DNA from: an uncultured SAR116 cluster alpha proteobacterium
Lineage (GTDB): Bacteria > Pseudomonadota > Alphaproteobacteria > Puniceispirillales > Marisalimonadaceae
Direction of reading: 5' to 3'
Assembly (NCBI GenBank): GCA_902592615.1
Contig: CACJFI010000001.1
Coordinates: forward strand, 62,001-126,000
DNA length: 64,000 nucleotides
Below are positions 1-64,000 of this stretch, one piece after another. The notes below the pieces were generated by a model. It searched no databases and was not told the origin of the DNA. It saw nothing but the letters and a program-made list of their open reading frames with translations. How positions within the stretch are numbered: the stretch's first letter is position 1; each line of letters begins with the position of its first letter. A program made the translations under genes and the position numbers.

Positions 1-746
1 ATATTTGATAGATGACCAGCATTAGGAATAACGCTTAATTGACTATTTTTTATTTCTTTCATAATTTCATTAGACATTGATGGTGGCGTCAAAGTGTCTA
101 ACTCACCAACCATGATAAATGTTGGCACATCGATTGTTTTAAAGATATGACGATGTTCAGTTCTCATTGATGTGTCAATAGTTTTTAAATAGCTCTCTTT
201 ATGTAATTGCTCCATTGAGTTAACTAATTGTTCATAGGCTGATTTATTATTAACATCTCCAATAAGTGTTGAAGCTACGATTGGAGCTATGTCTCTTGGT
301 TCTTTGCCATTTATAAGAGGTTCTTTTCTTAAGTTTATAAATTTTTCAATTTCTTCTGGACTTAGATTTGATAATCCAAAATGAGTATCACATAATATTA
401 AAGATTTCACATAACCTGGATATTTTTCATAAAATAAAGTTGCGATTTGTCCACCCATTGACAGTCCTACAATGTGAGCCTTATCTTTGTTAAAATGTTT
501 GAATATTTTCACAAGATCATTTAAAATATCATCAAAATTTAAATCTCCTTCATAATCATCACTTTCTCCATATCCTCGAGTATCCCAAGCAACTGAAAGA
601 AATTTTTTAGAGAAAAAAATAAGATTCTCTGTCCAATTCTTTTTATTACCACCAATACCATGCAAAAAGATAATCATTTCCCCTTGACCTGCATAATCTA
701 TTGAAATACTTGGATTATTTCCAACTTTTGTATTATTAATTTCCAT
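1..746 (-). CDS. alpha/beta hydrolase, truncated by left window edge
   Basis: Open reading frame from ATG at 746 running off the window, about 248 residues visible. It shows the alpha/beta-hydrolase order: oxyanion-hole motif HGIGGN (about residue 23), DTRGYG strand/turn, nucleophile elbow GLSMGG (Ser), acid Asp in VGELDT, and catalytic His in NAGHLSN just before the edge, so only a short C-terminal tail is missing. It resembles 3-oxoadipate enol-lactonase/PcaD-like hydrolases, but the substrate cannot be told. No signal peptide, so cytoplasmic. It starts 5 bases after the stop of the DUF924 gene and is the last gene of a four-gene minus-strand operon within the window. Confidence 0.9.
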   Translation of the reverse strand, partial: MEINNTKVGNNPSISIDYAGQGEMIIFLHGIGGNKKNWTENLIFFSKKFLSVAWDTRGYGESDDYEGDLNFDDILNDLVKIFKHFNKDKAHIVGLSMGGQIATLFYEKYPGYVKSLILCDTHFGLSNLSPEEIEKFINLRKEPLINGKEPRDIAPIVASTLIGDVNNKSAYEQLVNSMEQLHKESYLKTIDTSMRTEHRHIFKTIDVPTFIMVGELDTLTPPSMSNEIMKEIKNSQLSVIPNAGHLSN

Positions 747-751
747 GATAT

Positions 752-1294
752 TTAAAACTTACTCCCAGGTAATTTCAAAAACTCTAATTCTGATTTAGTT
801 GATTTTCTACCTAAAATTTTATTCCTGTGAGGAAATCTTGAAAAAGTTTCTATAACTTTTTTATGTCTTTGTGCTGAATCATAAGTTTTTTTATTAGTAT
901 ATTTTTTAAAAAAGGGAAGACTAAATTGATGATCTGAAAGTTTTTCACTATGCATAAAAGGCATCAAAAAAAAACTATTATGGTTATCTTCGTTAGATTT
1001 AAGAAAACTCTTCTTTATTGCTATATTTGATAATTTTAGAGCTTTCTTATCTCCAGCGAATGATTTTATTTGGTTTCTATAAATATTTCTACTAAATTGA
1101 TCTAATACAATTATCCACGAAAGATAATCTTCTTTAGTAAAGTGATAGCTGTTGATTTTATTTTCTAAACAAAATTCAAGTATTTTTTGAAACCTGTTCT
1201 TTATTAAGCTGTCAAATTCTTTGTCTTTTTTGAACCACATCTTTGGAGTACATTCTTTAAACCAAAAATCTAAAATTATTATAGGATTAATCAT
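752..1294 (-). CDS. DUF924 family protein
   Basis: A 180-residue protein matching the DUF924 (YaiI/TPR-fold) family. It has an N-terminal ILDFWF signature, the conserved LDQFSRNIYR motif near residue 67, the FFLMPFMHSE motif near residue 108, and the C-terminal FPHRN(K)ILGR(K)ST motif. The family is common in proteobacteria and of unknown biochemical function. The start codon overlaps the stop of the upstream 50-residue gene as ATGA, which suggests translational coupling. The alpha/beta hydrolase follows after 5 bases. Confidence 0.9.
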   Translation of the reverse strand: MINPIIILDFWFKECTPKMWFKKDKEFDSLIKNRFQKILEFCLENKINSYHFTKEDYLSWIIVLDQFSRNIYRNQIKSFAGDKKALKLSNIAIKKSFLKSNEDNHNSFFLMPFMHSEKLSDHQFSLPFFKKYTNKKTYDSAQRHKKVIETFSRFPHRNKILGRKSTKSELEFLKLPGSKF

Positions 1295-1443
1295 GACAAA
1301 TTTTTTAAAATTTTGCTAATTTCTTTTCCCATTTGTTTTTGCCCAAAAAAAGGTGCTTTTTCACATGCTTCAGCAAGATACTTGACATCTTTTGTTTCAA
1401 GATATTTTTTCCATAAATCAGACATTAATTTTTCTAAATCCAT
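1291..1443 (-). CDS. small 50-residue protein, coupled in operon
   Basis: A 50-codon frame filling the gap between the MFS gene and the DUF924 gene. Its ATG (1443-1441) overlaps the MFS stop as TGATG, and its own stop overlaps the DUF924 ATG as ATGA. Both junctions are typical of translational coupling, and this is the main evidence that it is a real gene. The product begins MDLEKLMSDLWKKYLETKD, is Lys-rich and soluble with no membrane segment, and is probably helical. I do not recognise a family. Confidence 0.7.
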   Translation of the reverse strand: MDLEKLMSDLWKKYLETKDVKYLAEACEKAPFFGQKQMGKEISKILKNLS

Positions 1444-2669
1444 CAATCATTAATCCTTTTTGAATTTATATAAACTAAATACAGATAAACCATTATCGAG
1501 ACATTTATAATATTCCAAAATATACCATTTAAAAATGCCAATTTATATGAATTAGTATAATCAAATATTTCCCCTGACAACCAACCACCTAATGACATTC
1601 CAATTATAGTTGCGAATATGAGTAAACCAACTCTTTCAGCGACTTCATTAGAAGGTAAGAATTTACTTATAATCACAGTATAGATAGGTACTATTCCTCC
1701 TTGGGATAATCCAAAAAAGACTGCAACAATGTACAAAGATAATTGACTATTAAAAGGCAAAAACATTGAGAGAGAAATAGCTTGAAGACTTGAACCAAGA
1801 ATAAGTGTTTGAATGGGACCTATTTTATCTGATAAAAAGCCAAACAAAATTCTGCTTGTTACAGCAGCAAATAACATAAATGATAATATTTCAGTACCCA
1901 CCGTTAAGCCATATCCATAATCAATGCATAAAGGTACGATATGTACTTGTGGCACAGACATAGCAACACAACAAAGAATTCCAGCAAACATTAGTAAAAT
2001 TTGAATTTTTTTATTACTTATTGATAATTTTTGAGTAGAATTTACATTTCTATTTATTTCAAAATTTTGTACTTTTTCATTTGATTTTGTTTTCTTTTCT
2101 CCTAGAAAAAAAAATAATATTGGGATGCAAATGCTGCATACTAGAGCAATGAATAAATGTGCACTTTTCCATTGGCCGTCAACTAAGAAGTCTTTGATTA
2201 AAAATGGCCATATTGCACCGCATAAATGTTGACCACTTGCAACTAGAGAGACAGCAAGACCTTTTCTTTTATAAAAAAATTTAGACATATCTGCCATCAT
2301 TGGACCAAAAAAAGCGGCAGCAGAAAAACCTAAAAAAAACTGAATTATAGATAGCCAAAAAACATTTGATGCTAAAACTGAAAACAAATAAGAAGAAACT
2401 AATAATATTAAAGCAAAAATTATTGGTTTTCTAATCCCAATTTTATCTAACATACGACCAATGATTACATTGCCTATACCGTAACCAAACATTGTTGCAA
2501 CATATGGATAGGTAGAAGCTGCTCTATCTAGTCCAAACTCATTTTGAATATTTGGCATTATTATAACAACAGACCACATGCCTGCAGTTCCAATAACACT
2601 CATTGTAAAGATAATTATTAATCTTAGCCAAGCTTGCTTACTGTCTAGCTCTATAAAATTATTCTTCAT
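1443..2669 (-). CDS. major facilitator superfamily transporter
   Basis: A 408-residue integral membrane protein with about 12 hydrophobic segments in two halves split by a Lys/Asn-rich cytoplasmic loop at about residues 190-220. The loop-2 signature of the MFS appears as GRMLDKIGIRKP (about residue 71), and the related loop-8 form FGFLSDKIGP lies in the second half. The layout resembles monocarboxylate/oxalate:formate (OFA-type) MFS proteins, so a small organic anion substrate is plausible but not shown. It is the first gene of a minus-strand operon and overlaps the next gene by TGATG. It is divergent from the PhyH gene at 2759 across 89 bases. Confidence 0.9.
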   Translation of the reverse strand: MKNNFIELDSKQAWLRLIIIFTMSVIGTAGMWSVVIIMPNIQNEFGLDRAASTYPYVATMFGYGIGNVIIGRMLDKIGIRKPIIFALILLVSSYLFSVLASNVFWLSIIQFFLGFSAAAFFGPMMADMSKFFYKRKGLAVSLVASGQHLCGAIWPFLIKDFLVDGQWKSAHLFIALVCSICIPILFFFLGEKKTKSNEKVQNFEINRNVNSTQKLSISNKKIQILLMFAGILCCVAMSVPQVHIVPLCIDYGYGLTVGTEILSFMLFAAVTSRILFGFLSDKIGPIQTLILGSSLQAISLSMFLPFNSQLSLYIVAVFFGLSQGGIVPIYTVIISKFLPSNEVAERVGLLIFATIIGMSLGGWLSGEIFDYTNSYKLAFLNGIFWNIINVSIMVYLYLVYINSKRIND

Positions 2670-2758
2670 ATCTTGTTGCTCTTAAAAATTATTTAATTAA
2701 CATATAATTTACAAATGACTAAAATTATAATTACTTTTCTATTTTTTTGGGGGTATAG

Positions 2759-3649
2759 ATGGCATTATCTAAGGATGAAATAAATTTTTACAATGACCAA
2801 GGTTATTTACTCGTTGAAGATGTTATATCAGAAAATCAACACAAGGAAATGTTAGCTTTAGTAGATTGTTTTTTTGAAAAATCAAAAATGATCAGAGAAA
2901 ATGATAATATTTTCGATCTTGAAGATGGTCATTCATCTGATAACCCCAGACTTAAAAGAATTAAACAGCCACACCAACATTCTCAATTTTTTTGGGATAT
3001 TATAAAAGAGTCAAAAATTGAAGAAATTCTTAAGGATCTTCTTGGTGATAATGTATCTTTAAAAACAAGCAAATTAAACACCAAAGCACCTGGTGGAGGG
3101 GCTGCTGTGGAATGGCACCAAGATTGGGCATTTTATCCTCACACAAATGATAATGTTCTAGCTTTGGGTTTAATGCTAAATGATGTTGATATAGATAATG
3201 GACCATTAATGGTAATACCTGAGAGTCACAAGGGCCCTGTGTTAAGTCATTTTAACAATGGTGTTTTTTGTGGTGCAATTGATCCAGAAGATTCAGATTT
3301 TGATATGAGCAAAGCAGTAACTTTAACTGGAAAGGCAAAATCTATGACCATTCATCATGCGAGGACGCTTCATGGATCGTCGCCTAATAACAGTAATAGA
3401 GATAGATTAGTTTTATTTTATGAATGCAACTCAGCCGATGCATGGCCATTAGTCGGTGCAGGTGCATATATGAAAAGCACAAATCCTGTACAATTGTGCA
3501 ATCAATTAGAAAAGCAAATGGTGTGTGGAAAGGTAAGTTATCAACCTAGAATGGAGAATGTCCCGGTAACAATTCCTCTTCCTCCAGCACCAGATTATGG
3601 ATCTATATTCACTTCTCAAAAAACAGGGGGTGCTAAATCGGCATTTTAA
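2759..3649 (+). CDS. phytanoyl-CoA dioxygenase (PhyH) family protein
   Basis: A 296-residue Fe(II)/2-oxoglutarate oxygenase. The N-terminus has the family's usual YNDQGYLLVED opening. Iron ligands are visible as WHQD (H120, D122) and the distal His in TLHGS (H205), with a candidate 2OG-binding Arg in NRDRL (R216). Members hydroxylate diverse small molecules, and the substrate here is unknown. The start is well set by an unusually G-rich Shine-Dalgarno (GGGGG at 2749-2753) 5 bases before the ATG; the same 14-base leader precedes the tctC gene at 32649. It ends in a 4-base tail-to-tail overlap with the aldolase gene. Confidence 0.92.
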   Translation: MALSKDEINFYNDQGYLLVEDVISENQHKEMLALVDCFFEKSKMIRENDNIFDLEDGHSSDNPRLKRIKQPHQHSQFFWDIIKESKIEEILKDLLGDNVSLKTSKLNTKAPGGGAAVEWHQDWAFYPHTNDNVLALGLMLNDVDIDNGPLMVIPESHKGPVLSHFNNGVFCGAIDPEDSDFDMSKAVTLTGKAKSMTIHHARTLHGSSPNNSNRDRLVLFYECNSADAWPLVGAGAYMKSTNPVQLCNQLEKQMVCGKVSYQPRMENVPVTIPLPPAPDYGSIFTSQKTGGAKSAF

Positions 3650-4413
3650 ATTTTATAGTCTGGTGAGTATCTCTCAAGTTTTCTTAGCAATGCTGGCCAA
3701 GCCAACCTGTCTTTTCCTAAATCAAACATACCTTTAGATTGTTGTTGAGTAGTTTTTATGGCTTCTTTTGAAGGTAAATTTATTTTGCCAGCTGCCTGTG
3801 CTTTTATTTGAGCCGAACAAGCTCTCTCAAGAAAATATATTCCCATAAACGCTATTCCGCATGTTTGTCCAACAGATAAAGTTCCATGATTACGAAGTAT
3901 AAATAGATTTTTATCTCCTATATCTTTAATTAACCTCTCTCTTTCACTGTGATCTAACGCTAATCCCTCATAATCATGATAAGCAATATGTGGATGAATG
4001 AGCATTGAAGTCTGACTAATTGGTAATAATCCATCTTCTTGAATAGAAACAGCGACACCATCATTAGTATGAAGGTGCAAAACACATTGCGCATCTTCTC
4101 TTGCAGAATGTATTGCACTATGAATAGTAAAACCAGCAGGATTTACTTCATAAGGTGTGTTTATAACTGCATCTCCATTAAGATCAATTTTAACTAAGCT
4201 TGACGCAGTAATTTCATCAAACATTAAACCGTATGGATTTATTAGAAAATGATGTTCAGGCCCAGGTATTCTTAGTGAAACATGGGTGTATATTAAATCA
4301 TCCCAGCCATACATTGCAATTAATCTATATGTAGCTGCAAGATCTAATCTTAATTGCCATTCTTTTTCAGAAATTTGACTTTTTAACTTTTGAGTGTCAA
4401 TCATATGATTCAT
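3646..4413 (-). CDS. class II aldolase/adducin family protein
   Basis: A 255-residue protein of the class II aldolase/adducin fold. The zinc-site motif HLHT is present (H113, H115), with the third His in LRNHGTLSVG (H176) and the characteristic NPYGLMFDEIT near residue 59. The family includes L-fuculose-phosphate aldolase and ribulose-5-phosphate epimerase. The long form without a sugar-phosphate-specific signature is often of unknown substrate. ATG at 4413 or 4404 are both possible. It converges on the PhyH gene with a 4-base overlap and lies 37 bases downstream of the Hsp20 pair on the same strand. Confidence 0.9.
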   Translation of the reverse strand: MNHMIDTQKLKSQISEKEWQLRLDLAATYRLIAMYGWDDLIYTHVSLRIPGPEHHFLINPYGLMFDEITASSLVKIDLNGDAVINTPYEVNPAGFTIHSAIHSAREDAQCVLHLHTNDGVAVSIQEDGLLPISQTSMLIHPHIAYHDYEGLALDHSERERLIKDIGDKNLFILRNHGTLSVGQTCGIAFMGIYFLERACSAQIKAQAAGKINLPSKEAIKTTQQQSKGMFDLGKDRLAWPALLRKLERYSPDYKI

Positions 4414-4450
4414 ATTTTTTCCTTAATTTAAATAATGTCTTAAATTTTAC

Positions 4451-4867
4451 TCATTCTTCTATTATTTCAATTATTCTTCTGAGTGATTTTTGTACAACTT
4501 TTTTATGTAGTTTTACTTTTAGTATTCCGTTTGTCAATTCAGCCTCATCAACCTGAATATTCTGTTCTAGTCTAAACACTTGTTTAGTAGAATTATTTTG
4601 TATACCTTTGTGAATTATATCTTGATTAGATGATAATGGTTTTTGTCTTACATCCAATATTAAAAAATCATTAACAGTATTAATTGTGATCCGATCAGGG
4701 GCTATACCTGCTAAAGCTACGTTGATCTCATATTTATTTTCATCATATTTTAAAATATCAAATGCAAGGTTTGATGTGCTTTTAACTGAGGATATTTTTT
4801 CAATTTCATCAAAAAAATCATTGTAACCAACATAATATTTTAAAAATTTATTTTGTATAAAAGCCAT
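4451..4867 (-). CDS. Hsp20/alpha-crystallin small heat-shock protein
   Basis: A 138-residue small chaperone. The alpha-crystallin domain occupies about residues 35-130, with the expected NVALAGIAPDRITI strand region and the LTNGILKVKLHKK motif, the family's conserved A-x-x-x-N-G-(I/V)-L-x-(V/I) block near the C-terminus. The tail carries the oligomerisation-type I-x-I motif. It holds unfolding proteins in the cytoplasm. It starts 1 base after the stop of the 94-residue gene, so the two form an operon read from the 5154-5223 region. Confidence 0.93.
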   Translation of the reverse strand: MAFIQNKFLKYYVGYNDFFDEIEKISSVKSTSNLAFDILKYDENKYEINVALAGIAPDRITINTVNDFLILDVRQKPLSSNQDIIHKGIQNNSTKQVFRLEQNIQVDEAELTNGILKVKLHKKVVQKSLRRIIEIIEE

Positions 4868-4868
4868 A

Positions 4869-5153
4869 TTATCTTTCTATTTTGAAAACCCTTTCACCCT
4901 CAATTAATTTTATTTTAGTATTACCTTTTACTTCATTTAACTCACTTGCCATAATTTTCATTATTTTGGTAGCATTACTTTTGTTTTTAAAACATGAAAT
5001 CACAAACCCGGTAGTATCAGAAACTCTAAAAACTTCACAACTTAATTGGCCATTTTTTATATTTCTAGGTATCATGACATTTTGAAAAAAGGCTATTATC
5101 ATATCACAATTAACTTTGGAAGTTGATTGAAATTCAGCTATTCTAGTGTACAT
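4869..5153 (-). CDS. hypothetical 94-residue protein, hsp20 operon leader
   Basis: A 94-residue soluble protein ending 1 base before the hsp20 start, with a fair ribosome-binding site (AGAGG, 5 bases before ATG 5153). The pattern of alternating strands and helices (TRIAEFQSTS... GQLSCEVFRVSD... FVISCFKN) suggests a dimeric alpha/beta ferredoxin-like barrel as in ABM-type monooxygenases, but no catalytic signature is clear. Its place ahead of hsp20 suggests a stress-linked role. The function is not known. Confidence 0.75.
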   Translation of the reverse strand: MYTRIAEFQSTSKVNCDMIIAFFQNVMIPRNIKNGQLSCEVFRVSDTTGFVISCFKNKSNATKIMKIMASELNEVKGNTKIKLIEGERVFKIER

Positions 5154-5172
5154 TTTTACCTCTTGTTAAATG

Positions 5173-5185
5173 CATACTTAGTATG
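5173..5185. promoter_or_regulatory. perfect 13-base dyad in divergent promoter region
   Basis: CATACTTAGTATG is a perfect inverted repeat (6-base arms, single central base). It lies in the 70-base gap between the hsp20 operon (minus) and the exported-protein gene at 5224 (plus). Its place makes it a candidate operator or dyad promoter element. No regulator gene is adjacent. Confidence 0.35.
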
Positions 5186-5223
5186 TAATTGTATTAAGAT
5201 AATTAAATTGTTAACATAATAAC

Positions 5224-5502
5224 ATGAAGATTATATTTATATCATTTTTTATTTTAATTTCATCCCAAATATCTGCACACGAATGTATTTTGCAAGGTAC
5301 TTCAGCAAAAGAAATTACTATTTATAACGCTTGTAAAGCTGATTTAAAAAAAAGAGCTCCCAGCACGGATTTAAACAATTCATTATTAAAAGTAAAAATT
5401 AAAGAATTAAAAAGTGAAAATAAAAATTTAAAAAATCAATTATTAGATCTTAAAATTAGACTTAATTCTATACTGCAAAGAGTAGATTCTTACTTAAATT
5501 AA
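5224..5502 (+). CDS. small exported protein with C-terminal coiled coil
   Basis: A 92-residue protein. Residues 1-18 form a signal peptide (hydrophobic IIFISFFILI core, SQISA-HE cleavage site). The mature part has two Cys (C21 and C38) that could pair, followed by a Lys/Leu/Glu-rich segment (about residues 55-90) with heptad-like spacing of Leu and Ile, probably a coiled coil. No family is recognised. It is probably periplasmic. It ends 15 bases before the SDR gene and may be co-transcribed with it. Confidence 0.7.
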   Translation: MKIIFISFFILISSQISAHECILQGTSAKEITIYNACKADLKKRAPSTDLNNSLLKVKIKELKSENKNLKNQLLDLKIRLNSILQRVDSYLN

Positions 5503-5517
5503 AAAGAGTGTAAAAAA

Positions 5518-6237
5518 ATGAAAAAAGCTTTAGTCATAGGTGTTGGTCCATTGAATGGTTTGGGTGGACAATTGTGTAGAAAAATTGCTCAAAATAATTT
5601 TGAAGTGTTTATTGCTGGTAGAACCAAGCAATCTCTAGATGTTTTGGCTGACACAATTATAAAAGATGGAAATAAAGCAATACCTCTTGTAGTAGATGCA
5701 ACTGATGAAAACCAAATTAAAAATATGATCAAAGAAGTTGGCCCAGGTTTAGACTTTGCTGTTTATAATGTAGGAAATAGTCGACCAGGTAAGATCATAG
5801 AAATGGATGCTAGTTATTTTCGAGAAAGTTGGGAATCATGTTGTTTTGGAGGTTTCTTGTTTGCTAAAGAAGTTATTAAGTCCTTCTTAAGTCAAAAAAT
5901 TGCTGGGACGATAATTTTTACAGGTGCTAGTGCGTCTTTAAGAGGTAAACCAAATTTTGGTGCATTTAATTCTGCAAAAGGTGCGTTGCGTAATTTTGCT
6001 CAGGCTTTAGCTAAAGAATACGCTGAAAACTCAATTCATGTAAGTCATGTAATTGTAGATGGAGGGTTAGCTGGAGAAAGAATAAAACAACGCTTATCAG
6101 ATTTTGATCAAAGAGTTAAGGAAGGTAAACTTATTAACATAGAGAATGTTACAGATGCTTATATGTTTTTATATAATCAAAGTAAAGATGCATGGACATT
6201 TGAATTAGACTTAAGAACTTCTCAAGAGAAATGGTAA
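5518..6237 (+). CDS. short-chain dehydrogenase/reductase-like protein, Tyr-less
   Basis: A 239-residue Rossmann-fold SDR. The cofactor loop is GVGPLNGLG (residues 8-16), an atypical spacing of the TGxxxGxG motif seen in a branch of SDRs. The YNVGN strand and active-site Ser region FTGASAS (about S138) are present. At the expected Y-x-x-x-K the sequence reads F150-N-S-A-K154, so the catalytic Tyr is replaced by Phe. The protein may bind NAD(P) without normal dehydrogenase chemistry, or use another residue. It is followed after 22 bases by a canonical SDR. Confidence 0.88.
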   Translation: MKKALVIGVGPLNGLGGQLCRKIAQNNFEVFIAGRTKQSLDVLADTIIKDGNKAIPLVVDATDENQIKNMIKEVGPGLDFAVYNVGNSRPGKIIEMDASYFRESWESCCFGGFLFAKEVIKSFLSQKIAGTIIFTGASASLRGKPNFGAFNSAKGALRNFAQALAKEYAENSIHVSHVIVDGGLAGERIKQRLSDFDQRVKEGKLINIENVTDAYMFLYNQSKDAWTFELDLRTSQEKW

Positions 6238-6259
6238 GAAAAAAGGGAAGGTGGTAAAA

Positions 6260-7024
6260 ATGAAATTATTTAATTTAACTGATAAGGTGGCTATTATAAC
6301 GGGTGGAAATGGTGGTATAGGCTTCGCGATGGCTAAAGCCATTGGTGAAGCAGGAGCAACCGTTGTAATCGCTGGAAGGAATGAAACCAAAAACAAAAAA
6401 TCAATTGAAGAGTTAAATTCTTTGAAAATTAAATGTAAATCTTTGACAGTTGATGTGGTTAACGAAAACTCATGTAATAAACTTATTGAAGATGTGGCTA
6501 AAGAATTTGGAAAGCTAAATATATTAATTAATAATGCTGGAACAAATATAAGAAAACGACCTGAAGAATATGAGTTAGAAGAATGGACGTCAATAATAGA
6601 TACAAATTTAATAAGTACATTTACCTGCTCTAAGGCAGCTTTTAAACATTTCAAAAATATAAATAGTGGAAAAATAATTAACATTGGATCAATGCATTCT
6701 CTGTTTGGTGCACCTCTTGGAAGTGCATATTCTGCAAGTAAGGGAGGGGTGGTTCAGTTAACAAAAAGTCTTGCTAATACTTGGGCTAAAGACAACATCC
6801 AAGTAAATGCAGTTTTACCAGGATATATCGATACGACATTAACACGTCAGGCTAGGATTGACATACCTGAGCTACAGTCAAGGGTTGAAGAAAGAACTCC
6901 TGCTGGGCGTTGGGGAGATCCAGATGATTTGGGAGGAATAGCAGTATTTTTATCTAGTGATGCCTCTAATTATGTTACTGGTACAGCAATACCAGTTGAT
7001 GGTGGTTATTCAATTAACGGGTAA
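6260..7024 (+). CDS. short-chain dehydrogenase/reductase (gluconate 5-dehydrogenase-like)
   Basis: A 254-residue classical SDR from ATG 6260; a GTG at 6251 would add three residues but lies inside the strong Shine-Dalgarno stretch GGGAAGGTGG (6245-6254), so 6260 is preferred. Motifs are TGGNGGIG cofactor loop, NNAGTN, catalytic Ser144, Tyr157 and Lys161 (AYSASKGG), and the C-terminal VTGTAIPVDGGY. This resembles gluconate 5-dehydrogenase and 3-oxoacyl-ACP reductase types. Lying between an SDR and a DapA-type aldolase, it probably belongs to a sugar-acid or hydroxy-acid pathway. The substrate is not determined. Confidence 0.92.
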   Translation: MKLFNLTDKVAIITGGNGGIGFAMAKAIGEAGATVVIAGRNETKNKKSIEELNSLKIKCKSLTVDVVNENSCNKLIEDVAKEFGKLNILINNAGTNIRKRPEEYELEEWTSIIDTNLISTFTCSKAAFKHFKNINSGKIINIGSMHSLFGAPLGSAYSASKGGVVQLTKSLANTWAKDNIQVNAVLPGYIDTTLTRQARIDIPELQSRVEERTPAGRWGDPDDLGGIAVFLSSDASNYVTGTAIPVDGGYSING

Positions 7025-7046
7025 ATTAAAATAGAAGGAAGTTAAT

Positions 7047-7976
7047 ATGGAAAATATTTTCAAAGGTTGTATGCCTGCTCTTATGACGCCATGTAACCAG
7101 GATCTTTCTCCAAATTTTGATTTACTTGTGAAAAAAGCTGATGAACTAATGAATTATGGAATGTCAGCAGTAATTTATTGTGGATCAATGGGAGATTGGC
7201 CTTTATTGAGTGATGAAGAAAGACAAGAGGGCGTCTCTAGGTTGGTTAAAGCTGGTATTCCTACAATTGTAGGTACTGGTTCAATTAATTCCAAAAAAGC
7301 AACCGGACATGCTGTACACGCTCAAGAAGTGGGTGCTTTAGGTCTTATGGTCATCCCAAGAGTTTTATCTAGGGGGCCATCACTTTCAGCTCAGAGAGAA
7401 CATTTTGCATCTATTTTGAGAGGAGCGCCTAAACTTCCTGCTGTAATTTACAATAGTCATTATTATGGCTTTTCAACAAGAGCAGATTTATTTTTTGATT
7501 TAAGAAAAGAATATCCAAATTTAGTAGGTTTTAAAGAATTTGGAGGTGCTAAAGATCTTAGTTATGCTGCGGAACATATTACTTCTAAAGACAAAGATAT
7601 ATCTTTGATGATTGGTGTAGATACAACTGTTTATCATGGCTATGTGAATTGTGGTGCAGTTGGCGCAATAACTGGAGTAGGAAATGCATTTCCAAAAGAA
7701 GTATTGCATTTAATTAATTTATGTGAAAAAGCTGCAAAAGGTGATTCTTTGGCTAGAGAAAAAGCTAAAGAACTTGAGAGTGCGCTTGCCGTTTTGTCAT
7801 CTTTTGATGAGGGACCAGATCTGGTGCTTTATTATAAATACTTAATGGTTTTAAATGGAGAAAAAGCATACGATTTGCACTTTAATCCAACTGATAAGTT
7901 AAGTGAAAGTCAGAGAAAATATGCTGAAAGTCAATATACGTTATTTAAAAACTGGTATCGAAATTGGTATAAATAA
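7047..7976 (+). CDS. dihydrodipicolinate synthase family (DapA/NAL) aldolase
   Basis: A 309-residue TIM-barrel class I aldolase/lyase. The Schiff-base Lys is K163 in VGFKEFGG, and the helper Tyr is Y135 in AVIYNS. The CGSMGDWPLL loop replaces the GTTGE motif of true lysine-pathway DapA. It is therefore more likely a catabolic member (keto-deoxy sugar acid, N-acetylneuraminate or hydroxyproline-type) than biosynthetic dapA. A good ribosome-binding site (AAGGAAG) precedes the ATG. It forms a run with the two SDR genes, supporting a short sugar-acid or hydroxy-acid degradation set. Confidence 0.9.
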   Translation: MENIFKGCMPALMTPCNQDLSPNFDLLVKKADELMNYGMSAVIYCGSMGDWPLLSDEERQEGVSRLVKAGIPTIVGTGSINSKKATGHAVHAQEVGALGLMVIPRVLSRGPSLSAQREHFASILRGAPKLPAVIYNSHYYGFSTRADLFFDLRKEYPNLVGFKEFGGAKDLSYAAEHITSKDKDISLMIGVDTTVYHGYVNCGAVGAITGVGNAFPKEVLHLINLCEKAAKGDSLAREKAKELESALAVLSSFDEGPDLVLYYKYLMVLNGEKAYDLHFNPTDKLSESQRKYAESQYTLFKNWYRNWYK

Positions 7977-8184
7977 AGGCCAATAATTATGTATTATTTA
8001 ACTTCTTGTATATCATTAGGTGGATTTTCATTAAGGGAAGAATTTTTAGATCTCTGATTTTTTTTAATTTTTAATTGTTTACAAGCTTCTTTCAAGACAA
8101 GTCATATTAATATACCACCTCATAAGCCTATGGCAGTACTTTTTATTAATCCTAATCGAAACAATCATATCTCTTTTTAGAAAA
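7977..8184. other. spacer without a supportable gene
   Basis: The spacer before the tRNA has no frame that I can support as a gene. On the minus strand, a roughly 34-codon frame ending at 7995 reads like a Lys/Asn-rich protein tail but has no good start or upstream coding. It may be a fragment. Confidence 0.4.
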
Positions 8185-8261
8185 TGGTGAACGCGAGAGG
8201 ATTCGAACCTCTGACCTACTGCTTAGAAGGCAGTTGCTCTATCCAGCTGAGCTACGCGTCC
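8185..8261 (-). tRNA. tRNA-Arg (anticodon UCU), CCA encoded
   Basis: On the minus strand a complete cloverleaf can be drawn. The acceptor stem is GGACGCG with CGCGTTC (one G-U pair), the D-stem GCTC/GAGC, and the anticodon stem ACTGC/GCAGT with loop CTTCTAA giving anticodon TCT. The T-arm is AGAGG-TTCGAAT-CCTCT, the discriminator base is A, and CCA is genome-encoded. The product reads AGA/AGG arginine codons; AGA is heavily used in this AT-rich genome. Confidence 0.97.
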
Positions 8262-8320
8262 ACAAATAAATATTTTTTATTACTTAAAAATAATTAAGTC
8301 AAAACAAATGTTGCAAAAAT

Positions 8321-8725
8321 TTAGTAATAAAAAATCTTTTGCATGCATGTCATTGGTTTTGGTATTTTACTTAAGTCTTCTGTTCCCAATCCTACACTTA
8401 ATACTATGGATGACAATTTTGAAGTTACTTTATCGAAAGTCCATGCAAAATCAGTTGTTGTAAAGAAATATTTATCTTCCCAGATGACATAAGCCCCTTG
8501 TTTTTCTGCTAACAAATTTCCAATCAATACAAATTTACCTTTTATTCTTCTATAAACTTTCGGATTATCCATATCTTTTGATCTATCAAATAAAAACTCA
8601 AACTTATTATTTGTATCAGAACAATCAAATCCTGCGGATGGCAGATGCACATCAACAGCCATAGATTTGAAGGAAAACAAAAAAATTAAAAAAGTCACAT
8701 AAATCAAATTTATTTTTAAGATCAC
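8321..8725 (-). CDS. hypothetical exported protein
   Basis: A 134-residue protein starting at a GTG. Residues 1-23 form a signal peptide (hydrophobic INLIYVTFLIFLFSF core, cleavage after SMA). The mature part has two Cys (in DCSDT and MTCMQ) that may form a disulfide, and alternating strands (EFLFDRS, KFVLIGNLL, AYVIWEDKYFFTT). It has the look of a small periplasmic beta protein. I recognise no family. It stands alone between the tRNA and the divergent VOC gene. Confidence 0.75.
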   Translation of the reverse strand: MILKINLIYVTFLIFLFSFKSMAVDVHLPSAGFDCSDTNNKFEFLFDRSKDMDNPKVYRRIKGKFVLIGNLLAEKQGAYVIWEDKYFFTTTDFAWTFDKVTSKLSSIVLSVGLGTEDLSKIPKPMTCMQKIFYY

Positions 8726-8809
8726 AGTTCATCTAACTTTCTAGTTAATATTTTTAAATAATTATTGTAAGACATATATAACTTCTAAACTAATATAAAG
8801 AAATTTATT

Positions 8810-9202
8810 ATGTCATTTAATATAGACCACGTTGTGATAACTGTATCAGATATAAATAAATCTATTGATTTTTATTCAAATATTTTAGGAATGGAATTAC
8901 AAGAATTTTTATCATTGACAGATTATGTAAAGAGAAAATCTCTCAAATTTGGTAAACAAAAAATAAATTTACATGAAGCTTCAAAACCTTTTAAACCTCA
9001 CGCGAATAATCCAATTCCAGGTGCAATGGATATTTGCTTTTTAAGCGAAATTTATATTGATGACTGGATAAAAATATTCAATAAATTTAACATTAAAATT
9101 GAAGATGGACCCGTTAAAAAAACTGGTGCTAATGGTCCAATAAGGTCAATATATGTAAGAGACCCAGATAAAAACTTAATTGAAATATCTAATCAAATTT
9201 AA
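8810..9202 (+). CDS. VOC family (glyoxalase/dioxygenase-like) protein
   Basis: A 130-residue single vicinal-oxygen-chelate protein with two beta-alpha-beta-beta-beta modules. Visible metal-ligand candidates are His6 (IDHVVITV), His in INLHEAS and Glu in NLIEISNQ near the C-terminus, with the usual VRDPDKNLIE signature. The substrate (dioxygenase, lyase or fosfomycin-type) cannot be told from the sequence. It is cytoplasmic and monocistronic. Confidence 0.9.
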   Translation: MSFNIDHVVITVSDINKSIDFYSNILGMELQEFLSLTDYVKRKSLKFGKQKINLHEASKPFKPHANNPIPGAMDICFLSEIYIDDWIKIFNKFNIKIEDGPVKKTGANGPIRSIYVRDPDKNLIEISNQI

Positions 9203-9260
9203 TAAATATATTTCAAATTGTTTAGATTAATTCTGTCAATTCCCTTGTTCTTTTAACTTT

Positions 9261-9514
9261 TTAATCCCATTTAAGACCAATTTTTTTTATAAGAATTTCT
9301 AAATTTTTTGAATTAATTGCTTTTTCAGCATCCTCATAGTTTTCAAATTCGTATATGGCAAGAAAGAAATTTGTATTTTTTATCCAACCTATTTTTGCAT
9401 TTTTGGTTATAAATGCACCCTTTCCTTCACTATGATTTTCTTTAGCATACCAATTCTCAAACTCTTTTTTTCTAAGAGAGTTGTGTCTGATTTTATGATT
9501 AAGATACAAGTCAT
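9261..9514 (-). pseudogene. EthD/ABM-like small protein gene, frameshifted at an A7 run
   Basis: The reading frame from 9509 has only a TTG start and no internal Met, and begins inside a recognisable domain (KKEFENWYAKE, then FFLAIYEFENYEDAEKA), typical of EthD/ABM-like alpha/beta barrel proteins. The missing N-terminus lies in another frame from ATG 9514 (MTCILIIKSDTTLLE). The two frames meet at a run of seven A (minus strand, 9465-9471). One extra A would join them into an 86-residue protein with a sensible L-L-E-K-K-E-F junction. It could be a real mutation, a slippage site or an assembly error. Confidence 0.65.
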
Positions 9515-9573
9515 CTAAAATTCACATATTTAATTTTAGATATAAATTATTTAGTATGTTGAAAATAAAATTA

Positions 9574-9603
9574 TTGACAATAGTACAGAATAAATTTTTT
9601 AAT
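9574..9603 (+). promoter_or_regulatory. candidate sigma-70-type promoter for hpf
   Basis: A consensus -35 box TTGACA (9574-9579) is followed 18 bases later by TTTAAT (9598-9603), about 26 bases upstream of the preferred hpf start at 9630. It would give a short leader containing the AGAGG ribosome-binding site. Confidence 0.4.
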
Positions 9604-9629
9604 AGAAATTGTTGTTAGAGGTTATATTT

Positions 9630-10229
9630 ATGAATTTTAAAATATTTGGAAAGCAAGTTAAGGTAGGTGAAACTTTTTCCAAATATTCCAATTCAAGTCT
9701 TATTCAAGTAATTAATAAATATTTTCCTAATGCTGTTTCTTCAATAGTAAGTCTGTCAAAAAAAAATAAAATTTTTTATATCATCATAGTACTTCATATT
9801 ACAAAAAAAATGGAATTTACAGCTCAATCAAGTGGTGAAACCGCTAAATTAGCATTCGATTCCACTTTAGAGAAATTATCAAAACAACTAAGGCGTTATA
9901 AAAGAAAAATTAAAAATTATAAACATAATGAAAATTCACATAAATCAAATGTGTTAGATGCTCAGTTCCAAATAATAAATGAGCCCTCTTCAAATAATTT
10001 TAAAAAAGAACAAAATAATGCCGACGAACCACTTATTTTTGCAGAACTAAATACAGAAATTGAAGAGTTAACTGTTGTTGATGCTCTCGAAAAAATGAAA
10101 CTTGGAAACATATCAGCATTAATGTTCAGAAATAAAAAACATAGTGGACTTAATATGATATATAAAAGAGAAGATGGTTTAATTGGTTGGGTTGATCCAA
10201 GAGGGAATAGAAATTTAGCTAAAGTTTAA
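9630..10229 (+). CDS. hpf: ribosome hibernation-promoting factor, long form
   Basis: A 199-residue protein from ATG 9630. An upstream TTG at 9609 is unlikely because it would place the AGAGG ribosome-binding site inside the gene. The N-terminal RaiA/HPF domain (about residues 1-100) has the MEFTAQSSGETAKLAFD segment and a basic LRRYKRKIK helix end. A charged linker follows, then the C-terminal dimerisation domain (about 145-199) with ALMFRNKK, NMIYKREDGLIGWVDP. The long form pairs 70S ribosomes into 100S dimers in starvation. It overlaps msrA tail to tail by 4 bases. Confidence 0.93.
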   Translation: MNFKIFGKQVKVGETFSKYSNSSLIQVINKYFPNAVSSIVSLSKKNKIFYIIIVLHITKKMEFTAQSSGETAKLAFDSTLEKLSKQLRRYKRKIKNYKHNENSHKSNVLDAQFQIINEPSSNNFKKEQNNADEPLIFAELNTEIEELTVVDALEKMKLGNISALMFRNKKHSGLNMIYKREDGLIGWVDPRGNRNLAKV

Positions 10230-10792
10230 TTATTATTTAATTGTTCCAAACGACTATCTCTTCTGCACATAAATCTATAATATTCATACTTGTAAGTTTG
10301 CTTTTTATAATAATTTTGATGTTCCTCTCTTACTGGATAAAATCTGCTTTCTTTTTCAACGGGAACAATCGATGATTTTGGAGCTAGAGATAAAATAATT
10401 TTTTTTTCTTCATCATTTTTATAATAAATTGCTGGTGTGTAAGATCTCCCCCTGTCACAAAATTGCCCATTATTGTCTTCATAATCTATTGTCTTAAATA
10501 CATGAGTTACAAGTTCTTTAAATGTAATTTTTTTAGGATCGTATACTACTAATGCAGCCTCCCGGTGATCTCCCCACTGCCCAGGTATATATTTTGGATC
10601 TTTAGTTGTGCCTGCAGTGAAGCCACTTATAACATCAGACACACCATCAAGTTTTTCTGTATCAGCTTCAGTACACCAAAAGCAACCACCAGAATAAACG
10701 AAAGTATCTGCATTGGAAGAATAGTTAAAATAAGTAAAAATGTTTAAAATAAGAAATAAATTAAGAAGTATTTTTTTGAATGAATTTTGCAT
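10226..10792 (-). CDS. msrA: peptide methionine sulfoxide reductase A, exported
   Basis: A 188-residue MsrA from ATG 10792; a TTG at 10849 would add 19 polar residues ahead of the signal peptide and is unlikely. Residues 1-27 look like a signal peptide (KKILLNLFLILNIFTYF core), so the enzyme is probably periplasmic. The catalytic motif GGCFWCTE carries the nucleophile Cys37. The conserved GDHREA and YTPAIYY blocks are present. It reduces S-form methionine sulfoxide. It converges on hpf with a 4-base overlap. Confidence 0.92.
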   Translation of the reverse strand: MQNSFKKILLNLFLILNIFTYFNYSSNADTFVYSGGCFWCTEADTEKLDGVSDVISGFTAGTTKDPKYIPGQWGDHREAALVVYDPKKITFKELVTHVFKTIDYEDNNGQFCDRGRSYTPAIYYKNDEEKKIILSLAPKSSIVPVEKESRFYPVREEHQNYYKKQTYKYEYYRFMCRRDSRLEQLNNN

Positions 10793-10897
10793 TGTAGTAA
10801 TTTTTGATTGATTTAAATTAGTATTTGGTTCTTTTTTTTTGAAAAACAATGACTACCATATAAATATTTTTAAATAGAATAAGAGCTTTTATTAATA

Positions 10898-12034
10898 ATG
10901 GAAAAATTTGTTTCAGTTACAAATCCAACAGTAATAGAAAACCTAAAATTACAAATTTCTAATAGTAGAATTATAGATTGGGCAACGGATTTTAATAAAG
11001 ATGCAGGCATTAGTTATAATAGACTTGCCCATATTTTAGATTATTGGGAAAATAAATTTTCATGGGAAAAATCTGAGAGAGAACTAAATTCTTTTGATCA
11101 ATTTTATTTCATTGATAAGGATACAAAAACTCACTTTTTACATTTAAAATCGCCTGAGAATAACGCATTACCATTGTTACTTATACATGGTTGGCCGGGA
11201 TCAATATTTGAATTTTTTGATCTTATCCCTTTATTGACAAATCCAAACGAAAATAATTTCTCAGGAAGTCAACCTTTTGATCTTGTAATTCCGTCATTAC
11301 CAAATGTTGGATTTTCTTTCTCTAAAAACCAAAAACCGATGGATCTTGAAGAAATCTCTAATCATTTTGTGAAACTTATGAATTGTTTAGGCTATAAAAA
11401 TTATTTTATCCAAGGTGGAGATTTAGGCTCTTTTATTGCGTCTATTATGTCTAATAATGATCCAGATTCCATAAGAGGTATACACTTAAATATGTTGCCT
11501 CTCCCAAGAGGGTTGGACAAGTCACCTGAAAACAAAGCAGAAGAAATGTATTATCTTAAGCTTAAAAAATTTATTTTATACGAAACTGGATACCAACAAC
11601 TACAAGGTACTAAGCCATTTACTCTTGCTCATGCATTAAATGCATCACCAGTATCATTATGTGCATATATAAGTGAAAAATTTTATACTTGGACAGATCA
11701 TGATGGTGATTTATTTTCTAAAATTAGCATAGATAAGTTGTTAGCTAATATAACTTTATATTGGATTACAGGATGTATAGGCGCATCATTCTGGCCATAT
11801 TATGCTAGACACAGATCAGATTGGCCTATCAGTAAAAAAGAGCCAATTAAAACTCCTATGGGTTATAGTGAGTTTCCAAAAGAATTATTTTCTCCACCAA
11901 TCAGCTTGGCGTCTCAGTTTTATAAAAACATCAAAGATTGGTCTTCTCATAGTTCGGGAGGACATTTTGCTGCAATGGAAAAACCAAAAACATTAGCAAA
12001 AGACATTAATAAATTTGTTAAAGAGATTTTGTAA
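10898..12034 (+). CDS. epoxide hydrolase, EHN-domain type
   Basis: A 378-residue protein with the N-terminal epoxide-hydrolase domain (about residues 5-100, including WATDFNKDAGISYNRL and a DYW...FSW pattern) followed by an alpha/beta-hydrolase core. The oxyanion motif is HGWPGS (residues 97-102). The nucleophile elbow is GGDLGS with Asp175 in the position that attacks the epoxide. The catalytic His is in SGGHFAAME near the C-terminus. It is of the juvenile-hormone/microsomal epoxide hydrolase group. No signal peptide. The substrate is unknown. Confidence 0.92.
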   Translation: MEKFVSVTNPTVIENLKLQISNSRIIDWATDFNKDAGISYNRLAHILDYWENKFSWEKSERELNSFDQFYFIDKDTKTHFLHLKSPENNALPLLLIHGWPGSIFEFFDLIPLLTNPNENNFSGSQPFDLVIPSLPNVGFSFSKNQKPMDLEEISNHFVKLMNCLGYKNYFIQGGDLGSFIASIMSNNDPDSIRGIHLNMLPLPRGLDKSPENKAEEMYYLKLKKFILYETGYQQLQGTKPFTLAHALNASPVSLCAYISEKFYTWTDHDGDLFSKISIDKLLANITLYWITGCIGASFWPYYARHRSDWPISKKEPIKTPMGYSEFPKELFSPPISLASQFYKNIKDWSSHSSGGHFAAMEKPKTLAKDINKFVKEIL

Positions 12035-12094
12035 TTTCTTACTTTTGCTTGTAATCTATATTGAATTTACATTAATCATAATTGGTAATTCAAA

Positions 12095-13075
12095 ATGCAT
12101 TTAGAGTTTCTAACAGAAAAATTTCTTTTAAAAGAGCATAATTTCAATTCTCCTGTAATTGTAACAGGTTCAGGTGGTTGTATAGGCAGTTGGATATTAT
12201 CTATTCTTCACAGATCTGGTATACCTTGCGTGGGTATAGACTTATCTAACAAAAAGGATCGTTTAGAGCTTATACTTGGAAAAGAGGCTGCTGAGATAAA
12301 ATGGGAAGCATGTGATATTACAAATTTTAGTATTTTAAAAAATGTCATTATTAATCATAAACCCAGCGCAATTATTCATCTCGCAGGACTACAAGTTCCA
12401 TTCTGTGCTGCCGACCCTGCTTTAGGTGCACGTGTAAACGTTGAGGGAACAATAAATATTCTTCAAATTGCAAAAGAAATAAAATTAAAAAGAATAGTTT
12501 ATGCTTCGTCGGTAGCCGCATTAGCTATGCCACCAAAAGGACCATGGAAAGAAACTTTATATGGTGCTTATAAGTTAGCTAATGAGCACACCGCGTATGT
12601 TTACTGGGCTGATTGGGATGTGCCTTCAATTGGTATTAGGCCAAATATTGTTTATGGTCTGGCAAGAGATCAGGGTATGAGTTCCAAAAATACATTGGCA
12701 ATTCAAGCAGCTGTCTTAAATAAAGAATATGAAATACCTTTTAATGGGAAATATAGTTGGTTATACGTTGGAGAAGCAGCTTCAGCCTTTATTAGTGCAA
12801 TAAGTAAGGATATGTCAGATGCAAAAGTATTTAATCTTAATGGAAGCTGTGAAACAATAGAATATGGAGTATCCCTATTAAAACAACTTAAACCAAATGC
12901 TAAAGTAAAATATATTGATAAACCATTTCCATTTCCACCCGACTTGGATGACGGTCCATTACGGACTTATGTAGGAAATTATCCATCTATATCAGTAAAA
13001 GAGGGTGTTGAAAATACTTTCAAGGCATTTGATATCCTAAAATCAAAGGGGCTTTGCCCACCTCTATCTTTATAA
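12095..13075 (+). CDS. NAD-dependent epimerase/dehydratase family protein
   Basis: A 326-residue extended SDR. The NAD loop is GSGGCIGSW (residues 25-33), with the following strand acid D49 (GIDLS) typical of NAD preference. HLAG follows, then Ser138/139 and the catalytic Y156-x-x-x-K160. Extended SDRs act on nucleotide sugars, hydroxysteroids or sugar acids; no feature here fixes the substrate. It lies 60 bases after the epoxide hydrolase and 21 bases before a MATE transporter, all on the plus strand. Confidence 0.9.
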   Translation: MHLEFLTEKFLLKEHNFNSPVIVTGSGGCIGSWILSILHRSGIPCVGIDLSNKKDRLELILGKEAAEIKWEACDITNFSILKNVIINHKPSAIIHLAGLQVPFCAADPALGARVNVEGTINILQIAKEIKLKRIVYASSVAALAMPPKGPWKETLYGAYKLANEHTAYVYWADWDVPSIGIRPNIVYGLARDQGMSSKNTLAIQAAVLNKEYEIPFNGKYSWLYVGEAASAFISAISKDMSDAKVFNLNGSCETIEYGVSLLKQLKPNAKVKYIDKPFPFPPDLDDGPLRTYVGNYPSISVKEGVENTFKAFDILKSKGLCPPLSL

Positions 13076-13096
13076 TATAAACTTACGACTGAGCTT

Positions 13097-14437
13097 ATGA
13101 AAAACAACATAGATATTATATTAAAAGGCTCTGTCTTTAAAATGGTCTGTAAGCTATCTTTACCTAATTTTTTAGGCGTTTCTTCAATGCCAATAATTAT
13201 TTTCATGGATGCTTATTTTATATCTAAGTTAGGAAATATAGAATTAGCAAGTTTAGCGTTAGTTTTTCCATTTTTAACTGTAATGCAAATGATGTCAGCT
13301 GGTGCCATAGGGGGGGCTACAACTTCATCAATATCAAGACATTTGGGTAAAAGCAATATCTCCGGGGCCAATTCAGCTGCATGGCATGCAATCATTATTG
13401 CAATAGTTCTTTCTCTAATTTATTCGATGTTTTTTTTATTCTTTCCAGATTATATTTTTATAAAGATGGGGGCTAAAGGTGATGTTTTGGAAAATGCTAT
13501 ATGGTACGCACAGGTAAGTTTTGGAGGTGCTATTTTTATATGGTTGGTTTATATTCTTTCAGCAATCTTCAGAGCAATTGGTGATGTTATTACACCTGCA
13601 ATTATTCAAATTATTGGTTGTTTTTTTCAAATCATCTTTGCAGGAACATTGACTCTTGGGTGGTTTGGTTTTTCAAGTATTGGGATTATAGGGCCTGCAG
13701 TAGCTATGGTAATTAGCCATTTTATAATGGCGTTATATTTGATGATTAATTTACAACTTAAACAAAAAATTATCAAACTAACTCCATGTTCAATTAGTTT
13801 AAGTTCTTTTAAAGATATTATGAAAGTTGGTGGTGGAGGATTAATTAATAGTATAACAATTGCTGGGACTGTTGCTGTTGTTACTGCCGCTGTAAGCAAA
13901 CATGGTGTTGAGGCTCTTGCGGGATACGGATTAGGAAGTAGATTAGAAATAATCATTACACCACTTGTATTTGGAATTGGTTCAGTTCTAACAGCATCAG
14001 TTGGGATAAATGTAGGTGCACAACAATTACCTAGAGCAAAAATGATAGCATGGACAGGTGCATTTATCTCTTTTTGTGTCGTTGGATTATTAGGTGCAAC
14101 TGTAACTATTTTCCCAAATATTTGGTTAAATAATTTTGAATCAAGCACTCTAATTAGAGATTATGCAACCTCATATTTGACAATTGTTGCTCCTTTTTAC
14201 TGTTTTTTTGCTGCAGGGCAAACTTTGTATTTTGCAAGTCAAGGCCTAGGAAAGATATTTTATCCTGTAATTGTAGGTATAATTAGATTATTATCAGTTT
14301 CAATTATATGTTATTATGTAACTTTTTATGACTTATCATTAAACTTTGTTTTTTATGGTGTTAGCTTTGGTCTTTTAGCTACAGGATTAGGTTTGTGGAT
14401 GTGCATGTTAGGCCCAGATTGGAAAAAACAAATTTGA
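13097..14437 (+). CDS. MATE family efflux transporter
   Basis: A 446-residue inner-membrane protein with about 12 hydrophobic segments arranged as two homologous bundles. The N-terminal GSVFKMVCKLSLPNFLGV matches the usual MATE opening with a conserved Pro in helix 1. The internal repeat is visible as GAIGGATTSSISRHLG in the first half and VLTASVGINVGAQQLPRAK in the second. It exports cationic or organic compounds in exchange for Na+ or H+; the substrate is unknown. The 254 bases after it hold no gene until the 50-codon frame at 14692. Confidence 0.92.
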   Translation: MKNNIDIILKGSVFKMVCKLSLPNFLGVSSMPIIIFMDAYFISKLGNIELASLALVFPFLTVMQMMSAGAIGGATTSSISRHLGKSNISGANSAAWHAIIIAIVLSLIYSMFFLFFPDYIFIKMGAKGDVLENAIWYAQVSFGGAIFIWLVYILSAIFRAIGDVITPAIIQIIGCFFQIIFAGTLTLGWFGFSSIGIIGPAVAMVISHFIMALYLMINLQLKQKIIKLTPCSISLSSFKDIMKVGGGGLINSITIAGTVAVVTAAVSKHGVEALAGYGLGSRLEIIITPLVFGIGSVLTASVGINVGAQQLPRAKMIAWTGAFISFCVVGLLGATVTIFPNIWLNNFESSTLIRDYATSYLTIVAPFYCFFAAGQTLYFASQGLGKIFYPVIVGIIRLLSVSIICYYVTFYDLSLNFVFYGVSFGLLATGLGLWMCMLGPDWKKQI

Positions 14438-14691
14438 AACATTTTTTGACTATCCAAAAAAAGACATAGAATACATTGCTATATTCAGCAAACAAAAGAA
14501 TAAAAAAATGCCAACAATAACCTTCATGTTTTGTTATTAACACAAAATAAAAATTAAGTGAAATGATGAGTTGAAAGATACAATAAATAATAAGGCTTTT
14601 TGAAACTCGGTAATTTAACACAATACTTTTCTTGACTAAGTATGGTTAAAATATGAAATTAACTTAATTAAAAAATTTTAAGAGTTTAATA

Positions 14692-14844
14692 ATGGAAAAT
14701 CCATCAGCTATTTTATATTTGATTATAGGTATTGGTTGCTTATATTTATACAGAATATTAAAAAAAAAGTGGAATATTCAAAGTAGCTCAAAATCAAGTT
14801 TGTATAAAATGCTTTTTAAAAATCTTAATGACAAGAATAAATGA
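14692..14844 (+). CDS. possible small single-span membrane protein
   Basis: A 50-codon frame (ATG 14692, TGA 14844). The product has a short N-terminus, one hydrophobic helix (about residues 6-21, ILYLIIGIGCLYLY) and a Lys-rich cytoplasmic tail, following the positive-inside rule. The ribosome-binding site is weak (AAGAG). Its position 31 bases ahead of the hydratase gene suggests co-transcription. No family is recognised, and it could be a chance frame. Confidence 0.45.
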   Translation: MENPSAILYLIIGIGCLYLYRILKKKWNIQSSSKSSLYKMLFKNLNDKNK

Positions 14845-14875
14845 AAATTTATTTTTTTTATGGAGTTATTCCTGA

Positions 14876-15640
14876 ATGGAAGTTGCAGAATTAATTTGGA
14901 ATAGTTGGGAAAATGGTAAAAAAATAGAAATTTTACCAGATAGCATTATGCCTTATTCTCGAAATGAAGCTTACAAAATTCAAGAACAGATTGAAGTTTT
15001 AAGTAAATACACAATTGTAGGTTGGAAAATAGCAGCAACTAGTAAAGATGGTCAAAATCATATAGGGGTGTCAGGCCCTTTAGCAGGACGAATTTTTAAA
15101 GAAAAAGTAGCTTACTCAAATAGTACAATAGCACTAGGGTATAATAAGATGGGAGTTGCTGAACCAGAATTCGCATTCAAGGTTGGTTCATTAATTAAAC
15201 CTAGTAAAACTTTGTTTAGTGTAGAAGAGGTTATGGAATTAGTCGATAGTTTATATATAGCTATTGAATTTCCTGATTCTAGGTTCAATAATTTCTCATC
15301 AGTTGGCGAATTTAATCTCATAGCTGATAATGCATGTGCTGATCAATTTGTTATTTCACCATCAATTGAAATAGATTGGAAAAATATAGATTTCTCTAAT
15401 TTTAAACTCTCAATATCAAATTCAAAATTCTCATATCAAGGGATAGGATCAAATGTATTGGGTGATCCAAGAATTGCATTAACCTGGTTGGTAAATGAAT
15501 TATCACAAAATAATATTATTCTTAAAAAAGATATGATTATATCTACAGGAACATGTTCAAAACCTATACCAGTTGAAGCAGGAGATGTTGTTATTGCTAA
15601 TTTTGGTGAATTAGGTGAAATTAGTGTAAATTTAGTATGA
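14876..15640 (+). CDS. 2-keto-4-pentenoate hydratase/FAH-like family protein
   Basis: A 254-residue protein of the MhpD hydratase/decarboxylase group. The family pattern is clear: VGWKIAATSKDGQNHIGV, the metal-ligand motif AEPEFAF (two Glu), IEFPDSR, and ADNACADQFVISP before a C-terminal half with VLGDPRIALTWLVNEL. Relatives hydrate 2-oxopent-4-enoates from aromatic meta-cleavage or decarboxylate oxalocrotonate. No other meta-cleavage gene is nearby, so the pathway is open. Its stop overlaps the next small gene as ATGA. Confidence 0.88.
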   Translation: MEVAELIWNSWENGKKIEILPDSIMPYSRNEAYKIQEQIEVLSKYTIVGWKIAATSKDGQNHIGVSGPLAGRIFKEKVAYSNSTIALGYNKMGVAEPEFAFKVGSLIKPSKTLFSVEEVMELVDSLYIAIEFPDSRFNNFSSVGEFNLIADNACADQFVISPSIEIDWKNIDFSNFKLSISNSKFSYQGIGSNVLGDPRIALTWLVNELSQNNIILKKDMIISTGTCSKPIPVEAGDVVIANFGELGEISVNLV

Positions 15641-15810
15641 TAAAAACGATAATAATTTTTTCTATATTATTTATATTATTATGGTCATTAAAAAATAAAT
15701 TACCATATATCAAAAACAAGTTAAAAATTTTACTAAGCAACCCCTTTTTTAGGTCTATAGCTTTTAGAGGATTATTTCGAATAGTAAGGTTTTTGATTTT
15801 TAGAAGATGA
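15637..15810 (+). CDS. small basic membrane-associated protein, coupled
   Basis: A 57-codon frame whose ATG overlaps the hydratase stop as ATGA. Residues 4-18 (TIIIFSILFILLWSL) form one membrane helix; the rest is strongly basic (Lys and Arg, ending RFLIFRR). It ends exactly one base before the stop codon of the convergent tesA gene. The overlap and the snug fit argue that it is real. No family is recognised. Confidence 0.6.
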   Translation: MIKTIIIFSILFILLWSLKNKLPYIKNKLKILLSNPFFRSIAFRGLFRIVRFLIFRR

Positions 15811-16443
15811 TTATTTTAAATTCTCATAAAACTTTAAAAAGTACGGAAAAAAATTGTTTACAATTATGCTTACTCCTTTTTTGTTGGGATGAATCATATC
15901 TTTTTGATTTAATTTAGGTTTTAGAACTACATCTTTTAAAAAGAATGGGTAAAAAGCTGTGTCAAATTTTTTTGATAGCTTAGGATAAATTGCGTTAAAT
16001 TCATTTACATATATTTCTCCCAAATTATTGGGCGCTTTCATACCAATTAACATTGTCGGAATTTGTTTTTCTTTTAAATAACTTAAAATTTCTTCAATAT
16101 TTTGACTTGTATAACTTGGATCAATACCTCTTAATGCATCATTAGCCCCAATCAGAATAATTACAGCATCATAATTATCTTCAAGAACCCACTTATATCT
16201 ATTTAATAAGCCTGTAGATGTTTCTCCTGAAACACCACTGTTGAACAAAGTTAAATTGTTTATTTTGTTTTCTAGAGTTTTTTTCTTTAATTGACTTACA
16301 AAATTATCTTCATCAATTAATCCATACCCTGCAATTAAACTATCTCCAAAAAAAATAATTTTTGTTGTTTTTGAGTATGCAAGTTCTATAAAAGAAAATA
16401 CAAATATTAATATATAGAATAATCTTAAAATAAATTTCATCAT
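15811..16443 (-). CDS. tesA: SGNH/GDSL esterase, TesA-type arylesterase
   Basis: A 210-residue protein with a signal peptide (about residues 1-24) and the four SGNH blocks: FGDSLIAGYG (Ser35), SGVSGETS (Gly), LIGANDALRG (Asn), and DMIHPNKKG (Asp and His near the C-terminus). TesA is a periplasmic thioesterase/arylesterase/lysophospholipase. It is divergent from the ABC genes at 16506 and 17211, the tesA-ybbA-ybbP arrangement known from E. coli, which supports the identification. Confidence 0.9.
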   Translation of the reverse strand: MMKFILRLFYILIFVFSFIELAYSKTTKIIFFGDSLIAGYGLIDEDNFVSQLKKKTLENKINNLTLFNSGVSGETSTGLLNRYKWVLEDNYDAVIILIGANDALRGIDPSYTSQNIEEILSYLKEKQIPTMLIGMKAPNNLGEIYVNEFNAIYPKLSKKFDTAFYPFFLKDVVLKPKLNQKDMIHPNKKGVSIIVNNFFPYFLKFYENLK

Positions 16444-16505
16444 CTTATTTAGCCTGATTGATTTTTTTAAGAAAGATTATTTTTCAAAATCAAAAGACTT
16501 TTTGA

Positions 16506-17201
16506 ATGACATCCAAAATAAAAAATGAAAATAAAAACAAACTTATTGATTTAGAAAATATTCATGTAGATCTTAAAAACTCATTTGAAACAATAAGTGT
16601 TCTAAAAGGAATTAATCTAAAAATCTTTAAAGATGAAAGTGTTGGTATAATTGGGGAAAGTGGAGCAGGAAAATCTACCTTAATTATGTGTATTGCTGGT
16701 TTGGAATTAATATCTAAAGGAAAAATTTTTTTTAACAATTTGCCTATACATAATCTTAAAGAAGATGATTTGGCTTTATATAGATCTAAGAATATTGGTA
16801 TAATTTTTCAATCATTCAACCTCTTACCTTCAATGACAGCTCTTGAAAATGTCAATTTACCAATTGAGATATCAGGTGCTTTTAAAAATAATAAAATGGC
16901 AATGGAGTTGTTAACTGCAGTAGGGTTAAAAAACAGAATGTTTCATTATCCTCATCAACTATCTGGTGGAGAACAGCAAAGGGTTGCTATAGCAAGATCG
17001 TTAATATCAAATCCTGAAATTTTAATTGCTGATGAGCCAACTGGGAATTTAGATAAAAAAAATAGTGAAGATGTGATTAAGTTACTTTTCAAATTAAAAA
17101 AAGATTTTGGGTCTACATTAATTTTGGTCACTCATGATACGTCTGTTGCGAAATTGTGCGATAGAATTATAAAAATAGATAATGGCTTAATAGTGAAATA
17201 A
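16506..17201 (+). CDS. ybbA: ABC transporter ATP-binding protein, YbbA/LolD type
   Basis: A 231-residue ATPase with Walker A GESGAGKST (residues 50-58), Q-loop FQSFNLLP, signature LSGGEQQR, Walker B LIADEPTGNLD and switch His in VTHD. The FNLLPSMTALENV stretch is typical of the MacB/LolD/YbbA group, which powers FtsX-type permeases by mechanotransmission rather than classic transport. The permease gene follows after 9 bases, and tesA lies divergently upstream. Confidence 0.9.
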   Translation: MTSKIKNENKNKLIDLENIHVDLKNSFETISVLKGINLKIFKDESVGIIGESGAGKSTLIMCIAGLELISKGKIFFNNLPIHNLKEDDLALYRSKNIGIIFQSFNLLPSMTALENVNLPIEISGAFKNNKMAMELLTAVGLKNRMFHYPHQLSGGEQQRVAIARSLISNPEILIADEPTGNLDKKNSEDVIKLLFKLKKDFGSTLILVTHDTSVAKLCDRIIKIDNGLIVK

Positions 17202-17210
17202 ATAACTAGG

Positions 17211-19742
17211 ATGTTTGTAGAAACTTTTAAAAACTTAACTTTATCTTTTAGAGAATTACGTGGATCATTTAATGAATTTAAAATTGTTGTTGCTTCTATA
17301 TTTTTAGGCGTATTTATTATTACTGCTGTAGGCAGTATCTCTGAAAATCTTAAATCTGAAATCAAGAATAAAAGAGCAGAAATGTTGGGGGGTAATTTTG
17401 AATTATCAACTACTTATCAAGAATTTCCAAATAATATTAAAAGTTGGTTAGAAAAAAATGGAAAGACCACTCATTTAATTGAGTTAAGAACTATGCTTTC
17501 TTATAACTCTCAATCTATACTAAAGCGCCGTATTGTAGAATTAAAAGCCGTAGACAATAACTACCCCTTAGTTGGAAAAGTTCTAACATCCCCTTATCAG
17601 AAAGTTAAGTTGTCTTTAGGAACAAAAAATAATGAAAAAAAGATCTTTATTGATAAATCTTTAAAAGGTCAACTTGGCATTGATGTTGGTGATTTTGTCT
17701 ATTTAGGCGAATCAAAATTTAAAATTAGTGGAATAATAGAAAAAGAACCGGATCGAATGTTTTCTTTTGCTACGTTTGGACCAAGAGTTCTACTTTCTAC
17801 AGAAGCCCTAAAAGAGACAGGTCTAATAAAAGCTGGATCACTAATTAAATACAAAACAAAATTCATTCCAAATAATGAAAATAAAATTAACTTAGCTTTT
17901 TTAAACGATTTAGTAGAAGGAACGAATGTTTCGGTAAGGAGTATCGAAAATACTACAAATAATTTTAATAATTTTGTTGATAGAACCTCAATATTCATTT
18001 CCTTAGTAGGTTTGATAACGCTTTTGATTTCTGGTGTGGGAATTTCGAACGGAGTTAAAGGTTACATAATTAAGAAAACTAAAAATATAGCTATAATGAA
18101 ATCATTAGGAGCAAAAAATTCAAAAATATTAAATATATATCTTAATCAAATTTTTATGATTTTTTTAGTAAGTATTATTCCAGCCATAATGCTGGGAGTA
18201 TCAATTCCATATTTTCTTTCACCAATTATAAATCAGGAACTTTTTAATAAATTTGAACCGTCAATTTTTATGCACCCAATTTTAATTAGTTTCTTATACG
18301 GATTAACTACATGTATTTTATTTACTATTTTACCTCTTTTAAAAACTTATAAAATTAAGCCAATAGAGTTAATACGAAATTCTTCTGAAAACTCATTGAA
18401 TGAAACAACTTACAAAATAAAAACTGTAATCTTTATTTTAATATCTATTTTGTGTGTTTTAACAATGAATTTAATAAACGATAAAAAATTATCATTTTAT
18501 ATTTTGATATCAATGACATTATCTTTTGTTCTTATTTATGGACTAACAAATTTAAAATTTTATATTTTGTCAAAAATTAAATTCAAATTAGGAACAACAT
18601 TTGAATACATCAGAAAAGCAATTACTAAAAGTAATTCATTTGCAAGATCAATAGTAATTTCTTTTAGCATAGGATTATCACTTTTAATTACCTTGAATAT
18701 AATTGAATCAAGTCTTGATAAAAGAATTACTGATGCAATAAATCAACAAGCCCCTAGCCACTTCTTAATTGACATACAGCCTCAGCAAATCGAAAAAATT
18801 AAAACAACAGCATTGTCAATTTTAGGTGATAATAATTTCAATTCACAACCTATGTTAAGAGGGCGCATTACTGATATTAACAACCAATCAGTTCAAGGTC
18901 TAAAAGTAGCTAAAGAAGTTGAATGGGTCTTAAGAAGAGATAGAGCATTTTCTTGGAGTAATGAAATGCCTAATAATACTAAATTAATTTCTGGTGAGTG
19001 GTGGCCTGAAAACTATGACGGACCTCTTTTAGTTTCAATTGGTGATAAAATTGCAAAAGGTTTGAATTTAAGTATTGGAGACAAAATTAAATTTAATATT
19101 CTTGGGAGAAACTTTGAGGCACAAATTTTCAATACAAGGGAAATTATTTGGGAGAATATGGATATAAATTTTATATTTATATTGAGTAATAGTAATATCG
19201 AAAACGCTCCTCATTCATGGATTGCAACTACAAAAAATATTGGACAAAATTTAAATAATAATTTCGTTGAAAAAATAGTTTCTGAATTTTCAAATATTTC
19301 CTCTATTTCTATTGAAGAAAGTTATAAATCTATTAAGTCTATTTTAAATTTATTAATAATTATTATTAATTCTATAGCATTAGTAACTCTTTTTTCTGGA
19401 ATAATAGTCTTAGCAGGTATAATTGATGTTGGTAAAAAAGATAAATTATATGAAGTTGCCATTTTAAAAATACTTGGTGCCACCCCAAAAAGAGTTGCGT
19501 ATCTTTGGTTTAAAGAATACTTCATAATAGGATTAGTCTCGTCAATTGTTTCTTTAATTATCGGATTTTTAGTAAGTTATGTATTGCTAAATTATATCTT
19601 CAATATTGAAATATATTTTGATTCTAAAATGATTTTTGTTTTGTCTTTATTAGTCCCATTTTTAGTTACCACATTTAGTTTATTAAGAATGATTGGTTTG
19701 ATTATGGCAAAGCCTTTGGTTGTTTTAAAGTCTTATTTCTAA
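17211..19742 (+). CDS. ybbP: FtsX-like ABC permease, YbbP type
   Basis: An 843-residue membrane protein, close to the length of the YbbP family (about 800). It has one N-terminal membrane helix, a periplasmic domain (about residues 50-250), three helices with the FtsX signature (ISNGVKGYIIKKTKNIAIMKSLGA), a central membrane pair, a second periplasmic domain, and a C-terminal FtsX triple (DVGKKDKLYEVAILKILGA). It pairs with the preceding ATPase. The substrate is unknown; the family has been linked to lipoprotein, lipid or toxin handling at the envelope. Confidence 0.9.
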   Translation: MFVETFKNLTLSFRELRGSFNEFKIVVASIFLGVFIITAVGSISENLKSEIKNKRAEMLGGNFELSTTYQEFPNNIKSWLEKNGKTTHLIELRTMLSYNSQSILKRRIVELKAVDNNYPLVGKVLTSPYQKVKLSLGTKNNEKKIFIDKSLKGQLGIDVGDFVYLGESKFKISGIIEKEPDRMFSFATFGPRVLLSTEALKETGLIKAGSLIKYKTKFIPNNENKINLAFLNDLVEGTNVSVRSIENTTNNFNNFVDRTSIFISLVGLITLLISGVGISNGVKGYIIKKTKNIAIMKSLGAKNSKILNIYLNQIFMIFLVSIIPAIMLGVSIPYFLSPIINQELFNKFEPSIFMHPILISFLYGLTTCILFTILPLLKTYKIKPIELIRNSSENSLNETTYKIKTVIFILISILCVLTMNLINDKKLSFYILISMTLSFVLIYGLTNLKFYILSKIKFKLGTTFEYIRKAITKSNSFARSIVISFSIGLSLLITLNIIESSLDKRITDAINQQAPSHFLIDIQPQQIEKIKTTALSILGDNNFNSQPMLRGRITDINNQSVQGLKVAKEVEWVLRRDRAFSWSNEMPNNTKLISGEWWPENYDGPLLVSIGDKIAKGLNLSIGDKIKFNILGRNFEAQIFNTREIIWENMDINFIFILSNSNIENAPHSWIATTKNIGQNLNNNFVEKIVSEFSNISSISIEESYKSIKSILNLLIIIINSIALVTLFSGIIVLAGIIDVGKKDKLYEVAILKILGATPKRVAYLWFKEYFIIGLVSSIVSLIIGFLVSYVLLNYIFNIEIYFDSKMIFVLSLLVPFLVTTFSLLRMIGLIMAKPLVVLKSYF

Positions 19743-19896
19743 AACTCTTTTATTAATTAGATTCTTGTAATTTTTATTTAATCAACTAGCATTGTTTTAT
19801 AAATCTTATAACAAAGTTAACAGTTATGCTTGAAGATAAAAGAGTTTTTTTAAGTTAGTTTTTTACATTGAAAAAATACTAATCAAATATGTGGGG

Positions 19897-20667
19897 ATGA
19901 TTTTGTTATCAAAATTACAGTTAAAGCAATATGAAAATGACGGTTATGTTATACCTGACTTTAACATGCCTGAAGTTTTGTTAAAAAAAATTGAAAAAAG
20001 ACATGATAAATTATTAAAAAAATACCCACAATTTAAAAATTATTGTCCTGCGATCTTACATTACGATGAGAGTTTTTTAGAATTTTGTAAAAATGAAATT
20101 ATTTTGAATTATGTTGAACAAATTTTAGGTTCTGATTTTGCATTATGGAATTCAAGTTTTTTTGCTAAACCTGCAATCAATGGCCATGCAACTCCGTGGC
20201 ATCAAGACGGACAATATTGGCCCATTAGACCGTTAGCCACATGCACTGTTTGGTTGGCAATTGATGACGCTAATGAAGAAAATGGATGTTTGCGTTTTAT
20301 TAAAGGCTCACATAAAGAGAAAAAACTCAAAAATCATAATATTAACAGTAATAAAAATTTAACTTTAAATCAGGAACTTGATGAAAGTGAATATAATGAA
20401 AAAGATGCAATTAATTTGATACTTAAAAGAGGACAGATTTCATTACATGATGTTTATTTAGTACATGGATCTGAAGCAAATAATTCTTCAATGGCTAGAA
20501 GAGCTATTACAATGCGCTTTATGCCAACATCAAGTGTTTTTGACCATCAAATGGTAAAAGATAAAAATTTATTTTCTAAATTAAATGCCAGCAAATATAA
20601 AGATAGAAAAATATATCATATGAGAGGCAGAGATATTTCTGGAAAAAATAAGCTAACATATATTTAA
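19897..20667 (+). CDS. phytanoyl-CoA dioxygenase (PhyH) family protein
   Basis: About 256 residues. Iron ligands are in PWHQDGQYWP (H102, D104), the distal His is in VHGSEANNS, and the putative 2OG Arg is in RRAITMRF. The start is uncertain: GTG 19891, ATG 19897 or TTG 19903. TTG is spaced 6 bases from the GGGGA ribosome-binding site and would give the family's usual opening LSKxQxxxYExDGY. It is closely similar to the PhyH protein at 21899, and both flank a thiolase gene with 22-24 base gaps, so all three probably act in one pathway. Confidence 0.88.
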   Translation: MILLSKLQLKQYENDGYVIPDFNMPEVLLKKIEKRHDKLLKKYPQFKNYCPAILHYDESFLEFCKNEIILNYVEQILGSDFALWNSSFFAKPAINGHATPWHQDGQYWPIRPLATCTVWLAIDDANEENGCLRFIKGSHKEKKLKNHNINSNKNLTLNQELDESEYNEKDAINLILKRGQISLHDVYLVHGSEANNSSMARRAITMRFMPTSSVFDHQMVKDKNLFSKLNASKYKDRKIYHMRGRDISGKNKLTYI

Positions 20668-20689
20668 CAGATGACAAAAAGGGGATTTT

Positions 20690-21874
20690 ATGGATCAAGC
20701 TGTAATTTTATCAACTGCTAGAACGCCTATTGGAAAAGCATACAGAGGTGCATTTAATGACACAGACGCTCCTACATTAGCTAGTTTTTCTATAAAAGCA
20801 TCAATAGAAAAAACTGGACTGGATCCATCAGAAATAGAAGATGTTATTTTAGGAGCTGCAGTTCAGCAAGGTAGTCAAGGATATAACATTGGAAGATTGG
20901 CAGCGATCAATTCTAACTTACCTGTTAACGTCCCAGGTATGAGTGTTGATAGACAATGTGCTTCTGGTCTTATGGCTATTGCAATAGGTGCAAAACAGAT
21001 AGCTTGCAAAGAAATGGATATTGTCGTTGGTGGAGGAGTTGAATCGATTTCACTAGTTCAAAATGAGTTTTCAAATAAATATAAATCTCAAGATAAGTTA
21101 TTAATAAAAAATAAGCCTGACATATATATGAGTATGATTGATACTGCTGAAGTTGTAGCTAAACGATATAATATTAGCAGAGAACAACAAGATGAATATG
21201 CATTACAAAGTCAACAAAGAACATATAATGCTCAGAACAATGGTTATTTTAATGATGAAATTATCCCTGTTAAAACAACCAAAGCATTAAAAAATATAGA
21301 AAACAATCAAATATCTTATGAAGAAGTAGAAATAATTAAAGACGAATGTAACAGACCTAGTACAGATATTGAGGGTCTAAGAAATTTAAAGCCAGTAATG
21401 GGCGAAAACTCATTTATAACTGCAGGAAATGCTAGCCAACTATCAGATGGATCTTCATCATCTGTATTGATGTCTTTGAAACTTGCAGAGAAAAGAAATT
21501 TAAATCCTATTGGTATATGTCACGGGATAGCTGTTGCTGGATGCGAACCTGATGAGATGGGTATAGGTCCTGTTTACGCTATACCAAAACTATTAAAGCA
21601 AAATAATTTAAAAATGGATGATATAGGATTATGGGAATTAAACGAAGCTTTTGCAGTACAGGTAATTTATTGTAGGGATAAATTAGGAATTCCAAATGAA
21701 AACTTAAATGTTAATGGAGGCTCCATATCTATTGGTCATCCATATGGAATGAGTGGGGCAAGGTTAGTTGGCCATGCATTAATGGAAGGCAAAAGAAGAA
21801 AAATTAAATATGCTGTGGTTACAATGTGTATTGGAGGAGGACAAGGCGCAGCTGGTTTATTTGAAGTGTTATAA
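20690..21874 (+). CDS. thiolase (acetyl-CoA acetyltransferase family)
   Basis: A 394-residue thiolase of full family length. The acyl-accepting Cys90 lies in [11 protein letters not shown]. The C-terminal catalytic motifs are [23 protein letters not shown] (His) and [10 protein letters not shown] (second Cys). It forms or cleaves 3-oxoacyl-CoA. Placed between two PhyH oxygenases, it suggests side-chain shortening after alpha- or beta-hydroxylation of an acyl-CoA rather than polyhydroxybutyrate synthesis; that is an inference. Confidence 0.94.
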
Positions 21875-21898
21875 AATTTTAGTTGATATGAGGTTTTT

Positions 21899-22714
21899 AT
21901 GTTTAAGATTTCTAATGAAGTAAGAAGACTAACAAACAAAGAGAAGGACAAATATTCTAAAGATGGGTATTTGACTGGTTTACCAGTTTTTGATGAAGAA
22001 GCAAAGGATGATTTAAACGATTTATTTGTTTCTTTAAGTTCTCGATTAAGTAGTAACATTGACATCAATCAAACAAATATGTGGCACAAAGCAAGTTTAA
22101 AATTTTATAATTTATGCAGAACTCCAGCAATTCTTGATTATGTAGAAGATCTATTGGGTCCAAATTTTTTTCAATGGGGAGGTCAATTTTTTTTAAAAGA
22201 ACCAAAAGATGGTTCAGTAGTACCTTGGCATCAAGATGCTCAATATTGGCCATTATCGCCAGCTAAATCAATAACCGTTTGGTTGGCATTATACGATACT
22301 GATGAAGAAAATGCTGCTATGAAGGTTGTAAAAGGCAGTCACAAACAAGGAATGTTTAAACACCATACTAACAAGGCTAGTAATTTAGTGCTTGATCAAG
22401 AGGTTTCTTATAATCAAATTAAGAAAGATGACATAATTTCATTGAATTTAAAGGCAGGTGAGATTTCACTACATGATGATGGTTTGCTTCATGGTTCTGA
22501 AGCAAATCATTCTGACAGAAGGCGTTGTGGAATAACTATGAGATTTGCGCCTGTGAACGTGAAAGCAGATTTGTCAATCTGGCCACATTTTGAAACACAG
22601 CTAGCCAGAGGTGTTGATGACTTTAAACATAACCCAATTGCAGAAATTCCTAGAGGTGAGGGTACTCCAATAAAAAAGTTTCAATACTCAAGTGAATTTT
22701 CAAATCAATGGTGA
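21899..22714 (+). CDS. phytanoyl-CoA dioxygenase (PhyH) family protein
   Basis: A 271-residue Fe(II)/2OG oxygenase. Ligands are H111 and D113 in PWHQDAQYWPL, and distal H198 in LLHGSEANHS, followed by the Arg-rich RRRCGITMRF. The region SITVWLALYDTDEENAAM matches the paralogue at 19897 (CTVWLAIDDANEENG). The pair probably arose by duplication and may act on related substrates. It is the last gene of the PhyH-thiolase-PhyH run; a decayed region follows. Confidence 0.92.
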   Translation: MFKISNEVRRLTNKEKDKYSKDGYLTGLPVFDEEAKDDLNDLFVSLSSRLSSNIDINQTNMWHKASLKFYNLCRTPAILDYVEDLLGPNFFQWGGQFFLKEPKDGSVVPWHQDAQYWPLSPAKSITVWLALYDTDEENAAMKVVKGSHKQGMFKHHTNKASNLVLDQEVSYNQIKKDDIISLNLKAGEISLHDDGLLHGSEANHSDRRRCGITMRFAPVNVKADLSIWPHFETQLARGVDDFKHNPIAEIPRGEGTPIKKFQYSSEFSNQW

Positions 22715-22795
22715 ATTAATTGATTTATATCTTTTTTATAACTCTTGAGTGAAGTTTTTTCAGTAACTACCTACTTTCAAATAAAAGGGTAATTT

Positions 22796-23396
22796 TTATT
22801 TTAACGCATCATCAGATCCTTTGCCCTTAAATGATCCTTTATTACTAATATAAGAATTTTGTTTTATAATATTATTTTGGTTTATTAAATCATCTGACTG
22901 AATGTTATTTTTATAAATTATTGTTGTATTCTGCATTTCATTAAGATTTGAATTACTAACATTTAATTTATTTTGATTTTGGCATCTTTTATTTAAAATT
23001 TTATTTACATTACCTTGAATTTTTTTAATTTTCTCTGCTCTAAAGCATTCCCATTCATCGACTGGGTCAGTTTCATCCCATTTTTAATAAGAATTTTTAA
23101 ATTTTGGTTAAAAATTACATATTTTGGATAAGCATATTCCATATATTAATATGTTCTTGCTATATCACCACGTATTTTAGGAGCAGGTTCAACTTTTTTA
23201 TTTTTTATCTCTACATCACATTTACCAAATTCTCTAACTTCTCCGTCGATCTCTACAATTTGGTAATTACGCCTTAATCCATTAACTTCACCAATAACTG
23301 GTTGAAGGTTATATAGGTCAGCTTGCATAAATCTATATAATTCATGAACCTTTTCAGTACATTTTCTACCTTTAAACTTTTTCCCTTTAGTATTAG
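22796..23396 (-). pseudogene. endonuclease I family gene, decayed
   Basis: Minus-strand fragments match endonuclease I (EndA/NucM type, normally secreted). In one frame come KGRKCTEKVHELYRFMQADL and then YNLQPVIGEVNG and IRGDIARTY, after which a TAA interrupts at about 23147. The same frame goes on as YMEYAYPKYVIFNQN. The frame then shifts near 23080 to KWDETDPVDEWECF and AEKIKKIQGN, and ends in a long low-complexity Asn/Lys tail. The 5' half with the His-metal active site is absent. One nonsense change, one frameshift and a 5' deletion make it non-functional. Confidence 0.8.
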
Positions 23397-23550
23397 TAAG
23401 GAGTTTGATATTAAAATTATAGATTGGTTAAAGCGTGTTGATAAAGAAAAGTTTTTACTAGAAACAACCATTAAGAGGACAAAAGCCCTTGGTTATGGTT
23501 ATACAATTAACGGCATTAAAAATGTTAAATTAATTGAAAATAAAATTTAA
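23396..23550 (+). other. unidentified C-terminal coding fragment
   Basis: The plus-strand frame ending at 23550 reads like protein only in its last 50 or so residues (IIDWLKRVDKEKFLLETTIK, then ALGYGYTINGIKNVKL). Its upstream part is antisense to the endonuclease pseudogene. It is probably the tail of another gene left at the rearrangement joint, or a short gene with a non-standard start. No family is recognised. Confidence 0.35.
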
Positions 23551-23575
23551 ATTATAAAAAAAGAGGAGGTAATAT

Positions 23576-24424
23576 ATGAACAAATTAGATGTAATGAATA
23601 ATAGTTTTAATATTAAACCTTTTGCACCAAATTTAGGAGCAATTATAACTAATGTAGATTTATCTAATGATCTAAATGATGCAGAGCTTAAAGACATAAG
23701 AGATGCTTTTCACAAGTTTCAAGTTTTATTTTTTCAAAATCAATCTGAAATTTCACCAGAAAATCATATAAAGTTAGGTAGATACTTTGGAGATTTACAT
23801 ATCCATCCCGCAGCCCCTAAAATGAAAAATTACCCTCAAATTTTTGAAATAAATACTGATAAAAATAGTAAGATAGCTAATGGAGCAGAAGACTTCCATT
23901 CTGATGTTTCTTGTGACATGGAACCACCTTTGGGAACGATGCTCCAACTTCATATTCTTCCTGAATGCGGTGGAGACACAATGTTTGCAAATATGTATAT
24001 GGCTTATGAAGCTCTAAGTAATCCAATGCAAAAGTTTTTAAGTGATCTTAAAGCTTTCCATGAATCAGAACATTTTTATAGAGGTAGGTATAAAACTGAA
24101 AGTAATGATGAAAGTAAAACAGAATATCCTTCAGCAATTCATCCTGTTATAAGAACACACCCAGAAACAGGTAAAAAAGCTATATTTGTTAATAAATTTT
24201 TTACTACGCGCATTGTAGGTCTTGAGCCTCAAGAGAGTAAATTTATATTAGACTTCTTATTCAGTCATATTGAGAAAACAGAGTTTCAGATCCGCTATAG
24301 ATGGAATAAAAATGATATGGCATTTTGGGACAATAGATGTACGTTACATAAAGCAATTTGGGATTATTTTCCCAATAAAAGGAAAGGAAGAAGGGTTACA
24401 ATTAAAGGCGACAAACCATTTTAA
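23576..24424 (+). CDS. TauD/TfdA family dioxygenase
   Basis: A 282-residue Fe(II)/2OG oxygenase. The facial triad is H108 and D110 in EDFHSDVS, with the distal His in CTLHKAIWDYFP near the C-terminus and the 2OG-binding Arg in the RRVTIKGD segment. A strong ribosome-binding site (GAGGAGGT, 7 bases before ATG) fixes the start. TauD-type enzymes cleave taurine, alkyl sulfates, or aryloxy acids by hydroxylation next to the heteroatom. It is the first gene of a block with CaiB, sulfatase, TauD and CaiB. Confidence 0.93.
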   Translation: MNKLDVMNNSFNIKPFAPNLGAIITNVDLSNDLNDAELKDIRDAFHKFQVLFFQNQSEISPENHIKLGRYFGDLHIHPAAPKMKNYPQIFEINTDKNSKIANGAEDFHSDVSCDMEPPLGTMLQLHILPECGGDTMFANMYMAYEALSNPMQKFLSDLKAFHESEHFYRGRYKTESNDESKTEYPSAIHPVIRTHPETGKKAIFVNKFFTTRIVGLEPQESKFILDFLFSHIEKTEFQIRYRWNKNDMAFWDNRCTLHKAIWDYFPNKRKGRRVTIKGDKPF

Positions 24425-24474
24425 AACTTTTTATAATTTTTTTGTTGCGTAATTAATTTATTACCTAAAAAGTG

Positions 24475-25683
24475 ATGTTTAAACCTCTTGAAGGCATACA
24501 AGTACTAGACTTTACTCATGTATTAGCGGGGCCAGCATGTTCTTATTATCTAGCCCTCTTAGGGGCTAATGTAATTAAAGTAGAATCCGTTTTTAAAGGT
24601 GATGCAATGAGGCATAGGGGAGGTACTTACGAAGAGGGAAATTTAATTGGAATGAGTACTCCTTATCTTACTCAAGCTTCTGGTAAAAGATCAATTGCGA
24701 TTGACATTAGCAAAAAAGAAGGTTTTGAAATTTTTGAAAAACTTTTAAAAATCTCTGACGTTCTAGTAGAAAATCATTTGCCAATAACATTAGATAAACT
24801 TGGCTTAACTCCAGATTACTTTAACAAAATTAATAATAAACTTATTCATTGTTCTCTTACGGGCTATGGAAGAAATGGAGATAAAGAAAACGTACCAGCA
24901 TATGATGTAAATATCCAAGCAATAAGTGGTCTAATGAATTTAACTGGTTTTGAAGAGCAAGGACCAATTAGAACAGGTGCACCAATTATAGATTATGGAG
25001 TTGCTTTAGCAGCTAGTTTTGCAATTTCCAGTGCTCTTTTTAAAAGATCACAAACTGGTAAAGGAAGTTTTATTGATGTGTCTATGTTAGAAACTGCATA
25101 TACACTTATGAGTTCCACAGTTGTTGATTATTTATTTACAGGTAATGAACCTAAGCAAAGAGGTAATGCTGCCAATAGTAAAAGTCCAGCTGCTGGAAGT
25201 TTTGTTTGCAAAGAAGGTTTAATTTCCCTTGGAATTAATGAAGAACATCAGTTTTTTGCCTTAGCTAAAATGTTAAAAAAAGAGAAATGGCTAGTTGACG
25301 AGAGATTTTCAAATAAAAATAATCGAAAAAAAAATAAAAATTTACTTATTCGAGAGCTTCAAGAAATATTAAAAACTAAAACTGCTGAAGAATGGGAAGT
25401 GCTAGCTATCAAGTTTAAAGTTCCAGCAGCTAGAGTGTTGTCACTAAAAGAAAGCCTGAACTTGAAACAAAATTTCTCTCGAAATTTTATTCATGAATTT
25501 GATAATAATGACCTTAAAGTTCTTACCTTACCTTTTAGATATAATAACCAAAAAAATCATCCACCAACTTCCCCTCCAAGTAAGTTAGGACAAAATACTC
25601 TTGAAATTTTAAAAGAATTAGGTTTTGAAAATAAACAAATCAAATTCTTAAAAAAAAATAATGTAGTTTTTTGTGAGGACTAG
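24475..25683 (+). CDS. CaiB/BaiF (class III) CoA-transferase
   Basis: A 402-residue class III CoA-transferase. ATG 24475 is chosen over GTG 24472 because it gives MFKPLEGIQVLD, matching the paralogue at 28530. The catalytic Asp is D144 in VPAYDVNIQA. The conserved opening LAGPACSYYLALLGANVIKVE and the mid-protein GSFIDVSMLE match the family. It moves CoA between an acyl-CoA donor (often succinyl-CoA) and a carboxylate or carnitine-like acceptor. It probably activates a product of the neighbouring oxygenase or sulfatase. Confidence 0.93.
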   Translation: MFKPLEGIQVLDFTHVLAGPACSYYLALLGANVIKVESVFKGDAMRHRGGTYEEGNLIGMSTPYLTQASGKRSIAIDISKKEGFEIFEKLLKISDVLVENHLPITLDKLGLTPDYFNKINNKLIHCSLTGYGRNGDKENVPAYDVNIQAISGLMNLTGFEEQGPIRTGAPIIDYGVALAASFAISSALFKRSQTGKGSFIDVSMLETAYTLMSSTVVDYLFTGNEPKQRGNAANSKSPAAGSFVCKEGLISLGINEEHQFFALAKMLKKEKWLVDERFSNKNNRKKNKNLLIRELQEILKTKTAEEWEVLAIKFKVPAARVLSLKESLNLKQNFSRNFIHEFDNNDLKVLTLPFRYNNQKNHPPTSPPSKLGQNTLEILKELGFENKQIKFLKKNNVVFCED

Positions 25684-25879
25684 TAATCTGTTAAATTTTG
25701 TGATCATTTAGCCTATTTTTAACCAATTTCTAGTGATAAGTTTCATTATTATTTTTATTGAATTAAACTTATTAACTTATAACTAATATTTGCATAAATT
25801 ATTTTTATATGGCTAAAAATATTTTTCATTTTATTAATAATTTCTTGGTTATTATCATACTTAAAAAAAAGAGGATAAA

Positions 25880-27418
25880 ATGTCAAAAAAACCAAATATT
25901 ATATTTATTACGTCAGATCAACAACGAGCAGATTGTTACGGTTTTGCTGGTCGTAATATTTTAACTCCACATTTAGATAAATTAGCAAATACAGGCAGTC
26001 GTTTTGACTCATGTATTACTCCAAATTTGGTTTGTCAGCCATCTAGAGCCTCAATTCTAACAGGTCAATTACCTTTTACGCACGGTGTGTGTGACAATGG
26101 CATTGATTTACAGCCTGAGATAGCTGAGCTTGGATTTGCAGAACAATTGAATAAAGTAGGTTATAAAACCTCATTTATTGGTAAAGCTCATTTTGCTACA
26201 TCTTCAACTTTTGAACCTACAGGTACACCAGAATGCAAGCATAGTTCAACAAAGTTTGGTTCTGAATGGTATGGTCCTTACATGGGCTTTAAGCACGTTG
26301 AACTCATGACATTAGGTCACTGGTATAAAGAAAAAGGACCTACTCTTCCGCCAGAAGGTCAACATTTTGAACGTTTTGTATTTGAAGAGGCTGGTGGACC
26401 AGAGATTTTTGATATTTGGCATAAACCAGCTAAACCAGGTTATGGCGCCGCTCAAACTTGGCATTCTTCTTTACCAGTAGCATTGCATTCAAGCACGTGG
26501 TGTGGTGATAGAGCGATTTCATTTTTAAATAATCAAAATAAAGATGAGCCCTTTTGTTCTTGGGTGTCTTTTCCTGATCCTCATCATCCTTTTGATTGTC
26601 CTACCCCTTGGAGTACAATGTATAATTTAGATGACGTCGATTTACCTACAGAGGGACAAAAGGATCTAGACAATAGACCTTGGTGGCATAAAGCTTCTTT
26701 AGAAAGTGAACCAAATCTTGCTGATCCCCAACTTAAATTTTTCAGAGCTAAGCTTTCTCGTTCAGTAGATCAAACTGAAAAACAATTAAGGGAAATGACA
26801 GCAAATTATTTTGGCATGATTTCATTAATAGATCATAATGTAGGTAGAATTATTTTAGAATTGAAAAGATTAGGTATGGATAAAAATACTATTATTATTT
26901 ATTCAACTGATCATGGAGATCTCCTTGGAGATCATGGTCTATATTTAAAGGGACCAACTCCATACGAAGGTCTTTTGAGGGTTGGATTGATCGTAAATGG
27001 ACCAAATATACCTAAAAATAAAATCATTAAAGATCCTGTTTCTACTATGGATATTGCAGCAACCATTTGTGATATTGCTGGAGCAGAATTACCAGATATA
27101 GCTCAAAGTAGAAGCTTAATGCCTGTTATAAATAACAATGAGACAAGAGATGTTGCACATAGTGAGTGGAAAGTTAATGCTAGTAGGTGTGGAGTTGAAT
27201 TAGAACTTCGTACAGTAAGAACAAAGAATGCAAAACTTACAATTGAAAAAAATACTGGTGCTGGTGAAATGTATAATCTTGATTTTGACCCTAATGAGAT
27301 GACAAATATATTTGATGATGATAATTCGAGTAATCTTAAAAAAGAGTTGATGGATATGATTGAAGAAAGACCAGGAAAAGAATTATCAAATTTTGATGAA
27401 CCTGTTGGAATGGCATAA
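25880..27418 (+). CDS. Cys-type sulfatase, cytoplasmic (paralogue A1)
   Basis: A 512-residue alkaline-phosphatase-superfamily sulfatase. The formylglycine motif is C52-Q-P-S-R56 in VCQPSRASILTG. Metal ligands include D13 in ITSDQQ and the Asp-His pair in STDHGDLLGDHG (about residue 342). No signal peptide, so it acts in the cytoplasm. It needs a formylglycine-generating enzyme, and none is in the window. It has the same length as the sulfatase at 56195 and shares long stretches with it (WYGPYMGF, MISLIDHNVGRI), so the two are paralogues. The substrate could be an alkyl or aryl sulfate, or a phosphonate monoester. Confidence 0.93.
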   Translation: MSKKPNIIFITSDQQRADCYGFAGRNILTPHLDKLANTGSRFDSCITPNLVCQPSRASILTGQLPFTHGVCDNGIDLQPEIAELGFAEQLNKVGYKTSFIGKAHFATSSTFEPTGTPECKHSSTKFGSEWYGPYMGFKHVELMTLGHWYKEKGPTLPPEGQHFERFVFEEAGGPEIFDIWHKPAKPGYGAAQTWHSSLPVALHSSTWCGDRAISFLNNQNKDEPFCSWVSFPDPHHPFDCPTPWSTMYNLDDVDLPTEGQKDLDNRPWWHKASLESEPNLADPQLKFFRAKLSRSVDQTEKQLREMTANYFGMISLIDHNVGRIILELKRLGMDKNTIIIYSTDHGDLLGDHGLYLKGPTPYEGLLRVGLIVNGPNIPKNKIIKDPVSTMDIAATICDIAGAELPDIAQSRSLMPVINNNETRDVAHSEWKVNASRCGVELELRTVRTKNAKLTIEKNTGAGEMYNLDFDPNEMTNIFDDDNSSNLKKELMDMIEERPGKELSNFDEPVGMA

Positions 27419-27448
27419 ATTGTAATTAAAGAGGAAATTCTTGTAATT

Positions 27449-28450
27449 ATGAAAACTAGTAAAATCAATGGTGAATGGACGACAAAAGAGCTTCAAATTG
27501 ATAAAAACTGGTTAATAAATTTAGATCATTTAGATAAACAAGAACTTTTTAAAGCTACTAAATTTGCAATTAAATCTAATAAATCTCTTTATGATATCAA
27601 AGATTCAGACTTTCCATTAAATAATTTTGTTAATAAAATTAATCTTATAAAAAAACAAATTCAGTTTGGCTTTGGATTTGTTGTTATTAAAGGGCTTCCT
27701 ATCACAGAATTTAATGATGAAGAAACAAAGGTAATGCTCTGGGGTTTAGGACAATATTTGGGATATCCTGAAAAACAAGATAAAGCAGGATCATTACTTC
27801 ACGTGGTTACTGATACTGGGGCAAGTTTTGCCAATACAGATCATATAAGAGGATTTCAAACAAATGAAGAACTTCAATTTCATACTGATGGAGCAGATAT
27901 TTTTGCTCTATTATGCATAAGAAATGCCAAAACAGGAGGATTATCTAAATTAGTATCATCAGTAGCAATATTTAAAGAAATTGAACAAAACAGACCTGAT
28001 CTTGCCAGAGTTCTTCAAGAACAATTTCATTTTGACTCCAGAACTCAAAATCCAAACGACGACAAAATTCAAAAAATTCCAATATTTGTAAAGCATGATA
28101 ATCTCATAACAGCTTTATATAAAAGAAGATATATCAGGTCAGCTCAACGTTTTGAAGAAGTCCCAAAGTTAACAAAATTACAATTTGAAGCTCTTGATCT
28201 GTTGGATAAATTATGTAATGACGATAAGTTTTGTTTAAGCATGAATCTAAGTCCTGGAGATCTAGAAATAGCTAGTAATGCAACTACGTTTCACTCAAGG
28301 GAAACTTATGAAGATTATCCCGATCCTAATAAAAGAAGATGCATGATTAGATTATGGTTATCTATGTCTTATGAAAGACCCCTTCCAGAAGTTTATAAGA
28401 GAACTAGAGAATGGGAGCCAACATTCAAAAGAAGAGGTTTGATTAATTAA
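27449..28450 (+). CDS. TauD/TfdA-like (gamma-butyrobetaine-hydroxylase type) dioxygenase
   Basis: A 333-residue Fe(II)/2OG oxygenase of the longer TauD type. GFGFVVIKGLP precedes the core. H145 and D147 lie in QFHTDGADI, the distal His in ATTFHSRETYEDYP, and the Arg-rich end RRCMIRLWLSM carries the 2OG Arg. Relatives hydroxylate quaternary amines, aliphatic acids or sulfonates. It follows the sulfatase by 30 bases and precedes the second CaiB gene by 79, so it may act on the desulfated product. Confidence 0.9.
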   Translation: MKTSKINGEWTTKELQIDKNWLINLDHLDKQELFKATKFAIKSNKSLYDIKDSDFPLNNFVNKINLIKKQIQFGFGFVVIKGLPITEFNDEETKVMLWGLGQYLGYPEKQDKAGSLLHVVTDTGASFANTDHIRGFQTNEELQFHTDGADIFALLCIRNAKTGGLSKLVSSVAIFKEIEQNRPDLARVLQEQFHFDSRTQNPNDDKIQKIPIFVKHDNLITALYKRRYIRSAQRFEEVPKLTKLQFEALDLLDKLCNDDKFCLSMNLSPGDLEIASNATTFHSRETYEDYPDPNKRRCMIRLWLSMSYERPLPEVYKRTREWEPTFKRRGLIN

Positions 28451-28529
28451 AATAAAACATTAACTATAATTATAATTTTTTCAGCCTATCACTTTAAATT
28501 CGAATAAGTTTTAAATTTAGGAGTTTTAT

Positions 28530-29735
28530 ATGTTTAAACCACTCAAGGGTATAAAAGTTTTGGATTTGACTGGAGTTTTAGCAGGTCCTTATTGCACTTA
28601 CCAATTAGCTTTACTGGGTGCTGAGGTAATTAAAATAGAGAATCTTGAGCAAGGTGATTGGACAAGAGTTGGTGGAAAAGATCAATCTCTTAATAGCTTA
28701 TATATGGGGACTTCATATCTAATTCAAAATTCAGATAAAAAGTCTATCCAAATAAACTTAAAGTCAGAAAAAGGAAAAGAAATTGCATTAGAGTTGATTA
28801 AAAGGGTTGATATTTTTGTTGAAAACATGAGACCTGGAAAAGCTGAAAAATTAGGACTTGGTTGGAAAGAGGTTTCAGATATTAATAATAAAATTATTTA
28901 TTGTTCAATTTCTGCATTCGGTCAGGATGGACCTCTCAAGAATAGGGGTGCTTATGATCACGTAGTTCAAGGGATGAGTGGAATTATGACCACTACTGGA
29001 ACTAAACAAACTGGCCCAACTAAAGTGGGTTCTCCCTTCATAGACTACTCAACGGGAATGAATGCTGCATTTGCTATCGTGTCTGCGATTCATGAGGTTA
29101 AACAAAAACAAAAATCTATTAGACTTGATGTTTCCATGCTTGATACGTCATTTTTGTTAATGGCAAATATGGTTACTGAACATTTGAATTCTGGATGGAT
29201 ACCTACCCCAATGGGAAATGAAGCGCAAAGTGGTTCACCTGCATCTGGAATGTATAATACTCTAACATCCCCTATTTTACTTGCTGCCAACAATAATATT
29301 CAATTTTTATCTTTATGTAAGGCACTAAACACAATTGGGTCATTTGATACTGAAAAGTGGAAATCAGAAAAAATAAGAAAATCAAAACAAGGTGAGCTTA
29401 GAGAGGAATTTCAGAATATATTTATTACAAAAACAGCAGAAGATTTAGAAATACTTTTAAATAATTTTAATGTGCCTGCTGGAAAAATAAGATCATTACC
29501 AGAGGCAGTAGCAGAAAAGCAGTTCAAAGAAAGAAAATTGTGGAATAAAATAGATATAAAAAGTATCAACAAAGAATTTTTTGTGCCAAGTATTGGTTTC
29601 AAAGTTGATAAAAGTGAGGTTTCACCCAAAAATCCACCTCCAACTTTAGGAGAGAACACTAAGGAAGTTTTGCAAAACATTGGAATCAAGAAAGATCTAT
29701 TGGTGGCACTTAAAAAAGAAGGTGTGATTAATTAA
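28530..29735 (+). CDS. CaiB/BaiF (class III) CoA-transferase
   Basis: A 401-residue protein, paralogue of the one at 24475: same MFKPLKGIKVLDLTG opening, GRxxGP-type loop as FGQDGPLKNRG, catalytic Asp143 in GAYDHVVQ, and RLDVSMLDTSF. A clear ribosome-binding site (TTAGGAG, about 8 bases before ATG) supports the start. It converges with the enolase-superfamily gene, overlapping by 8 bases. The repeat of TauD plus CaiB on both sides of one sulfatase suggests two rounds of oxidation and CoA activation, or two related substrates. Confidence 0.93.
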   Translation: MFKPLKGIKVLDLTGVLAGPYCTYQLALLGAEVIKIENLEQGDWTRVGGKDQSLNSLYMGTSYLIQNSDKKSIQINLKSEKGKEIALELIKRVDIFVENMRPGKAEKLGLGWKEVSDINNKIIYCSISAFGQDGPLKNRGAYDHVVQGMSGIMTTTGTKQTGPTKVGSPFIDYSTGMNAAFAIVSAIHEVKQKQKSIRLDVSMLDTSFLLMANMVTEHLNSGWIPTPMGNEAQSGSPASGMYNTLTSPILLAANNNIQFLSLCKALNTIGSFDTEKWKSEKIRKSKQGELREEFQNIFITKTAEDLEILLNNFNVPAGKIRSLPEAVAEKQFKERKLWNKIDIKSINKEFFVPSIGFKVDKSEVSPKNPPPTLGENTKEVLQNIGIKKDLLVALKKEGVIN

Positions 29736-30840
29736 ATTTCTTGAGTTCTAATTCATTTATTGTTACGCCCACCCCAAAACCATTTGCTGGAAGTCTTGAT
29801 TTACCATTTATAATTTCAGGATTTGGATTTTCTAACAATGTTTTAAAATATTCAGTTTCTTTATATTGATATTCCATTAAAGGTGGTTCTTTCGCAGCTG
29901 CGCAGATCTGAAGAGTGTGAGCGTGAGCTACTGGGCCAGTTGGATTATGAGGTGAAAATTTTACATTATGGTTATATAAAAATTTATCTAAAGCTATTAG
30001 CTCATCCGGCCCACCTGCGTATTTAATATCAGGCATCATAACGTCGTACACACCAGATTTGACATATTTTTCAAAACCTACAGTAAGAACTTTTTTTTCC
30101 AAACCAGCTAAAAACATACCTTTTGAATTTGTAATTGATCTTATTTTTTTTAATTCTCCTAAACTTTCAATTGTTTCTGGTATAGGGCACTCTAACCAAT
30201 ATAAATTTAAACCCTCAATCTCTTTGATTAGATCTATAGTTGTTTCAAAATTAAATCTCCAATGACAATCAATCATTACATCAATCTTTGGATCCACATT
30301 TTGCTTTATTATGTTTATCCTTTCTAATCCAGGTTGCATTGCTTTTCGTATCTCTTTAGATGTCAACCCTGCTGAAACCTCATCAAAAGGAGCAAACTTA
30401 ATTTTTGTAAAGCCATCCTTTAATACTTCATGCAGTTTATTTACAATTCCTTTAGGAGTTCTATCGACAGTTGAACGGTTAAAATTAGCATATATGCTTA
30501 CTTTTTTATGATTATTACCAAAAATTGAACTAATTGATTTTTCTTTTAACTTACCCTCAATATCCCATAAACATTGCATGATTGCAGAACTCAGTGCAGC
30601 TTCTACAATATTACTAAAAGGTAATAGTTTTTTTAAATCTTGAGGTGTTAAATAATTCTTATTCAATATCAATTCAAAAATCTTTTCACTTTGTGTCAAA
30701 ATTTCGTTCTCTTTTCCTTGAAGTGTTGCTTCACCCCATCCAGAAATACCAATATCATTTTCTAATTTTACAAATAACCATTTGGTTTTCTTCGTAACAT
30801 TAGCTTCAAATAAATTGGATTTAATAATTTTATTTGTCAT
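29728..30840 (-). CDS. enolase superfamily (mandelate racemase/muconate lactonizing) protein
   Basis: A 370-residue enolase-superfamily protein. The capping domain covers about residues 1-120, then the barrel. Visible active-site parts are K146/K148 (TKIKFA), metal ligands D191 (MIDCHW), E217 (WLECPIPE) and E248, then D271 and H298 in FSPHNPTGPVA, the dehydratase-like arrangement of sugar-acid dehydratases. The exact substrate is unknown. It is transcribed against the CaiB gene and divergently from the aconitase X genes 89 bases away. Confidence 0.88.
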   Translation of the reverse strand: MTNKIIKSNLFEANVTKKTKWLFVKLENDIGISGWGEATLQGKENEILTQSEKIFELILNKNYLTPQDLKKLLPFSNIVEAALSSAIMQCLWDIEGKLKEKSISSIFGNNHKKVSIYANFNRSTVDRTPKGIVNKLHEVLKDGFTKIKFAPFDEVSAGLTSKEIRKAMQPGLERINIIKQNVDPKIDVMIDCHWRFNFETTIDLIKEIEGLNLYWLECPIPETIESLGELKKIRSITNSKGMFLAGLEKKVLTVGFEKYVKSGVYDVMMPDIKYAGGPDELIALDKFLYNHNVKFSPHNPTGPVAHAHTLQICAAAKEPPLMEYQYKETEYFKTLLENPNPEIINGKSRLPANGFGVGVTINELELKKFN

Positions 30841-30929
30841 ATAAAAAATTTTGGTAAATTATAAATATATAAAATAAAGTTATATTTTTTATTTTTTTTG
30901 TAAATACATATTTTCAAAGGAGGAAATGG

Positions 30930-32156
30930 ATGCACTTAAATGATGAAGAAAAATCAATGCTTAATGGTGATTTTGGTAAAGCAAAGAAATGGGCACTAGA
31001 ACATCAAATAAAAGTAGGAAGTTTTTTTTCTGCCAGGAAATTTGTAAATGTAAGTCAAGCACATATGATGGTGGATCCTGAGTCAATAGGTCAAGCAGGA
31101 GTTATTTTTTTAGAAGATTTAGTTAATAAGGGTGCTAAAGTATCTATCCCTACTATAACTGACCCAAGAGGTGTTGATTTGAATTATTATAAGCCACTAG
31201 GTCAGACCGAAGAAATGGCTGAAATAGATCGAAGAACAATTAAAGCTTGTACTTCAATGGGTATTATGATGACTGACACTTGTGTTAATTATCAAACTAT
31301 TATGCCCCCAGTCTATGGAGAACACGTTGCGTATGGTGATACAGGTGTAGTAATTTATTCCAACAGTGTATGTGGAGCAAGATCTAATTTTGAGGGAGGT
31401 CCTTCAGCTTTAGCTGCAGGTTTGACTGGAAGAACACCTGATTATGGTCTCCACCTTGATGAGAATAGGTTACCAACTAAGAGATTTTGTGTGAAATACC
31501 AACCAAAAGATCTAACAGATTGGGGAATTTTAGGAGCTATTATTGGAAAACAACTAGGGTCTTATTGGGAAGTTCCCATAGTAGAGGCTTTAGAAGTAGT
31601 TCCTAACTCTGATGAAATGAAACACTTGGGAGCCGCTATGGCAAGTTATGGATCCACACCTTTATTCCATCTTCATAAAATTACACCTGAGGCAAAGAAT
31701 CTTAAAATTGAACAATTTGATAATCTTGATTTAATCGACATAAATTCGTCTGATTTTGAATCCTTAAAATCTTTATTTGGTCGAAAGGGTGATAAAATTG
31801 ATGTAGTTGTTTTTGCTGCACCTCAATTATCAATAGTTGAAATGCAAAAAGTTGCTAGTTTAAGCAAGGATAAAAGCTTTAAGGTACCAGTCATAGTTTG
31901 TACATCACCACAAGTATATGCAGACTCATTAAGAATGGGATTTATTGAAAAAATCGAAAATTCTGGTGCAAAGGTTTTACAGGGTACCTGTTTCTATCAA
32001 CAATACGCTCGTGAAATTGGAGAGGCAAATGGTTGGAAAAAATTATTAAGTAATTCAACAAAAATTGTTAATATATTAGGTGGCTATGGATATGCACCTG
32101 CCTTAGCAAGTATGGAAAATTGCATTCTAGGAGCAGTCAAAGGGGAAATAGTGTGA
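30930..32156 (+). CDS. aconitase X catalytic (large) subunit, DUF521
   Basis: A 408-residue AcnX large subunit. Conserved pieces are MMVDPESIGQAG, ITDPRGVD, and Cys118 (TDTCVNYQ), Cys148 (NSVCGARSNFEGG) and a third Cys in LQGTCFYQQYAR that probably hold the metal or Fe-S centre. AcnX enzymes dehydrate cis-3-hydroxyproline or phosphomevalonate. This two-subunit bacterial form is usually the hydroxyproline type, but no partner reductase is nearby, so the substrate stays open. A strong ribosome-binding site (AAGGAGGAAAT) precedes the ATG. It overlaps the small subunit by 4 bases. Confidence 0.92.
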   Translation: MHLNDEEKSMLNGDFGKAKKWALEHQIKVGSFFSARKFVNVSQAHMMVDPESIGQAGVIFLEDLVNKGAKVSIPTITDPRGVDLNYYKPLGQTEEMAEIDRRTIKACTSMGIMMTDTCVNYQTIMPPVYGEHVAYGDTGVVIYSNSVCGARSNFEGGPSALAAGLTGRTPDYGLHLDENRLPTKRFCVKYQPKDLTDWGILGAIIGKQLGSYWEVPIVEALEVVPNSDEMKHLGAAMASYGSTPLFHLHKITPEAKNLKIEQFDNLDLIDINSSDFESLKSLFGRKGDKIDVVVFAAPQLSIVEMQKVASLSKDKSFKVPVIVCTSPQVYADSLRMGFIEKIENSGAKVLQGTCFYQQYAREIGEANGWKKLLSNSTKIVNILGGYGYAPALASMENCILGAVKGEIV

Positions 32157-32560
32157 GTAAAATATTGAAATGTCATCCAGGTATTGGTGATAAGACAGAA
32201 GGGATTGTTCTATGTGCCAACGATAATTTTTCTGCTCGTTATGATTTAGATAGAATTAAAGGTGTCTTTTCAAGACCACAACATAAATTATTTGGTAAGT
32301 CGTATAAAAACAAGATTTTAGTTCTTAATGAATCTAAGGGAGGTGTTGCTTCTGCATGGATGTTATATGAAATGAAGGTAAGGGATGTTGTTCCAAAAGC
32401 AATTCTTTTTAACAAGGCTAATACCATATTAGCTCAAGGAGCAGCTCATGCAAATTTAACTATGTGTGACAGATTTATAGACGGGGATATAACATCTTTA
32501 TTAAAAACTGGTGATAAAGTCATTGTCGATCCCTCAGGAGGTTATATAGAAATTATATAA
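32153..32560 (+). CDS. aconitase X swivel (small) subunit, DUF126
   Basis: A 135-residue swivel-domain protein from GTG 32153, which overlaps the large-subunit stop as GTGA and lies 8 bases after an AGGGG ribosome-binding site; a longer frame from 32120 is unlikely. Family motifs are LNESKGGVASAWMLYEM, the helix PKAILFNKANTILAQGA, and the C-terminal VDPSGGYIEI with the Ser that contacts substrate carboxylate. It completes the active site of the large subunit as a heterodimer. Confidence 0.92.
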   Translation: MSKILKCHPGIGDKTEGIVLCANDNFSARYDLDRIKGVFSRPQHKLFGKSYKNKILVLNESKGGVASAWMLYEMKVRDVVPKAILFNKANTILAQGAAHANLTMCDRFIDGDITSLLKTGDKVIVDPSGGYIEII

Positions 32561-32613
32561 AAATAATTTATGAACATATAAAAAATATAAATTTCTAATA
32601 TTAAATATTTTAA

Positions 32614-32627
32614 ATTAACATGTTAAT
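32614..32627. promoter_or_regulatory. perfect 14-base palindrome upstream of tctC
   Basis: ATTAACATGTTAAT is a perfect palindrome with 7-base arms. It lies 11 bases before the G-rich ribosome-binding site of tctC and after the aconitase X operon. It could be an operator for the TTT transporter genes. AT-rich palindromes also arise by chance, so this is tentative. Confidence 0.35.
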
Positions 32628-32648
32628 ATCATTTTTTTGGGGGTTATA

Positions 32649-33623
32649 ATGGTTTTTTTTAAAAATAAATTTAAACTAATTTATGTAATTTTATGTTCTT
32701 TTCTGTTTTCTTTTGGTGCTCATTCATCTGATTATCCAACGAAACCAATAAATGTAATGGTTGGTTATGCAGCTGGAGGGGGAACAGATTCTTATGCCAG
32801 AACATTAGCCAGCTTTATACATGAGCATTTAGGTATGCCTTTTATGATTACTAATAAACCTGGCGCCAGTGGTTTCATTGCAGCTAAAGCTGTTGCAGAT
32901 GCAAAATCTGATGGATATAGGCTATATGTTATGGCGCCTGGACCTTTTTTCATTAAAGATGTATTAGATGGTGATAAAGCTAAAGTTAAGCCATTAGAGG
33001 TTTTTAGACCTCTTGGGACAGTAGGTGTTCTAAATACTTCATTAATGGTTCCTATGGACTCTCCTTTTAAAACTGCCAAAGATTTTGTTGATTATTATAA
33101 AGCAAATCCTGATAAAGTCGCGAGGTGGGCAAATACAGGGAATGCAAGTTTACATACTTTAGGTGGACATGCTTTTTTACAAGCTAATGGAATAAAAGCT
33201 CAAACAATACCGCATAAAGGCGGTGCAAAAGCAAGGCTTTCGATTATTAGTAAACAAGTTGATTACGGTTTTGTTGGAATACAATTGTTAGCTGGTTTTG
33301 ATACGAAGATGCGACCTTTAGGTGCTTTAGGGAATACCAGAGATCCAAATTATCCAGATGTTCCAACTGTTGAGGAAGCTGGTTTGCCTCCAATGGGAAT
33401 TGCAAATCCAATGATGGTTTGGGCAAAAAAAGATATTCCAGAAGATGCAGCTCAAAAATTAATTGTCGCAATTAAAAAAGTTGCTGAGAGTAAAGGTTTT
33501 AAAAAATTAATTAAAAAGCTTGGTTTATCAGCTATTTATGCTTCTCCAGAAGAATCAGTTAAACTATTAAACGATCTAGGAGCTCAAGTGACACCTGTTG
33601 CTAAAAGAGTTTTCAATAAGTAG
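32649..33623 (+). CDS. tctC: TTT transporter solute-binding protein TctC
   Basis: A 324-residue periplasmic binding protein of the Bug/TctC family. The signal peptide is residues 1-23 (KLIYVILCSFLFSFGAHSS). The mature start YPTKPINVMVGYAAGGGTD is the family hallmark carboxylate-binding loop. The start at ATG 32649 is set by a GGGGG ribosome-binding site 5 bases upstream; the TTG at 32637 lies ahead of it. It binds an organic anion for TctAB. It is separated from tctB by an attenuator-like hairpin. Confidence 0.93.
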   Translation: MVFFKNKFKLIYVILCSFLFSFGAHSSDYPTKPINVMVGYAAGGGTDSYARTLASFIHEHLGMPFMITNKPGASGFIAAKAVADAKSDGYRLYVMAPGPFFIKDVLDGDKAKVKPLEVFRPLGTVGVLNTSLMVPMDSPFKTAKDFVDYYKANPDKVARWANTGNASLHTLGGHAFLQANGIKAQTIPHKGGAKARLSIISKQVDYGFVGIQLLAGFDTKMRPLGALGNTRDPNYPDVPTVEEAGLPPMGIANPMMVWAKKDIPEDAAQKLIVAIKKVAESKGFKKLIKKLGLSAIYASPEESVKLLNDLGAQVTPVAKRVFNK

Positions 33624-33627
33624 AATG

Positions 33628-33658
33628 AAAAAGGCCATTTACAAATGGCCTTTTTTTT
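33628..33658 (+). terminator. rho-independent terminator/attenuator between tctC and tctB
   Basis: The stem GGCCATT/AATGGCC with loop TACA is extended by flanking A and T runs and followed by eight T. It lies directly after the tctC stop and ends 3 bases before the tctB start, so it probably lets most transcripts stop after the binding protein. Confidence 0.9.
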
Positions 33659-33661
33659 AAA

Positions 33662-34165
33662 ATGTTCAATTTAAATAAATTTAAAAATTTTAACTTTTCT
33701 TCTGGGTTAGCTTTACTCATGATTAGTTTGTTTTTATTATTTGATATTAGATCAACAGAATTTTCTGATGTCACAACAGGGGAAGGAGTTGTAGGTCCAA
33801 AAACAGCTCCAACTTTCTTAAATATTGGAATAATTTGCCTATCAATTCTATTAATAATTAGTAGTTTTTCTAATAAAAACAGTAATGAGAAATTAGAAAA
33901 TATTGATTTGACTTTAATTTTGAAAAAAGTCCTATTGATATTAATTGCCTTTTTATACTTGTTTTTGACTAATTTTATAGGATATTTAACAAGTACATTG
34001 CTGATAATACCCTTAATACTATACATATTTGAAAACAAAAATTTAAAAAAAAATTTAGTTATTTCTATTAGTGGAGCTCTTATTTATTATATTTTTTTTA
34101 TTAAAATTTTAGGTTTACATAATCCTGATCCTTATTATGAAATTTTTAATATTGTGAGCTTCTGA
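33662..34165 (+). CDS. tctB: TTT transporter small membrane subunit TctB
   Basis: A 167-residue membrane protein with four predicted helices, the usual TctB design, and the GEGVVGPKTAPTFL loop after helix 1 that is typical of the family. It overlaps tctA by TGATG (stop and start share one base), a coupled TctB-TctA pair. There is no obvious ribosome-binding site apart from the preceding hairpin's T-run, so it may rely on read-through from tctC. Confidence 0.88.
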   Translation: MFNLNKFKNFNFSSGLALLMISLFLLFDIRSTEFSDVTTGEGVVGPKTAPTFLNIGIICLSILLIISSFSNKNSNEKLENIDLTLILKKVLLILIAFLYLFLTNFIGYLTSTLLIIPLILYIFENKNLKKNLVISISGALIYYIFFIKILGLHNPDPYYEIFNIVSF

Positions 34166-35658
34166 TGGAAATTTTAAATGGATTTGATTATTTATTTTCT
34201 AATACTTCTGCCTTGATATTTGTTTTTTTAGGTGCTGTTGTAGGTATGGTAGTTGGAGCTATTCCAGGTCTGTCAGCTGCTGCGGCTATTGCAATGATTG
34301 TACCTGCTACATTTTACTTGGACCCACTATCTGCACTTGGTTTTTTGTATGTAATTGGTAAATCAGGAAGATATGGAGGATCTATTTCTGCTATATTGTT
34401 TAATACACCAGGTACTGCGGCAGCAGCAGCCACAATGCAAGATGGATATCCAATGACACAAAAAGGTCAGTCAGGAAAAGCTCTAAAAATTGCTACAGTT
34501 GCATCCGTATTTGGAGATTTTATAGGTGAATTTATTTTAATATTTGGTGTAGCTTACATAGCTGCTTGGACACTGTCTTTTGGTCCTCCAGAATATTTTG
34601 CAGTTTATTTTGCAGCATTTGTCATAATTGGAAGTGTTATAGGAAAATCCATTATTAAGGGAATAGTCTCTACTTTATTAGGAGCTTTGTTGTCACTCAT
34701 AGGAATGGATCCAATTACGGGTGAATCGAGATATACATTTTACATTTATGAACTTGAAAATGGTTTGAATCTTGTTCCTTTATTAATTGGATTATTTGTC
34801 TTTTCAGAAATTTTGTTTCAATTTAATAAAGTTCTATCCAGCAAAATTGAAGAGATTTCTATAAAATCCAACATTAAATCTGACCATTCATTATCTTTTT
34901 CTGAAATTAAAAAATGTTTAATGATCATGACTAGATCTTCTGCGATAGGAGCATTTATTGGAATGATGCCTGGTTTAGGGTCAGCTGTTGCATGTTTTGT
35001 TGCGTATGGGGAAGAAAAGCGAAGGTCCAAAAATAAAAAATTGTGGGGAACTGGAATTGTTGAAGGGGTTGCAGCTCCTGAGTCAGCTAATAATGCTGTT
35101 TCTGGACCAACAATGATACCGCTTCTAACTCTAGGTATTCCAGGCAGTACAATAGCCGCTATATTAATTGGAGTATTTTTGATACATGGAATTCAAGTAG
35201 GGCCTACAATCTTTGCTACTAGTAAAGAACTTGTTTATGGTTTATTTGCTTGCGGTTTATTGGGAATTGTAACTTATGGTATAATTGGATACTTTTTTGG
35301 ACCTTTACTTGGAAGAATTATCGCTGTTCTCTCTCCAAATATGATTTATCCTTTTGTTTTGATTACTGGATTTATAGCGGCTTATTCAGCTAGGCAAAGC
35401 TTATTTGATGTAGGACTTGCAATTTTGTTCGGAGTGATTGGTTATTTGCTGAGATTGACTGGATATAGCCTGCCTGCTTTGTTAATAGCATTTGTTTTGG
35501 CAAGAAATGCTGAAGAAGCTTTTAGACAATCTCTACTTTTATCTGAACAAGGTATTGGTATTTTTTTAAACAGACCAATAGCGATTGCTTTTTTTGTTGT
35601 TGGATTTTTAGTTCTATTTTTTCGCATAAAAACAAAAGATAAATCCTTGGAGAATTAA
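34165..35658 (+). CDS. tctA: TTT transporter large membrane subunit TctA
   Basis: A 497-residue membrane protein with about 12 helices and the TctA signature motifs VGAIPGLSAAAA and GMMPGLGSAV, plus ESANNAVSGPTMIPLLTLGIPGS. It is the channel subunit for secondary uptake of the TctC-bound anion. It is paralogous to the TctA at 40852. The PHP gene follows after 3 bases and is probably co-translated. Confidence 0.94.
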   Translation: MEILNGFDYLFSNTSALIFVFLGAVVGMVVGAIPGLSAAAAIAMIVPATFYLDPLSALGFLYVIGKSGRYGGSISAILFNTPGTAAAAATMQDGYPMTQKGQSGKALKIATVASVFGDFIGEFILIFGVAYIAAWTLSFGPPEYFAVYFAAFVIIGSVIGKSIIKGIVSTLLGALLSLIGMDPITGESRYTFYIYELENGLNLVPLLIGLFVFSEILFQFNKVLSSKIEEISIKSNIKSDHSLSFSEIKKCLMIMTRSSAIGAFIGMMPGLGSAVACFVAYGEEKRRSKNKKLWGTGIVEGVAAPESANNAVSGPTMIPLLTLGIPGSTIAAILIGVFLIHGIQVGPTIFATSKELVYGLFACGLLGIVTYGIIGYFFGPLLGRIIAVLSPNMIYPFVLITGFIAAYSARQSLFDVGLAILFGVIGYLLRLTGYSLPALLIAFVLARNAEEAFRQSLLLSEQGIGIFLNRPIAIAFFVVGFLVLFFRIKTKDKSLEN

Positions 35659-35661
35659 TTT

Positions 35662-37899
35662 ATGCCCTACCATAATTACGAGCAACATTTAATGGGAAGT
35701 GCTGAGATTATTCCTAAAGGTAGTTTTGAGGTTGGTTCAATGCAGTCATTTAAACTAATTTATAAAGCTGGTAAATTTGGAATTGATGACCAAGGAGGAT
35801 TTATGGTTGGTTTGCGTCCTCATTTTGATGGTAGTAAATTACAACAACATGACCCTAAAGCTGAAGGTTACGTTACAGTTGAAAGTTCAAAAAAAATACC
35901 AATTGAACTCAAAATTGAAATTAGGCGTAGTATAAGGCCATTACAAAAAAATTTATATATCATTTGTAAAAAATTTTTAAAAGAAAACGACAAAATTATT
36001 ATTAGAATTGGTGACAGAAGATTTGGATCTCCTGGGGTGAGATTGCAAACATTTTGTGAAAAAAAGTTTGATTTTAAAATCCTGGTAGATCCTTTTGCTA
36101 CTCAAGATTTCATACCCTTGCCTGATGGAAAGCACCCAGAAATTTCAATAGTACCTACAATTGGTAAAAACTGGAAATTGGTTGCTCCTTCTCTTAGAAG
36201 ACCAAAAGAAAAGTTTAGAATTTTAATTAAATGTGAGGATAAGTGGGGCAATCCATCCAATAAAGTACGAATGGTATTTTTTCTTCACTCTAAAGAAAAG
36301 ATTATTGGATTACCAAAAAAATTAACTTTTAAGAAAGGTCAATTTTCTGAAATTATACATGATTTAAATATTCATAAAGAGGGTGTTTATAAAATTGAAT
36401 TAAAAGATGTAGATAATAATATTTTGACTATAAGTAACCCTATAATAATCAAAAATTCTACATTTGCTCATTACTGGAGCGACATGCATGGTCAGAGTAG
36501 AGAAACAATCGGAACAAATACTGCAGAAGAATATTTTAATTTTGCAAAAAATAAATCATTCTTAGATATATGTGGTCACCAAGGTAATGATTTTCAAATT
36601 ACTGATAAATTTTGGAAAGAATTAAACAAAATAACTAAGACTTATAATAAAAATGGAGAATTTATATCTATTCCTGGTTATGAGTGGTCAGGTAATACAT
36701 CAGTAGGTGGTGATCATAATGTTTGGTATAAAAGCGAAGGACGTCCAATCTTCCGTTCAAGTAGGGCGTTGTTGTATGAAGAGAGTAAAAAAGGAAATGA
36801 TGCTCATACTTCTAAAGAATTAATAAAAAAATTAAAAAATGAAGATGCGTTGGTTGTTGCTCATGTTGGAGGACGTTATGCTGACATAGGTTATGCTCAT
36901 GATGCAAACTTAGAACCTTCAGTTGAAGTGCACTCTGCGTGGGGAACTTTTGATTGGCTAATAAAAGATGCATTTAAGTTAAATTATAAAGTTGGTATAG
37001 TGGCAGCAAGTGACGGTCATAAAGGAAGGCCTGGCGCCAGTTACCCTGGAGATAGTCTGTTTGGGTCTTATGGTGGTCTAACATGTCATTTATTACCGTT
37101 TTTAGACAGAAATAGTCTATTTAAAGAATTCAGATCAAGGCATCATTATGCTACAACTGGAGCAAGAATTTTTTTGGATGTTAAAGGTGATTTTTCAAAC
37201 AAAACTCATTTAATAAGTCCTATCAGTAAAAAGAAAGTATCCATCGCTTCATGTTTAATGGGAGATGATATTCTTACAGCTTCCAATAAACTCAAATTAA
37301 ATGTAAAAGTTGAGGGCACATCACCTTTAGAAAAAATAGAGTTGTATGATGGTCTTAAACTTTTGAAGACCATATATGCATTTGAAAGAAATGAATTTAG
37401 TAATAGAATTAGAATTACATGTGCAGGTCAATATTATAGAGGTCGAGGTAGACTAGTAAATTGGGATTGTAAAGCATCATTTAAAACTGGAAAAATCATT
37501 AAATATAAGTGCTTTAATTTTTGGAATCCAAATCGACAACCAAAAAAATTAAACCCTAATACCTTGGAGTGGAAAACAGTTACAACTGGAGGAAACTCAG
37601 GAATAGATTTTTGGATTGCCAAAGACACATTTAAAAACAATCTAACAATTGAAAACAATTTCAAAAATATAAATATAAATATAAATTCAATTGATTATAA
37701 ACCTCGAGTATACAAATTTGGTGGTATGGATATCAGAATGAATGTTCAAAAATTACCCAAAAAACTTAAACAAACTAGCTTTGAAAAAGAATTTAATATA
37801 AATTTAAACAAGTCTAATGATCATAAATTTTATATAAAAGTAATTCAAGAGGACGGTCATCAAGCATGGTCAAGTCCTATATATATTAAAAAAGTCTAA
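35662..37899 (+). CDS. DUF3604/PHP-fold metal-dependent hydrolase
   Basis: A 745-residue cytoplasmic protein without signal peptide. The N-terminal 260 residues look like two beta-sandwich modules; the catalytic PHP-like core follows (about residues 270-500). Metal-ligand motifs are HYWSDMHGQS, CGHQGND (about 304), VVAHVGGRYAD (about 399) and ASDGHKGRPGASYPG (about 449), typical of DUF3604 proteins. The C-terminal 230 residues are again beta-rich. The substrate is not known. It lies 3 bases after tctA, so it may hydrolyse the imported compound. Confidence 0.82.
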   Translation: MPYHNYEQHLMGSAEIIPKGSFEVGSMQSFKLIYKAGKFGIDDQGGFMVGLRPHFDGSKLQQHDPKAEGYVTVESSKKIPIELKIEIRRSIRPLQKNLYIICKKFLKENDKIIIRIGDRRFGSPGVRLQTFCEKKFDFKILVDPFATQDFIPLPDGKHPEISIVPTIGKNWKLVAPSLRRPKEKFRILIKCEDKWGNPSNKVRMVFFLHSKEKIIGLPKKLTFKKGQFSEIIHDLNIHKEGVYKIELKDVDNNILTISNPIIIKNSTFAHYWSDMHGQSRETIGTNTAEEYFNFAKNKSFLDICGHQGNDFQITDKFWKELNKITKTYNKNGEFISIPGYEWSGNTSVGGDHNVWYKSEGRPIFRSSRALLYEESKKGNDAHTSKELIKKLKNEDALVVAHVGGRYADIGYAHDANLEPSVEVHSAWGTFDWLIKDAFKLNYKVGIVAASDGHKGRPGASYPGDSLFGSYGGLTCHLLPFLDRNSLFKEFRSRHHYATTGARIFLDVKGDFSNKTHLISPISKKKVSIASCLMGDDILTASNKLKLNVKVEGTSPLEKIELYDGLKLLKTIYAFERNEFSNRIRITCAGQYYRGRGRLVNWDCKASFKTGKIIKYKCFNFWNPNRQPKKLNPNTLEWKTVTTGGNSGIDFWIAKDTFKNNLTIENNFKNINININSIDYKPRVYKFGGMDIRMNVQKLPKKLKQTSFEKEFNINLNKSNDHKFYIKVIQEDGHQAWSSPIYIKKV

Positions 37900-38786
37900 T
37901 TCTCTTCTCTCATCATCTTTTTTAAGTTTCTGATGAGTGTATTCAAAAAATTACTTGTATAGCCTTGACGAATAATTAGGCCTGTCTCTCTTGATACATC
38001 AAAATCACTTATTTCTATTTTGCAAAATTTTTCTGATTGAAATATTTCCAGAGTATTATGTGTTGTGAATAAAAGTAATGTGGAATTTAATAGAGAATTT
38101 AATGCAACATTTAACGAATTAGTGGAAAATGAAATGGTTGGACTTGGTAAATCTTTGGATGAAAAAAAGTTAAAAAATAATTCTTGAGTTTGTTTCGCTG
38201 TAGTTGAGATTGCCCATTTATAATTAGGAAGCTCCTTTAAAGAGATTTTTTTGTTAGCTAAAGGATGCTTTCTTGACGCCATAACTATAAACTTATCTAC
38301 TTTTAAGGGTTCAAAATAAAAAAATTCTTCATTTTGCGGTTTCCTGGCAAACAAAATATCTATTTTATTATCTTGTAATTTTTTAACTTGAAGATCTGGA
38401 AGGTCTACATTTAAGTCAACTACTAAATCTGGGAAACTTTCTAATGTTTTAGATATTGCTTTTGGAAGACAACTCAAGGTCCAACTTGCCCCAGCCCCTA
38501 TAAAAATTTTTCCTTTTGTTCCTTGTTTGAAGTTATTAACTTCATTCCTTGCATTTTCTGAAAGTGCAAGGATATTTTTTGCATAGGGAATTAAAATTTG
38601 GGCATTTTTACTAACCGTTAAGCCGCCTGAAACTCTTGTAAATAAAGTATCAATTCCAAAAGCATTTTTTAGATTTTCGAGACGTTTAGATACTGCTGGT
38701 TGCGTTATGTTTAATTTTTCAGCTGCAGCAGTTATTCCTTTTTCTTCAATTACGGTTAGAAATGTTTTAAATTCTATTAGGTTCAT
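37896..38786 (-). CDS. LysR family transcriptional regulator
   Basis: A 296-residue LysR regulator from ATG 38786 (an upstream ATG at 38810 would add eight residues). The helix-turn-helix is KGITAAAEKLNITQPAVSKR (about residues 19-38), followed by the linker helix and a periplasmic-binding-like effector domain. It converges with the PHP gene by a 4-base overlap and is divergent from the sulfatase at 38879 across 92 bases, so it probably regulates the sulfatase-tctBAC operon, and perhaps itself. The gap holds TATAAATTATA at 38819, a weak dyad. Confidence 0.92.
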   Translation of the reverse strand: MNLIEFKTFLTVIEEKGITAAAEKLNITQPAVSKRLENLKNAFGIDTLFTRVSGGLTVSKNAQILIPYAKNILALSENARNEVNNFKQGTKGKIFIGAGASWTLSCLPKAISKTLESFPDLVVDLNVDLPDLQVKKLQDNKIDILFARKPQNEEFFYFEPLKVDKFIVMASRKHPLANKKISLKELPNYKWAISTTAKQTQELFFNFFSSKDLPSPTISFSTNSLNVALNSLLNSTLLLFTTHNTLEIFQSEKFCKIEISDFDVSRETGLIIRQGYTSNFLNTLIRNLKKMMREEN

Positions 38787-38878
38787 GTCATAAATTATTT
38801 TTATTAGCATATAAAAATTATAAATTATATTTTATTATACTTGTTGTCTATGATAATTTGGTAAAGTTGGAGGGATTA

Positions 38879-40330
38879 ATGGAAAGTAAAAATTTACTTA
38901 TTTTACTTTCTGACGAGCATAATAAGAGAATGCTTGGCGCAGTTGGTCATAGCCATGTCAGAACACCAAATCTAGATAAATTAGCTTCAGAAGGTGTTTT
39001 ATTTGAAAATGCATATTGTAATTCACCTATTTGTGTTCCATCAAGAGCAATTTTAGCAACTGGAAGGTATAATGCTGAGATTGGATATTGGGATAATGCT
39101 GATCCATATGATGGTAAAATACCTAGTTGGGGACATCGTGCAGTTGAAGGTGATTGTGACGCAGTGTCAATTGGAAAACTCCATTTTTTAGATGACCAGG
39201 CACCAACTGGTTTTTCTGAGCAAATAAATCCATTGAATGTTGTAGGAGGAGTAGGTGATCTTTTGGGATTGATACGGCAAGAACTTCCTGTACGCAAAGG
39301 TGCTGCAAATATGGCGAAAGATGTAGGCAGTGGAGAAACTACATATTCAAATTATGATAAAAAAATAGCAGAAGATGCTAGTGACTGGATTTCTAATAGA
39401 AATGTTGATGATAAGCCTTGGGTTCTCTTTGTGTCTTTTGTTTGTCCTCACTTTCCATTAATTGCACCCGAAGAGTTTTACAATATGTATCCAGAAAGCG
39501 AAGTTCCCTGGCCATTGTTGTATAAAGAAAATCAAAGAAGTCAGCATCCATACTATTTAGCAATGAGGAAGTGTATGAACTATGATGACTACTTTGATGA
39601 AGATAAGGTACGCAAAGCGACGTCTGCATATTTTGGTTTATGTTCTTTTCTTGATCACAATATAGGTAAAGTACTAGAAACTCTAAATAAATCAGCCTTC
39701 TCAGAAAATACTAATATAATTTATACTTCTGATCACGGTGATGCTCTAGGAATGAGAGGTATGTGGGGAAAAAGTACTATGTTTGAGGAATCTGCTGGCA
39801 TCCCTATGATTATAAAAGGTCCAGATATCTCAAAATCTAAAAGAATTAAAACCCCAGTTAGTTTAGTTGATATTTTTCCAACTGTTGTAGATAGTCTAAA
39901 ATTAGAACAAAACTCAAAAGATAATGATTTACCAGGTAAATCACTCATCAAAATAGCTAATGAAAATGAAGATTATGAAAGAATAGTGCTTTCAGAATAT
40001 CATGCAGCAGCCTCTCCTGTTGGAGCTTTTATGTTAAGAAAAGGTAAATTTAAGTATGTATATTTTGCTGAAGGTTATAATCCTCAACTATTTAACTTAG
40101 AAGAAGATCCTTATGAAGAAAATGACCTAGCTAGGGATAATAATTTCAAAAAAATTCTTGAAAGTTTTCATGGTGATTTATTAAATATATGTAACCCAGA
40201 AGAAGTTAATAAAAGAGCAAAAAGAGAACAAAATGAAAAAATTTTAAAACATGGTGGCGTAGATGCTATCAAAGAAAGAGGGGATTTTGGTTATTCTCCT
40301 GCTCCTGGACAAAAAGCTGAGTTTGATTAA
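38879..40330 (+). CDS. Cys-type sulfatase, cytoplasmic (paralogue B1)
   Basis: A 483-residue sulfatase from ATG 38879, chosen because a GGAGGG ribosome-binding site lies 5 bases upstream, inside the longer frame from 38858. The formylglycine motif is C52-V-P-S-R56. Metal ligands are D12 (LLSDEH) and TSDHGDALG. It shares the LPSWGH and SIGKLH stretches and the ICNPEE tail with the sulfatase at 43397. No signal peptide. Its stop is directly followed by the tctB start, tying the enzyme to the TTT importer. Confidence 0.94.
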   Translation: MESKNLLILLSDEHNKRMLGAVGHSHVRTPNLDKLASEGVLFENAYCNSPICVPSRAILATGRYNAEIGYWDNADPYDGKIPSWGHRAVEGDCDAVSIGKLHFLDDQAPTGFSEQINPLNVVGGVGDLLGLIRQELPVRKGAANMAKDVGSGETTYSNYDKKIAEDASDWISNRNVDDKPWVLFVSFVCPHFPLIAPEEFYNMYPESEVPWPLLYKENQRSQHPYYLAMRKCMNYDDYFDEDKVRKATSAYFGLCSFLDHNIGKVLETLNKSAFSENTNIIYTSDHGDALGMRGMWGKSTMFEESAGIPMIIKGPDISKSKRIKTPVSLVDIFPTVVDSLKLEQNSKDNDLPGKSLIKIANENEDYERIVLSEYHAAASPVGAFMLRKGKFKYVYFAEGYNPQLFNLEEDPYEENDLARDNNFKKILESFHGDLLNICNPEEVNKRAKREQNEKILKHGGVDAIKERGDFGYSPAPGQKAEFD

Positions 40331-40843
40331 ATGCTAACAAATGATATAGAAAAAAAAGAAAAGAAAACTGACTACTTTAAAGATATATTAATCGCATTAA
40401 TGGTACTTGTCATAAGTGTTGGATGTTTTTTTACATATAATCCTGCGGATGCACCTCTGGACATGAGCTCTGATGGGATGAATTTTGCTACCTATCCACT
40501 AGGAGTGGCATCATTTCTAACTGTTTTAGGGCTGATTTACTTAGTTATTTCAATAAAAAAATATCTATCCTCGAGCGACCATTTTGATTTTTATAATCAG
40601 TTTTCACAAGCAATTAAGGAAAATAGATCTTTATATTTTAAAAGATTAGGCACTGTTGTTTTGCTTATATTGTTTGCAATAATTTTAGGCGAAATAAATT
40701 TTATGTTATTAACAAGTATTTTCCTTTTTTTCGGATTTTATTTATATGACCGAAGAGATTATATTTTTATGATAATCTTGTCTCTATTGGGAGGAGGGTT
40801 CAGTTATGGCTTGTTTGTCTATTTTCTTAAATTACCTTTATAG
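40331..40843 (+). CDS. tctB: TTT transporter small membrane subunit TctB
   Basis: A 170-residue protein with four membrane helices and the family-type loop after helix 1 (NPADAPLDMSSDGMNFATYPLG). The start ATG abuts the sulfatase stop with no gap. It begins with a Lys/Glu-rich cytoplasmic tail. It is part of a sulfatase-tctB-tctA-tctC operon. Confidence 0.88.
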   Translation: MLTNDIEKKEKKTDYFKDILIALMVLVISVGCFFTYNPADAPLDMSSDGMNFATYPLGVASFLTVLGLIYLVISIKKYLSSSDHFDFYNQFSQAIKENRSLYFKRLGTVVLLILFAIILGEINFMLLTSIFLFFGFYLYDRRDYIFMIILSLLGGGFSYGLFVYFLKLPL

Positions 40844-40851
40844 GAGATGAT

Positions 40852-42342
40852 GTGTTAGAAGGTTTAATAGGTGGGTTTGCAAATTGTTTCGAACCATTTA
40901 ACTTATTATTATTATTTTTAGGAACTTTTCTTGGTTTGCTTGTTGGTGCTTTGCCAGGTCTAAGCTCACCTATGGCTATAATAATATTATTACCTGTTAC
41001 ATATTCATTAGATCCGCTTCCAGCACTTTTAACTATGATAGGTGTTTATGTTGGCACCAAATTAGGGGGGTCGTTCTCAGCTATTTTATTAAGAACTCCT
41101 GGTACACCAGCTGGTGCATGTACAGCACTAGATGGTTTTCCTATGGCTGAAAAAGGACAATCAGCACTCGCATTAGGTTATGCAACTTACTCTTCTTTTT
41201 TTGGAGGGGCTACAAGTTGGATAATAGCGGTAACTTGCATTCCATTTATTTCAAGTATAGCTCTTAAATCTTCAAATGCTGACATAGCACTTATAGCTAT
41301 TATGGGTTTAGTAATGGTTTCTGCATTCACTCGTGGATCAATGTTAAAAGGCTTTATTGGTGTTAGTATAGGTTTGTTAATAGGTGCAGTTGGAATGGAT
41401 AGAACTGATGCAATTGAGAGATTTACTTTTGGATCTATTGATCTGCTATCTGGCGTTCCTTTTGCAGCAGCTTTAGTTGGATTATTTGGATTTGCAGTAG
41501 TAATTTCAGATTTATCTCTTATGAAATCTTCTTCTCAACTTGTTGCAACAAAATTTAAAATTGAATTACCCTCTACATTAGATTTTTTAAAAAGATGGCG
41601 GGCTTGGAGTGTCGGAGGTTTTTTTGGAGCTATTATTGGCGCTGTTCCAGGAGTGGGAGCGGACGGTGCAACTTGGCTTTCATATGGTGTAGTAAAAAAT
41701 AATTCCAAGAATCCAGATAATTTTGGTAAAGGTGAACCTGATGGAGTTGTAGCACCAGAAACTGCTAACAACGGGACAACTGGAGGTACTATGGTCCCTA
41801 TGTTAACTCTTGGCATCCCTGGAGATGCATCAACAGCAATCATGATTGGAGCCCTTTATTTACATGGTCTTCAACCTGGTGTCACCCTTATGAAAACTGG
41901 TGCTGAAGTTGTTTATGGTATGTTAGCAGGCTTGCTATTAGCTGGTGTATTTATGTTTGTGATAGCTCTAGGTGCAATAAGGTTTTTTGTTTACGTCTTA
42001 AGACAACATAGATCAATTTTATTTCCTTTTGTTATGATATTTGCAACGATGGGAGCCTATGCAAGTTACAATGAATTCTTTCCAGTATATGTTGCTATTT
42101 TTCTTGGTGTGTTTGGGTTTTTCATGGAAGAAAGAGGTTTCCCAGTTGTTACAATCGTGCTTGGAGTTATTCTAGGTCCTATTATAGAGTATAACACAAG
42201 GGCAGCTTTACAACTTGCAGATGCAAATTGGTTTACGTTTGTAGATACTTGGCCAAGATTAATTATGATTGGAATAATAGTATTCCTTGTTTTTAATGAA
42301 ATAAGACAAGGCTTAATAAGACAGAAAATTTCAAAACAATAA
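40852..42342 (+). CDS. tctA: TTT transporter large membrane subunit TctA
   Basis: A 496-residue TctA, starting at GTG with an AGGAGATGAT ribosome-binding site. Signature motifs are VGALPGLSSPMA, GAVPGVGADGA and ETANNGTTGGTMVPMLTLGIPGD. About 12 helices. It is a paralogue of the protein at 34165, but its gene order (B-A-C) differs from the first set (C-B-A), so the two operons are not a simple recent tandem copy. Confidence 0.94.
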   Translation: MLEGLIGGFANCFEPFNLLLLFLGTFLGLLVGALPGLSSPMAIIILLPVTYSLDPLPALLTMIGVYVGTKLGGSFSAILLRTPGTPAGACTALDGFPMAEKGQSALALGYATYSSFFGGATSWIIAVTCIPFISSIALKSSNADIALIAIMGLVMVSAFTRGSMLKGFIGVSIGLLIGAVGMDRTDAIERFTFGSIDLLSGVPFAAALVGLFGFAVVISDLSLMKSSSQLVATKFKIELPSTLDFLKRWRAWSVGGFFGAIIGAVPGVGADGATWLSYGVVKNNSKNPDNFGKGEPDGVVAPETANNGTTGGTMVPMLTLGIPGDASTAIMIGALYLHGLQPGVTLMKTGAEVVYGMLAGLLLAGVFMFVIALGAIRFFVYVLRQHRSILFPFVMIFATMGAYASYNEFFPVYVAIFLGVFGFFMEERGFPVVTIVLGVILGPIIEYNTRAALQLADANWFTFVDTWPRLIMIGIIVFLVFNEIRQGLIRQKISKQ

Positions 42343-42358
42343 CTAAAAGGAGGACGAC

Positions 42359-43318
42359 ATGAGAATATTAATTTTAGGAATATTTTGTTTATTTACTTTC
42401 CTGGGTAACTTAGCTTTAGCCGCATACCCTGATAAACCAATAAGAATAATTGTGCCTTATAAAGCAGGAGGTGGAACTGATTCTATTGCCAGGGGATTTG
42501 TAGGCGCTTTTAGTAAGGCAGCAGGTGTAGATGTTGTCATTACAAATGTTAATGGAGGTGCAGGATCTAAGGGTATAATTCAAGTTATGAAAGCTAAACC
42601 AGACGGTTATAATCTTATTTTAACTGGTTCAACCGATATAATAGGACTTTCAACTTTTAGAAAAATGCCTTTTAAGTCTATAGGTAGCCTTACACCAGTA
42701 GGAGGTATATATACTACCCCAACTTATGTCTTAGCTCACAAAGACAGAGGTTATAAAACTTTAGAAGAGGTAATAGAAAAATCAAAAGCTAATCCTGGTA
42801 AATTAATTGCAGGAATTGGTGGAAAGTTTGGTGCCCATGATGTTTTGGCTAATGCCGTAAATGGTTATAAAAATGCTGGGTTCAGGATTGTGGCCTTTGA
42901 TGGTGGTGCAATGTTAAAGAAAGCTACTATCGCCAATGAAGTTGACATTTGTATAATTCATTCTCCTGTTTTACTTAATGAGGTAAAAGCAGGATTATTA
43001 AATGTAATTGGTACTGGAGGATCTTTAGCTAAAATAACTTATCCACCAATTCAAAAAACTAAAACACTAAGAGACATGGGAATACCTGCTGATGTCGGTG
43101 TTACTAGAGGTGTTTGGGCTCCAAAAGGAACACCAAAAGATGTTATTGCAAAACTTGAAAAATTTATAGAAGTAGCAACCAACAGTGAAGAATTTAAAAA
43201 GTTTGGTAATAATTTTGGTTTTGCTCCAAAATATTATACATCATCACAATTTTTAGATTTATTAAATTTAGAACAAGGTGTTTATACTGATATTAAAGGT
43301 AAATTTATGAGTAAATAA
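42359..43318 (+). CDS. tctC: TTT transporter solute-binding protein TctC
   Basis: A 319-residue Bug-family binding protein with signal peptide (residues 1-21, LILGIFCLFTFLGNLALA) and the hallmark YPDKPIRIIVPYKAGGGTD. A strong ribosome-binding site (AAGGAGGACG) precedes the ATG. It is the third transporter gene after the sulfatase and is followed by a strong hairpin terminator at 43334. Its ligand is probably the substrate of the flanking sulfatases, but that is an inference. Confidence 0.93.
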   Translation: MRILILGIFCLFTFLGNLALAAYPDKPIRIIVPYKAGGGTDSIARGFVGAFSKAAGVDVVITNVNGGAGSKGIIQVMKAKPDGYNLILTGSTDIIGLSTFRKMPFKSIGSLTPVGGIYTTPTYVLAHKDRGYKTLEEVIEKSKANPGKLIAGIGGKFGAHDVLANAVNGYKNAGFRIVAFDGGAMLKKATIANEVDICIIHSPVLLNEVKAGLLNVIGTGGSLAKITYPPIQKTKTLRDMGIPADVGVTRGVWAPKGTPKDVIAKLEKFIEVATNSEEFKKFGNNFGFAPKYYTSSQFLDLLNLEQGVYTDIKGKFMSK

Positions 43319-43333
43319 ATCTAATCAAAATCT

Positions 43334-43372
43334 AAATAAAAGAGAGATATAATGTCTCTCTTTTATTTTTTA
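43334..43372 (+). terminator. rho-independent terminator after tctC
   Basis: A 14-base perfect stem (AAATAAAAGAGAGA with TCTCTCTTTTATTT) and 7-base loop, followed by a T-run. It lies 15 bases after the tctC stop and 24 bases before the next sulfatase, which may therefore need its own promoter or read-through. Confidence 0.88.
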
Positions 43373-43396
43373 GAGTTTTATTTCAGGAGAAGATGA

Positions 43397-44836
43397 ATGA
43401 ATAATAAAAACGAAAACTTGATTATAATTATGTCAGATGAACATCAAGCTAAAGCACTTGGCTCAGTTAATCATCCTTTCGTTAAAACTCCTAATCTTGA
43501 TAAATTAGCTTCTAATGGAATTAATTTTACTAATGCCTACACACCATGTCCAATATGCGTTCCTGCCAGGGCATCATTTGCAACAGGGCTACCAGTTCAT
43601 AAAAATAGATTATGGGATAATGCAATGCCATATTATGGACAATTACCTAGTTGGGGCCATATGTTACAAAAAGTGGAAGTTTCAGTTGAATCAATAGGAA
43701 AACTTCATTACAGAGCTCAAGATGACGATGATGGTTTTGATCAAAAACATATTCCTATGATGGTTTATAAGGGTGTCGGAATGGTTTGGGGATCAATTAG
43801 ACGAGAACATGAACGAAAAACACGAGACCAAAGAATGTTAGGTGAATATATTGGTCCAGGAACTAGCAATTACACTGATTATGACGAAGCAGTTGTAAGT
43901 CAGACAATTAAGTGGTTAGAGAATAAATCAAAAGATAATAATAAAAAAGCTTGGTGTTTATATATTGGGCTAGTAGCACCTCATTTTCCACTTGTGGTCC
44001 CTCAAGAGTTTTATGACATGTATCCTCACAAAATTTTACCTGAAACTAAATTAAACCCTAGAGATGGGTATATACAACATCCTTGGATAAAAAAACAAAA
44101 AGAGCTTAGGAATGATGAAAATGACTTCAAAAATGAAGAAGAAAGATGGGCTGCAATAGCTTCATATTACGGTTTATGTTCTTTTCTCGATTATAATATT
44201 GGAAAAATTATTGATAAAGTTTCAGAATGTGGATTTTTAGATAATACAACAATTATTTATACTAGCGATCATGGAGATAATGTGGGCGCAAGGGGGTTAT
44301 GGGGAAAATCCAATATGTATGAAGAGTCAGCTGCTATACCACTAATAGTATCTGGCCCTAAAATTAAACCTGCTAAATGTGATACACCAGTTTCTTTGTT
44401 AGACTTAACTGAGACAATAGTTGACCATTTTGGTGCAAAAAGCCCTAATAATGGGCCTGGTGAATCTTTATATCATATTGCTAACAATTCACCAGACGAA
44501 ACTAGGATTATATTTAGTGAATATCATGCATCATCGTCAGTTTCAGGCGCCTATATGATACGAAAAAGTAATTGGAAATATATATACTATGAGGGTTTTG
44601 AACCAGAACTGTTTGATCTTGAAAATGATCCAGAAGAAATTAATGACTTATCAAAAGACCCAAAATATTCGAATATTTTGGTTGAGTTGGAAAAAGATTT
44701 ACATAATATTTGCAACCCAAAAGAAATTAATGAGTTGGCATTTAAGGATCAGGACGACATGATTGAGCGTTATGGTGGAATAGAAGAAGCCAAAAAGTTA
44801 GGTGCAAATGCTGCTACACCTCCACCTAAAACATAA
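43397..44836 (+). CDS. Cys-type sulfatase, cytoplasmic (paralogue B2)
   Basis: A 479-residue sulfatase. The formylglycine site is C54-V-P-A-R58 in CPICVPARAS, the Ala variant of the C-x-P-x-R motif. Metal ligands are D14 (IIMSDEH) and TSDHGDNVGARG. It is a paralogue of the sulfatase at 38879: both share LPSWGH, SIGKLH and the C-terminal ICNP-E block. No signal peptide. The following enolase-superfamily gene starts 13 bases later. Confidence 0.93.
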   Translation: MNNKNENLIIIMSDEHQAKALGSVNHPFVKTPNLDKLASNGINFTNAYTPCPICVPARASFATGLPVHKNRLWDNAMPYYGQLPSWGHMLQKVEVSVESIGKLHYRAQDDDDGFDQKHIPMMVYKGVGMVWGSIRREHERKTRDQRMLGEYIGPGTSNYTDYDEAVVSQTIKWLENKSKDNNKKAWCLYIGLVAPHFPLVVPQEFYDMYPHKILPETKLNPRDGYIQHPWIKKQKELRNDENDFKNEEERWAAIASYYGLCSFLDYNIGKIIDKVSECGFLDNTTIIYTSDHGDNVGARGLWGKSNMYEESAAIPLIVSGPKIKPAKCDTPVSLLDLTETIVDHFGAKSPNNGPGESLYHIANNSPDETRIIFSEYHASSSVSGAYMIRKSNWKYIYYEGFEPELFDLENDPEEINDLSKDPKYSNILVELEKDLHNICNPKEINELAFKDQDDMIERYGGIEEAKKLGANAATPPPKT

Positions 44837-44849
44837 TTTGTAAAAAAGG

Positions 44850-46037
44850 ATGGTAAAAGTGTCAAAATCAAAAATTAATAAAGTTGAATTAACATCTTTT
44901 GAAATTGAACTTATTGATATTGAAGAAAATAAAAGCGGTATTGGTATTTTTTATTCTCCAAACTCTAAAAAAAAGCATATTAGATTTGGAATAAAAATTT
45001 TTGATACAGATGGCCATGTGGGAGAATATATTCCTCCAAGAAGTAGAGCTAAGGTAATTATGGCTGCCTCAGAGGCTCTTTCATATCATATTATTGGTAA
45101 AAACCCACTCCATAGAGAAGAGATCTATCGACAACTTAGGGGGTTGTGCAAACATATTGGAGAAGTAGGAATTGGACCCATAGATATTGCTTTATGGGAT
45201 TTGGCTGGTAAAAAACACGATTGTTCAATATCGGATCTTTTAGGAGGTTATCGTAACTTACTTCCGTCATATGCTAGTACTATGCATGGAGACAGGGAAA
45301 AAAATGGTTTATCTAGCCCTGAAGCTTACGCTGATTTTGCAGAAGAATGCTTAGAACTAGGTTATAAAGGTTATAAAATGCATGGATGGAACAAAGGTGA
45401 TGTAAAAGAAGAAATAGAAATGTTAAAAGCTGTAGGTAAACGTGTTGGCGATAAAATGAAAATTATGTATGACGCTGGGTGCCATTTTAATACATTAGCT
45501 GATGCTCTTGAAGTTGGAAAAGTATGTGATGAATATAATTTTTACTGGTACGAAGATCCTTATAAAGACGGAGGCGTTTCTATAAATGGTAATCAAGTAC
45601 TATCCCAAAACTTAGACACTCCTATACTAGTTGGTGAACATGTAAGAAATTTAGAGACTTCAGTAGATATGCTAACTAATGGTGCCTCTTTTTTTTCTAG
45701 AGCAGATCCAGATTATGATGGAGGTATTACAGGTTGTCATAAACTGGTGGCATCTTCTGAAGGTTTAGGTATTGATTGTGAAGTTCATGCCTGCGGACCT
45801 GCAATGAGGCAATTAATGGCAGCAAGTAGAAATTCAAATTTTTATGAAGTAAATTTAGTACATCCAAAATGTAAAAATCCTTGGTCTCTTCCTATTTATA
45901 ATGAACAATATTCAGATCAACTTGATTGTATTGATGAAAATGGAAATGTTAAGGTTTCTGATCAACCAGGTTTGGGAGTTAAATATGATTGGGAATATAT
46001 TGAAAAAAATAAACTTAACACGATAATCTTGAATTAA
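44850..46037 (+). CDS. enolase superfamily (mandelate racemase type) protein
   Basis: A 395-residue enolase-superfamily protein. GTG 44859 may be the true start, as it is 4 bases past the AAGGATGG ribosome-binding site, while ATG 44850 overlaps it. Active-site parts are K176-x-H178 (GYKMHGW), metal ligands D208 (MYDAGC), E235 (YEDPY) and E263 (VGEHVR), and H313 in CEVHACGPA. The K-x-H pair is seen in dehydratases and racemases acting on sugar acids or amino-acid derivatives. It sits between a sulfatase and a TauD gene, so its substrate may be a desulfated hydroxy acid. Confidence 0.9.
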   Translation: MVKVSKSKINKVELTSFEIELIDIEENKSGIGIFYSPNSKKKHIRFGIKIFDTDGHVGEYIPPRSRAKVIMAASEALSYHIIGKNPLHREEIYRQLRGLCKHIGEVGIGPIDIALWDLAGKKHDCSISDLLGGYRNLLPSYASTMHGDREKNGLSSPEAYADFAEECLELGYKGYKMHGWNKGDVKEEIEMLKAVGKRVGDKMKIMYDAGCHFNTLADALEVGKVCDEYNFYWYEDPYKDGGVSINGNQVLSQNLDTPILVGEHVRNLETSVDMLTNGASFFSRADPDYDGGITGCHKLVASSEGLGIDCEVHACGPAMRQLMAASRNSNFYEVNLVHPKCKNPWSLPIYNEQYSDQLDCIDENGNVKVSDQPGLGVKYDWEYIEKNKLNTIILN

Positions 46038-46065
46038 TCTTTTTATTAAATAAACAGTTTTTAAC

Positions 46066-46911
46066 ATGACAAATTATTCAACAATAAATGTTAAACCTCT
46101 TTCAGGTAATATTGGGGCGGAAATTGATGGTGTTAATTTAAAGAAAATTACTAAAGAACAATTTAAAGAAATTAAAATAGTATTTGGTAAATATGGAGTT
46201 ATCTTCTTTAGAAATCAAAACCTCTCACCTGAAGAAGAAATAATTTTTGCAGAATTGTGGGGTGAGATAAATATAAATCGTTTTTTTACAAATTTAGAAG
46301 GCTATCCTAAAATTGCATTGGTTTCAAAAGAACCTGATCAAAAAAAGAATATTGGTGGTGCTTGGCATACAGATCATACATATGATTTAGAACCAGCTAT
46401 GGGATCTATTCTATTTGCCCATCAAGTTCCAAAAAAAGGCGGGGACACCTTATTTTCTAGCATGTATGCCGCCTATGAAACTTTATCAGATGGTCTCAAA
46501 GACACATTAAAAAATATGTATGGAAGACACTCTAGTCGGCATGTTTTTGGAACTTCTCGAGCTGAAAGAAACGATGATACAGTCGGTAGAATAATTAACT
46601 CTGATAAAGCTAAACAAGATGCGATCCACCCTGTTGTTATTACACATCCACAGACAGGGAAAAAAGCTCTATTTGTCAATCCTACTTTCACACTTGGATT
46701 TGATGGATGGAGTGATGAAGAGTCAAAACCACTATTAAACTATTTATACTCTCATGCAACCAAGCCAGAATTTACATGTAGATTTAAATGGGAAGAGGGT
46801 TCTATAGCATTTTGGGATAATAGATCTACTTGGCATTTAGCTGTCAATGATTATCATGGTCAAAGGAGACTAATGCATCGCATAACTATAAATGGCACTA
46901 GATTAAAATAG
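46066..46911 (+). CDS. TauD/TfdA family dioxygenase
   Basis: A 281-residue TauD-type oxygenase. H101 and D103 lie in AWHTDHTYDL, distal H257 in STWHLAVNDYHGQRR, and 2OG Arg272 in MHRITI. The NDYHGQRRLMHR stretch closely follows the taurine/alkylsulfatase-type pattern, so cleavage of a C-S or sulfate-ester bond with release of sulfite or sulfate is plausible. A TauE/SafE exporter gene follows at 47008, which supports a sulfur-releasing role. Confidence 0.93.
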   Translation: MTNYSTINVKPLSGNIGAEIDGVNLKKITKEQFKEIKIVFGKYGVIFFRNQNLSPEEEIIFAELWGEININRFFTNLEGYPKIALVSKEPDQKKNIGGAWHTDHTYDLEPAMGSILFAHQVPKKGGDTLFSSMYAAYETLSDGLKDTLKNMYGRHSSRHVFGTSRAERNDDTVGRIINSDKAKQDAIHPVVITHPQTGKKALFVNPTFTLGFDGWSDEESKPLLNYLYSHATKPEFTCRFKWEEGSIAFWDNRSTWHLAVNDYHGQRRLMHRITINGTRLK

Positions 46912-47007
46912 TTTTCTAAATGAAAAAATAATCGTAAAAAATATATTTTTTTGATTATGTCATTCAAAAAATAATTATTTTAACTTTATTTAACGAGTCC
47001 AAGATTA

Positions 47008-47763
47008 ATGAATTTTTTTTTCAATATTTTTGAATTTAATATAGCTTTAATAATTTTTGTATCAGTATTCTTAGGTGGAATAATTAAAGGTACTGTTGGT
47101 ATTGGTATGTCAATGTTTTCTGTTCCAATTATAGCATTTTTTCTTCCGCCTACTACGGCAATTATACTTTTATTTGTTCCAGTATTGATTACAAATATTA
47201 TTCAAATGAATATTCCTAAAGGAATTGGATCTTCTAGATTTTTCCCTATGTTTGTTGCATTAATTTTTGGAATTATAATAGGGTGCAATTTAATTTTAGA
47301 AATTAATTTGTCTACAATTTCTCAAATAATTGCTATCTCAATTATTTTTGCAGCCATTATAAATTTATTTGGGATTAATATAAAATATAGCAACCCAAAT
47401 CTTGAAAAGAAACTAACTATACCAATAGGTTTTTTTTCTGGAATCATTGGAGGTTTATCTACAATGTATTCACCTTATATTTTGGCTTACCTAGTATCTG
47501 TTAACCTAGAAAAAGAAACTTTAATCAGAACCATGGCTACTTTGTATTTCATTGGCTCTATAATTATTTACCCTATATGGATTTATAATGGTTTAGGTAC
47601 ACTTAACGACTTAATTTGGAGTGCCTTTTTAGTTTTGCCAGCAATTTTAGGTTTAAAAATAGGAACAAGCATTAGAAGTATAATTTCTAATGAAAATTTC
47701 AAAAAAACAATACTTTACGTATTAATAATAATTGGAATTTCCCTTCTGATTAAAAACACATAA
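47008..47763 (+). CDS. TauE/SafE family sulfite/sulfonate-type exporter
   Basis: A 251-residue membrane protein with about eight helices. The family repeats are visible as FLGGIIKGTVGIGMSMFSVP in the first half and FFSGIIGGLSTMYSPYILAY in the second. TauE/SafE proteins export sulfite, sulfoacetate or related anions. Next to TauD and several sulfatases it is the best candidate for removing excess sulfur anion. It ends 3 bases before the stop of the convergent GST gene. Confidence 0.9.
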   Translation: MNFFFNIFEFNIALIIFVSVFLGGIIKGTVGIGMSMFSVPIIAFFLPPTTAIILLFVPVLITNIIQMNIPKGIGSSRFFPMFVALIFGIIIGCNLILEINLSTISQIIAISIIFAAIINLFGINIKYSNPNLEKKLTIPIGFFSGIIGGLSTMYSPYILAYLVSVNLEKETLIRTMATLYFIGSIIIYPIWIYNGLGTLNDLIWSAFLVLPAILGLKIGTSIRSIISNENFKKTILYVLIIIGISLLIKNT

Positions 47764-47766
47764 TAT

Positions 47767-48393
47767 TTAGTCAGGAGGCATAGGAGCTGATAAAACAGCA
47801 TTTTGATATGATTTTTTTTCAGATAAACGAGCTCCCCAATTAGAAATTCCTTCGAATTGTGATAAATCAAAATCAAATTTAAGACATCTATTATACCAAC
47901 AACCTGCTGGAATGTCAGCAAGGCTAAATTCGTCACCTAAAATAAATTTATTATTAATTAATTGATTATCTAAAATTTTTAATAATGTTAATACTTGATC
48001 TTTAGCTTTTAAAACTTTATTAGGGTCTCTTTTATCAGGTGGTAGAAGAATAAGGTTTAATGTAATTATTGCGCAGGGAGCTGCTAACGTAAAACCAGCC
48101 CAATCCATCCATTGATCTCTTAAAGCTATTATTTTACGATTTTCTAAACTTAAACGATTATATTTATTCGATAAATATTTAATTATAGCGTTAGATTCAT
48201 ATAAAAAAAATCCATCATCATCTATTAATGGAACTGTGCCATTTGGATTTAAATTCTTAAAAGATTGTTCCTTAGTGCCACCATATTTACCACCATAATC
48301 TAATGTTTCACAATCAATATTTATTTCTGAACATAGCCATATTACCTTTTGAACATTACATGATGATTTTCTTCCATAAATTTTTAAAGTCAT
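47767..48393 (-). CDS. glutathione S-transferase family protein
   Basis: A 208-residue GST. The N-terminal thioredoxin fold (residues 1-78) has SSCNVQKVIWLCSE (Ser as likely thiolate-activating residue), the cis-Pro in NGTVPLIDDDG and ESNAIIKYL for the glutathione gamma-glutamyl group. The C-terminal helical domain has the FSLADIPAG capping motif. It may conjugate or isomerise electrophiles; no partner gene fixes a substrate. It converges on the TauE gene. Confidence 0.92.
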   Translation of the reverse strand: MTLKIYGRKSSCNVQKVIWLCSEINIDCETLDYGGKYGGTKEQSFKNLNPNGTVPLIDDDGFFLYESNAIIKYLSNKYNRLSLENRKIIALRDQWMDWAGFTLAAPCAIITLNLILLPPDKRDPNKVLKAKDQVLTLLKILDNQLINNKFILGDEFSLADIPAGCWYNRCLKFDFDLSQFEGISNWGARLSEKKSYQNAVLSAPMPPD

Positions 48394-48467
48394 TTTAAAT
48401 ACTCTTTTCTAATTTCAAAATTTTTAAAATATATAATTTTATGATATTACATGAAAATTTTAAATAG

Positions 48468-49436
48468 TTATTGTTGACTCCTCTCAGGAAAATCCAATCC
48501 TACTCCTTTTAAGTGACTAAAATATTGATTAATTTTGTTAATACATTCATCAGATAATTTTAGATTTGAAATCGATTTAATGTTTTCCTTTAAGTGATCA
48601 ATATTACCTGTTCCAAAAAGGACTGTATCAATTCCTTGTTGATGTCTAACATATCTATAGCAAGCATCAATAATGCTATTGGCTCCACTATCTTTTAAAA
48701 TATATTCTAAAGGCTCTTTTTCATCTAAAAACCATTCAGGAAGCCGTTTATCTTTTACAAGTTTATGAATGTCTTCCTGTAATCTGCCTTTTACTGAAAA
48801 AAGGCTTCTCACAACAAACATAGACATAGTGGCAATATTTTTAGACATTGTTTTTGGTAATATTTCTGTTTTTGCATTTTGGTTCATCATTGAAAATGCA
48901 AGCATTATTACATCAAAGTAGTTTGTGTTTATGGCCTTCGAAATTGTTATTTGATCTGGGTCTATTGGAGAAGATTCAGTTATTCCTAGAAAGCGGATTT
49001 TCCCCTTTTCTTTTTCTTTTAGTAATTCCGGCACTAATGTAATTGCATGATCAATATCTTTAGGTGCAACTCCATGCAAATGAAAAATATCTATGTAATC
49101 TGTCTTTAGTTCTTTTAACGAGTTTTCTATTCCTGAAATAATGTCTATATGTGAATATTTTTTATTTTTTGTAGAAACATGATGTTTGGTTGAAATAACA
49201 ATTTGATCTCGATTAACATTTTTAATTGCTTTTCCTAGAATTCCTTCTGTTCCATAAACATTTGCAGTATCAAAAAAATTAACACCTAAATCCAAAGCAG
49301 TTTTTATAAGATTAATTGATTGATTTTCAGTTTTACCAGTTGATTTGCCGATTGTGCTTGATCCTCCACACCCAAGGCAAGCAACACTTACTTTAAGACC
49401 AGTTTTACCAAGTTTAATGTATTCCATTCCAGACAC
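48468..49436 (-). CDS. aldo/keto reductase
   Basis: A 322-residue TIM-barrel AKR. The catalytic tetrad is D56 and Y61 (FDTANVYG), K84 (STKHH) and His in IFHLHGVA. The start may be GTG 49436 or ATG 49427 (MEYIKLGKTGLKVS, the family's usual opening). It is an NADPH-dependent carbonyl reductase of unknown substrate, about 30 kb from any sugar-acid gene of the SDR set. It is divergent from the GMC gene across 138 bases. Confidence 0.92.
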   Translation of the reverse strand: MSGMEYIKLGKTGLKVSVACLGCGGSSTIGKSTGKTENQSINLIKTALDLGVNFFDTANVYGTEGILGKAIKNVNRDQIVISTKHHVSTKNKKYSHIDIISGIENSLKELKTDYIDIFHLHGVAPKDIDHAITLVPELLKEKEKGKIRFLGITESSPIDPDQITISKAINTNYFDVIMLAFSMMNQNAKTEILPKTMSKNIATMSMFVVRSLFSVKGRLQEDIHKLVKDKRLPEWFLDEKEPLEYILKDSGANSIIDACYRYVRHQQGIDTVLFGTGNIDHLKENIKSISNLKLSDECINKINQYFSHLKGVGLDFPERSQQ

Positions 49437-49574
49437 ATAAAAATTTAAATAAAATCAAATATATCATAAATTATTATTCAACTTTATAGAATAAATAATT
49501 GTTAATTATATATTTTTATATTTAAGATATATTAGAATTATTAATTACTTTATAAATTAAATTTCGGTAGTCTA

Positions 49575-51188
49575 ATGGACGTGTTTGATTTTGTTATTGT
49601 TGGTGCAGGTTCAGCAGGAGCTGTTTTGGCTGCAAGACTTTCAGAAAATAAAAAATATAAAGTTTTATTAATAGAAGCTGGTGGTAATGATTATCATCCA
49701 TGGATTCATATTCCTATTGGAGTAGGAAAGACTCTTACAGACCAAAGATTTATTTGGAATTTTCAAACTGAGCCAGAAATAGAATTAAACAGAAGAAATA
49801 TTTTATGGCCCAGAGGGAAAGTCTTAGGGGGGTCTAGCTCAATAAATGGAATGTTATATGTGAAAGGTGCTCCACACAGATATGATGCATGGAGAGATGG
49901 GAATAATCCAGGGTGGGGTTATAATGAGTTACTACCTTACTTTCGTAAGTTAGAAGATAGACGTGAAAGTAATCACCCAGATAGGGGGGTAGGTGGCCCT
50001 ATCAAAATTTCTAGTGGAAGTTATCGAGACAAGCTTTCAGATGCTTTTTTTCAAGCTTGTGTAGATGTTGGAGCAAAACCTAATGAAGATTATAATTTAA
50101 ATTTTGATGGTGTTGGTTGGCTTCAATACTCTACAAAGAAAGGTTTAAGATGCTCTACATCTTCAACTTATTTAAAAATTTCAAAAAAAAATAGAAATTT
50201 AAAAATTATTACAAATGCTGAAGTTGAAAAAATTATTTTTGAAGGAAAAAAAGCAGTAGGAGTAATATATAATAAAGATAATTATTCAAAAGAAATTAGA
50301 ATAAAAGGAGAAGTGATATTATCAGCAGGGTCTATTAATTCACCGAAAATACTAGAACTTTCTGGTATTGGGCAAGGACCTTTATTAAAGTCTCATGGAA
50401 TAGAAGTTCTTTCTGATGTTAAAGGAGTAGGAGAGAACCTAACTGACCATCTACAAACAAGATTCACTTATGAAACTAACCTGAAAGTGACTGTAAATGA
50501 TATATTAAACAATAAATTTAGAGGAGCTTTGGAAGCATTAAGATATATCTTTAGGCGTGATGGCCTAATGTCTATTGCATCTGCAACTGTTCATGCATTA
50601 ATGAGGAGTGAAAATTCCAAAATATACCCAGATTTAAAAGTGCAAATAATGCTTATTTCTGGAAATAATAGATATTCTAGAAAGAAAAATCATGGAATGG
50701 ATTCTTTTTCAGGATTTAGTTTAGGAGTTTTTCCTTTATATCCATCCTCAAGGGGAACAACTCATTTAAGAAGTAATAATTTTAGAGAAAATCCTATTAT
50801 TAAACCAAATTATTTATCTACTCCAGAAGATAGAAATTTAACGATTAAAGGGCTTAGGTTAGTAAGAAAAATTGCAACCCAAAAGTCTATTTCTCCATAT
50901 ATTGTTAGAGAAGTTCGTCCTGGAAGAAATGTTGAAGACGACCAAGGTTTACTAAATTTTGCCCGTGAAACAGGACAAACTTCATGGCATTCTATTAGCA
51001 CTTGTAGAATGGGAAAGGGCCGAGATGACGTAGTTGATTACGATTTAAAAGTGTTTGGGATAGAAAATTTAAGGGTGGTAGACAGTTCTATAATGCCTTG
51101 TATGCCGTCATCTAATACTAATGCGCCCTCAATTGTAATAGGTGAAAAGGGTGCTGACATTATATTAAAAAACACAAAAACAAAATAA
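49575..51188 (+). CDS. GMC family FAD oxidoreductase (choline dehydrogenase-like)
   Basis: A 537-residue GMC flavoprotein. The ADP-binding motif is VGAGSAGAVLAARLSE near residue 9, followed by the GMC signature GKVLGGSSSINGMLYVKG and the second signature GSINSPKILELSGIG. The catalytic His is in TSWHSISTCRMG, and the second active-site position is Asn in SNTNAPSIVIG. It oxidises an alcohol to an aldehyde. Relatives include choline and long-chain alcohol dehydrogenases. It could act on alcohols freed by the sulfatases. Confidence 0.93.
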   Translation: MDVFDFVIVGAGSAGAVLAARLSENKKYKVLLIEAGGNDYHPWIHIPIGVGKTLTDQRFIWNFQTEPEIELNRRNILWPRGKVLGGSSSINGMLYVKGAPHRYDAWRDGNNPGWGYNELLPYFRKLEDRRESNHPDRGVGGPIKISSGSYRDKLSDAFFQACVDVGAKPNEDYNLNFDGVGWLQYSTKKGLRCSTSSTYLKISKKNRNLKIITNAEVEKIIFEGKKAVGVIYNKDNYSKEIRIKGEVILSAGSINSPKILELSGIGQGPLLKSHGIEVLSDVKGVGENLTDHLQTRFTYETNLKVTVNDILNNKFRGALEALRYIFRRDGLMSIASATVHALMRSENSKIYPDLKVQIMLISGNNRYSRKKNHGMDSFSGFSLGVFPLYPSSRGTTHLRSNNFRENPIIKPNYLSTPEDRNLTIKGLRLVRKIATQKSISPYIVREVRPGRNVEDDQGLLNFARETGQTSWHSISTCRMGKGRDDVVDYDLKVFGIENLRVVDSSIMPCMPSSNTNAPSIVIGEKGADIILKNTKTK

Positions 51189-51220
51189 GCTTTAACTCAA
51201 ATTTTTGAAAACTATCTTTT

Positions 51221-51298
51221 TTAAAATCTTTCTTTTTTTGGAATCCTGCTACTAGTTTTCATTACTGCTTCATATGTTAGAGCATTTTTTTGTTTTAA
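51221..51298 (-). pseudogene. sulfatase C-terminal fossil after a complete sulfatase gene
   Basis: Directly after the stop of the sulfatase at 51299, and in the same frame, 25 codons read LKQKNALTYEAVMKTSSRIP and then KKERF before a TAA. This matches the C-terminus of the sulfatase at 61245 (HIDAVMNTSSAGIQRKGRF): AVM-x-TSS, I and K-x-RF align. It is probably the tail of a deleted or recombined sulfatase paralogue. The upstream protein already has its own complete end, so stop-codon read-through is less likely. Confidence 0.6.
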
Positions 51299-52789
51299 TT
51301 ACTCTTTATCAATTGGAGGTGGAGGAAAATGAAGCCCTCTCTGACCTAGTAACTCTCTTTCACCAAGAAGTCCTAAGCCAGTTTTCTCATTATCAGATTT
51401 CATTTTATCTGAAGAAATTCCTATTAGTTCACCTTGTTTTATAAAAGACATATCTTTTCCATATAGGTTTTCAACTAGAACATTTTTAAGTATTTTTATT
51501 TGTTTTTGAAATTCATTTTTTTGATAAATATTCTCTAATTCTTTTGGGTCATTTGCTAAATCAAAAAGCTGAAATGAATTTCCATATGGATACCAAACTA
51601 GTTTAAAATTGTTGTTTGTTACCATTCGCGTAGCATTAACACCTTCATTTGCTTCTGCATATAGAAATTCTCTTGGCTTATTATCTAACATGTTTTGACC
51701 ATCACAGCTTGAAGGTATTTTAATTTTACAAAGGGTTAGAAGAGTTGGCATGATATCAGCAAGTCCAACAAGGCGATTTGAAACTTTTCCTCTGTCAACT
51801 ATTTTATCTTCTTTTGTGCCTAATAGAATCATTGGTACTCTAGCAGAATTTTCATACATAAGTCTCTTAGCAAACAAACCAAAATCTCCTAGCATATCAC
51901 CATGATCTGAAGTAATCATAATTATAGTATTATCTAATAATTTTTCTTCTCTTAAAGTACCAATTACTAACCTAATTTGGGCATCTATATGCGTGCATAA
52001 TGCATAAAAGGCCCTTCTAACATCCGCAATTAACTCTTTAGACATTTGAGGCCATCTGTTCTTTATGTTTTTTAAAAGTGTCAGTTGTGTTTCATTTGAC
52101 CAATGACTTTGGAATGGTAAGGGTATATTTTTTCTTGTATATCTTTCAAAGTATGTGTGAATAGGAACTAGTGGAGGATGAGGGTGAGTATAAGACAAAT
52201 ACCAAAATGATGGTTTATTGGGATTACGTCGTTTTATTGTCTTACACATTTGTTGTGTAGCCCAATTAGTGACATGACAATTTTCAGGAAGTTGCCAAGT
52301 TCTCCAAGTATAATCATTATTGGACACACCATGAGTAAATTGTTCACCAACAAAACCTTTTTCAGCAAGAAATTGATCGTAATCATCTATAGATCCGTAA
52401 TAAGGTCGACCTTCTTCGGATATATATGCGTCGTCAAAGCCTATTCTGTCTCTTTGAGGCATTACATGAAGTTTACCTACTGCAAAAGCTTGATAACCAT
52501 TATCACGAAAAGTTTGAGCAATTGTTTTAGTATTAGATGGCATTTTTAAATTTTTTTGAAAAACTCTATCACCATGTATTTTGGGAGTTTGTCCTGTCAT
52601 AATACTTCTTCTAGCGGGTATACAGATAGGACATTCAGAATAAGCTCTCGTAAATCTTGTGCCATTCTTAGCAAGACGGTCAAGAGTTGGTGTTTCAATA
52701 ACTGGGTGACCTTCACAACCTAAAAAGGAGCCTGGCCATTGATCCATAGTAACTAGTAGCACATTTGGAGAAACTTTAATATTTGTCAT
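51299..52789 (-). CDS. Cys-type sulfatase, cytoplasmic
   Basis: A 496-residue sulfatase. The formylglycine site is C56-I-P-A-R60 (CPICIPARRSIMTG). Metal ligands are D16 (TMDQW) and TSDHGDMLGDFG. The usual second His of the DHG-x-x-GDHG block is Phe here (GDFG), so one ligand or contact may differ. The C-terminus is Pro-rich (FPPPPID). No signal peptide. It is the last gene of the four-sulfatase ABC operon and is followed by the tail of another sulfatase. Confidence 0.93.
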   Translation of the reverse strand: MTNIKVSPNVLLVTMDQWPGSFLGCEGHPVIETPTLDRLAKNGTRFTRAYSECPICIPARRSIMTGQTPKIHGDRVFQKNLKMPSNTKTIAQTFRDNGYQAFAVGKLHVMPQRDRIGFDDAYISEEGRPYYGSIDDYDQFLAEKGFVGEQFTHGVSNNDYTWRTWQLPENCHVTNWATQQMCKTIKRRNPNKPSFWYLSYTHPHPPLVPIHTYFERYTRKNIPLPFQSHWSNETQLTLLKNIKNRWPQMSKELIADVRRAFYALCTHIDAQIRLVIGTLREEKLLDNTIIMITSDHGDMLGDFGLFAKRLMYENSARVPMILLGTKEDKIVDRGKVSNRLVGLADIMPTLLTLCKIKIPSSCDGQNMLDNKPREFLYAEANEGVNATRMVTNNNFKLVWYPYGNSFQLFDLANDPKELENIYQKNEFQKQIKILKNVLVENLYGKDMSFIKQGELIGISSDKMKSDNEKTGLGLLGERELLGQRGLHFPPPPIDKE

Positions 52790-52825
52790 ACTATTTCCTT
52801 AAAAAGTTTAGGATTTTATTTTGTT

Positions 52826-54304
52826 TTATTCAAGCCAATTGTCCTCAGCTTTTGTTTCCCATTTATATTTATCTGGAGGCTGTACAGATTGTGCCCAAGC
52901 TTTAAGTATTTTTTTTGAATTGATTTTCCTTTCTATAGTTTTTTTAATTTTTTGAGGTTTCCATTCCTTTAAGATTTTTTCATTTAATTTTGTTTCAATT
53001 TTAGAATATCCTTTTAATCCTGAAAGATTCTTCATTTCATCTGGGTCATTTTTTAAATTAAATAGTTGATTGTTATATCCATGATAATAAATAAATTTCC
53101 AATCATCAGTTCTTATCATTCTTGATAAATGGGGTTCTTTTGTATCAGACCAAGATAAAGAATTATCCATACAGAATTCTGAAAAGGTCTCATTTTTACT
53201 TTTGTGTTTTTTATTTATCGCTATGTTTAAAAAGCTTTTCCCATCAATATTAGGTAATTCCATTCCTTCTCCTACATCAACAATTGTAGCAGTTAAATCA
53301 ACTAAATTTAAAATTTGCTTACGTCTTTCGTTACGAGGTAATTTGTCTTTCCAACTCATAATTAATGGTATCTTAACTGATTCTTCATAAAAAGTTTGTT
53401 TCCACCATAAATCCCTCTCACCAATCTGTTCACCATGATCTGATGCATATATAATTAGAGTATTGTCATAAAGATTATTTTCTTTCAATGAGTTAATAAT
53501 TTTTCCTATAAAGCCATCTAAAGTTTCTACAAGTGCATAATATGCAGCTCTAGCTCTTATTTCGTCCTCTTCTTTAATTTCATTTAATCCAGTTTTTTCT
53601 CTCCAACTATCAAGCCAATCTTTATTGTTTGAAAATGATTTTTCTAATCTAGGCGGTCCTACTTTGTTTTTATAATATCTAAATAATTCTGGATTTGCTA
53701 CATAGGGTTGGTGTGGCAGCATAAACCCAACTTGAAGGGCAAAAGGTTTTTTATTTCCATCTTTTCTCTCAGATCCTATTTTTTTTAGATATTTTATTGT
53801 TTCAGTTGTTACTTCTTTATCAAGAACCTCATAACTCATTTGTCCAGGTCCTGAATTTAAAATTGACTCTTTAAATGGTCTTTGTGCTTTATCTAAAATT
53901 CCTAGGGTATATTCAGAACCTCCGTACCAATCACTGGAATGATCAAAAACTTTTCGAGATGCAAATCCATGTAATTGGTCAGGGCCAATTGAATGAAGTC
54001 TACCTATTAAAGTTGGATGATATCCGACTGCACCTAATGAATGAGCCATTGTAGGAATATCTGAAGCTAGTGAGTCACTGTTGGTCCAGCAATCTTGTCT
54101 GAAAGGGTATTTACCTGTTAACAACGACATTCTAGCTGGAAGACAAATGGGTGAGGGTGTGTAAACATTGTCAAAAGAAACTCCATTATTTGCCAATTCA
54201 TCTAAATTTGGAGTCCTAACAATTTTATCTCCATAACTACCAATTATATTAAATGCATGTTGATCTGAAAGAATAAATAAAATATTTGGTTTATCTTTTT
54301 TCAT
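52826..54304 (-). CDS. Cys-type sulfatase, cytoplasmic
   Basis: A 492-residue sulfatase. The formylglycine site is C54-L-P-A-R58 in SPICLPARMSLLTG. Metal ligands are D14 (ILSDQH) and ASDHGEQIGERD. The WWKQTFYEESVKIPL region resembles choline-sulfatase-like members, which is suggestive only. No signal peptide. It starts 55 bases after the end of the ABC ATPase gene and 36 bases before the next sulfatase, all on the minus strand. Confidence 0.93.
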   Translation of the reverse strand: MKKDKPNILFILSDQHAFNIIGSYGDKIVRTPNLDELANNGVSFDNVYTPSPICLPARMSLLTGKYPFRQDCWTNSDSLASDIPTMAHSLGAVGYHPTLIGRLHSIGPDQLHGFASRKVFDHSSDWYGGSEYTLGILDKAQRPFKESILNSGPGQMSYEVLDKEVTTETIKYLKKIGSERKDGNKKPFALQVGFMLPHQPYVANPELFRYYKNKVGPPRLEKSFSNNKDWLDSWREKTGLNEIKEEDEIRARAAYYALVETLDGFIGKIINSLKENNLYDNTLIIYASDHGEQIGERDLWWKQTFYEESVKIPLIMSWKDKLPRNERRKQILNLVDLTATIVDVGEGMELPNIDGKSFLNIAINKKHKSKNETFSEFCMDNSLSWSDTKEPHLSRMIRTDDWKFIYYHGYNNQLFNLKNDPDEMKNLSGLKGYSKIETKLNEKILKEWKPQKIKKTIERKINSKKILKAWAQSVQPPDKYKWETKAEDNWLE

Positions 54305-54359
54305 AATTAGTAAGTTATAAAAATAAATTAAATTTAAAACTATTTAAAGAAACTAAAAG

Positions 54360-56195
54360 TTAATTATACGGTTTAATAAAATGACCTTCTTCAACTTTGA
54401 TTAAATTAATTTTTTCTGGTTCGTAACCATTGGGTTTAACTAAACTTGGAATTTCGTCAGTCATTAAATTAAACTTTTTCTTTCTAAGTTTAGGGTCGGC
54501 AATTGGAACAGCTTTCATTAGTTTTATTGTATAAGGATGCTGAGGATTTTCAAAAACTTGGCTTCTTGAGCCAAGTTCAACTATTTCTCCTAGATACATT
54601 ACTGCTACTTTATGACAAACTCTTTCAATTACAGCCATATCATGACTTATGAATAAATAAGATAGTCCATACTCTTCTTGAAGTTCCATCATCAGATTTA
54701 TAACTTGTGCTTGAATTGACACGTCTAAAGCTGAAACAGCTTCATCTGCAATAATTATGCTAGGGCTTAAAGCAAGCGCTCTAGCTATCCCTATTCTTTG
54801 TCTTTGTCCTCCTGAAAACTCATGTGGATAATTATTTATATGAAATTCGCTTAAACCAACTTTTTTAAAAACCGCAATTAACTTATCTTTAATTTCTGTC
54901 TCATGACAAACTTTATGCAATTTCATTCCTTCAGATACTATTTGCCCAACTGTAAGCCTTGGATTCAATGATGAGTATGGATCTTGAAAGACAATTTGAA
55001 TGTCTTTTCTTACAGAAAACATATCTTTTTTTGATAATGAGATAATATCTTTACCTCTAACTTTAATTTTTCCTGAATAAGGTTCTACTAATCTCATAAT
55101 AGATTTTCCAAGTGTAGACTTTCCACATCCACTTTCTCCCACTATTCCAATAGTTTCTCCTTGTTGAAGTAACAAATCTATTCCTTCAACAGCATGAACA
55201 TTTCCTTTTGAAAAACCAAAACTTGATTTAATAGAAAATCTAGTTATTAAATTTTCAATCTCTAAGATAGGAGGTTCTGATCTTCTTACATTATCTTTTA
55301 TATCAATTAATTCATTATTATTAGTTTCTATTACATCATCGCCTTCTGTTCTTTTTATATCAAGATTTGAAAATTTTGCAGGTAATGATCTACCCCTCAT
55401 ACTTCCTAATCTTGGGACAACTGCCAACAATGATTTAGTATATGGATGTTTGGGATTATGAAAAATCTCATTTACTTTTCCTTCTTCAACCTTTTTTCCT
55501 CCTAGCATAACTACTACTCTATCAGCAATTTCAGCAACTACACCCATGTCATGAGTAATAAAAACAACAGACATTCCAATGTCTTTTTGAAGTTTTTTTA
55601 TTAGTCCTAGTATCTGGGCTTGTATAGTCACATCTAATGCCGTTGTTGGTTCATCAGCTATTAAAACAGCAGGTTCGCAAACTAAAGCCATTGCTATCAT
55701 TACTCTTTGTCTCATACCTCCTGACATTTCGTGTGGATAGCCATTTAACCATCTTTTAGAATCTGGTATCTGCACTACATCAAGAATATTTTTAACTTTT
55801 TGATATGTTTCTTTTTTTGATAATGTTAAGTGTCGATCAAGCACTTCTGAAATTTGTTTTCCAATAGTCATCAATGGATTTAGAGATGTCATTGGTTCTT
55901 GAAAAATCATCGAAATTTTTTTTCCTCTTATATTCCTGATCTCTGTGTTAGAAGTTTTTATAATATTTTCACCCTCAAAAAAAATTGAACCAGAAGTTAT
56001 TTTTCCAGGAGGGTTTGGTATTAATTTTAAAATAGCCAGTGCACTCACAGACTTTCCAGAGCCAGACTCACCAACAATCGCAAGAGTTTCGCCTTTCTTA
56101 ACGTTCCATGAAACATCACTTACTGCATTAACTTTTTGACCTCTTACATCAAACTCAACACTTAGGTTTTTTACCTCTAAAGCTACCTTTTTCAT
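54360..56195 (-). CDS. fused double ATP-binding protein of peptide-type ABC importer
   Basis: A 611-residue protein joining DppD-like and DppF-like ATPases. Half 1 has Walker [10 protein letters not shown] (residues 41-49), signature MSGGMRQRV and Walker [12 protein letters not shown]. Half 2 has Walker [10 protein letters not shown] (about residue 365), signature [15 protein letters not shown] and Walker [12 protein letters not shown]. Each ends with the oligopeptide/dipeptide C-terminal domain ([24 protein letters not shown]). It powers the DppBC permease genes upstream. Its ATG overlaps the sulfatase stop by one base (TAATG). Confidence 0.95.
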
Positions 56196-57733
56196 TACAT
56201 TCCAACTTGATCAAGTTTTGGAATGGCATCATTTGGTCTACTTCTGATCATCTCCATTAATTCTTTTTGAATTTTTGAATAAGCAGTATCATTAAAGACA
56301 TTATTCATTTCTCCAGGATCTTCTGATAAAATATACATCTCACCAGTTTGTGATATTTCTTCATATATTAGTTTTGCACCTTTAGTCCTAGCAACTCTTA
56401 AATCTAATTCTAATCCAGTTCTGGAGCTTCTTAAATCCCATTCACTATATGCAAAATCTCTGTTTTCTTTATCATGTATTAATCCTAGTAAACTCTTACC
56501 ATTTAATTCCATAGGATTTGTTATGTTCGCATAGTCATATAATGTAGCAGGGATATCCAATGTTGAAACAGGATCATCTATTATTTGGTTTTTGGGAATA
56601 TTGGGGCCTTTCATAATACAACCGACTCTCAATAAGCTTTCGTAAATAAATGGACCTTTTAATAAAAGTCCATGATCTCCAAGTAACTCACCATGGTCTG
56701 CTGTAAATATTACTAAAGTATTTTCTGCTATACCCAGATCGTTTAATGCTGTCATTATTCTTCCTACATTATGGTCAATAAGTGATATCATTCCATAATA
56801 ATTTGAAATTAAATGACGAAGCTTTTTTTCTTCGGGAGGAAAAATTCGTGACCATTTTGCCCTATGTTTAACTAAATTTTTGTCTGGCATATTAGGCTTG
56901 CCCTCAAAAGTTTTTTTATGCCACCAAGGTCTTATTTCAAAATCTCTTTCAGGGTTTTCTGGCAGATCTATTTCATCTGGGTTATACATATAACACCAAG
57001 GTTCAGGACAATTAAAAGGCGTATGTGGATCAGGGAAAGATGTCCATAATACAAAAGGTTCATCCTTATTTTTTTCTAAGAATTTAATTGTTTGATTTCC
57101 TACCCAAGTAGAATTGTGAAATGCTACTGGCAATCCTGAATTCCAAGTTTGAGGAATATCCAGATTAGGTGCTAATTTCGAGCTGTACTGCTCATTTCTT
57201 TTTGCACCCATCCCTCCAGAGTGTAACCACCTTTCATAATGATGTACATTTGGAGGTGAGGGTATGTCACCATCACCGCCTAAACCAGCATAATGTCCAC
57301 CTACCATTGTTTCGACATGATCAAAACCCATGTAAGGTCCATACCAATCAGGACCTAATTTTGATAAACTAAATCTGCATTCAGGAGTGCCTGTTGGTTT
57401 AAACGTCTTATTACAAGAAAAATGAAGTTTCCCAACAAAGCCACTTTTATAACCATTATTTGCGAAGGTTCTTCCAAAGCCTTTTTCTCCAAAATCTGGA
57501 TTTAAGTCTATACCATTATCACTAACACCATGTGTTCTGGGCAATAAGCCTGTTAACATTGAACTTCTAGAAGGCATGCACACAGGATTTGGTGTAATAC
57601 AGTTTTTAAACCTGGTACCATCCAAGGCTAATTCATCAAGATGTGGTGTCTTAACTTTACGTTTTTCAAAACCATAGCAATCACCTCTATGTTGATCTGA
57701 GGTTATAAAAACAATATTAAAAGGTTTTTTCAA
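56195..57733 (-). CDS. Cys-type sulfatase, cytoplasmic (paralogue A2)
   Basis: A 512-residue sulfatase. The formylglycine site is C52-M-P-S-R56 in VCMPSRSSMLTG. Metal ligands are D13 (ITSDQH) and TADHGELLGDHG. It is the same length as the protein at 25880 and a clear paralogue of it. No signal peptide. It is inserted inside the ABC transporter operon between the DppC-like permease and the fused ATPase genes, so the enzyme and the importer are likely made together. Confidence 0.94.
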   Translation of the reverse strand: MKKPFNIVFITSDQHRGDCYGFEKRKVKTPHLDELALDGTRFKNCITPNPVCMPSRSSMLTGLLPRTHGVSDNGIDLNPDFGEKGFGRTFANNGYKSGFVGKLHFSCNKTFKPTGTPECRFSLSKLGPDWYGPYMGFDHVETMVGGHYAGLGGDGDIPSPPNVHHYERWLHSGGMGAKRNEQYSSKLAPNLDIPQTWNSGLPVAFHNSTWVGNQTIKFLEKNKDEPFVLWTSFPDPHTPFNCPEPWCYMYNPDEIDLPENPERDFEIRPWWHKKTFEGKPNMPDKNLVKHRAKWSRIFPPEEKKLRHLISNYYGMISLIDHNVGRIMTALNDLGIAENTLVIFTADHGELLGDHGLLLKGPFIYESLLRVGCIMKGPNIPKNQIIDDPVSTLDIPATLYDYANITNPMELNGKSLLGLIHDKENRDFAYSEWDLRSSRTGLELDLRVARTKGAKLIYEEISQTGEMYILSEDPGEMNNVFNDTAYSKIQKELMEMIRSRPNDAIPKLDQVGM

Positions 57734-57747
57734 TTTCCTTCCCCTTC

Positions 57748-58656
57748 TTATGTTGTTACTTTATCTTTTGGATCTAAATGGTCTCTAATCCCATCTCCGA
57801 AAAGATTAAAGGCGATCATTGTTGTAAATAAGAAAATACCAGGTGCAACTGAAACCCATGGAGCAAATGTTAAAAATTCATTTCCTTTAGCTATCATGGT
57901 TCCCCAACTAGGTGTTGGTTCTTGAATTCCCAAGCCTAAAAAGCTTAAAGTTGACTCCATTAATATTACATTACCTATCAATACTGTAGAAAGAACAATT
58001 ATAGGTCCTATGCAATTTGGCAATACATGTATGAAAATAATTCGTAAATGACTCATTCCTAATGCGTGGCATGCTGAAATATAGTCTAATTCCTTAATAG
58101 ATAAAACCACACCTCTCGTGACTCTTGCGAACTGAATTATTCTTCTAATAGATAATGCAAGAATTAAATAAATTGGTTCAGGCCCTAATATGGCTACCAT
58201 TGCTAAAGCTAGTATCACTCCTGGTATGGACATAAATACATCTACAATTCTCATGATAATCTCATCAACAATACCAACAAAATAGCCGGCAATAGCACCT
58301 AAGCTTACTCCAGTTATTAATCCAAAAATAATAGTTGTCAAAGCTAATGACAATGAGGTGGTAGTACCGTGTAAAGCTCTAGAAAAAATATCTCTTCCTG
58401 TAGTGTCAGTACCCATTAAATGTTCTAAGCTAGGAGGTGCCAATGCATTTGATGGATTAACCATATCATATTGATGAGGTGATAAAAATGGTGCAAAAAT
58501 TGCTATAAAAATTAGAAATATTACTAATGAAAAGCTAAATATATTTAATTTTTTACTAAAAAATAATTTTAAACTTTTAATGAAACTCGACCAAGTTTCA
58601 TTTGAAGAAAAATTAAAATTGTTTGCATTGTTTTGATATTTAATTTTTGATTTCAT
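57748..58656 (-). CDS. peptide-type ABC transporter permease, DppC-like
   Basis: A 302-residue permease with about six helices. The N-terminal OppC-type helix is followed by the APPSLEHLMGTDTTGRDIFSR signature, split here as HLMGTDTTGRDIFSR. The EAA-type motif is ISACHALGMSHLRIIFIHVLP, with the LGLGIQEPTPSWGTMI block near the end. It overlaps the DppB-like gene by 4 bases (ATGA), and the sulfatase start lies 15 bases beyond. Confidence 0.95.
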   Translation of the reverse strand: MKSKIKYQNNANNFNFSSNETWSSFIKSLKLFFSKKLNIFSFSLVIFLIFIAIFAPFLSPHQYDMVNPSNALAPPSLEHLMGTDTTGRDIFSRALHGTTTSLSLALTTIIFGLITGVSLGAIAGYFVGIVDEIIMRIVDVFMSIPGVILALAMVAILGPEPIYLILALSIRRIIQFARVTRGVVLSIKELDYISACHALGMSHLRIIFIHVLPNCIGPIIVLSTVLIGNVILMESTLSFLGLGIQEPTPSWGTMIAKGNEFLTFAPWVSVAPGIFLFTTMIAFNLFGDGIRDHLDPKDKVTT

Positions 58657-59600
58657 AATCTAATTCTTGGATCTATTAAGATGTAAATCATATCAACAAT
58701 TAGATTTATTACTGCAAAAGACACACCTATCACGAGTATAGCACATTGCATAACAAGAATATCTTTATCATGAATAGCAGTAATCAATAGTTCTCCCATT
58801 CCTCTAATTGTAAAAATAACTTCAATGGCTACTGCCCCTCCGACAAGATTGCCTGTCTGAAAACCTATTACTGTTATGACTGGATTTATTGCATTTCTTA
58901 ATGCATGAACAAAAAATATTCTACTACGGAAAAGTCCTTTAGAAGTTGCCGTTCTGATCATATCATGAGACAAAACCTCAAGCATACTTGATCGTGTCAT
59001 CCTAGCTATAAGTGCAGCTGGATGCAAAGCTATTGAGGCGACTGGAAGCACAAGGGCTTTGGGACCAAATTCTTCAACAACTCCTCCTATTGGAAACCAG
59101 TCCAAATTATAGGCAAATATTAATATTAATATTAATGCAAACCAAAATACTGGTGTACTTACTCCAATTATTGAAATCAGCCTAGCTATTAAATCTCCAG
59201 CTGTACCTTGAAAAACCGCTGAAATCATTCCTATAGACACACCAATTATAATTGCAGTTAGCATTGTTAAACCAAGTAAATATAAAGTATTAGGTAAAGC
59301 CTCTATTACTGCATCCATAACAACATAATCATTCACATAAGATCTTCCAAAATCTCCTTGCAAAGCATTCCATATCCAATGAACATATTGTATTAATATA
59401 GGTTTATCGAGGCCTAGTTCTTTTCTGACTCTCTCAACTTCTTCTTGATCAACTCCTGAGTAGCCCTCAAGATCAATGCCTAAAGCTGCATATGCAGGAT
59501 CACCAGGTGTTGCGTGACCTAGTATAAAAGCAAATGTTGCAATTCCTAATATTGTAGGTAAGAAGGTAAAAAGCCTTCTCAAAAATACTTTTAAAAACAT
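58653..59600 (-). CDS. peptide-type ABC transporter permease, DppB-like
   Basis: A 315-residue permease with six helices. The family opening LRRLFTFLPTILGIATFAF and ELGLDKPILIQYVHWI are present. The EAA-type motif is IRTATSKGLFRSRIFFVHAL. It pairs with the DppC-like permease. The gene begins after an attenuator-like hairpin that separates it from the binding-protein gene. Confidence 0.95.
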   Translation of the reverse strand: MFLKVFLRRLFTFLPTILGIATFAFILGHATPGDPAYAALGIDLEGYSGVDQEEVERVRKELGLDKPILIQYVHWIWNALQGDFGRSYVNDYVVMDAVIEALPNTLYLLGLTMLTAIIIGVSIGMISAVFQGTAGDLIARLISIIGVSTPVFWFALILILIFAYNLDWFPIGGVVEEFGPKALVLPVASIALHPAALIARMTRSSMLEVLSHDMIRTATSKGLFRSRIFFVHALRNAINPVITVIGFQTGNLVGGAVAIEVIFTIRGMGELLITAIHDKDILVMQCAILVIGVSFAVINLIVDMIYILIDPRIRL

Positions 59601-59614
59601 AAATTTCTCGACAT

Positions 59615-59642
59615 AAAAACCCCACTTTAAAAAAGTGGGGTT
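59615..59642 (-). terminator. hairpin terminator/attenuator between binding protein and permeases
   Basis: On the minus strand the stem AACCCCACTTT/AAAGTGGGGTT with a 3-base loop is followed by T's. It lies 10 bases after the stop of the solute-binding protein and 15 bases before the DppB-like start. It probably reduces expression of the permeases relative to the binding protein. Confidence 0.88.
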
Positions 59643-59651
59643 AAAGTGTGT

Positions 59652-61229
59652 TTATTTATCTAACCAGACTTTCCTTAAATCTTCCATACCTTTCAACTTT
59701 CCAGTTTTAAAGTTTTTAACCCAAGGATTTCTTACTGTTCTATGATTTCTCCAATTAGCAAAGGCAACAGGAACATCGTCAAAAATTATTTTCTGAAGTT
59801 TAATTAATGACGGTTTAGCAATAGCAGGATCATTAGTTTTAACAATTTCGTCTAAAAGTTTTTCTGCTTCAGGATTTTGATAGCCACCCTCTTTGTTATA
59901 ATAACTTGGATTACTAGAACCACCACTATGGTACATATTCCAAGTAAATTCTTGTATTGTTGGCCCACCAAGCATTTGCCAAAGAGCAAGTTCGTATTTA
60001 CCAGTATACATTTGTTTTAGTAATGCACCCATTTTTGTTTTTACAATAGATAAATCTATACCAGCAGCCTTTAATTGAGCTTGAATTAATACAGCTCTTT
60101 GGACGTGGGCGCCCCCTGTTCCATGAAGCATTTTAAGTTTTAATTTTTTTCCTCCTGGACCATAACCTTCTTCTTTTAAAAGTTGTTTAGCTTTGGCTGT
60201 GTTTTGTCGAATTTTTGATAAATCTTCAGCTTTAATAAATGCTGGATGCCATGGTGGGAAGATACTTTCAACTTCTTCACCTGCTCCTCTATAAACATTA
60301 TCAATTAGTTCTTTACCATTAATTGCATATTGAATAGCCTGTCGAATTTTTTTCTTTTTAAGTACAGGGTTTTTAGTGTTCATAGGTATTAATGTAAATG
60401 TTGAAGCTTTACCTTCCTGTAAAATTAAATTACTTCCCTTGAATTGAGGAAATTGAGATTCTGGAAAAGTGTTAATCGTGTCTAATTCACCTTTTTTTAA
60501 TTTTAAAATTCTTACACTTCCTGAAGAAATTAACTTAGCTTTAAAACCACCTAAGCAAGGAAGTCCCTTACGGTAATAGTTAGGATTTCTATCAAGATGC
60601 AAATGATCTTTTGCTTTAAAACTTTTCATGACGAATGGACCTGTACCAACAGCTACTTTGGTGCCATAGTCTCTACCAGCGTTTTTAACTGCTTTTGGAG
60701 AAGCAATTCTTAGTGATGCTGCAACATCCCATAAAAAAGTAGGCCATTGTCCATTTGGTGTGAATTTAATTGTATGACTGTCTATAATATCATAACTTTT
60801 CAGAAACTTTTTCCATACCCCTGAATATGGAGAAGCAATTTTACCTGATTTTAGTCTATCAACATTAAATGCTACTGCCTCAGCATTAAATTCTGATCCG
60901 TCATGAAACTTTACACCTTTTCTTAAATTAAATGTATAAGAACCATCGGCATTTTTTTTGGGAACTTCACTTGCTAACCCCGGTGCCACACTTAAGTCAT
61001 AAGTCATGTCTAGTAAACTATCATATATTAAAAAAGAATAATAAACTGGATTTGCTCTAACTCCTGCATCCATAGATGGGTAAGCAAGGTCAACAGTTTT
61101 AAATATTCCACCGGTTTTAGGACACTTAAATTCTGCATACGCAAAAGAAGCACCAAAAAACATAGTTAATGTTACTATTGAAAAAATCATGTACATATAT
61201 GATTTGATTTTATTATGTAATGTTAACAT
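59652..61229 (-). CDS. family 5 extracellular solute-binding protein (DppA-like)
   Basis: A 525-residue periplasmic binding protein. Residues 1-32 are a long signal peptide (core MIFSIVTLTMFFGASFAYA). The family motifs YTFNLRKGVKFHDGSEFNAEAVAFN (seen as YTFNLRKGVKFHDG and FNAEAVAFN) and GTGPF are present. The ligand may be a peptide, opine, sugar acid or another small solute. It lies between a sulfatase gene and the permeases, so the ligand may be the sulfated substrate. Confidence 0.95.
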   Translation of the reverse strand: MLTLHNKIKSYMYMIFSIVTLTMFFGASFAYAEFKCPKTGGIFKTVDLAYPSMDAGVRANPVYYSFLIYDSLLDMTYDLSVAPGLASEVPKKNADGSYTFNLRKGVKFHDGSEFNAEAVAFNVDRLKSGKIASPYSGVWKKFLKSYDIIDSHTIKFTPNGQWPTFLWDVAASLRIASPKAVKNAGRDYGTKVAVGTGPFVMKSFKAKDHLHLDRNPNYYRKGLPCLGGFKAKLISSGSVRILKLKKGELDTINTFPESQFPQFKGSNLILQEGKASTFTLIPMNTKNPVLKKKKIRQAIQYAINGKELIDNVYRGAGEEVESIFPPWHPAFIKAEDLSKIRQNTAKAKQLLKEEGYGPGGKKLKLKMLHGTGGAHVQRAVLIQAQLKAAGIDLSIVKTKMGALLKQMYTGKYELALWQMLGGPTIQEFTWNMYHSGGSSNPSYYNKEGGYQNPEAEKLLDEIVKTNDPAIAKPSLIKLQKIIFDDVPVAFANWRNHRTVRNPWVKNFKTGKLKGMEDLRKVWLDK

Positions 61230-61244
61230 TTTCTCCTCCCTTTT

Positions 61245-62726
61245 TTAAAATCTTCCTTTTCTTTGAATCCCTGCTGAGCTGGTATTCATTACTGCATCAA
61301 TATGTGAGTGCATTAATTTTAATTTTAACTTGTCATCTATTCCTTTTTCCCAAAGATCTTTAAATTCTCCTGGATCATTTTCTAAATCATAAATTTCACC
61401 AAATCCAAGCCCATGATAAATTATTGTTTTGTGTCTTCCGTCATAAGTCATTGTTGCGTGTGTGTCTCTTACAATTCTTGGAGACCCTAAAGAGTCATTG
61501 AATTCTGCAACTACAACAGGCTTGTGAAAGTCAATATCTTTACCAGAACACATTTTTTCAAACAAAGACTTGCCCTGCATATAATAAGGTATATCTATTC
61601 CTGCAGCATCAAGAATAGTTGGTGCTAAATCAACTAATTCAACCAATGCTGAACTAATAATGTCTGACTTAATTTTCCCAGGCCAAGAAAACATTAATGG
61701 CACATGAACCAAACCTTCAAAAAAACGACTTCCTTTATAAATAAGTCCATGATCACCCAACATTTCACCATGATCACTATGAAAAATAATAAGAGTATTT
61801 TCAAGTTGGCCTATTTCTTTTAAATGATCAACAAGTATACCAAAATGTTTATCTAAAAGTTCAATCATGGCATAATAATGTGCCTTAACGATTTTACCAT
61901 TGAATGACTCAGGAGGCCAATTACCAGGGTTTTTATACCCACCTTTTGGCGGAGGTGGAGGATTTTCTCCGCCAGGATTTACAGCATCAACTGCTTGCTG
62001 ACATACCTCTTGGAATTTTTTTTGTCTTTCAATATCATTTAATTTAAATAAAGGTCCTGGAAGATCATCTGGATTATACCTTTCTCTATATTCTTTTGGA
62101 GGATCAAAAGGAGGATGAGGGTCAAAAGGGTTGATTGACAACATCCATGGACCGTTTCTTTTTTTGTTAATAAATTTTATTGCCATTTCAGTGCACCAAG
62201 TAGTTTGATGAAATTTTTCAGGCACTCCGTCACAGCAAAAATTATTTACTGGTTCAAAAAGTTTTTTTAAATCCTGTTTTTTTTCTTCTACAATCCACCT
62301 CTTGTAATCATCAGTTTCTGGGTTCAGTTTAGGAGTTGAATCATGACTATAGTAAAATGTGTCGTACCCATCATCGGTCCTTTTTTCAACGCCTCCTTCA
62401 GCGCTTGAGAGATGAAGTTTACCAATTAGCCCACAATCATATCCTGCGTCTTTAAGAATTTTAGTCACGAGTACTTCGTGGTCTGGAAAATATTCTGCAC
62501 CATTTCTGTGAGCATGAGTGGACGCAGGGTACCTTCCTGTTAAAAATGATGCTCTACTTGGCGTACAAATTGGACTTTGTACATAAGCATTTTTGAATGT
62601 ATATCCATTTTTCATAAATTTATTTATATTAGGAGTGTTTATGTATTGATTGCCAAGACCATTTATTGTGTCAAATCTTTGCTGGTCAGTACAATACCAA
62701 ATTATATTAGGTAAACTTTTCTTCAT
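61245..62726 (-). CDS. Cys-type sulfatase, cytoplasmic
   Basis: A 493-residue sulfatase. The formylglycine site is C54-T-P-S-R58 in SPICTPSRASFLTG. Metal ligands are D14 (YCTDQQ) and HSDHGEMLGDHG. An insert with GGENPPPPPKGGYKNPGNWPP (split: GGENPPPPPKGG and YKNPGNWPP, about residues 247-268) is absent from the other six. No signal peptide. It is the first gene of the ABC-importer operon and is divergent from LysR at 62906. Its C-terminus resembles the fossil at 51221. Confidence 0.94.
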   Translation of the reverse strand: MKKSLPNIIWYCTDQQRFDTINGLGNQYINTPNINKFMKNGYTFKNAYVQSPICTPSRASFLTGRYPASTHAHRNGAEYFPDHEVLVTKILKDAGYDCGLIGKLHLSSAEGGVEKRTDDGYDTFYYSHDSTPKLNPETDDYKRWIVEEKKQDLKKLFEPVNNFCCDGVPEKFHQTTWCTEMAIKFINKKRNGPWMLSINPFDPHPPFDPPKEYRERYNPDDLPGPLFKLNDIERQKKFQEVCQQAVDAVNPGGENPPPPPKGGYKNPGNWPPESFNGKIVKAHYYAMIELLDKHFGILVDHLKEIGQLENTLIIFHSDHGEMLGDHGLIYKGSRFFEGLVHVPLMFSWPGKIKSDIISSALVELVDLAPTILDAAGIDIPYYMQGKSLFEKMCSGKDIDFHKPVVVAEFNDSLGSPRIVRDTHATMTYDGRHKTIIYHGLGFGEIYDLENDPGEFKDLWEKGIDDKLKLKLMHSHIDAVMNTSSAGIQRKGRF

Positions 62727-62806
62727 ATCTTTTATTAAATTTATGTTTGTTTTGTAAAATTATGAACAAATTTTTAACTTTTAACCAATACAATTTTTTT
62801 AGCCTA

Positions 62807-62825
62807 TTATAACTTTAAGTTATAA
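62807..62825. promoter_or_regulatory. perfect dyad with LysR-type T-N11-A box
   Basis: TTATAACTTTAAGTTATAA is a perfect inverted repeat (9-base arms, one central base) containing ATAAC-N5-GTTAT, which fits the T-N11-A binding box of LysR regulators. It lies between the sulfatase/ABC operon (start 62726) and the divergent lysR (62906), where such a box is expected. Confidence 0.65.
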
Positions 62826-62905
62826 ATACAATAAAATCGTTTAGTTTTTTTTATATACACATTATGATTTAGAAGTTATCAAATTTAAATTATTTACTAC
62901 TTATT

Positions 62906-63844
62906 ATGATTAAAATTAGACAAATACAGTTTTTTCTTTCTGTTCTTCAATACAACAGTTTCGTCAAAGCGGCTGAAAGTTTAAATGTTTCACAGCCAGG
63001 TGTAAGTAAAGCTATTCGAGAACTAGAAGAAATATTGCAAGTTAAATTGATTAAAAGACATACAAATGGAATAGAGATTACAGAATATGGAAGAATTTTA
63101 GAAAATTATTCACATTTAATTCTTAAGGATATTTCTAATGCAGAAAAAGAAATTAAATATTTAAAAGAGGGAACTATTGGAGACATTAATATTGGTGTGG
63201 CTTTTAGTCCAAGAATATATTTAGTTCCAAAAGCAACTATAAACTTACAAAAAAAATATCCAAATATTAATTTAGATATATATGCAGGTAGTAGAAGCGA
63301 TCTAATTTTAAGGTTGCTTGAAGGAAAAATTGATTTGTTTGTATCCGCAATTGTGCCGGAAGATTTTGTTTCATCAGAAAAAGTTACATCCTTACCTCTC
63401 TATAAAGATACTCAATTTTTAGTTACTAGAACTAATCATCCTCTACAACTTAAAAAAAAAGTTACTCTAAAAGACACTCTTAAATTTGATTGGATTTTGC
63501 CAGAACATGAAAGAACATTAAGTTTATTTAATATTAATAACCAATTTTGGAAGAATAATTTAAAACATCCAAATCCTAAAATAGTTTATAATTCAGCTAA
63601 TTTTGCGTTAAATGTAATTAAAAATAGTGATTATATTGGGATTCATCCTAAACAAATGATTGAAACCCAAGGAGAAGGAGTTTTCAGTATACTAGATATT
63701 GAAGGAATTATAATGGAACCATCTTATGGCATAACCTATTTAGAAAATAAAATTAAAAGAAGATCTGCTGAGTTACTTATTGAAGAATTAGTTTTAGTTA
63801 GTAAGGAAATGATTAAGATGGGATTGGTAAAAAAAATTGATTAA
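62906..63844 (+). CDS. LysR family transcriptional regulator
   Basis: A 312-residue LysR regulator. The helix-turn-helix is FVKAAESLNVSQPGVSKAIR (about residues 18-37), followed by a substrate-binding domain that begins GDINIGVAFSPRIYLVP. It is divergent from the four-sulfatase ABC operon across a gap holding a LysR-type dyad, so it probably activates or represses that operon in response to a substrate or product. The next gene overlaps its end by 8 bases. Confidence 0.94.
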   Translation: MIKIRQIQFFLSVLQYNSFVKAAESLNVSQPGVSKAIRELEEILQVKLIKRHTNGIEITEYGRILENYSHLILKDISNAEKEIKYLKEGTIGDINIGVAFSPRIYLVPKATINLQKKYPNINLDIYAGSRSDLILRLLEGKIDLFVSAIVPEDFVSSEKVTSLPLYKDTQFLVTRTNHPLQLKKKVTLKDTLKFDWILPEHERTLSLFNINNQFWKNNLKHPNPKIVYNSANFALNVIKNSDYIGIHPKQMIETQGEGVFSILDIEGIIMEPSYGITYLENKIKRRSAELLIEELVLVSKEMIKMGLVKKID

Positions 63845-64000
63845 AAAAAATATTTTAATTTTTATTAAAACAATTTTAATTGGTCTGTTAGGGGGTATTA
63901 TATTTAATCTTTTGCTTTTACCATTGCCCTGGATGCTTGGCCCAGCATTCAGTGTAGCTATTTTTGCTTTGTCAGGAGTAAATGTAGATTTAAGCAGAAA
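63837..64000 (+). CDS. AbrB-family membrane protein, truncated by right edge
   Basis: A frame open to the window edge from TTG 63837, the only possible start after an in-frame stop at 63828, overlapping the LysR end by 8 bases. The 54 visible residues form hydrophobic helices with LLLLPLPWMLGPAFSVAIFA, the repeat signature of AbrB-family (putative ammonia monooxygenase/transport) membrane proteins. The rest is outside the window. It is probably co-transcribed with lysR. Confidence 0.6.
   Translation, partial: MIKKNILIFIKTILIGLLGGIIFNLLLLPLPWMLGPAFSVAIFALSGVNVDLSR

Follow-up and report, generated by a model that had tools for sequence, protein, structure and literature searches.

S1-family sulfatases need formylglycine by textbook rule, and two formylglycine-forming enzymes are known, FGE and anSME. 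The C-x-P-x-R motif is also found in the phosphonate monoester hydrolases PehA, RlPMH and BcPMH. Work by Benjdia in 2007 reportedly inferred a third sulfatase maturation system in Escherichia coli, and is said to have done so from heterologous sulfatases. In the accessible text of a 2015 paper, which cites E. coli work of 2007, the activation of Cys-type sulfatases in bacteria without FGE or anSME is an open question (PMC6189696). The choline sulfatase BetC of Ensifer meliloti (SulfAtlas S1_12; PDB 6fny, 6g5z, 7pth) has the S1 fold and a Cys-type motif and is associated with the use of a small sulfate ester. AEGEAN169 'Ca. Indicimonas' is described in the accessible part of its paper as CAZyme-poor, with about five sulfatases and a discussed use of fucose; that part is silent on importer-linked cytosolic sulfatases and on maturation (PMC11366302).

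The SAR116 locus described here shares fold, motif and an apparent link to small sulfate esters with BetC, although E. meliloti, unlike the SAR116 genome, has a putative FGE (PMC6189696, accessible text). Like 'Ca. Indicimonas', its host is a surface-ocean alphaproteobacterium with sulfatases and no full polysaccharide pathway (PMC11366302, same part). As in the E. coli case, Cys-type sulfatases occur with no known responsible maturase, but here native multi-sulfatase genomes are without FGE or anSME matches across most of the order.

We analysed a stretch of 64,000 nucleotides (the window) from a 1.72-Mb assembly that is 84.6% complete. All sulfatases found in the assembly sit within one 37 kb stretch: a Sulfatase (PF00884) search returned eight segments, which correspond to seven genes of the window (one split in two), and no others. 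ORFs for the seven full-length sulfatases of a first-pass annotation were all found at their positions:

25880..27418, + strand: S1 sulfatase, 512 aa, CQPSRASILTG, PF00884 149 bits
38879..40330, + strand: S2 sulfatase, 483 aa (490 from TTG 38858), CVPSRAILATG, PF00884 141 bits
43397..44836, + strand: S3 sulfatase, 479 aa, CVPARASFATG, PF00884 146 bits
51299..52789, - strand: S4 sulfatase, 496 aa, CIPARRSIMTG, NF010322 arylsulfatase 415 bits (cut-off 481)
52826..54304, - strand: S5 sulfatase, 492 aa, CLPARMSLLTG, PF00884 168 bits
56195..57733, - strand: S6 sulfatase, 512 aa, TTG start, CMPSRSSMLTG, PF00884 146 bits
61245..62726, - strand: S7 sulfatase, 493 aa, CTPSRASFLTG, PF00884 168 bits

The positions stand, with the qualification that TTG at 38858 is an alternative start for the 38879 gene and that TTG is also the start codon of the 56195 gene. 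All seven proteins match PF00884 (141-168 bits, cut-off 25) and SGSH_C, and each has a complete catalytic set, comprising the C/S-x-P/A-x-R motif and the D, D-H, H and K residues of the metal/sulfate site. The motif keeps the form C-x-P-(S/A)-R throughout, as had been claimed (CQPSR, CVPSR, CVPAR, CIPAR, CLPAR, CMPSR and CTPSR). S1 and S6 are 54% identical.

None of the seven appears to carry a signal peptide, in agreement with the first-pass annotation. The highest mean Kyte-Doolittle hydropathy over 12 of the first 40 residues was 0.11-1.34, whereas the window's three substrate-binding proteins, which served as positive controls, gave 2.25-2.89. Hydrophobic stretches lie in the open frame upstream of 38879 (1.87) and 52826 (1.80), and no ATG, GTG or TTG precedes the stretch in either.

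S2, S3 and S5 have choline sulfatase as their closest solved relative, and it is also the best PDB match of an AlphaFold2 model of S3 (pTM 0.85; Z 45, 28% identity). We rejected the label choline sulfatase (TIGR03417, S1_12) because the best of the seven reached 298.7 bits against a cut-off of 433, and because neither GW-x13-W nor WYHN was present in any of them; GW-x13-WYHN is given as the choline-binding hairpin motif in the accessible text of PMC9063841. The seven might alternatively be phosphonate or phosphate mono- or diester hydrolases, which belong to the same superfamily. Phosphonate monoester hydrolases align across the whole S3 model (Z 35-37, below choline sulfatase), the Rhizobium enzyme scores 130 bits with S7, whose best solved match reaches 175, and two window dioxygenases weakly match phosphonate dioxygenase models (28-32 bits, cut-offs 400-500). 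On the PehA model (NF045661, phosphonate/sulfate ester hydrolase), however, the seven score 161-181 bits where 900 are required, no phosphonate-family match exceeded its cut-off among the NCBIfam-scanned window proteins, and choline sulfatase is closer to S2, S3 and S5. We consider such hydrolases improbable and did not adopt the phosphonate monoester hydrolase label.

The three importers noted earlier were recovered, as two tripartite systems that we take from their sequence to be of the Tct type and one Dpp-type ABC system, together with a set of putative catabolic genes:

24472-25683 and 28530-29735, + strand: type III CoA-transferases, flanking S1 and the dioxygenase-like 27449 gene
27449-28450, + strand: gamma-butyrobetaine-dioxygenase-like protein, between the two CoA-transferases
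29728..30840, - strand: enolase-superfamily protein, galactonate dehydratase-like, MR_MLE N and C domains, 131 bits (cut-off 311)
30930..32560, + strand: AcnX-type dehydratase, large subunit 30930-32156, swivel subunit 32120-32560
32637..35658, + strand: importer no. 1, TctC-TctB-TctA, TctC N-terminus signal-peptide-like
35662..37899, + strand: DUF3604 protein, 745 aa, PF12228 41.7 bits (cut-off 20.4)
40331..43318, + strand: importer no. 2, TctB-TctA-TctC, conserved with S2
44850..46037, + strand: enolase-superfamily sugar-acid dehydratase-like protein, MR_MLE N and C domains
46066..46911, + strand: TauD-family 2OG dioxygenase, best solved relative phenoxypropionate dioxygenase (241 bits)
47008..47763, + strand: TauE/SafE family membrane protein, PF01925 81.6 bits (cut-off 32.6)
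54360..61229, - strand: Dpp/Opp-type ABC importer, interleaved with S6
54360-56195, - strand: DppDF fusion, over several NCBIfam cut-offs
57748-58656, - strand: DppC, part of the Dpp/Opp-type importer
58653-59600, - strand: DppB, part of the Dpp/Opp-type importer
59652-61229, - strand: DppA, under all NCBIfam cut-offs (best 154 bits)

NCBIfam gave no match for TctC of importer no. 1 or TctA of importer no. 2, and the DppB and DppC identities are our presumption. The AcnX-type pair stays below cut-offs (NF051439 194.7 bits, cut-off 700; DUF126 family 73.9 bits, cut-off 163), as do the best NCBIfam match of the 44850 protein (talarate/galactarate dehydratase, 98 bits, cut-off 500) and the CoA-transferases and gamma-butyrobetaine-dioxygenase-like protein of 24472..29735 (214, 238 and 37 bits). 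The 46066 protein was rejected as the alkylsulfatase AtsK, since AtsK/Rv3406 matched with 127-141 bits, compared with 241 for phenoxypropionate dioxygenase and 192-199 for TauD. To our knowledge DUF3604 has no known function; no solved structure was related to the window protein at better than E 0.68, and we found no literature naming DUF3604 together with a sulfatase.

The explanation that we favour, with fair but far from full confidence, is a composite catabolic island of cytosolic Cys-type sulfatases that would be matured by a route other than FGE or anSME. The two TctCBA systems and the Dpp-type ABC importer would bring small sulfated organic molecules into the cell intact, and the seven sulfatases would strip the sulfate in the cytosol. 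The carbon would then be used by the enolase-type and AcnX-type dehydratases, the CoA-transferases and the dioxygenases, and the TauE-type protein, a possible exporter of the sulfite/sulfate type, may export the sulfur oxyanion. The substrates are probably carboxylates that bear sulfate, such as sulfated sugar acids, a class suggested mostly by sub-cut-off family matches. From sequence we infer the direction of flow, the sulfatase activity and the conversion of cysteine to formylglycine.

We compared the locus with 136 genomes of the order, 58 of them from its own family and many only 50-90% complete. The window is a union of importer-sulfatase modules that relatives carry separately: S2, S3 and S4-S7 are found there in modules that also hold an importer and genes for small-molecule catabolism. 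S2 is accompanied by the AcnX pair, LysR, TctBAC, a CoA transferase and enolases in G007, G017, G022, G023 and G043, and the AcnX pair stays next to S2 in five genomes whose sole sulfatase is S2. The block S7-DppABC-S6-DppDF-S5-S4 has the same order in the window, G001 and G002. Orthologues were found for S1 in G039, G032, G036 (a fragment at a contig end), G001 and G003, for S4 and S5 in G001 and G002, and for S7 in G039, G032, G036, G012, G001 and G002 (a fragment). This recurrence, and the lack of any known polysaccharide-degrading enzyme among 35 window proteins scanned for families, support import of small substrates. Of the uptake model in the first-pass annotation, the cytosolic location and the import of small sulfated substrates were supported, and the phosphonate alternative was not.

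The seven sulfatases are under strong purifying selection, with dN/dS of 0.04-0.19 over 26 orthologue pairs, many with saturated dS (>1) and some with dS <0.1; S1 gave 0.04-0.07 and the importer genes beside the sulfatases 0.00-0.26. These values bear on the idea that the island is a remnant whose sulfatases were gained with an FGE elsewhere and are now inactive or being lost. Patchiness (only 16 of 58 own-family genomes are sulfatase-positive) and the usual absence of FGE would fit a remnant, but the dN/dS values of the seven lie within the range of the adjoining importer genes, all seven reading frames are intact, and other FGE-negative members of the order carry up to nine sulfatase matches per genome (G271). 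The remnant idea is already disfavoured, and we regard it as very improbable.

Service by FGE would require a SUMF1-type protein with the catalytic cysteine pair in GGS-(F/Y)-L-C-x3-Y-C. Neither FGE nor anSME was found in the window, as had been noted, or in the whole assembly, where TIGR03942 (anSME) had no match at E 0.001. The earlier suggestion that maturation comes from elsewhere, if read as an FGE at another place in the genome, was contradicted within the assembly: the sole PF03781 protein there (G000:C1:156333-156980, 30 kb outside the window) was rejected as the missing FGE, because its N-terminus resembles a signal peptide and GGSWWYGK stands where an FGE has its two catalytic cysteines. 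The same GGSWWYGK was read in 12 of 12 such proteins from this genome and 11 relatives. PF03781 matches occur in 37 of the 58 own-family genomes and are absent from nine of the 16 with sulfatases (G001, G002, G003, G007, G017, G023, G032, G036 and G039), which argues against a partnership with the sulfatases. In 14 control genomes, the PF03781 search was positive in four and anSME exceeded its cut-off in two.

Because the assembly is incomplete, absence of FGE from this genome is weak evidence by itself. Profile searches found no FGE in the 58 own-family genomes (best 65 bits, compared with 270-430 for full FGEs); G039, one of these, is 99% complete and has four sulfatases. Across the order, 86 of 136 genomes are sulfatase-positive, 14 are FGE-positive and none has anSME over the cut-off; among the 16 sulfatase-positive own-family genomes, TIGR03942 matched only G033, very weakly (23 and 18 bits, cut-off 349). 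An ordinary FGE could have been missed, either in unassembled parts (many relatives, like this assembly, are incomplete) or as a too divergent homologue. FGE is, however, missing from 28 of the 36 genomes that have sulfatases and are 90% complete or better, where incompleteness predicts about 0.94, and sulfatase-positive genomes at 100% (G271, G313, G254, G276, G238) and 99% completeness (G039, G257, G273, G277, G315, G320, G324) are not among the 14. The search detected even an 80-position FGE fragment in G312, and scores in a class sample leave a gap between 271 and 144 bits. A missed FGE therefore seems a poor explanation, with little chance of being right. G271, G313 and G238 are single-contig genomes. 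Where present, FGE can serve as the maturase, as the 14 positive genomes and an FGE beside a sulfatase in G150 (L112:6338-7330) suggest. On the sulfatase tree, FGE status shows some clustering, with 25 changes against a mean of 32.1 after shuffling; 1 of 500 shuffles gave as few.

The catalytic cysteine is kept in all 141 complete sulfatases read, the window's seven included: 105/105 from 47 FGE-negative genomes and 36/36 from 15 FGE-positive genomes. C-x-P-x-R is retained in 97 of the 105, the other eight having C-x-S-x-R, which we rejected as a mark of FGE loss (8/105 versus 0/36, p 0.088, not significant). The first-pass annotation had held that absence of any FGE from the genome would overturn its reading; we do not take it so, since the absence is clade-wide while the sulfatases are under purifying selection. 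What is needed is either a maturase yet to be identified or turnover by unmodified cysteine. The kept motif and strong constraint, yet no FGE or anSME in most sulfatase-bearing genomes, make activation by a maturation route beyond these two most likely.

An unmodified cysteine might suffice, its turnover slow but adequate for a slow-growing oligotroph, with no maturase needed. In the accessible text of PMC6189696, E. meliloti choline sulfatase made recombinantly was reported to lack formylglycine and still to turn over repeatedly (kcat 0.27 per s); activity without the modification was likewise noted for a phosphonate monoester hydrolase. This idea agrees with the position of choline sulfatase as nearest solved relative (S2, S3 and S5) and nearest fold (S3), and with the unbroken conservation of cysteine in FGE-negative genomes. 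Against it, formylglycine is expected to raise kcat 5- to 2500-fold (PMC6189696, same text), and most sulfatases of FGE-negative genomes retain the C-x-P-x-R recognition motif. We regard turnover by unmodified cysteine as unlikely, though a serious contender.

A maturation route beyond FGE and anSME could take the form of an undiscovered third formylglycine-forming system that matures native Cys-type sulfatases in SAR116 and many other alphaproteobacteria, a proposal that we put forward tentatively from genome comparisons. Speculatively, an iron/2-oxoglutarate dioxygenase would hydroxylate the cysteine beta-carbon, and the thiohemiacetal would collapse to formylglycine. Two such dioxygenases lie between the sulfatases (27449, 46066) and three less than 6 kb upstream of S1 (19891, 21899, 23576), and one is near a sulfatase in 19/45 FGE-negative but only 1/18 FGE-positive loci (p 0.006). 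Outside the window's own family the association is 4/22 versus 1/18 (p 0.36), so that shared ancestry of this family explains it and we argue only the general form of the proposal. Clustering of 959 ORFs from 60 loci and the window showed that genes for importers, enolase, short-chain dehydrogenase-like proteins, CoA-transferase and TauD commonly lie nearby, none of them at every locus. No gene was shared by all FGE-negative loci, and the neighbourhoods therefore yielded no candidate maturase.

In the literature on sulfatase maturation and on sulfatases or sulfate esters in SAR116, surveyed mostly at the level of abstracts, no such system was described. The terms 'sulfatas', 'sulphatas' and 'arylsulf' are absent from the main text of two SAR116 sulfur-metabolism genome papers (PMC12262181, PMC8547437), from which we conclude that import and cytosolic desulfation is probably a sulfur route unrecorded in the clade. 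SAR116 offers a naturally occurring ocean lineage, with some genomes in a single contig, where both known maturases are mostly absent and FGE-negative genomes hold up to nine sulfatase matches. Some members are in culture, according to the accessible text of PMC12262181. Close pairs with and without FGE that have operons in common, such as FGE-negative G271 and FGE-positive G308 with orthologous sulfatase operons 89-93% identical, offer a ready comparison. The missing step of sulfatase activation could be sought in this lineage, and if unmodified cysteine is used, the rule that S1-family sulfatases require formylglycine would be weaker than thought.

The seven sulfatase genes lie between positions 25880 and 62726 of the 64-kb window on contig C1; their lower coordinates are 25880, 38879, 43397, 51299, 52826, 56195 and 61245 (S1 to S7, respectively). 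A Pfam search of the source assembly (1.72 Mb, 84.6% complete) found these seven PF00884 genes and no others. All seven proteins carry the full catalytic set of the S1 sulfatase class, and its D, C, P, R, H and K positions are the same in all of them, which confirms the cluster of Cys-type sulfatases described in the first-pass annotation. They are diverse (24–54% pairwise identity) and therefore not the product of one recent duplication. No secretion signal was seen on S1–S7 at either the called or alternative starts when the three substrate-binding proteins of the window were used as positive controls, so the earlier proposal that signal peptides are lacking also holds.

None of the seven passed an NCBIfam cut-off. 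The best solved relative of S2, S3 and S5 is the choline sulfatase of E. meliloti, that of S1 is a carrageenan sulfatase, that of S6 the sulfatase module of a Formosa rhamnosidase, and that of S7 the dimeric sulfatase SpAS1; the best solved relatives of S4 are a gut enzyme annotated as a choline sulfatase and an Enterococcus arylsulfatase. The AlphaFold2 model of S3 (mean pLDDT 77, pTM 0.85) matched phosphonate monoester hydrolases at Z 35–37 and choline sulfatase at Z 45, although the choline clamp of the latter is absent here.

Gene order in relatives shows the island to be a union of modules that occur separately elsewhere. S2 is the sole sulfatase (one match each) in G007, G017, G022, G023 and G043, and in every case it is accompanied by the AcnX pair, LysR, TctBAC, one CoA-transferase and the two enolases. 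For G025 and G033 the sole sulfatase is S3, beside a Tct system, CoA-transferase and enolases, with dioxygenases additionally nearby in G025. S7-DppABC-S6-DppDF-S5-S4 forms one unit in G001 and G002, where S5 and DppDF are separated by two additional ORFs. Four other relatives (G039, G032, G036 and G012) have the remainder of the island, within the limits of their contigs, but not S4, S5, S6 or these Dpp genes. In the region matching window positions 49575–62726 they lack the block S4-S5-DppDF-S6-DppCBA, which in the window separates the GMC oxidoreductase gene from S7. This block, found alone with S7 in G001 and G002, represents a gain or loss. A 745-aa DUF3604 protein (35662–37899) beside TctA1 and S2 is conserved in the closest relatives and had no solved relative better than E 0.68.

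Since the modules combine importers, cytosolic sulfatases and genes for the catabolism of small acids, the proposed uptake of intact small sulfate esters is well supported. Tct systems usually transport carboxylates, and sugar acids are the substrates of many enolase-superfamily dehydratases; for these reasons we favor sulfated sugar acids as the inferred substrate class. The two-subunit AcnX dehydratase (30930–32560) is found beside S2 in each of the five relatives whose only sulfatase is S2, and knowing what it produces may reveal the substrate of that pathway.

The first-pass annotation had also concluded that maturation must come from elsewhere. Read as a gene elsewhere in the genome, this was not borne out: no FGE or anSME, the two known formylglycine-forming maturases, was found in the 84.6% complete assembly, and the sole FGE-like protein lacks the cysteine pair. 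It is this lack of a known maturase that most deserves attention. In the 58 genomes of the family, 16 of which encode sulfatases (E 1e-30), a profile of ten FGEs (A1) found nothing above 65 bits, and anSME (TIGR03942) exceeded its cut-off in none; weak TIGR03942 matches occurred in 21, only one of them (G033) sulfatase-bearing. Across the order, to which the anSME search was limited, none of 136 genomes had anSME over the cut-off. The order search gave one weak match, to a Radical SAM protein (L017, G040:C6:54056-55147; 79.7 bits, cut-off 349) of G040, a genome without these sulfatases.

Sulfatases were present in 86 of the 136 order genomes and in 36 of the 43 that are ≥90% complete and ≤5% contaminated, and FGE was detected by profile (E 1e-20) in 14 and 8, respectively; some of these FGE matches are fragments, and the protein was read for G150 only. 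Each of the 14 genomes with FGE also encodes sulfatases; the other 72 of the 86 sulfatase-positive genomes lack FGE. In the high-quality set this number is 28 of 36, compared with ~0.94 expected from incompleteness if all had FGE (computed from rounded completeness values); the 28 include the single-contig genomes G271 (9 sulfatase matches), G313 (8) and G238 (1). In the wider Alphaproteobacteria sample (192 genomes, requested completeness at least 90%), 76 genomes have such sulfatases (E 1e-40), only 16 of these have an FGE recognized by the profile (≥270 bits), and 12 have no PF03781 match at all. A1 matches of 120–144 bits occurred in six genomes, and the three loci read (L033, L047, L048) all lack the cysteine pair. 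The sulfatases of this sample are more distant, and the subset read comes from 18 FGE-negative and 8 FGE-positive non-SAR116 genomes.

The FGE-like protein has 253 aa, a SUMF1 fold and an N-terminus resembling a signal peptide, and is encoded ~30 kb past the window (G000:C1:156333-156980; L001:1489-2250). We rejected it as the missing FGE because GGSWWYGK, in this protein and 11 relatives (12 of 12 read), replaces the C-x3-Y-C pair that follows GGS in all ten aligned FGEs of the class sample. A count by eye, based on size and score, places it in 27 of 42 family genomes without these sulfatases versus 3 of 16 with them, and some copies are interrupted by stops.

We read 141 sulfatases that were complete and 420 residues or longer (incomplete or shorter ones were dropped), 105 from 47 FGE-negative and 36 from 15 FGE-positive genomes. 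The catalytic cysteine is kept in all 141. The +2 residue is proline in 97 and serine in 8 of the FGE-negative set, and proline in 34 and alanine in 2 of the FGE-positive set. C-x-S-x-R in place of C-x-P-x-R (8/105 versus 0/36, not significant) was found in the following proteins.

Sulfatases with C-x-S-x-R, all from FGE-negative genomes
L083:10143-11642
L084:9290-10789
L085:8643-10205
L094:9167-10627
L095:8689-10149
L099:12019-13473
L145:938-2482
L147:990-2564

For S1–S7 against orthologues, dN/dS was 0.04–0.19 (26 comparisons by simple counting; dS is saturated in the distant pairs). One operon of three sulfatases and a Tct system is common to FGE-negative G271 and FGE-positive G308 (89–93% identical), and a sulfatase-regulator-TctCBA-sulfatase cassette, whose regulator we take to be MarR-like, occurs in FGE-positive G150 and G303 and in FGE-negative G254. 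In G150 the FGE gene (L112:6338-7330) directly follows the TctCBA cassette, convergent with and adjoining a sulfatase; it does not directly follow the orthologous cassette in G303 or G254, the latter having no FGE there. FGE status is somewhat clustered on the sulfatase tree, as its 25 changes (shuffled mean 32.1) were matched by only 1 of 500 shuffles.

Among the genes neighboring the sulfatases, none qualified as a maturase candidate. At the level of sequence, either of two readings would fit: a third maturase, for which the part of PMC6189696 citing E. coli deletion work offers a precedent, or catalysis with an unmodified cysteine, which has its precedent in the biochemical part of the same paper. 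The recognition motif is retained, and formylglycine is expected to raise activity greatly. On these two grounds we favor a third maturase as the probable means by which these sulfatases are activated.
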